Below, piece by piece: positions 1 to 30,982 of a DNA stretch of 30,982 bases. The DNA comes from Neocallimastix lanati (nom. inval.) (Eukaryota > Neocallimastigomycota > Neocallimastigomycetes > Neocallimastigales > Neocallimastigaceae), in assembly GCA_016946835.1 (NCBI GenBank), contig JACVTC010000413.1:1-30982 (forward strand), written 5' to 3'. Positions within the stretch are counted from its first letter, which is position 1, and every line of letters starts with the position of its first letter. The notes beneath the pieces are model-generated. The model was not told the origin of the DNA, did no database searches, and saw only the letters and a program-made list of their open reading frames with translations. The translations under genes were made by a program, and so were the position numbers.

Positions 1-193
1 ATATTTAATTGTTAATTAATTATTTCATTTTCAGTTGAATAATAATTCATAAATTTAATTTTTATCTCCATAATTATTTACAAATTTATTTTTAAAAATT
101 TTTTTCATAAATACTACATAAAAACAAAAATTATTTTATAACCATTTGATTTTTAGTAGTACAAGATTTATTCTTAATCATAATTATAGGCAA

Positions 194-268
194 GCTCTGT
201 TAGCTCAGTCGGTCTAGAGCGTGGTGCTAATAACGCCAAGGTCGCAGGTTCGACCCCTGCACAGAGCA
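194..268 (+). tRNA. tRNA-Ile (AAT), D-loop variant
   Basis: Cytosolic isoleucine tRNA reading ATT and, after A34-to-inosine editing, ATC. Acceptor stem GCTCTGT/ACAGAGC with discriminator A; anticodon AAT at 229-231 in a seven-base loop; B box GGTTCGACCCC. This copy is 75 nt because of an extra C at 214 in the D loop (GGTCTAG where the other copies read GGTTAG). The D stem GCTC/GAGC still pairs, so it may work, but the variant is unique to the copy nearest the window edge and could be a sequencing error. It lies 16 bp before Lys-CTT on the same strand with no T4 between, so the two are probably transcribed together. CAA lies immediately upstream (191-193). Confidence 0.95.
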
Positions 269-284
269 AACTGAATGTAAAATT

Positions 285-357
285 GCCCGGCTAGCTCAAT
301 CGGTAGAGCGTGAGACTCTTAATCTCAAGGTTGTGGGTTCGACCCCCACGTTGGGCG
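285..357 (+). tRNA. tRNA-Lys (CTT)
   Basis: Lysine tRNA for AAG. Acceptor GCCCGGC/GTTGGGC with G-T wobble, discriminator G; anticodon CTT at 318-320 between stem TGAGA/TCTCA; B box GGTTCGACCCC; 73 nt. Second gene of an Ile-Lys pair. A T6 run at 361-366 is the likely pol III terminator of the pair. An inverted copy of the same pair is at 5878-6032, with the genes identical and the spacer different. Confidence 0.97.
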
Positions 358-1137
358 ATATTTTTTGGTAGTATTCTTTTAATCAAATAGCCTAAGTATA
401 TATAAATATTTTAATTAAACTACTTTTTAATGTATATATATATATATATATTTTAATTAAACTACTTTTAATATATATATATATAATATATATTTTAATT
501 AAAACTACTTTTTAATATATATATATGTTTTAATGATAAATCAATATTTATATATATAATAAATAATAAGTTATGACTAACCACTAGTTTCATAAATTAA
601 ATTTTAAATTTGAATTATATAATATATATATTTTTAATTTTATAAATTACATATATATATAATATTTTTCTTATTATATATATTTATATATATATTAATG
701 AAATATTAAATAAATTGTATATTGTTATTAATTGAAAATATTTAATATGATAACTATAATTTTATAACATTTAAAATTTTAATACAATAGAATTATTTTT
801 AATTTAAAATTAATTTGTCTAACGTTTATTTTGATATTAATATTTATTTTGATATTAAAATTTATTTTGAAATTAAAATTTACTAATATCTTAAAATAGA
901 TATTAATTATTATGAATTAACAAATTTTAAACTTAAAATAAGAAAATATGCTAATTTATTTAAATATATTGTTTAAGTTAACATATTTTCTTATTTTAAG
1001 AAAATATAAAAACAAAAAATAATAAATAATATATATATATATATATATATTTTTATCATAAGAATTTCCAAAAATTATTAAGTAATATAACGAGAAAAAA
1101 AAATTTAAAGCAGGAAAAAACGAAACCAGAAAGCGTA
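358..1137. other. Gene-free AT spacer (Lys-CTT to Lys-TTT)
   Basis: No gene seen. Holds three diverged copies of an attttaattaaa-ctac block separated by TA runs (about 405-530), three copies of a 16-bp tttattttgatattaa-like unit (about 825-880), a perfect 19-bp inverted repeat (932-1000), and a purine-rich leader just before Lys-TTT. Copies at 10586-11365, 19131-19910 and 29359-30138. Confidence 0.9.
932..1000. repeat. Perfect 19-bp inverted repeat, 31-bp loop
   Basis: Arm 932-950 (cttaaaataagaaaatatg) is the exact reverse complement of 982-1000; pairing ends at both sides. Could form a hairpin in RNA or a cruciform. Present in all four units (11160-11228, 19705-19773, 29933-30001). Confidence 0.85.
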
Positions 1138-1210
1138 GCCCTGTTAGCTCAGTTGGTAGAGCGTGCGGCTTTTAACCGCAAGGTCGGGGGTTCGAGCCCC
1201 CCATAGGGCG
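1138..1210 (+). tRNA. tRNA-Lys (TTT)
   Basis: Lysine tRNA for AAA. Acceptor GCCCTGT/ATAGGGC, discriminator G; anticodon TTT at 1171-1173 with stem TGCGG/CCGCA; B box GGTTCGAGCCC. Only 2 bp separate it from Asn-GTT, with no room for a terminator, so the two must share a primary transcript or Asn must start inside this gene. The 5' flank (about 1107-1137) is purine-rich and clearly less AT-rich than the rest of the spacer. Confidence 0.97.
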
Positions 1211-1212
1211 TA

Positions 1213-1286
1213 GCTCTTATGGCGCAATTGGCTAGCGCGTTCGGCTGTTAACCGAGAGGTTGGTGGTTCAAGCCCACCTAGGAGCG
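1213..1286 (+). tRNA. tRNA-Asn (GTT)
   Basis: Asparagine tRNA. Acceptor GCTCTTA/TAGGAGC, discriminator G; anticodon GTT at 1247-1249; B box GGTTCAAGCCC; 74 nt. Second gene of the Lys-Asn pair. Downstream T3-C-T6 (1287-1296) is the likely terminator. Confidence 0.97.
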
Positions 1287-1356
1287 TTTCTTTTTTATTA
1301 TTTTCATGAAATAATATTGGTATTATTAATTTTTTACAATTTAAAGCACTAAATTA

Positions 1357-1362
<6 letters not shown>

Positions 1363-1400
<38 letters not shown>
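1363..1400. repeat. T38 homopolymer
   Basis: Thirty-eight consecutive T. By count it has the same length in all four units: 11591-11628, 20136-20173 and 30364-30401. Confidence 0.95.
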
Positions 1401-1407
<7 letters not shown>

Positions 1408-1522
1408 ATATATTTATCATTGAATTAATAAATAATTTATTATTATTCATTGTATTTTATGAGATAAAAAAGATTTATATAAAAATATAAAAAATATAAA
1501 AAAAATAAAAAATATTAATATT

Positions 1523-1588
1523 AAAAATAAAAATAAAAATAAAAATAAAAATAAAAATAAAAATAAAAATAAAAATAAAAAATAAAAA
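1523..1588. repeat. (AAAAAT)n microsatellite
   Basis: About eleven hexamer copies with one slightly longer unit near the end. Copies at 11751-11816, 20296-20361 and 30524-30589. Confidence 0.9.
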
Positions 1589-1755
1589 TATTGTATTGCT
1601 ATTGACTATATTATTTATTAAAGTAAAATAATTATTAAATGTTGTCTTTTACGTAGTAAATTATTATACCATTATATTAAAATGAATAAAATAATTTATT
1701 TTATATTTTACTAACCTATAATTATTAATTTAAATAAAAAAAATAAGGTTCAAAA

Positions 1756-1828
1756 TGGAGAATCCGGGCGTCGATCCCGGTGCCTCTCGCATGCTAAGCG
1801 AGCGCTCTACCATTTGAGCTAATTCCCC
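1756..1828 (-). tRNA. tRNA-Ala (AGC)
   Basis: Alanine tRNA with A34. Acceptor GGGGAAT/ATTCTCC (G3-T70 present), the G-U pair that alanyl-tRNA synthetase recognises; discriminator A; anticodon complement at 1793-1795. The T loop begins with A54 (ATCGACG) instead of T54, a form known from many eukaryotic cytosolic tRNA-Ala genes. T4 (complement of 1752-1755) and a longer T run (complement of about 1736-1743) follow. A CAA lies 6-8 nt upstream of the 5' end on its strand. Confidence 0.97.
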
Positions 1829-2498
1829 TTCTTTGATAATATTTCTATGTTGTCTATACTTGTGGTACGAAGTAAATTTATAATTTTATTATCATTATTA
1901 TTGTTATTATTATCATTATTATCATTACTATCATTATTATCATTATTATTATTACTATCACTATTATTGTTATTATTGTTATAAATATTATTATAATTGT
2001 TATTAATATTATTATTATTTTTGTTAATATTATTATTACTAGTACTAATATTAATGTTATTATTATTTTTATTATTTAATTTTTGGTATAAGTCGTTTTT
2101 ATCTATTTAATTTTTTATCTAAATAAATTAAAATTGTAATTTTTATAATTTTTATTACTTTTAAGATTGTATTTAATTTTTATAATTTTTATTACTTTTA
2201 ATACTGTATTTATTTTTAATTATATAAAAGAAAAATCTAATATAAAATAAGCAAATAAATAATGTTAATAATTAATACTTAAATTTTACATAATAAATAA
2301 TATATTATATATATTATATATTATATATATTATATATTTTATGTATTTTATGTATTTTATGTATTCTATATATTCTATAATAAATCATATATCTAAAAAT
2401 TGTATTATTAAGTAAATAAATATTATTTTAAATATTATAAACTATTTCTATTTGACATATTCATTAAAGAAACAAAAAAAAAGAAAAAACCTAAAAAG
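1829..2498. other. Gene-free AT spacer (Ala to His)
   Basis: No gene seen. Begins with an interrupted trinucleotide tract of ATT, ATC, GTT and ACT units (about 1883-2085), then a 37-bp tandem duplication (2138-2174 and 2175-2211, nearly identical), then a TATAT and TGTATTTTA run around 2300-2380. Copies at 12057-12726 and 20602-21271; the first part also at 30830-30982. Confidence 0.9.
1883..2085. repeat. Interrupted trinucleotide tract (ATT/ATC/GTT)
   Basis: Keeps a three-base rhythm for about 200 bp, with C or G substitutions in one strand register. The interruptions are the same in all copies, so it is an old tract, not a fresh expansion. Unit 4 is cut inside it by the window end. Confidence 0.85.
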
Positions 2499-2571
2499 TG
2501 CCGTTCCCAGGATTCGAACCTGGGTCGAGTCGGCCACAACGACTTATACTAAACCACTATACGAGAACGGC
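2499..2571 (-). tRNA. tRNA-His (GTG)
   Basis: Histidine tRNA. Acceptor GCCGTTC/GAACGGC, discriminator A; anticodon complement CAC at 2535-2537; anticodon stem AGTCG/CGACT. The extra G-1 needed by eukaryotic tRNA-His is normally added after transcription; here a G also happens to be encoded just upstream (complement of 2572). T5 at the complement of 2493-2497 is the likely terminator. Solitary gene. Confidence 0.97.
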
Positions 2572-2923
2572 CAAAATCACTTTATTTATATAAGTTTGAA
2601 AAGTATAAATTCAATATAGATTAACATTAAATAATGGTAATTATTTTACTAACTTCATATTTATGTATAAAAAATTTCTTGACAATTTGATAATAATTTT
2701 AATTTAATAATTATTAGAAATCTGAATTTTGATAATAAATTTTCATTAAAATATTAAACATTATTAAAATTAATAATAATATTAATCTTTAATTTTTTTT
2801 TAATTTCATATTATTTTTATTATTAATGAATTTAATAAATAAATAAATATATATAGAAGTACTATTAAATGAATAAAAACTGAAAACGCATAAAAATTAA
2901 AAATTTAAAAAATTAAATAAAAA
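2572..2923. other. Gene-free AT spacer (His to Phe)
   Basis: Low-complexity AT with no clear tandem unit; no gene or RNA motif seen. Copies at 12800-13151 and 21345-21696. Confidence 0.85.
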
Positions 2924-2996
2924 TGCGACCTCCGTGGCTTGAACACGGGACCTTTAGATCTTCAGTCTAACGCTCTCCCAGCTGAGCTAAGGTCGC
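2924..2996 (-). tRNA. tRNA-Phe (GAA)
   Basis: Phenylalanine tRNA. Acceptor GCGACCT/AGGTCGC, discriminator A; anticodon complement TTC at 2961-2963, stem TTAGA/TCTAA; T arm around GTGTTCAAGCC, a B box that departs slightly from GGTTCGANNCC. It follows Tyr by 11 bp on the same strand; that spacer has T3 runs but no T4. T5 after the gene (complement of 2919-2923) would end a Tyr-Phe transcript. Confidence 0.97.
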
Positions 2997-3007
2997 TAAA
3001 TTTTAAA

Positions 3008-3092
3008 TCCTTCGAACCGGAGTCGAACCAGTGACATGTTGATTACTATATAATTCTACAGTCAACCGCTCTACCAACTGAGCTATCGAAGG
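3008..3092 (-). tRNA. tRNA-Tyr (GTA) with 12-nt intron
   Basis: Tyrosine tRNA with the eukaryotic/archaeal C1-G72 identity pair (acceptor CCTTCGA/TCGAAGG, discriminator A). Anticodon complement TAC at 3057-3059. Between stem halves GTTGA and TCAAC lie 19 nt instead of 7, giving a 12-nt intron at 3044-3055 after position 37, the canonical nuclear place. It is the only intron seen in the unit. The 5' flank reads ACAAGAT up to the first base, a possible start-site element shared with Glu and Pro. First gene of the Tyr-Phe pair. Confidence 0.97.
3044..3055 (-). other. tRNA-Tyr intron (12 nt, AT-only apart from one G)
   Basis: Follows G37 of the tRNA; removal restores a seven-base anticodon loop and a 73-nt tRNA. 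Copies at 13272-13283 and 21817-21828. Confidence 0.9.
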
Positions 3093-3896
3093 ATCTTGTA
3101 AAATTATGCCAGAGAACCAATATAAAATATACTTATTATATGTTAAACATAAAACTCTAGATTTTTAAAGAATATATTTTAATATATATCATAAAATGGA
3201 TACAATTTAATGGTTTAATAATATCATTAATAAATATTTATATTTTAATTAAAAAATTATAATTAAGTACTTTAATTTATAAATTTATATATTATATTAA
3301 AAAAAAAAAAAAATTTTTAGAAATTTAATTAAAATATTTTTATTAAATTAATTAATAGGTTTATATATAAATATAATATCATGAATTATAAATAGCTATA
3401 AAAATAGATAAATTTTTTATAATTGAAAATATTACTATTTTCTATATTGTATTTTATAAGTATTAATATTATTTATGAATTTTAATTAAAATATTTATTA
3501 TATAATTATATATTGATATACACATTTCTTTATATTGTAATTAAAACTTAAATACATTATTATAATTATTTTATGTCTTTGTTTTTATTATTTTTTTTTA
3601 AAATATTTATTTATATTTTTAATTTTTCGTTATTTATTATTTTTGATTATCATAACTTTTATTATTAATTTAAGAATTTTTAAAATTTCGTCTAATACTT
3701 TAAAAATTGCTTACATATATATTTTATTATAACTAAATAAAAAATAAATAAAATATAAATTATAAATAATATATAACATTTTTATATCTTAATTTATCAT
3801 TATCATTAAATCATTTATTATTTGTATTAATAGAAATAAAAAAATAAAAATAAAAAAAAAAGAACGAAATATTGATACCAAAATTTAGTAAAAAAG
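3093..3896. other. Gene-free AT spacer (Tyr to Leu-AAG)
   Basis: No gene seen. Starts with a slightly GC-richer 25-bp stretch in the 5' flank of Tyr (tatgccagagaacc near 3105), then plain AT sequence with an A15 run near 3299-3313 (A14 in unit 2) and AAAAAT-like runs near 3840-3860. Copies at 13321-14123 and 21866-22669. Confidence 0.85.
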
Positions 3897-3979
3897 TGAA
3901 CAGAGTGGGATTCGAACCCACGCCTACGAATAGATCACGGCCTTAACGTGACGCCTTAGACCAACTCGGCCATCTGTCC
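3897..3979 (-). tRNA. tRNA-Leu (AAG)
   Basis: Leucine tRNA with A34, 83 nt, type II with a long variable arm. Acceptor GGACAGA/TCTGTTC with one G-T pair, discriminator A; anticodon complement CTT at 3942-3944, stem TCACG/CGTGA. T6 after the gene (complement of 3890-3895). Solitary. Confidence 0.97.
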
Positions 3980-4211
3980 AAGTTAATAATTTTTAATTGA
4001 AATTTTCTTTTCTACCAATACTAAATTATCATTATATGATAATAATGTTATCAATGATATATACTATGCTAAAATTATTAACTAAATAATATAAATAGTA
4101 AATAGTGCAATTAATCATAATCAATTTTAATTTTATTGGTAAATAATATATATGTATTTAAATTTTAATATACTTTAATCAAAATATAGAAAAAAAAAAG
4201 ATCAAAAGTAA

Positions 4212-4283
4212 TTCCGCATCGGGGAATCGAACCCCGGCCGCCACGGTGAAAGCGTGGAATCCTAGCCACTGGACCAATGCGGA
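4212..4283 (-). tRNA. tRNA-Glu (TTC)
   Basis: Glutamate tRNA, 72 nt. Acceptor TCCGCAT/ATGCGGA, discriminator A; anticodon complement GAA at 4248-4250, stem CCACG/CGTGG; B box GGTTCGATTCC. The 5' flank on its strand reads ACAAGA up to the first base. A T4 (complement of 4204-4207) and a T10 further down can terminate it. Confidence 0.97.
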
Positions 4284-4450
4284 TCTTGTTATTTTAAACT
4301 TTCATTTCTTGCTTTTTTATTATATCTTTGTAGTACAAAATTTTTCAATAGGTTAGGATTATTAATTTTATTATTAATACTATTAAATTATTAAATTATT
4401 AATATTACTAAATTGTTACATTTTTTCTTAAATTTTATATAATTAAACTT

Positions 4451-4530
4451 TACATTATTTAAATTAATTGTTTAAAGTTATTTATTAATATACATTATTT
4501 AAATTAATTGTTTAAAGTTATTTATTAATA
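4451..4530. repeat. Perfect 40-bp tandem duplication
   Basis: Two adjacent identical 40-bp copies, 4451-4490 and 4491-4530. Also at 14678-14757 and 23224-23303. Confidence 0.9.
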
Positions 4531-5217
4531 TCTTTTCATTTTTTTTCTTATTTAAATTTTTATTTATCTAGTATTATTTTATTAATATTTTTATTTTTTC
4601 TTTTTTTTTTTTATTTTTTAATTTTCTTTTTTCATTTTTGTCTTTATTTAATAAATAATATTTTTCAAGTTAATTGTAATACTTAAAAGTGAATTTGTTC
4701 GATTCAATATAATCTTAGCAAAACTTCTAAATATTATTTATAATATTAATAAACTAATATATATGCATTTCAATGTACTTAATTTAATATTTATTATTAA
4801 TAATAAATAATTATTTTTAATTTTATTTCATTCTTAAATTAGTTTTGAAAATAACAAATATATATATATATATATTACTATTATTTTATAATGAAAAAAA
4901 AAAGAAAAAAAAAAAGTTAAAAAGTTAAATTAATATTAAAATATTATAAATTGTGAAAATTTTATATTTTATTTATTTATTTTATACTTTTAAGTTTAGT
5001 TATTAAATTTTAATTTACCTTATTTTTAATTTAGTTTTAGTTTTTCTGTTTGATTGTTCCATTATCTTCAAAAGTTTTTATAAGCTATTTTAATATTAAA
5101 TATTATATATAAATTAAAATAAAATTAACAGTTATTTATTTATTAAAATTATTTCCAATAAGTTTATTTAATTTCTTAAAATACTAAATTTTAATTTTTA
5201 ATTATTTTTAAACATTT

Positions 5218-5232
5218 ATATTATATATTAAT
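5218..5232 (+). repeat. 15-bp direct repeat, left edge of the length variant
   Basis: atattatatattaat, repeated at 6899-6913. Unit 2 has a single copy (15445-15459) joining the two flanks; unit 3 has both (23991-24005 and 25672-25686). Confidence 0.95.
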
Positions 5233-5407
5233 AAATATATTATTATTTAATTTAATAAATATATAATATATATTTAATTAATATATCTATTCAATTAATA
5301 TATCTATTTAATTGAAGTGATATTGATAATTTTATAAATAATTTATAAATATTTTATATTGTAAATTATTATACAATATAGAAAATTTTGAAAAATTTTG
5401 TCAGATT

Positions 5408-5481
5408 GATTTCGTGGTGTAGTCGGTTATCACGTCTGTCTAACACACAGACGGTCCCCGGTTCGAATCCGGGCGAAATCA
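5408..5481 (+). tRNA. tRNA-Val (AAC), copy a
   Basis: Valine tRNA with A34. Acceptor GATTTCG/CGAAATC, discriminator A; anticodon AAC at 5442-5444, stem TCTGT/ACAGA; B box GGTTCGAATCC. Identical to the Val gene at 7095-7168, with identity reaching only about 2 bp beyond each end. It leads Ser-AGA by 6 bp with no T4 between. It lies in the block missing from the short unit. Confidence 0.97.
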
Positions 5482-5487
5482 TTATTT

Positions 5488-5569
5488 GACAGCATGTCCG
5501 AGTGGTTAAGGAGTGTGACTAGAAATCACATAGGCTCTGCCTGCGCAGGTTCAAGTCCTGCTGCTGTCG
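5488..5569 (+). tRNA. tRNA-Ser (AGA)
   Basis: Serine tRNA with A34, 82 nt with long variable arm. Acceptor GACAGCA/TGCTGTC, discriminator G; anticodon AGA at 5521-5523, stem TGTGA/TCACA; B box GGTTCAAGTCC. The only serine gene in the array, and found only in long units, so it has half the dose of most others. T5 at 5570-5574 terminates. Confidence 0.97.
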
Positions 5570-5877
5570 TTTTTGCTTTATTTTTATTATAAAAATGCAA
5601 TTATACATTAAATTTTATATATTAAAAAACTCAAAAAAAAAAAAAAAAAGTTAATATTAAAATGCAATATGAAATTTTTAGAAATTGTTATTTTTTTTTT
5701 TTTTTTTTTTTAATTTTTTTATTTTTTATTTTATTTTTATTTTTTTTTTTTTGTTTTGTTTTTATTTATTTATTTATTTTTTTTTATTTTCATTTATTTA
5801 TTTGCATTTTTATTTTCTTTTTTATTTTTATTTTATTAAAAACAAAAACTAAAAACAAAAATTAAAATATAAAAAAG
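5570..5877. other. Gene-free AT spacer (Ser to Lys)
   Basis: Contains an A17 run (5633-5649) followed by more than 100 bp that is nearly pure T on this strand. The open frame at 5662-5865 is a by-product of that tract (see rejected). Between convergent gene pairs. Copy at 24343-24650. Confidence 0.9.
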
Positions 5878-5950
5878 CGCCCAACGTGGGGGTCGAACCC
5901 ACAACCTTGAGATTAAGAGTCTCACGCTCTACCGATTGAGCTAGCCGGGC
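5878..5950 (-). tRNA. tRNA-Lys (CTT), inverted copy
   Basis: Exact reverse complement of the Lys-CTT gene at 285-357; similarity stops within a couple of bases of the gene ends. Anticodon complement AAG at 5915-5917. Downstream of Ile on the same strand by 8 bp, with no T4 in the spacer. T6 (complement of 5871-5876) ends the pair. Absent from the short unit. Confidence 0.97.
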
Positions 5951-5958
5951 AAATGAAA

Positions 5959-6032
5959 TGCTCTGTGCAGGGGTCGAACCTGCGACCTTGGCGTTATTAG
6001 CACCACGCTCTAACCGACTGAGCTAACAGAGC
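5959..6032 (-). tRNA. tRNA-Ile (AAT), inverted copy
   Basis: Reverse complement of the normal 74-nt Ile-AAT gene (as at 10423 and 18968), without the extra C of the copy at 194. Anticodon complement ATT at 5996-5998. It leads the inverted Ile-Lys pair. Absent from the short unit. Confidence 0.97.
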
Positions 6033-6095
6033 TATTTTATCTTTATTTTGAAAAATATTTTTGAAATAGGGTATATTATTTAATATATTATATAA

Positions 6096-6206
6096 TATAT
6101 TATTTATTATTATTTATTATTATTTATTATTATTTATTATTATTTATTATTATTTATTATTATTTATTATTATTTATTATTATTTATTATTATTTATTAT
6201 TATTTA

Positions 6207-6254
<48 letters not shown>

Positions 6255-6282
6255 TATTATTATTTATTATTATTTATTATTA
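6096..6282. repeat. Decamer TATTTATTAT microsatellite with ATT core
   Basis: Ten-base period on both sides of a pure ATT run (about 6205-6250). Same length in unit 3 (about 24869-25055). Confidence 0.88.
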
Positions 6283-6601
6283 ATACTTAAATTTATAAAT
6301 TAGAAATATAATATAATACGCATATATTATTGTATTATGTAGTTTATACTATCAAAAAAATATTTAAATAAAATTATAAGTAATTTAAATATTTGTAATA
6401 TTATATTATTCTAATAAATTTAGAAATATTTAATTTTTATTTTATTTTTAGCAAAAAAAAATATATTTTAAGTAATAATATTAAAAAAAATTTTTTTATA
6501 ATATTTTGTAAGTATTAAAACGAATATTTTATTTTAATAAAAAAAAATCAAAAGTAAAGATACTAAAAAAAAAATACTATAAAAGAATTCATTATATATT
6601 A

Positions 6602-6602
6602 A

Positions 6603-6671
<69 letters not shown>

Positions 6672-6682
6672 AATAAATAAAT
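6602..6682. repeat. (AAT)n then (AAAT)n microsatellite
   Basis: About twenty AAT units pass directly into about five AAAT units. Copy at 25375-25455 with the same length. Confidence 0.9.
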
Positions 6683-7016
6683 ATTATTATTAAATTTTAT
6701 TAATCTATATCAAAGCAGTTGATAAATAATTATTAATTAATTAATAATTAATACGAAATATTAGAATTAAAATCTAAACTAGTCAAAGACTATGATTTTA
6801 TAAATTATATTGTAATATTATTATTTAATATTAAATATTGTGATTAATAATTTCATACTAAATTTAAATATAATTTTAGATTATATCAATATTCTAAAAT
6901 ATTATATATTAATGATTGAAATATTTTACTATGGGTAAAATACTTTAATTACTATTGTCTGAAAGCCTAAAAGGATCTAAGGAAAATAAAACAGGAATAT
7001 TAAAATTCTTAAATGC

Positions 7017-7090
7017 GGGCTGTTAGTTCAGTTGGATAGAACGCTTGACTACGGATCAAGAGGTCGCAGGTTCAAGTCCTGCATAGCTCG
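7017..7090 (+). tRNA. tRNA-Arg (ACG)
   Basis: Arginine tRNA with A34. Acceptor GGGCTGT/ATAGCTC with two G-T pairs, discriminator G; anticodon ACG at 7051-7053, stem CTTGA/TCAAG; B box GGTTCAAGTCC. Followed after exactly TTTT (7091-7094) by Val. The 5' flank (6955-6996) is a GC-elevated purine-rich stretch unlike the rest of the spacer. Confidence 0.97.
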
Positions 7091-7094
7091 TTTT

Positions 7095-7168
7095 GATTTC
7101 GTGGTGTAGTCGGTTATCACGTCTGTCTAACACACAGACGGTCCCCGGTTCGAATCCGGGCGAAATCA
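7095..7168 (+). tRNA. tRNA-Val (AAC), copy b
   Basis: Identical to 5408-5481. The gap to Arg is just TTTT, so either four T terminate Arg and Val starts within Arg, or the polymerase reads through. T8 at 7169-7176 is a strong terminator. Present in both long and short units. Confidence 0.97.
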
Positions 7169-7356
7169 TTTTTTTTACATCATTTTCTAGATATAAATTA
7201 AAAATGCTAAAAAAAAGAAAAAATTTAATATTTTTAATTTAATTATTATAGCAAATATTAATTTTTTGTTTCTCAAAATATTTTCGTTTCGTAAAAATAA
7301 AAGAACTAAAATGTACAATACATATAAATATATTTAGCTTTAGCAATAAAAAGAAC

Positions 7357-7439
7357 TGCCAAGAGTGAGGTTCGAACTCACGCCTCTTTCGAGACCGCAT
7401 CTTAAGTGCGGCGCCTTAGACCGACTCGGCCATCTTGGC
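7357..7439 (-). tRNA. tRNA-Leu (TAA)
   Basis: Leucine tRNA for TTA, 83 nt, type II. Acceptor GCCAAGA/TCTTGGC, discriminator A; anticodon complement TTA at 7402-7404, stem CCGCA/TGCGG; B box GAGTTCGAACC. T5 at the complement of 7348-7352. Opposes the Arg-Val pair tail to tail. Confidence 0.97.
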
Positions 7440-7705
7440 TAAATATAAGTTTATTTTCTTTTTAATTTGTTTTTAAGATCAGTTTCTTTTCATTTAATTA
7501 TTTTTTTAATTTAAAAAATTAATCTATAGCATATTATAATTTTATGGTACTATTAATGGAAAAATAAATTGATATATGTCTAAACGAACAAATAATAATA
7601 AAATTAATTATTAATGTTATAATAAATATAATTATATTAAGTATATGGATAAATTATATTTAATGATATAGTATAATATTATTAATAAAGATTATAAGTG
7701 AACTT

Positions 7706-7738
<33 letters not shown>

Positions 7739-8136
7739 TATATGTATTTATTTATTTATGCTTTTTCAGTTTTAAATTTTATAATTAATCTTATAATCTT
7801 ATAATCTTATAATTTGAAATACCCATAAAATAAATTAATTATAATAAAATGTAATAATAAAAAATATTTATATTTATAAGAATGCCAATGATTTTCTAAA
7901 GCATAAATAAAAAATATTTATTTTTAAATAATTATTATTATATAATTTTAATAAAAGATCAAATATAATAGCATTACTAAGTATGAATAATGAATAAAAT
8001 AGTAAATAAATAAAATATATAATAAAATAAAAATCTGTAACTAAAAATAATGTTGAAATAATTATGTTATTGATATATATTATATGTACTTAGGATAAGT
8101 CTTTCTTTTCAACAGAATTCGGAAAAAACAACTAAG
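7440..8136. other. Gene-free AT spacer (Leu-TAA to Gly), divergent
   Basis: No gene seen. Contains an AAT run (about 7708-7738), an aatcttat triplicate (about 7789-7815) and the purine-rich Gly leader (about 8110-8136). Copies at 15986-16682 and 26213-26909. Confidence 0.85.
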
Positions 8137-8207
8137 GCATTGATGGTTTAGTGGTATAATTACCGCCTGCCACGCGGTAGACCCGGGTTCGATTCCCGGT
8201 CAATGCA
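8137..8207 (+). tRNA. tRNA-Gly (GCC)
   Basis: Glycine tRNA, 71 nt. Acceptor GCATTGA/TCAATGC, discriminator A; anticodon GCC at 8169-8171, stem ACCGC/GCGGT; B box GGTTCGATTCC. Three T, too few for a normal terminator, separate it from Thr. The 5' flank holds GGAAAAAACAA at 8121-8131, with CAA 6-8 nt before the gene. Confidence 0.97.
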
Positions 8208-8210
8208 TTT

Positions 8211-8283
8211 GCCTTCATGGCTCAGTCGGCAGAGCATCCCCCTAGTAAGGGGAAGGTCATCGGTTCGATTCCGATTGAAGGCA
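8211..8283 (+). tRNA. tRNA-Thr (AGT)
   Basis: Threonine tRNA with A34. Acceptor GCCTTCA/TGAAGGC, discriminator A; anticodon AGT at 8244-8246, stem TCCCC/GGGGA; B box GGTTCGATTCC. Second gene of the Gly-Thr pair. T5 at 8287-8291, then a T15 tract. Confidence 0.97.
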
Positions 8284-8879
8284 TTATTTTTATTTTATTT
8301 TTTTTTTTTTTTAATTTCAAAAAGTAATATATAAATTAAATTTTTAATAATTATTGCATTTCATCAGTGTATATGTTAATTTACAAAATTAGAAAAGTTG
8401 AATTTCATCTTATAATATTTTAACTTTTACATTTAATTAAATTATTTATAATGTTTTAACTTTCACATTTAATTAAATTATTTACAGTTTTAATTTATGT
8501 TCTATACAAGGAATTATTATTTATTACGATATTTTTTTTTTTTTTTTTTATCTATTATGAATTAAATGATTTTCACACTAATATTTAAATAAATAAATAA
8601 TTAATTACGCAATTATTAAAGTTAACATATACTTTTTTAAAATAAAAATAAATAAAATAATAAATATAAATATATATATATATTTATAATTATTATATAA
8701 TATATTTTAAACTTAAATATTACTAAATTTTTTAATTTAAATCAAAATTTCATTTTAACTTTAAATTGTATATTTGATATTAATTTAAAAATATCAAATG
8801 ATAAAATCAAAATAAATTTTATTTTCTATATTTTTATGGGGTTGTTAGTTGTTTAAAAATAAATTTAAAAACAAGATAA
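8284..8879. other. Gene-free AT spacer (Thr to Pro)
   Basis: No gene seen. T15 tract after Thr (T14 in unit 2), a 36-bp tandem duplication (8418-8453 and 8454-8488, two or three mismatches), and a T18 run near 8532 of the same length in all copies. Copies at 16830-17424 and 27057-27652. Confidence 0.85.
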
Positions 8880-8951
8880 GGCTCATTGGTCTAGTAGTAT
8901 GATTCTCGCTTTGGGTGCGAGAGGTCCCGGGTTCAATTCCCGGATGAGCCC
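8880..8951 (+). tRNA. tRNA-Pro (TGG)
   Basis: Proline tRNA, 72 nt. Acceptor GGCTCAT/ATGAGCC, discriminator C; anticodon TGG at 8912-8914, stem CTCGC/GCGAG; B box GGTTCAATTCC. The 5' flank reads ACAAGATAA up to the first base. T6 at 8955-8960. Proline is the only member of the usual A34 group that appears here with another anticodon. Confidence 0.97.
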
Positions 8952-9304
8952 CTCTTTTTTAATTTTGACTTTTTATAATAGTTATTACTTTTATAAATTC
9001 ATTTTTAAAATCTACTGATAATTAATATCAGAATTTAAATAAAAAAGCGAAGCAAAAATATTTTGAAAAAAGGTAATAAATGTATTAAAATATTAATTTT
9101 ATTCATAATTTTAGCAATATTTTATAATTTAAATAATAAATATATATAAATATAAATAAATATCTAAAATATAATTAATTAATACAAATAAAGTAATAAA
9201 TACTATCTTAAAATCATATATTAATAATAAATTTAAACACTTATCAATTATATTAAATTGTAAGGTATACAAGAATATTATATATTTAATAATTTACTAA
9301 ATAT
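8952..9304. other. Gene-free AT spacer (Pro to Gln)
   Basis: Low-complexity AT, no tandem unit of note and no gene seen. Copies at 17497-17849 and 27725-28077. Confidence 0.85.
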
Positions 9305-9376
9305 GGTTCTATAGTGTAGCGGTTAGCACATTGGACTTTGAATCCAATAACTCGAGTTCAAATCTCGATAGGACCT
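9305..9376 (+). tRNA. tRNA-Gln (TTG)
   Basis: Glutamine tRNA for CAA, 72 nt. Acceptor GGTTCTA/TAGGACC, discriminator T; anticodon TTG at 9338-9340, stem TTGGA/TCCAA; B box GAGTTCAAATC, the most AT-rich T arm in the unit. T5 at 9379-9383. No sign of stop-codon-reading Gln tRNAs. Confidence 0.96.
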
Positions 9377-9579
9377 AATTTTTAATTATATTTTTAACAA
9401 TTTTTAACAATTTTAACAATTTTAAAAATTACTAAATATTAATACATTAACTTTTATTTTTATCTTTATCTTTAGTTTTTTAGCATTTAATAATAATAAT
9501 ATTTTTTGTAAAAAAAAAAAAGAAAATATTCTAATAAAAATAAAATTATATTGTTAATAAAAAAAATGAAAAAGGCTTA

Positions 9580-9651
9580 CTCCCAGGCGGGGAATTGAAC
9601 CCCGGTCTCCCGCGTGACAGGCGGGGATACTCACCACTATACTACCTGGGA
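9580..9651 (-). tRNA. tRNA-Asp (GTC)
   Basis: Aspartate tRNA, 72 nt. Acceptor TCCCAGG/CCTGGGA, discriminator G; anticodon complement GAC at 9616-9618, stem CCCGC/GCGGG; B box GGTTCAATTCC. T5 (complement of 9569-9573). Last gene of the unit; the next is the Ile gene of the following unit. Confidence 0.97.
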
Positions 9652-10422
9652 TGGCTTTAATTATCTTTTGATCTTATTTTGTCATATACACTATGTCACC
9701 GAATTTTAAAGTATGATCATATAATTAAAGCATTTAATTAGAATTTAGAATTTCATTAAATAAAATATATTCAATATAAATTTATTTCAACATTTAAATC
9801 ATGTTATACTTATTTAATTGTATTTTGTACTTAAATTTAATTGTATTTTGTACTTAATTTTAAAGATAAAGATTTTTATGAAAACTTAATTTTTTATTTT
9901 TATTATTTTAATAAATATATATAAATATATATAAATTAAATATATAATATTTATAAATATTAAGAATTAATCAATAAAACATACTATAACATTGAAATTA
10001 AAATAAATATTATATTATTCAATTATTTAATATTATATAATCAAAAATGTATAATTCATTTTAATTATTTGCTTTTGACTTTTTTTTATTTTTATTTTTA
10101 TTGCTTTCTTTTATTTTATTTATTATTTTATTTTATTTATTATTTTATTTTATTTATTATTTTATTTTATTTATTATTTTATTTTATTTATTATTTTTAT
10201 TTTTAATATATTGTATTCGAGTTTAAATAATATTTAATTGTTAATTAATTATTTCATTTTCAGTTGAATAATAATTCATAAATTTAATTTTTATCTCCAT
10301 AATTATTTACAAATTTATTTTTAAAAATTTTTTTCATAAATACTACATAAAAACAAAAATTATTTTATAACCATTTGATTTTTAGTAGTACAAGATTTAT
10401 TCTTAATCATAATTATAGGCAA
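9652..10422. other. Gene-free AT spacer joining unit 1 to unit 2
   Basis: Lies between Asp (-) and the next Ile (+), so it is the divergent 5' flank of both. Holds a 23-bp tandem duplication (9813-9858) and the 17-bp repeat block (10109-10193). No gene seen. Copies at 18197-18967 and 28425-29195. Confidence 0.88.
10109..10193. repeat. 17-bp minisatellite, about five copies
   Basis: Unit attttattttatttatt in tandem. Recurs just before the start of units 3 and 4 (about 18654-18738 and 28882-28966). Confidence 0.9.
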
Positions 10423-10496
10423 GCTCTGTTAGCTCAGTCGGTTAGAGCGTGGTGCTAATAACGCCAAGGTCGCAGGTTCGACCCCTGCACAGAGCA
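10423..10496 (+). tRNA. tRNA-Ile (AAT), unit 2
   Basis: Normal 74-nt form with D loop GGTTAG; lacks the extra C of the copy at 194. Leads Lys-CTT by 16 bp. Confidence 0.97.
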
Positions 10497-10512
10497 AACT
10501 GAATGTAAAATT

Positions 10513-10585
10513 GCCCGGCTAGCTCAATCGGTAGAGCGTGAGACTCTTAATCTCAAGGTTGTGGGTTCGACCCCCACGTTGGGCG
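10513..10585 (+). tRNA. tRNA-Lys (CTT), unit 2
   Basis: No difference seen from 285-357. In this short unit it is the only Lys-CTT gene, because the inverted copy is deleted. Confidence 0.97.
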
Positions 10586-11365
10586 ATATTTTTTGGTAGT
10601 ATTCTTTTAATCAAATAGCCTAAGTATATATAAATATTTTAATTAAACTACTTTTTAATGTATATATATATATATATATTTTAATTAAACTACTTTTAAT
10701 ATATATATATATAATATATATTTTAATTAAAACTACTTTTTAATATATATATATGTTTTAATGATAAATCAATATTTATATATATAATAAATAATAAGTT
10801 ATGACTAACCACTAGTTTCATAAATTAAATTTTAAATTTGAATTATATAATATATATATTTTTAATTTTATAAATTACATATATATATAATATTTTTCTT
10901 ATTATATATATTTATATATATATTAATGAAATATTAAATAAATTGTATATTGTTATTAATTGAAAATATTTAATATGATAACTATAATTTTATAACATTT
11001 AAAATTTTAATACAATAGAATTATTTTTAATTTAAAATTAATTTGTCTAACGTTTATTTTGATATTAATATTTATTTTGATATTAAAATTTATTTTGAAA
11101 TTAAAATTTACTAATATCTTAAAATAGATATTAATTATTATGAATTAACAAATTTTAAACTTAAAATAAGAAAATATGCTAATTTATTTAAATATATTGT
11201 TTAAGTTAACATATTTTCTTATTTTAAGAAAATATAAAAACAAAAAATAATAAATAATATATATATATATATATATATTTTTATCATAAGAATTTCCAAA
11301 AATTATTAAGTAATATAACGAGAAAAAAAAATTTAAAGCAGGAAAAAACGAAACCAGAAAGCGTA

Positions 11366-11438
11366 GCCCTGTTAGCTCAGTTGGTAGAGCGTGCGGCTTT
11401 TAACCGCAAGGTCGGGGGTTCGAGCCCCCCATAGGGCG
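11366..11438 (+). tRNA. tRNA-Lys (TTT), unit 2
   Basis: No difference seen from 1138-1210; 2 bp before Asn. Confidence 0.97.
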
Positions 11439-11440
11439 TA

Positions 11441-11514
11441 GCTCTTATGGCGCAATTGGCTAGCGCGTTCGGCTGTTAACCGAGAGGTTGGTGGTTCAAG
11501 CCCACCTAGGAGCG
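11441..11514 (+). tRNA. tRNA-Asn (GTT), unit 2
   Basis: No difference seen from 1213-1286; same T3-C-T6 terminator. Confidence 0.97.
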
Positions 11515-11584
11515 TTTCTTTTTTATTATTTTCATGAAATAATATTGGTATTATTAATTTTTTACAATTTAAAGCACTAAATTA

Positions 11585-11635
<51 letters not shown>

Positions 11636-11983
11636 ATATATTTATCATTGAATTAATAAATAATTTATTATTATTCATTGTATTTTATGAGATAAAAAAG
11701 ATTTATATAAAAATATAAAAAATATAAAAAAAATAAAAAATATTAATATTAAAAATAAAAATAAAAATAAAAATAAAAATAAAAATAAAAATAAAAATAA
11801 AAATAAAAAATAAAAATATTGTATTGCTATTGACTATATTATTTATTAAAGTAAAATAATTATTAAATGTTGTCTTTTACGTAGTAAATTATTATACCAT
11901 TATATTAAAATGAATAAAATAATTTATTTTATATTTTACTAACCTATAATTATTAATTTAAATAAAAAAAATAAGGTTCAAAA

Positions 11984-12056
11984 TGGAGAATCCGGGCGTC
12001 GATCCCGGTGCCTCTCGCATGCTAAGCGAGCGCTCTACCATTTGAGCTAATTCCCC
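11984..12056 (-). tRNA. tRNA-Ala (AGC), unit 2
   Basis: No difference seen from 1756-1828, including A54 in the T loop. Confidence 0.97.
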
Positions 12057-12726
12057 TTCTTTGATAATATTTCTATGTTGTCTATACTTGTGGTACGAAG
12101 TAAATTTATAATTTTATTATCATTATTATTGTTATTATTATCATTATTATCATTACTATCATTATTATCATTATTATTATTACTATCACTATTATTGTTA
12201 TTATTGTTATAAATATTATTATAATTGTTATTAATATTATTATTATTTTTGTTAATATTATTATTACTAGTACTAATATTAATGTTATTATTATTTTTAT
12301 TATTTAATTTTTGGTATAAGTCGTTTTTATCTATTTAATTTTTTATCTAAATAAATTAAAATTGTAATTTTTATAATTTTTATTACTTTTAAGATTGTAT
12401 TTAATTTTTATAATTTTTATTACTTTTAATACTGTATTTATTTTTAATTATATAAAAGAAAAATCTAATATAAAATAAGCAAATAAATAATGTTAATAAT
12501 TAATACTTAAATTTTACATAATAAATAATATATTATATATATTATATATTATATATATTATATATTTTATGTATTTTATGTATTTTATGTATTCTATATA
12601 TTCTATAATAAATCATATATCTAAAAATTGTATTATTAAGTAAATAAATATTATTTTAAATATTATAAACTATTTCTATTTGACATATTCATTAAAGAAA
12701 CAAAAAAAAAGAAAAAACCTAAAAAG

Positions 12727-12799
12727 TGCCGTTCCCAGGATTCGAACCTGGGTCGAGTCGGCCACAACGACTTATACTAAACCACTATACGAGAACGGC
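12727..12799 (-). tRNA. tRNA-His (GTG), unit 2
   Basis: No difference seen from 2499-2571. Confidence 0.97.
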
Positions 12800-13151
12800 C
12801 AAAATCACTTTATTTATATAAGTTTGAAAAGTATAAATTCAATATAGATTAACATTAAATAATGGTAATTATTTTACTAACTTCATATTTATGTATAAAA
12901 AATTTCTTGACAATTTGATAATAATTTTAATTTAATAATTATTAGAAATCTGAATTTTGATAATAAATTTTCATTAAAATATTAAACATTATTAAAATTA
13001 ATAATAATATTAATCTTTAATTTTTTTTTAATTTCATATTATTTTTATTATTAATGAATTTAATAAATAAATAAATATATATAGAAGTACTATTAAATGA
13101 ATAAAAACTGAAAACGCATAAAAATTAAAAATTTAAAAAATTAAATAAAAA

Positions 13152-13224
13152 TGCGACCTCCGTGGCTTGAACACGGGACCTTTAGATCTTCAGTCTAACG
13201 CTCTCCCAGCTGAGCTAAGGTCGC
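13152..13224 (-). tRNA. tRNA-Phe (GAA), unit 2
   Basis: No difference seen from 2924-2996; second gene of the Tyr-Phe pair. Confidence 0.97.
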
Positions 13225-13235
13225 TAAATTTTAAA

Positions 13236-13320
13236 TCCTTCGAACCGGAGTCGAACCAGTGACATGTTGATTACTATATAATTCTACAGTCAACCGCTCT
13301 ACCAACTGAGCTATCGAAGG
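13236..13320 (-). tRNA. tRNA-Tyr (GTA) with intron, unit 2
   Basis: No difference seen from 3008-3092; the 12-nt intron is at 13272-13283. Confidence 0.97.
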
Positions 13321-14123
13321 ATCTTGTAAAATTATGCCAGAGAACCAATATAAAATATACTTATTATATGTTAAACATAAAACTCTAGATTTTTAAAGAA
13401 TATATTTTAATATATATCATAAAATGGATACAATTTAATGGTTTAATAATATCATTAATAAATATTTATATTTTAATTAAAAAATTATAATTAAGTACTT
13501 TAATTTATAAATTTATATATTATATTAAAAAAAAAAAAAATTTTTAGAAATTTAATTAAAATATTTTTATTAAATTAATTAATAGGTTTATATATAAATA
13601 TAATATCATGAATTATAAATAGCTATAAAAATAGATAAATTTTTTATAATTGAAAATATTACTATTTTCTATATTGTATTTTATAAGTATTAATATTATT
13701 TATGAATTTTAATTAAAATATTTATTATATAATTATATATTGATATACACATTTCTTTATATTGTAATTAAAACTTAAATACATTATTATAATTATTTTA
13801 TGTCTTTGTTTTTATTATTTTTTTTTAAAATATTTATTTATATTTTTAATTTTTCGTTATTTATTATTTTTGATTATCATAACTTTTATTATTAATTTAA
13901 GAATTTTTAAAATTTCGTCTAATACTTTAAAAATTGCTTACATATATATTTTATTATAACTAAATAAAAAATAAATAAAATATAAATTATAAATAATATA
14001 TAACATTTTTATATCTTAATTTATCATTATCATTAAATCATTTATTATTTGTATTAATAGAAATAAAAAAATAAAAATAAAAAAAAAAGAACGAAATATT
14101 GATACCAAAATTTAGTAAAAAAG

Positions 14124-14206
14124 TGAACAGAGTGGGATTCGAACCCACGCCTACGAATAGATCACGGCCTTAACGTGACGCCTTAGACCAACTCGGCCAT
14201 CTGTCC
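14124..14206 (-). tRNA. tRNA-Leu (AAG), unit 2
   Basis: No difference seen from 3897-3979. Its offset drops by one because of the shorter A run at 13527-13540. Confidence 0.97.
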
Positions 14207-14438
14207 AAGTTAATAATTTTTAATTGAAATTTTCTTTTCTACCAATACTAAATTATCATTATATGATAATAATGTTATCAATGATATATACTATGCTAAA
14301 ATTATTAACTAAATAATATAAATAGTAAATAGTGCAATTAATCATAATCAATTTTAATTTTATTGGTAAATAATATATATGTATTTAAATTTTAATATAC
14401 TTTAATCAAAATATAGAAAAAAAAAAGATCAAAAGTAA

Positions 14439-14510
14439 TTCCGCATCGGGGAATCGAACCCCGGCCGCCACGGTGAAAGCGTGGAATCCTAGCCACTGGA
14501 CCAATGCGGA
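14439..14510 (-). tRNA. tRNA-Glu (TTC), unit 2
   Basis: No difference seen from 4212-4283. The next gene to the right is Arg, not Val, because of the deletion. Confidence 0.97.
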
Positions 14511-15562
14511 TCTTGTTATTTTAAACTTTCATTTCTTGCTTTTTTATTATATCTTTGTAGTACAAAATTTTTCAATAGGTTAGGATTATTAATTTTATTA
14601 TTAATACTATTAAATTATTAAATTATTAATATTACTAAATTGTTACATTTTTTCTTAAATTTTATATAATTAAACTTTACATTATTTAAATTAATTGTTT
14701 AAAGTTATTTATTAATATACATTATTTAAATTAATTGTTTAAAGTTATTTATTAATATCTTTTCATTTTTTTTCTTATTTAAATTTTTATTTATCTAGTA
14801 TTATTTTATTAATATTTTTATTTTTTCTTTTTTTTTTTTATTTTTTAATTTTCTTTTTTCATTTTTGTCTTTATTTAATAAATAATATTTTTCAAGTTAA
14901 TTGTAATACTTAAAAGTGAATTTGTTCGATTCAATATAATCTTAGCAAAACTTCTAAATATTATTTATAATATTAATAAACTAATATATATGCATTTCAA
15001 TGTACTTAATTTAATATTTATTATTAATAATAAATAATTATTTTTAATTTTATTTCATTCTTAAATTAGTTTTGAAAATAACAAATATATATATATATAT
15101 ATTACTATTATTTTATAATGAAAAAAAAAGAAAAAAAAAAGTTAAAAAGTTAAATTAATATTAAAATATTATAAATTGTGAAAATTTTATATTTTATTTA
15201 TTTATTTTATACTTTTAAGTTTAGTTATTAAATTTTAATTTACCTTATTTTTTAATTTAGTTTTAGTTTTTCTGTTTGATTGTTCCATTATCTTCAAAAG
15301 TTTTTATAAGCTATTTTAATATCTAAATATTATATATAAATTAAAATAAAATTAACAGTTATTTATTTATTAAAATTATTTCCAATAAGTTTATTTAATT
15401 TCTTAAAATACTAAATTTTAATTTTTAATTATTTTTAAACATTTATATTATATATTAATGATTGAAATATTTTACTATGGGTAAAATACTTTAATTACTA
15501 TTGTCTGAAAGCCTAAAAGGATCTAAGGAAAATAAAACAGGAATATTAAAATTCTTAAATGC
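14511..15562. other. Fused spacer carrying the deletion junction (unit 2)
   Basis: Gene-free. Joins the left part of the Glu-Val spacer to the right part of the Ile-Arg spacer at 15445-15459. Holds the 40-bp tandem duplication (14678-14757) and four of the six one-base differences from the long units (15121-15140, 15248, 15323). Confidence 0.93.
15445..15459 (+). repeat. Deletion junction: single copy of the 15-bp repeat
   Basis: atattatatattaat, preceded by the flank of 5217 and followed by the flank of 6914 of the long unit. Confidence 0.95.
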
Positions 15563-15636
15563 GGGCTGTTAGTTCAGTTGGATAGAACGCTTGACTACGG
15601 ATCAAGAGGTCGCAGGTTCAAGTCCTGCATAGCTCG
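15563..15636 (+). tRNA. tRNA-Arg (ACG), unit 2
   Basis: No difference seen from 7017-7090; first gene after the deletion junction. Confidence 0.97.
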
Positions 15637-15640
15637 TTTT

Positions 15641-15714
15641 GATTTCGTGGTGTAGTCGGTTATCACGTCTGTCTAACACACAGACGGTCCCCGGTTCGAA
15701 TCCGGGCGAAATCA
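15641..15714 (+). tRNA. tRNA-Val (AAC), unit 2
   Basis: Same as 7095-7168, again after exactly four T. The only Val gene of the short unit. Confidence 0.97.
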
Positions 15715-15902
15715 TTTTTTTTACATCATTTTCTAGATATAAATTAAAAATGCTAAAAAAAAGAAAAAATTTAATATTTTTAATTTAATTATTATAGCAA
15801 ATATTAATTTTTTGTTTCTCAAAATATTTTCGTTTCGTAAAAATAAAAGAACTAAAATGTACAATACATATAAATATATTTAGCTTTAGCAATAAAAAGA
15901 AC

Positions 15903-15985
15903 TGCCAAGAGTGAGGTTCGAACTCACGCCTCTTTCGAGACCGCATCTTAAGTGCGGCGCCTTAGACCGACTCGGCCATCTTGGC
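15903..15985 (-). tRNA. tRNA-Leu (TAA), unit 2
   Basis: No difference seen from 7357-7439. Confidence 0.97.
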
Positions 15986-16251
15986 TAAATATAAGTTTAT
16001 TTTCTTTTTAATTTGTTTTTAAGATCAGTTTCTTTTCATTTAATTATTTTTTTAATTTAAAAAATTAATCTATAGCATATTATAATTTTATGGTACTATT
16101 AATGGAAAAATAAATTGATATATGTCTAAACGAACAAATAATAATAAAATTAATTATTAATGTTATAATAAATATAATTATATTAAGTATATGGATAAAT
16201 TATATTTAATGATATAGTATAATATTATTAATAAAGATTATAAGTGAACTT

Positions 16252-16284
<33 letters not shown>

Positions 16285-16682
16285 TATATGTATTTATTTA
16301 TTTATGCTTTTTCAGTTTTAAATTTTATAATTAATCTTATAATCTTATAATCTTATAATTTGAAATACCCATAAAATAAATTAATTATAATAAAATGTAA
16401 TAATAAAAAATATTTATATTTATAAGAATGCCAATGATTTTCTAAAGCATAAATAAAAAATATTTATTTTTAAATAATTATTATTATATAATTTTAATAA
16501 AAGATCAAATATAATAGCATTACTAAGTATGAATAATGAATAAAATAGTAAATAAATAAAATATATAATAAAATAAAAATCTGTAACTAAAAATAATGTT
16601 GAAATAATTATGTTATTGATATATATTATATGTACTTAGGATAAGTCTTTCTTTTCAACAGAATTCGGAAAAAACAACTAAG

Positions 16683-16753
16683 GCATTGATGGTTTAGTGG
16701 TATAATTACCGCCTGCCACGCGGTAGACCCGGGTTCGATTCCCGGTCAATGCA
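16683..16753 (+). tRNA. tRNA-Gly (GCC), unit 2
   Basis: No difference seen from 8137-8207; 3 bp before Thr. Confidence 0.97.
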
Positions 16754-16756
16754 TTT

Positions 16757-16829
16757 GCCTTCATGGCTCAGTCGGCAGAGCATCCCCCTAGTAAGGGGAA
16801 GGTCATCGGTTCGATTCCGATTGAAGGCA
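16757..16829 (+). tRNA. tRNA-Thr (AGT), unit 2
   Basis: No difference seen from 8211-8283. The T tract after it is T14 here (16844-16857), T15 elsewhere. Confidence 0.97.
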
Positions 16830-17424
16830 TTATTTTTATTTTATTTTTTTTTTTTTTAATTTCAAAAAGTAATATATAAATTAAATTTTTAATAATTATT
16901 GCATTTCATCAGTGTATATGTTAATTTACAAAATTAGAAAAGTTGAATTTCATCTTATAATATTTTAACTTTTACATTTAATTAAATTATTTATAATGTT
17001 TTAACTTTCACATTTAATTAAATTATTTACAGTTTTAATTTATGTTCTATACAAGGAATTATTATTTATTACGATATTTTTTTTTTTTTTTTTTATCTAT
17101 TATGAATTAAATGATTTTCACACTAATATTTAAATAAATAAATAATTAATTACGCAATTATTAAAGTTAACATATACTTTTTTAAAATAAAAATAAATAA
17201 AATAATAAATATAAATATATATATATATTTATAATTATTATATAATATATTTTAAACTTAAATATTACTAAATTTTTTAATTTAAATCAAAATTTCATTT
17301 TAACTTTAAATTGTATATTTGATATTAATTTAAAAATATCAAATGATAAAATCAAAATAAATTTTATTTTCTATATTTTTATGGGGTTGTTAGTTGTTTA
17401 AAAATAAATTTAAAAACAAGATAA

Positions 17425-17496
17425 GGCTCATTGGTCTAGTAGTATGATTCTCGCTTTGGGTGCGAGAGGTCCCGGGTTCAATTCCCGGATGAGCCC
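17425..17496 (+). tRNA. tRNA-Pro (TGG), unit 2
   Basis: No difference seen from 8880-8951. Confidence 0.97.
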
Positions 17497-17849
17497 CTCT
17501 TTTTTAATTTTGACTTTTTATAATAGTTATTACTTTTATAAATTCATTTTTAAAATCTACTGATAATTAATATCAGAATTTAAATAAAAAAGCGAAGCAA
17601 AAATATTTTGAAAAAAGGTAATAAATGTATTAAAATATTAATTTTATTCATAATTTTAGCAATATTTTATAATTTAAATAATAAATATATATAAATATAA
17701 ATAAATATCTAAAATATAATTAATTAATACAAATAAAGTAATAAATACTATCTTAAAATCATATATTAATAATAAATTTAAACACTTATCAATTATATTA
17801 AATTGTAAGGTATACAAGAATATTATATATTTAATAATTTACTAAATAT

Positions 17850-17921
17850 GGTTCTATAGTGTAGCGGTTAGCACATTGGACTTTGAATCCAATAACTCGA
17901 GTTCAAATCTCGATAGGACCT
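17850..17921 (+). tRNA. tRNA-Gln (TTG), unit 2
   Basis: No difference seen from 9305-9376. Confidence 0.96.
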
Positions 17922-18124
17922 AATTTTTAATTATATTTTTAACAATTTTTAACAATTTTAACAATTTTAAAAATTACTAAATATTAATACATTAACTTTT
18001 ATTTTTATCTTTATCTTTAGTTTTTTAGCATTTAATAATAATAATATTTTTTGTAAAAAAAAAAAAGAAAATATTCTAATAAAAATAAAATTATATTGTT
18101 AATAAAAAAAATGAAAAAGGCTTA

Positions 18125-18196
18125 CTCCCAGGCGGGGAATTGAACCCCGGTCTCCCGCGTGACAGGCGGGGATACTCACCACTATACTACCTGGGA
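18125..18196 (-). tRNA. tRNA-Asp (GTC), unit 2
   Basis: No difference seen from 9580-9651. Confidence 0.97.
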
Positions 18197-18967
18197 TGGC
18201 TTTAATTATCTTTTGATCTTATTTTGTCATATACACTATGTCACCGAATTTTAAAGTATGATCATATAATTAAAGCATTTAATTAGAATTTAGAATTTCA
18301 TTAAATAAAATATATTCAATATAAATTTATTTCAACATTTAAATCATGTTATACTTATTTAATTGTATTTTGTACTTAAATTTAATTGTATTTTGTACTT
18401 AATTTTAAAGATAAAGATTTTTATGAAAACTTAATTTTTTATTTTTATTATTTTAATAAATATATATAAATATATATAAATTAAATATATAATATTTATA
18501 AATATTAAGAATTAATCAATAAAACATACTATAACATTGAAATTAAAATAAATATTATATTATTCAATTATTTAATATTATATAATCAAAAATGTATAAT
18601 TCATTTTAATTATTTGCTTTTGACTTTTTTTTATTTTTATTTTTATTGCTTTCTTTTATTTTATTTATTATTTTATTTTATTTATTATTTTATTTTATTT
18701 ATTATTTTATTTTATTTATTATTTTATTTTATTTATTATTTTTATTTTTAATATATTGTATTCGAGTTTAAATAATATTTAATTGTTAATTAATTATTTC
18801 ATTTTCAGTTGAATAATAATTCATAAATTTAATTTTTATCTCCATAATTATTTACAAATTTATTTTTAAAAATTTTTTTCATAAATACTACATAAAAACA
18901 AAAATTATTTTATAACCATTTGATTTTTAGTAGTACAAGATTTATTCTTAATCATAATTATAGGCAA

Positions 18968-19041
18968 GCTCTGTTAGCTCAGTCGGTTAGAGCGTGGTGC
19001 TAATAACGCCAAGGTCGCAGGTTCGACCCCTGCACAGAGCA
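18968..19041 (+). tRNA. tRNA-Ile (AAT), unit 3
   Basis: Normal 74-nt form, as at 10423-10496. Confidence 0.97.
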
Positions 19042-19057
19042 AACTGAATGTAAAATT

Positions 19058-19130
19058 GCCCGGCTAGCTCAATCGGTAGAGCGTGAGACTCTTAATCTCA
19101 AGGTTGTGGGTTCGACCCCCACGTTGGGCG
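19058..19130 (+). tRNA. tRNA-Lys (CTT), unit 3
   Basis: No difference seen from 285-357. Confidence 0.97.
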
Positions 19131-19910
19131 ATATTTTTTGGTAGTATTCTTTTAATCAAATAGCCTAAGTATATATAAATATTTTAATTAAACTACTTTT
19201 TAATGTATATATATATATATATATTTTAATTAAACTACTTTTAATATATATATATATAATATATATTTTAATTAAAACTACTTTTTAATATATATATATG
19301 TTTTAATGATAAATCAATATTTATATATATAATAAATAATAAGTTATGACTAACCACTAGTTTCATAAATTAAATTTTAAATTTGAATTATATAATATAT
19401 ATATTTTTAATTTTATAAATTACATATATATATAATATTTTTCTTATTATATATATTTATATATATATTAATGAAATATTAAATAAATTGTATATTGTTA
19501 TTAATTGAAAATATTTAATATGATAACTATAATTTTATAACATTTAAAATTTTAATACAATAGAATTATTTTTAATTTAAAATTAATTTGTCTAACGTTT
19601 ATTTTGATATTAATATTTATTTTGATATTAAAATTTATTTTGAAATTAAAATTTACTAATATCTTAAAATAGATATTAATTATTATGAATTAACAAATTT
19701 TAAACTTAAAATAAGAAAATATGCTAATTTATTTAAATATATTGTTTAAGTTAACATATTTTCTTATTTTAAGAAAATATAAAAACAAAAAATAATAAAT
19801 AATATATATATATATATATATATTTTTATCATAAGAATTTCCAAAAATTATTAAGTAATATAACGAGAAAAAAAAATTTAAAGCAGGAAAAAACGAAACC
19901 AGAAAGCGTA

Positions 19911-19983
19911 GCCCTGTTAGCTCAGTTGGTAGAGCGTGCGGCTTTTAACCGCAAGGTCGGGGGTTCGAGCCCCCCATAGGGCG
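19911..19983 (+). tRNA. tRNA-Lys (TTT), unit 3
   Basis: No difference seen from 1138-1210. Confidence 0.97.
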
Positions 19984-19985
19984 TA

Positions 19986-20059
19986 GCTCTTATGGCGCAA
20001 TTGGCTAGCGCGTTCGGCTGTTAACCGAGAGGTTGGTGGTTCAAGCCCACCTAGGAGCG
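19986..20059 (+). tRNA. tRNA-Asn (GTT), unit 3
   Basis: No difference seen from 1213-1286. Confidence 0.97.
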
Positions 20060-20129
20060 TTTCTTTTTTATTATTTTCATGAAATAATATTGGTATTATT
20101 AATTTTTTACAATTTAAAGCACTAAATTA

Positions 20130-20180
<51 letters not shown>

Positions 20181-20528
20181 ATATATTTATCATTGAATTA
20201 ATAAATAATTTATTATTATTCATTGTATTTTATGAGATAAAAAAGATTTATATAAAAATATAAAAAATATAAAAAAAATAAAAAATATTAATATTAAAAA
20301 TAAAAATAAAAATAAAAATAAAAATAAAAATAAAAATAAAAATAAAAATAAAAAATAAAAATATTGTATTGCTATTGACTATATTATTTATTAAAGTAAA
20401 ATAATTATTAAATGTTGTCTTTTACGTAGTAAATTATTATACCATTATATTAAAATGAATAAAATAATTTATTTTATATTTTACTAACCTATAATTATTA
20501 ATTTAAATAAAAAAAATAAGGTTCAAAA

Positions 20529-20601
20529 TGGAGAATCCGGGCGTCGATCCCGGTGCCTCTCGCATGCTAAGCGAGCGCTCTACCATTTGAGCTAATTCCC
20601 C
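20529..20601 (-). tRNA. tRNA-Ala (AGC), unit 3
   Basis: No difference seen from 1756-1828. Confidence 0.97.
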
Positions 20602-21271
20602 TTCTTTGATAATATTTCTATGTTGTCTATACTTGTGGTACGAAGTAAATTTATAATTTTATTATCATTATTATTGTTATTATTATCATTATTATCATTA
20701 CTATCATTATTATCATTATTATTATTACTATCACTATTATTGTTATTATTGTTATAAATATTATTATAATTGTTATTAATATTATTATTATTTTTGTTAA
20801 TATTATTATTACTAGTACTAATATTAATGTTATTATTATTTTTATTATTTAATTTTTGGTATAAGTCGTTTTTATCTATTTAATTTTTTATCTAAATAAA
20901 TTAAAATTGTAATTTTTATAATTTTTATTACTTTTAAGATTGTATTTAATTTTTATAATTTTTATTACTTTTAATACTGTATTTATTTTTAATTATATAA
21001 AAGAAAAATCTAATATAAAATAAGCAAATAAATAATGTTAATAATTAATACTTAAATTTTACATAATAAATAATATATTATATATATTATATATTATATA
21101 TATTATATATTTTATGTATTTTATGTATTTTATGTATTCTATATATTCTATAATAAATCATATATCTAAAAATTGTATTATTAAGTAAATAAATATTATT
21201 TTAAATATTATAAACTATTTCTATTTGACATATTCATTAAAGAAACAAAAAAAAAGAAAAAACCTAAAAAG

Positions 21272-21344
21272 TGCCGTTCCCAGGATTCGAACCTGGGTCG
21301 AGTCGGCCACAACGACTTATACTAAACCACTATACGAGAACGGC
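21272..21344 (-). tRNA. tRNA-His (GTG), unit 3
   Basis: No difference seen from 2499-2571. Confidence 0.97.
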
Positions 21345-21696
21345 CAAAATCACTTTATTTATATAAGTTTGAAAAGTATAAATTCAATATAGATTAACAT
21401 TAAATAATGGTAATTATTTTACTAACTTCATATTTATGTATAAAAAATTTCTTGACAATTTGATAATAATTTTAATTTAATAATTATTAGAAATCTGAAT
21501 TTTGATAATAAATTTTCATTAAAATATTAAACATTATTAAAATTAATAATAATATTAATCTTTAATTTTTTTTTAATTTCATATTATTTTTATTATTAAT
21601 GAATTTAATAAATAAATAAATATATATAGAAGTACTATTAAATGAATAAAAACTGAAAACGCATAAAAATTAAAAATTTAAAAAATTAAATAAAAA

Positions 21697-21769
21697 TGCG
21701 ACCTCCGTGGCTTGAACACGGGACCTTTAGATCTTCAGTCTAACGCTCTCCCAGCTGAGCTAAGGTCGC
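21697..21769 (-). tRNA. tRNA-Phe (GAA), unit 3
   Basis: No difference seen from 2924-2996. Confidence 0.97.
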
Positions 21770-21780
21770 TAAATTTTAAA

Positions 21781-21865
21781 TCCTTCGAACCGGAGTCGAA
21801 CCAGTGACATGTTGATTACTATATAATTCTACAGTCAACCGCTCTACCAACTGAGCTATCGAAGG
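21781..21865 (-). tRNA. tRNA-Tyr (GTA) with intron, unit 3
   Basis: No difference seen from 3008-3092; intron at 21817-21828. Confidence 0.97.
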
Positions 21866-22669
21866 ATCTTGTAAAATTATGCCAGAGAACCAATATAAAA
21901 TATACTTATTATATGTTAAACATAAAACTCTAGATTTTTAAAGAATATATTTTAATATATATCATAAAATGGATACAATTTAATGGTTTAATAATATCAT
22001 TAATAAATATTTATATTTTAATTAAAAAATTATAATTAAGTACTTTAATTTATAAATTTATATATTATATTAAAAAAAAAAAAAAATTTTTAGAAATTTA
22101 ATTAAAATATTTTTATTAAATTAATTAATAGGTTTATATATAAATATAATATCATGAATTATAAATAGCTATAAAAATAGATAAATTTTTTATAATTGAA
22201 AATATTACTATTTTCTATATTGTATTTTATAAGTATTAATATTATTTATGAATTTTAATTAAAATATTTATTATATAATTATATATTGATATACACATTT
22301 CTTTATATTGTAATTAAAACTTAAATACATTATTATAATTATTTTATGTCTTTGTTTTTATTATTTTTTTTTAAAATATTTATTTATATTTTTAATTTTT
22401 CGTTATTTATTATTTTTGATTATCATAACTTTTATTATTAATTTAAGAATTTTTAAAATTTCGTCTAATACTTTAAAAATTGCTTACATATATATTTTAT
22501 TATAACTAAATAAAAAATAAATAAAATATAAATTATAAATAATATATAACATTTTTATATCTTAATTTATCATTATCATTAAATCATTTATTATTTGTAT
22601 TAATAGAAATAAAAAAATAAAAATAAAAAAAAAAGAACGAAATATTGATACCAAAATTTAGTAAAAAAG

Positions 22670-22752
22670 TGAACAGAGTGGGATTCGAACCCACGCCTAC
22701 GAATAGATCACGGCCTTAACGTGACGCCTTAGACCAACTCGGCCATCTGTCC
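22670..22752 (-). tRNA. tRNA-Leu (AAG), unit 3
   Basis: No difference seen from 3897-3979. Confidence 0.97.
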
Positions 22753-22984
22753 AAGTTAATAATTTTTAATTGAAATTTTCTTTTCTACCAATACTAAATT
22801 ATCATTATATGATAATAATGTTATCAATGATATATACTATGCTAAAATTATTAACTAAATAATATAAATAGTAAATAGTGCAATTAATCATAATCAATTT
22901 TAATTTTATTGGTAAATAATATATATGTATTTAAATTTTAATATACTTTAATCAAAATATAGAAAAAAAAAAGATCAAAAGTAA

Positions 22985-23056
22985 TTCCGCATCGGGGAAT
23001 CGAACCCCGGCCGCCACGGTGAAAGCGTGGAATCCTAGCCACTGGACCAATGCGGA
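22985..23056 (-). tRNA. tRNA-Glu (TTC), unit 3
   Basis: No difference seen from 4212-4283. Confidence 0.97.
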
Positions 23057-24180
23057 TCTTGTTATTTTAAACTTTCATTTCTTGCTTTTTTATTATATCT
23101 TTGTAGTACAAAATTTTTCAATAGGTTAGGATTATTAATTTTATTATTAATACTATTAAATTATTAAATTATTAATATTACTAAATTGTTACATTTTTTC
23201 TTAAATTTTATATAATTAAACTTTACATTATTTAAATTAATTGTTTAAAGTTATTTATTAATATACATTATTTAAATTAATTGTTTAAAGTTATTTATTA
23301 ATATCTTTTCATTTTTTTTCTTATTTAAATTTTTATTTATCTAGTATTATTTTATTAATATTTTTATTTTTTCTTTTTTTTTTTTATTTTTTAATTTTCT
23401 TTTTTCATTTTTGTCTTTATTTAATAAATAATATTTTTCAAGTTAATTGTAATACTTAAAAGTGAATTTGTTCGATTCAATATAATCTTAGCAAAACTTC
23501 TAAATATTATTTATAATATTAATAAACTAATATATATGCATTTCAATGTACTTAATTTAATATTTATTATTAATAATAAATAATTATTTTTAATTTTATT
23601 TCATTCTTAAATTAGTTTTGAAAATAACAAATATATATATATATATATTACTATTATTTTATAATGAAAAAAAAAAGAAAAAAAAAAAGTTAAAAAGTTA
23701 AATTAATATTAAAATATTATAAATTGTGAAAATTTTATATTTTATTTATTTATTTTATACTTTTAAGTTTAGTTATTAAATTTTAATTTACCTTATTTTT
23801 AATTTAGTTTTAGTTTTTCTGTTTGATTGTTCCATTATCTTCAAAAGTTTTTATAAGCTATTTTAATATTAAATATTATATATAAATTAAAATAAAATTA
23901 ACAGTTATTTATTTATTAAAATTATTTCCAATAAGTTTATTTAATTTCTTAAAATACTAAATTTTAATTTTTAATTATTTTTAAACATTTATATTATATA
24001 TTAATAAATATATTATTATTTAATTTAATAAATATATAATATATATTTAATTAATATATCTATTCAATTAATATATCTATTTAATTGAAGTGATATTGAT
24101 AATTTTATAAATAATTTATAAATATTTTATATTGTAAATTATTATACAATATAGAAAATTTTGAAAAATTTTGTCAGATT

Positions 24181-24254
24181 GATTTCGTGGTGTAGTCGGT
24201 TATCACGTCTGTCTAACACACAGACGGTCCCCGGTTCGAATCCGGGCGAAATCA
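24181..24254 (+). tRNA. tRNA-Val (AAC), copy a, unit 3
   Basis: No difference seen from 5408-5481; leads Ser by 6 bp. Confidence 0.97.
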
Positions 24255-24260
24255 TTATTT

Positions 24261-24342
24261 GACAGCATGTCCGAGTGGTTAAGGAGTGTGACTAGAAATC
24301 ACATAGGCTCTGCCTGCGCAGGTTCAAGTCCTGCTGCTGTCG
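24261..24342 (+). tRNA. tRNA-Ser (AGA), unit 3
   Basis: No difference seen from 5488-5569; the second and last serine gene of the window. Confidence 0.97.
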
Positions 24343-24650
24343 TTTTTGCTTTATTTTTATTATAAAAATGCAATTATACATTAAATTTTATATATTAAAA
24401 AACTCAAAAAAAAAAAAAAAAAGTTAATATTAAAATGCAATATGAAATTTTTAGAAATTGTTATTTTTTTTTTTTTTTTTTTTTAATTTTTTTATTTTTT
24501 ATTTTATTTTTATTTTTTTTTTTTTGTTTTGTTTTTATTTATTTATTTATTTTTTTTTATTTTCATTTATTTATTTGCATTTTTATTTTCTTTTTTATTT
24601 TTATTTTATTAAAAACAAAAACTAAAAACAAAAATTAAAATATAAAAAAG

Positions 24651-24723
24651 CGCCCAACGTGGGGGTCGAACCCACAACCTTGAGATTAAGAGTCTCACGC
24701 TCTACCGATTGAGCTAGCCGGGC
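24651..24723 (-). tRNA. tRNA-Lys (CTT), inverted copy, unit 3
   Basis: No difference seen from 5878-5950. Confidence 0.97.
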
Positions 24724-24731
24724 AAATGAAA

Positions 24732-24805
24732 TGCTCTGTGCAGGGGTCGAACCTGCGACCTTGGCGTTATTAGCACCACGCTCTAACCGACTGAGCTAAC
24801 AGAGC
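24732..24805 (-). tRNA. tRNA-Ile (AAT), inverted copy, unit 3
   Basis: No difference seen from 5959-6032. Confidence 0.97.
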
Positions 24806-24979
24806 TATTTTATCTTTATTTTGAAAAATATTTTTGAAATAGGGTATATTATTTAATATATTATATAATATATTATTTATTATTATTTATTATTATTTAT
24901 TATTATTTATTATTATTTATTATTATTTATTATTATTTATTATTATTTATTATTATTTATTATTATTTATTATTATTTA

Positions 24980-25027
<48 letters not shown>

Positions 25028-25375
25028 TATTATTATTTATTATTATTTATTATTAATACTTAAATTTATAAATTAGAAATATAATATAATACGCATATAT
25101 TATTGTATTATGTAGTTTATACTATCAAAAAAATATTTAAATAAAATTATAAGTAATTTAAATATTTGTAATATTATATTATTCTAATAAATTTAGAAAT
25201 ATTTAATTTTTATTTTATTTTTAGCAAAAAAAAATATATTTTAAGTAATAATATTAAAAAAAATTTTTTTATAATATTTTGTAAGTATTAAAACGAATAT
25301 TTTATTTTAATAAAAAAAAATCAAAAGTAAAGATACTAAAAAAAAAATACTATAAAAGAATTCATTATATATTAA

Positions 25376-25444
<69 letters not shown>

Positions 25445-25789
25445 AATAAATAAATATTATTATTAAATTTTATTAATCTATATCAAAGCAGTTGATAAAT
25501 AATTATTAATTAATTAATAATTAATACGAAATATTAGAATTAAAATCTAAACTAGTCAAAGACTATGATTTTATAAATTATATTGTAATATTATTATTTA
25601 ATATTAAATATTGTGATTAATAATTTCATACTAAATTTAAATATAATTTTAGATTATATCAATATTCTAAAATATTATATATTAATGATTGAAATATTTT
25701 ACTATGGGTAAAATACTTTAATTACTATTGTCTGAAAGCCTAAAAGGATCTAAGGAAAATAAAACAGGAATATTAAAATTCTTAAATGC

Positions 25790-25863
25790 GGGCTGTTAGT
25801 TCAGTTGGATAGAACGCTTGACTACGGATCAAGAGGTCGCAGGTTCAAGTCCTGCATAGCTCG
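25790..25863 (+). tRNA. tRNA-Arg (ACG), unit 3
   Basis: No difference seen from 7017-7090. Confidence 0.97.
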
Positions 25864-25867
25864 TTTT

Positions 25868-25941
25868 GATTTCGTGGTGTAGTCGGTTATCACGTCTGTC
25901 TAACACACAGACGGTCCCCGGTTCGAATCCGGGCGAAATCA
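25868..25941 (+). tRNA. tRNA-Val (AAC), copy b, unit 3
   Basis: No difference seen from 7095-7168; gap to Arg again TTTT. Confidence 0.97.
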
Positions 25942-26129
25942 TTTTTTTTACATCATTTTCTAGATATAAATTAAAAATGCTAAAAAAAAGAAAAAATTTA
26001 ATATTTTTAATTTAATTATTATAGCAAATATTAATTTTTTGTTTCTCAAAATATTTTCGTTTCGTAAAAATAAAAGAACTAAAATGTACAATACATATAA
26101 ATATATTTAGCTTTAGCAATAAAAAGAAC

Positions 26130-26212
26130 TGCCAAGAGTGAGGTTCGAACTCACGCCTCTTTCGAGACCGCATCTTAAGTGCGGCGCCTTAGACCGACTC
26201 GGCCATCTTGGC
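26130..26212 (-). tRNA. tRNA-Leu (TAA), unit 3
   Basis: No difference seen from 7357-7439. Confidence 0.97.
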
Positions 26213-26478
26213 TAAATATAAGTTTATTTTCTTTTTAATTTGTTTTTAAGATCAGTTTCTTTTCATTTAATTATTTTTTTAATTTAAAAAATTAATCTAT
26301 AGCATATTATAATTTTATGGTACTATTAATGGAAAAATAAATTGATATATGTCTAAACGAACAAATAATAATAAAATTAATTATTAATGTTATAATAAAT
26401 ATAATTATATTAAGTATATGGATAAATTATATTTAATGATATAGTATAATATTATTAATAAAGATTATAAGTGAACTT

Positions 26479-26511
<33 letters not shown>

Positions 26512-26909
26512 TATATGTATTTATTTATTTATGCTTTTTCAGTTTTAAATTTTATAATTAATCTTATAATCTTATAATCTTATAATTTGAAATACCCATA
26601 AAATAAATTAATTATAATAAAATGTAATAATAAAAAATATTTATATTTATAAGAATGCCAATGATTTTCTAAAGCATAAATAAAAAATATTTATTTTTAA
26701 ATAATTATTATTATATAATTTTAATAAAAGATCAAATATAATAGCATTACTAAGTATGAATAATGAATAAAATAGTAAATAAATAAAATATATAATAAAA
26801 TAAAAATCTGTAACTAAAAATAATGTTGAAATAATTATGTTATTGATATATATTATATGTACTTAGGATAAGTCTTTCTTTTCAACAGAATTCGGAAAAA
26901 ACAACTAAG

Positions 26910-26980
26910 GCATTGATGGTTTAGTGGTATAATTACCGCCTGCCACGCGGTAGACCCGGGTTCGATTCCCGGTCAATGCA
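26910..26980 (+). tRNA. tRNA-Gly (GCC), unit 3
   Basis: No difference seen from 8137-8207. Confidence 0.97.
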
Positions 26981-26983
26981 TTT

Positions 26984-27056
26984 GCCTTCATGGCTCAGTC
27001 GGCAGAGCATCCCCCTAGTAAGGGGAAGGTCATCGGTTCGATTCCGATTGAAGGCA
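26984..27056 (+). tRNA. tRNA-Thr (AGT), unit 3
   Basis: No difference seen from 8211-8283. Confidence 0.97.
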
Positions 27057-27652
27057 TTATTTTTATTTTATTTTTTTTTTTTTTTAATTTCAAAAAGTAA
27101 TATATAAATTAAATTTTTAATAATTATTGCATTTCATCAGTGTATATGTTAATTTACAAAATTAGAAAAGTTGAATTTCATCTTATAATATTTTAACTTT
27201 TACATTTAATTAAATTATTTATAATGTTTTAACTTTCACATTTAATTAAATTATTTACAGTTTTAATTTATGTTCTATACAAGGAATTATTATTTATTAC
27301 GATATTTTTTTTTTTTTTTTTTATCTATTATGAATTAAATGATTTTCACACTAATATTTAAATAAATAAATAATTAATTACGCAATTATTAAAGTTAACA
27401 TATACTTTTTTAAAATAAAAATAAATAAAATAATAAATATAAATATATATATATATTTATAATTATTATATAATATATTTTAAACTTAAATATTACTAAA
27501 TTTTTTAATTTAAATCAAAATTTCATTTTAACTTTAAATTGTATATTTGATATTAATTTAAAAATATCAAATGATAAAATCAAAATAAATTTTATTTTCT
27601 ATATTTTTATGGGGTTGTTAGTTGTTTAAAAATAAATTTAAAAACAAGATAA

Positions 27653-27724
27653 GGCTCATTGGTCTAGTAGTATGATTCTCGCTTTGGGTGCGAGAGGTCC
27701 CGGGTTCAATTCCCGGATGAGCCC
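27653..27724 (+). tRNA. tRNA-Pro (TGG), unit 3
   Basis: No difference seen from 8880-8951. Confidence 0.97.
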
Positions 27725-28077
27725 CTCTTTTTTAATTTTGACTTTTTATAATAGTTATTACTTTTATAAATTCATTTTTAAAATCTACTGATAATTAATA
27801 TCAGAATTTAAATAAAAAAGCGAAGCAAAAATATTTTGAAAAAAGGTAATAAATGTATTAAAATATTAATTTTATTCATAATTTTAGCAATATTTTATAA
27901 TTTAAATAATAAATATATATAAATATAAATAAATATCTAAAATATAATTAATTAATACAAATAAAGTAATAAATACTATCTTAAAATCATATATTAATAA
28001 TAAATTTAAACACTTATCAATTATATTAAATTGTAAGGTATACAAGAATATTATATATTTAATAATTTACTAAATAT

Positions 28078-28149
28078 GGTTCTATAGTGTAGCGGTTAGC
28101 ACATTGGACTTTGAATCCAATAACTCGAGTTCAAATCTCGATAGGACCT
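28078..28149 (+). tRNA. tRNA-Gln (TTG), unit 3
   Basis: No difference seen from 9305-9376. Confidence 0.96.
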
Positions 28150-28352
28150 AATTTTTAATTATATTTTTAACAATTTTTAACAATTTTAACAATTTTAAAA
28201 ATTACTAAATATTAATACATTAACTTTTATTTTTATCTTTATCTTTAGTTTTTTAGCATTTAATAATAATAATATTTTTTGTAAAAAAAAAAAAGAAAAT
28301 ATTCTAATAAAAATAAAATTATATTGTTAATAAAAAAAATGAAAAAGGCTTA

Positions 28353-28424
28353 CTCCCAGGCGGGGAATTGAACCCCGGTCTCCCGCGTGACAGGCGGGGA
28401 TACTCACCACTATACTACCTGGGA
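28353..28424 (-). tRNA. tRNA-Asp (GTC), unit 3
   Basis: No difference seen from 9580-9651. Confidence 0.97.
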
Positions 28425-29195
28425 TGGCTTTAATTATCTTTTGATCTTATTTTGTCATATACACTATGTCACCGAATTTTAAAGTATGATCATATAATTA
28501 AAGCATTTAATTAGAATTTAGAATTTCATTAAATAAAATATATTCAATATAAATTTATTTCAACATTTAAATCATGTTATACTTATTTAATTGTATTTTG
28601 TACTTAAATTTAATTGTATTTTGTACTTAATTTTAAAGATAAAGATTTTTATGAAAACTTAATTTTTTATTTTTATTATTTTAATAAATATATATAAATA
28701 TATATAAATTAAATATATAATATTTATAAATATTAAGAATTAATCAATAAAACATACTATAACATTGAAATTAAAATAAATATTATATTATTCAATTATT
28801 TAATATTATATAATCAAAAATGTATAATTCATTTTAATTATTTGCTTTTGACTTTTTTTTATTTTTATTTTTATTGCTTTCTTTTATTTTATTTATTATT
28901 TTATTTTATTTATTATTTTATTTTATTTATTATTTTATTTTATTTATTATTTTATTTTATTTATTATTTTTATTTTTAATATATTGTATTCGAGTTTAAA
29001 TAATATTTAATTGTTAATTAATTATTTCATTTTCAGTTGAATAATAATTCATAAATTTAATTTTTATCTCCATAATTATTTACAAATTTATTTTTAAAAA
29101 TTTTTTTCATAAATACTACATAAAAACAAAAATTATTTTATAACCATTTGATTTTTAGTAGTACAAGATTTATTCTTAATCATAATTATAGGCAA

Positions 29196-29269
29196 GCTCT
29201 GTTAGCTCAGTCGGTTAGAGCGTGGTGCTAATAACGCCAAGGTCGCAGGTTCGACCCCTGCACAGAGCA
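29196..29269 (+). tRNA. tRNA-Ile (AAT), unit 4
   Basis: Normal 74-nt form, so three of four forward Ile copies lack the extra C. Confidence 0.97.
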
Positions 29270-29285
29270 AACTGAATGTAAAATT

Positions 29286-29358
29286 GCCCGGCTAGCTCAA
29301 TCGGTAGAGCGTGAGACTCTTAATCTCAAGGTTGTGGGTTCGACCCCCACGTTGGGCG
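29286..29358 (+). tRNA. tRNA-Lys (CTT), unit 4
   Basis: No difference seen from 285-357. Confidence 0.97.
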
Positions 29359-30138
29359 ATATTTTTTGGTAGTATTCTTTTAATCAAATAGCCTAAGTAT
29401 ATATAAATATTTTAATTAAACTACTTTTTAATGTATATATATATATATATATTTTAATTAAACTACTTTTAATATATATATATATAATATATATTTTAAT
29501 TAAAACTACTTTTTAATATATATATATGTTTTAATGATAAATCAATATTTATATATATAATAAATAATAAGTTATGACTAACCACTAGTTTCATAAATTA
29601 AATTTTAAATTTGAATTATATAATATATATATTTTTAATTTTATAAATTACATATATATATAATATTTTTCTTATTATATATATTTATATATATATTAAT
29701 GAAATATTAAATAAATTGTATATTGTTATTAATTGAAAATATTTAATATGATAACTATAATTTTATAACATTTAAAATTTTAATACAATAGAATTATTTT
29801 TAATTTAAAATTAATTTGTCTAACGTTTATTTTGATATTAATATTTATTTTGATATTAAAATTTATTTTGAAATTAAAATTTACTAATATCTTAAAATAG
29901 ATATTAATTATTATGAATTAACAAATTTTAAACTTAAAATAAGAAAATATGCTAATTTATTTAAATATATTGTTTAAGTTAACATATTTTCTTATTTTAA
30001 GAAAATATAAAAACAAAAAATAATAAATAATATATATATATATATATATATTTTTATCATAAGAATTTCCAAAAATTATTAAGTAATATAACGAGAAAAA
30101 AAAATTTAAAGCAGGAAAAAACGAAACCAGAAAGCGTA

Positions 30139-30211
30139 GCCCTGTTAGCTCAGTTGGTAGAGCGTGCGGCTTTTAACCGCAAGGTCGGGGGTTCGAGCCC
30201 CCCATAGGGCG
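30139..30211 (+). tRNA. tRNA-Lys (TTT), unit 4
   Basis: No difference seen from 1138-1210. Confidence 0.97.
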
Positions 30212-30213
30212 TA

Positions 30214-30287
30214 GCTCTTATGGCGCAATTGGCTAGCGCGTTCGGCTGTTAACCGAGAGGTTGGTGGTTCAAGCCCACCTAGGAGCG
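30214..30287 (+). tRNA. tRNA-Asn (GTT), unit 4
   Basis: No difference seen from 1213-1286. Confidence 0.97.
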
Positions 30288-30357
30288 TTTCTTTTTTATT
30301 ATTTTCATGAAATAATATTGGTATTATTAATTTTTTACAATTTAAAGCACTAAATTA

Positions 30358-30408
<51 letters not shown>

Positions 30409-30756
30409 ATATATTTATCATTGAATTAATAAATAATTTATTATTATTCATTGTATTTTATGAGATAAAAAAGATTTATATAAAAATATAAAAAATATAA
30501 AAAAAATAAAAAATATTAATATTAAAAATAAAAATAAAAATAAAAATAAAAATAAAAATAAAAATAAAAATAAAAATAAAAAATAAAAATATTGTATTGC
30601 TATTGACTATATTATTTATTAAAGTAAAATAATTATTAAATGTTGTCTTTTACGTAGTAAATTATTATACCATTATATTAAAATGAATAAAATAATTTAT
30701 TTTATATTTTACTAACCTATAATTATTAATTTAAATAAAAAAAATAAGGTTCAAAA

Positions 30757-30829
30757 TGGAGAATCCGGGCGTCGATCCCGGTGCCTCTCGCATGCTAAGC
30801 GAGCGCTCTACCATTTGAGCTAATTCCCC
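30757..30829 (-). tRNA. tRNA-Ala (AGC), unit 4
   Basis: No difference seen from 1756-1828; last gene of the window. Confidence 0.97.
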
Positions 30830-30982
30830 TTCTTTGATAATATTTCTATGTTGTCTATACTTGTGGTACGAAGTAAATTTATAATTTTATTATCATTATT
30901 ATTGTTATTATTATCATTATTATCATTACTATCATTATTATCATTATTATTATTACTATCACTATTATTGTTATTATTGTTA

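Follow-up and report, generated by a model that had tools for sequence, protein, structure and literature searches.

A probable rDNA-like tandem array of multi-gene tRNA units in an anaerobic gut fungus

Tandem tRNA gene arrays are already known, and the repeated units in the published descriptions that we found, each available in part, hold at most five genes. A sequence-only reading of the DNA studied here had named Entamoeba as the best-known case; such arrays are indeed known there, but the same partial accounts place them also in Phytophthora, human and Hydractinia. In Entamoeba, 25 distinct arrays are described, whose units carry between one and five tRNA genes, and complex STRs lie between the array genes of E. 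histolytica and E. dispar (PMC2652664). Tandem arrays in Phytophthora infestans contain thousands of tRNA genes, and the copies in some arrays are nearly identical; nearly all 85 Val(AAC) and Ser(AGA) copies reside in one dimeric array (PMC9584435). The human tRNA VNTR at 1q23.3 consists of a 7.3-kb unit with five tRNA genes on both strands, repeated 9-43 times per allele (PMC4041453). In the ncRNA tandem arrays of Hydractinia, the spacers between copies range from some hundreds of nucleotides to a few thousand (PMC11067881), and Nematostella and teleost fishes have tRNA gene clusters with fifty or more members (PMC2888827).

How does the locus of the gut fungus compare? The window, by which we mean the whole stretch of DNA analysed, is an entire contig of 30,982 bp from a 199-Mb genome, very probably one of the Neocallimastigomycota, and consists of array from end to end without flanks. 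ARAGORN identified 67 tRNA genes on both strands, and Rfam RF00005 gave 67 matches over the gathering score (55.6 to 70.2 bits versus 29). Repeat copies start at positions 1, 10230, 18775 and 29003, defining three complete units and a partial fourth:

1..10229, both strands, unit 1: 10,228-bp family A unit with 22 tRNA genes
10230..18774, both strands, unit 2, short form: 8,545 bp with 18 tRNA genes, without the Val-Ser-Lys-Ile block
18775..29002, both strands, unit 3: 10,228 bp with 22 tRNA genes
29003..30982, both strands, start of unit 4: five tRNA genes, after which the contig end cuts the unit

The unit is thus repeated head to tail with intact tRNA genes, as in a tandem tRNA gene array, and the window units are 99.5-100% identical to unit 1, far beyond chance. 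Unit 2 lacks about 1.7 kb containing the Val, Ser, Lys and Ile genes that unit 1 carries at window positions 5408-6032. The earlier claim of 22 genes per unit on both strands, repeated at least three times, is therefore correct for two of the three complete units, namely units 1 and 3. No open reading frame of at least 100 aa was found in the 30,982-bp window. The spacers contain simple AT-rich repeats.

The genes of the 22-gene unit, in unit 1 coordinates, are as follows:

194..358, plus strand, Ile(AAT)-Lys(CTT) pair: gap lacks T4; may give a dimeric precursor
1138..1286, plus strand, Lys(TTT)-Asn(GTT) pair: gap of 2 bp, no T4 between
1756..1828, minus strand, tRNA-Ala(AGC): ARAGORN; 43 exact genome copies
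2499..2571, minus strand, tRNA-His(GTG): ARAGORN and Rfam
2924..3092, minus strand, Tyr(GTA, intron)-Phe(GAA) pair: gap of 11 bp that has no T4 on the transcribed strand
3897..3979, minus strand, tRNA-Leu(AAG): ARAGORN and Rfam
4212..4283, minus strand, tRNA-Glu(TTC): ARAGORN; 35 exact genome copies
5408..6032, both strands, four-gene block Val(AAC) plus, Ser(AGA) plus, Lys(CTT) minus, Ile(AAT) minus: missing in unit 2
7017..7168, plus strand, Arg(ACG)-Val(AAC) pair: gap is TTTT
7357..7439, minus strand, tRNA-Leu(TAA): ARAGORN and Rfam
8137..8283, plus strand, Gly(GCC)-Thr(AGT) pair: gap is TTT, no T4 between
8880..8951, plus strand, tRNA-Pro(TGG): ARAGORN and Rfam
9305..9376, plus strand, tRNA-Gln(TTG): ARAGORN and Rfam
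9580..9651, minus strand, tRNA-Asp(GTC): ARAGORN; 38 exact genome copies

The unit encodes 19 kinds of tRNA for 17 amino acids, with Ile, Lys-CTT and Val present twice each; ARAGORN found no Met, Trp or Cys gene in the unit within the window. The gene that ARAGORN reported as '???' (gtag) is read as Tyr(GTA) with an intron. The Ile copy of the 194..358 pair is one base longer than the unit 2 copy. A T-run starts within 7 nt downstream of 16 of the 22 genes, compared with 18.5% of 10-nt spacer windows; for T4 background, 39.8% of 25-nt spacer windows contain T4, as do the 25 nt upstream of five of the 22 genes. The six genes without the downstream T-run are the first genes of close pairs, and the sequence of these six pairs therefore suggests dimeric precursors. 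Each unit would then comprise up to 22 Pol III genes giving probably 16 transcripts, six of them dimeric. The array set decodes chiefly NNU and NNC codons together with AAA, GAA, CAA, CCA, UUA and AAG, and for this reason the array probably serves bulk translation demand. The 32 codons that it reads make up 86% of the 1,954 codons in four related dockerin genes (ORFs).

Beyond the window, array genes recur on 17 contigs, and the 43 exact Ala-AGC copies in the genome imply at least 43 units. The units fall into three families of about 10.2, 11.1 and 12.7 kb (A, B and C), with further forms of 8.5 kb and, in contig C266, 6.2 kb. Within families A and B, pieces of at least 700 bp are 99-100% alike, except for one 91.8% piece at a retroelement in C304, and family C pieces are alike at 99.5-99.9%. 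Such abundance of near-identical copies is the pattern of concerted evolution seen in tandem tRNA gene arrays. Between one unit each of A and B, the genes show no mismatch at 1,664 aligned positions and three gap columns, confined to one Ile copy, whereas the spacers show 129 mismatches at 8,408 positions (1.5%) and 1,167 gap columns. Likewise, none of 1,344 positions differs in the 18 genes comparable between A and C, whereas ten long spacers align at 74.6% versus 73.8% when shuffled. Some likeness between A and C spacers nevertheless persists: the Leu-Glu spacer reaches 82% versus 67% shuffled; blastn matches of 67-85% also extend from the genes into their flanks. The idea that family C is an 18-gene form was based on one unit and was dropped: that unit is partly unreadable, and contigs placed in family C carry Ser(AGA) (two copies on C252, and also on C288 and C734), so the four-gene block is present in at least some C units.

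With these features, the window very probably represents part of an rDNA-like array of predicted functional nuclear tRNA genes. The proposal of an rDNA-style locus has thus gained support from at least 43 units on 17 contigs, from near-identity within families and from genes that stay frozen while spacers change. Do the families form one locus? They may instead be haplotypes or several separate loci, an explanation to which we give somewhat less than an even chance and which would leave the genes arrayed and predicted functional. The 1.5% divergence and many indels of the aligned A and B spacers agree with separate loci, as does the observation that no contig joins B to A or to C in the stretches read. 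However, one 103-kb contig, read at 1-13.5 kb and from 70 kb to its end, carries A and C stretches in equal orientation about 80 kb apart, the interval being mostly unread, and the array edge on C94 was found once in the genome with up to three mismatches.

Multiplication of a few true copies by the assembler is very improbable. Many contigs do end within the array, and in C350 unit 1 matches unit 3 at 99.99%, as an artefact would predict, but the distinct 8.5-, 10.2-, 11.1- and 12.7-kb forms, the short unit in C266, the retroelement in C304 and the spacer divergence among A, B and C speak for true copies. A spacer probe matched at 98-100% over nearly its full length in at least 28 copies on nine contigs, among the 40 of 3,112 candidates that were scored. 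In C69, a 109-bp piece matches this probe at 98%; the contig shows no match of at least 700 bp to either unit and no tRNA gene by ARAGORN.

Is the array the source of the tRNA pool, as had been suggested? Five isoacceptors chosen from its 19 kinds were searched in the genome as whole genes with up to three mismatches. All 188 exact copies (Asp 38, Glu-TTC 35, Ala-AGC 43, Lys-TTT 41 and Ser-AGA 31) sit on the 17 array contigs, and these searches found no other match with the five anticodons genome-wide. For 29 of the 188 copies, on C255, C288, C492, C523, C548 and C734, array status was assigned by several array genes at array spacing. Asn-GTT is not exclusive, with an exact copy on C78 and a one-mismatch copy on C67. 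Other isoacceptors are dispersed in the genome away from the array, and ordinary tRNA genes were present at 10 of 60 chosen B-box places outside it; the listing of tRNA genes across the genome covered 63 of its 9,278 candidates. The suggestion accordingly stands for all five isoacceptors searched and does not extend to Met, Trp and Cys, which are absent from the unit, to Asn-GTT or to the dispersed kinds. In our best reading, at least five tRNAs have no source found outside the array, and other anticodons come from dispersed genes.

A non-functional repeat or SINE family expanded from tRNA genes is most improbable. Although tRNA-derived SINE-like elements seem to be present in the genome, the gene bodies here are intact and almost invariant while the spacers drift (347 exact genes and one with 1-6 mismatches in the array stretches read, some of which contain N), terminators are in place, and five isoacceptors have no other source found.

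Most array contigs end within the array. On the 103-kb contig and on a 288-kb contig, the array gives way to different sequence that carries ORFs of copia-type gag and integrase. The break in C304 was rejected as an array end; it is the insertion of a Ty3-like retroelement 9-14 bp upstream of an Ala gene. The break in C160, near 3.45 kb and 13-15 bp upstream of an Arg gene, was first taken for an array end; it adjoins an ORF with, in our own reading, a zinc-knuckle-like motif and no Pfam match. Retroelements that seek out Pol III genes may use the array as an insertion site. An independent episome or virus with tRNA genes would fit a contig that is all array and array edges beside which, as far as read, no host gene was identified, but is highly unlikely given the copia-type neighbours and the lack of an ORF of at least 100 aa in the window. 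The adjacent Gly-Thr gene pattern had no match in the viral collection viral_contigs; its one match in the prokaryotic collection genome_contigs, on a Burkholderia contig, was taken as chance, and ARAGORN found no tRNA gene in the stretch examined.

Returning to the rDNA-like array, unequal exchange and gene conversion may keep units alike within a family, and genes may stay identical between families through selection acting on the tRNAs, perhaps together with conversion limited to the genes. We tentatively propose two tRNA systems. The array, as an organiser, would alone encode the high-demand isoacceptors (nearly all 19 kinds, not Asn) as a 22-gene unit that is exact across families with very different spacers, dispersed genes would provide complementary anticodons, and the organiser could constitute a Pol III compartment of its own. 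The array indicates that a single repeating unit can hold the greater part of a translation-ready tRNA set and evolve like rDNA, and tRNA dosage would become a copy-number trait, with array size to be set against growth or secretion load. The three families also offer a natural experiment on how genes might be held constant by conversion and selection as their spacers drift apart.

Among known systems, rDNA arrays have a long multi-gene unit in many copies, concerted evolution and a role as sole source of their products, but they yield rRNA through Pol I, whereas the fungal array consists of Pol III tRNA genes. The 3.18-kb tandem tRNA repeat of Xenopus laevis is also multi-gene, with eight genes, and is roughly one-third of the fungal unit in both gene count and length. 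Entamoeba shares tandem tRNA units and copies that are uniform within an isolate, and the fungus probably also resembles it in having much of its tRNA gene set in arrays (PMC2652664); in contrast to its units of one to five genes, the fungus has one gene order of 22 or 18, outside the Entamoeba range. Only monomeric, dimeric and trimeric units appear in the part of the P. infestans account available (PMC9584435). The human VNTR has five genes per unit compared with the fungal 22, and the accessible text does not describe it as an isoacceptor's only source (PMC4041453). The Hydractinia description, as far as available, mentions no 22-gene unit (PMC11067881). The Nematostella and teleost clusters resemble the array in their large tRNA gene number, and repetition of a multi-gene unit is not stated in the portion at hand (PMC2888827). 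Thus, the gut-fungus blocks, with up to 22 genes, appear far larger than the repeated tRNA units in the descriptions found, each available in part.

The window is the whole of contig C350 (30,982 bp), one of 762 contigs in a 199,045,447-base genome. It carries 67 tRNA genes by ARAGORN and 67 by Rfam, and the window contains no ORF of 100 aa or longer. The repeat copies differ in gene number.

Unit 1, from 1: 22 tRNA genes
Unit 2, from 10230: 18 tRNA genes, without the Val-Ser-Lys-Ile block
Unit 3, from 18775: 22 tRNA genes
Unit 4, from 29003: 5 tRNA genes, then cut off

The sequence-only reading had proposed a 22-gene unit repeated at least three times; the ARAGORN calls and repeat starts bear this out for units 1 and 3 and correct it to 18 genes for unit 2. 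The gene set comprises 19 kinds that cover 17 amino acids, including a gene printed '???' by ARAGORN that we read as Tyr. GC content is 10.2% in the unit 1 spacers and 17.7% in the whole window. The first Ile gene (194-268) has one base more in the D-loop region than the unit 2 copy.

How far does the array extend in the genome? A spacer probe finds at least 28 near full-length copies at 98-100% identity among the 40 of 3,112 candidates scored, located on C350, C266, C160, C188, C304, C362, C353, C251 and C94. Array units fall into three families that differ in spacer sequence and length; only parts of C188, C94, C304, C252 and C367 were read.

Family A: unit ~10.2 kb; sequence read on C350, C266 and C160
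Family B: unit ~11.1 kb; sequence read on C188, C94 and C304
Family C: unit ~12.7 kb; sequence read on C252, C160 and C367

The 43 genome copies of Ala(AGC) comprise 10 in family A stretches (C350, 4; C266, 5; right part of C160, 1), 19 on family B contigs (C188, 7; C251, C304 and C353, 3 each; C362, 2; C94, 1), of which C251, C353 and C362 are placed by probe and spacing, and 14 others. These 14 lie on the left part of C160 (1), on C252 (4), on C255 and C288 (2 each, placed by 12.7-kb spacing), and on C367, C492, C523, C548 and C734 (1 each), the last four being provisional placements because their array genes lie at intervals typical of the array. Our estimate of ~800 array genes genome-wide multiplies the mean of five gene counts (43, 41, 38, 35 and 31; mean 37.6) by 22. 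The 15 array contigs other than C94 and C160 sum to 506,904 bp, a figure that includes unread sequence which may be array only in part. On C266, a short unit of 6.2 kb (21.8-28.1 kb) lacks eight genes, in the unit that follows Ile has no Lys(CTT) call by ARAGORN after it, and positions 1-2669 hold pre-array sequence with what we read as a degenerate tRNA-like stretch.

The genes are conserved between families to a degree that the spacers are not. Between one unit each of families A and B, the genes show 0 mismatches over 1,664 positions and 3 gap columns, all in one Ile copy, and the spacers show 129 mismatches over 8,408 positions and 1,167 gap columns; at the spacer rate, ~25 gene mismatches would be expected. 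Between families A and C, the 18 comparable genes are identical (0/1,344, with the Tyr intron counted and Ile represented by the unit 2 copy), and ten long spacers reach 74.6% identity versus 73.8% when shuffled (one shuffle each), with three spacers omitted, one partly unreadable and two running round the stretch end. However, the Leu-Glu spacer (82% versus 67% shuffled) and blastn matches of 67-85% that extend from the genes into their flanks count against a full loss of likeness. The gaps within close gene pairs are conserved or nearly so, except that of Ile-Lys, which is partly different. Of the gene copies in the parts of the array that were read, 347 match exactly and one differs by two bases, a count blind to indels such as the extra base of the first Ile gene in the window. 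One Lys(CTT) gene on C266 has two mismatches.

Whole-gene patterns searched genome-wide with up to 3 mismatches place five of these isoacceptors on array contigs and nowhere else. All matches for Asp (38), Lys-TTT (41), Ala (43) and Ser (31) are exact and lie on the 17 contigs bearing array genes. Glu-TTC yields 35 exact matches on array contigs and 14 three-mismatch places elsewhere, where the printed anticodon is CTC. Of the 188 exact copies, 29 sit on six contigs recognised by gene spacing alone. Asn is not exclusive: outside the array it occurs unchanged on C78 and with one mismatch on C67, each time in a dispersed Asn(GTT)-Arg(TCT) pair. The genome search with RF00005 scored 63 of 9,278 candidates and hence gives no full tRNA set. 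A B-box pattern occurs at 2,328 places versus 322 for a reversed control, and 60 of 100 listed places, all on C1-C14 and picked as tRNA-like, were fetched. ARAGORN reports 10 ordinary tRNA genes (Ala-TGC, Ala-CGC twice, Thr-TGT twice, Thr-CGT, Gly-TCC, Glu-CTC, Val-TAC and Cys-GCA), 12 '???' heads and nothing at 38; none of the 10 ordinary genes has an array anticodon. The '???' heads (stretches L050 and L052 and ten other places) share a tail in the two copies inspected, as a tRNA-derived SINE would. A second tRNA cluster, of tRNA-Arg(TCT), lies on C555 at 170-400 kb, where the 4 kb read hold 7 copies spaced ~545 bp apart; genome-wide, a search allowing 3 mismatches gives 68 matches to this gene, of which 58 are exact, and 37 of the 68 lie on C555.

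Two contigs reveal linkage and array edges. C160 (103 kb; read at 1-13.5 kb and from 70 kb to the end) carries family C from near 3.5 kb and family A from 93.5 kb to its end in the same orientation, and C94 (288 kb; first 30 kb read) starts with family B and leaves the array at 16.9 kb, at an edge found once in the genome. Past the C94 edge lies an ORF that matches a copia-type gag, and ahead of the right array on C160 lies one with a match to an integrase core. Because no host gene was identified at the edges read on C94 and C160, the size of these contigs is what points to a chromosomal placement. Near 3.45 kb on C160, the array is interrupted at a point 13-15 bp before the start of an Arg gene; the adjoining ORF has no Pfam match but contains what we read as a zinc-knuckle-like motif.

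Are these genes transcribed? Sixteen of the 22 genes are followed, within 7 nt, by the start of a run of at least four T (background, 18.5% of 10-nt spacer windows), and T4 within 25 nt lies upstream of 5 of the 22 (39.8% of 25-nt spacer windows). The six genes without a T-run are the first members of the Ile-Lys (twice), Lys-Asn, Tyr-Phe, Val-Ser and Gly-Thr pairs. Because the T-run is missing only after first genes of close pairs, these pairs may yield dimeric precursors, and each unit would then produce 16 transcripts. Dimeric tRNA precursors are reported for S. pombe, according to a title cited in PMC9584435. On C304, a Ty3-like LTR retroelement (zinc-knuckle ORF, then RT, RNase H and integrase) is inserted just upstream of an Ala gene of the array, at a distance of 9-14 bp, and by our reading has a 5-bp target repeat. 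Yeast Ty3 targets Pol III start sites, and the insertion thus hints that this Ala gene is transcribed. Decoded conservatively, the array genes serve 32 codons. These account for 86% of all codons (1,954) in four dockerin ORFs related to one another, an illustration rather than a genome-wide value.

The genome itself has matches to a fungal dockerin family. The CBM_10 family matches all 150 candidates scored, out of 1,440, and has no match in 14 control genomes. PDB matches identify one CBM_10 ORF as a GH6 cellobiohydrolase, with an N-terminal part that aligns to entries for endoglucanase 45A, which are dockerins of Piromyces. The dockerin matches therefore point to an anaerobic gut fungus (Neocallimastigomycota). 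Neighbouring dockerin ORFs cluster on C106, C279, C112 and C761 and are probably tandem cellulase gene families.

The tandem tRNA array is real and probably functional. The Xenopus tRNA repeat holds eight genes. Tandem units described in the available passages of open-licence papers have up to 5 genes in Entamoeba (PMC2652664), 5 in human (PMC4041453) and up to 3 in P. infestans (PMC9584435), and a Hydractinia study calls such arrays unusual beyond Entamoeba (PMC11067881). Among the open-licence PMC matches listed, we found no tRNA array in anaerobic fungi or fungi generally, and three tRNA passages of an anaerobic-fungus paper all concern organelles (PMC10978972). Nematostella and teleosts have tRNA clusters with fifty and more members, but the available text does not mention a repeated multi-gene unit (PMC2888827). 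Tandem tRNA arrays as such are already known, and it is the size of the present unit, the largest that we found described in the accessible parts of open-licence PMC papers, that exceeds the described units.
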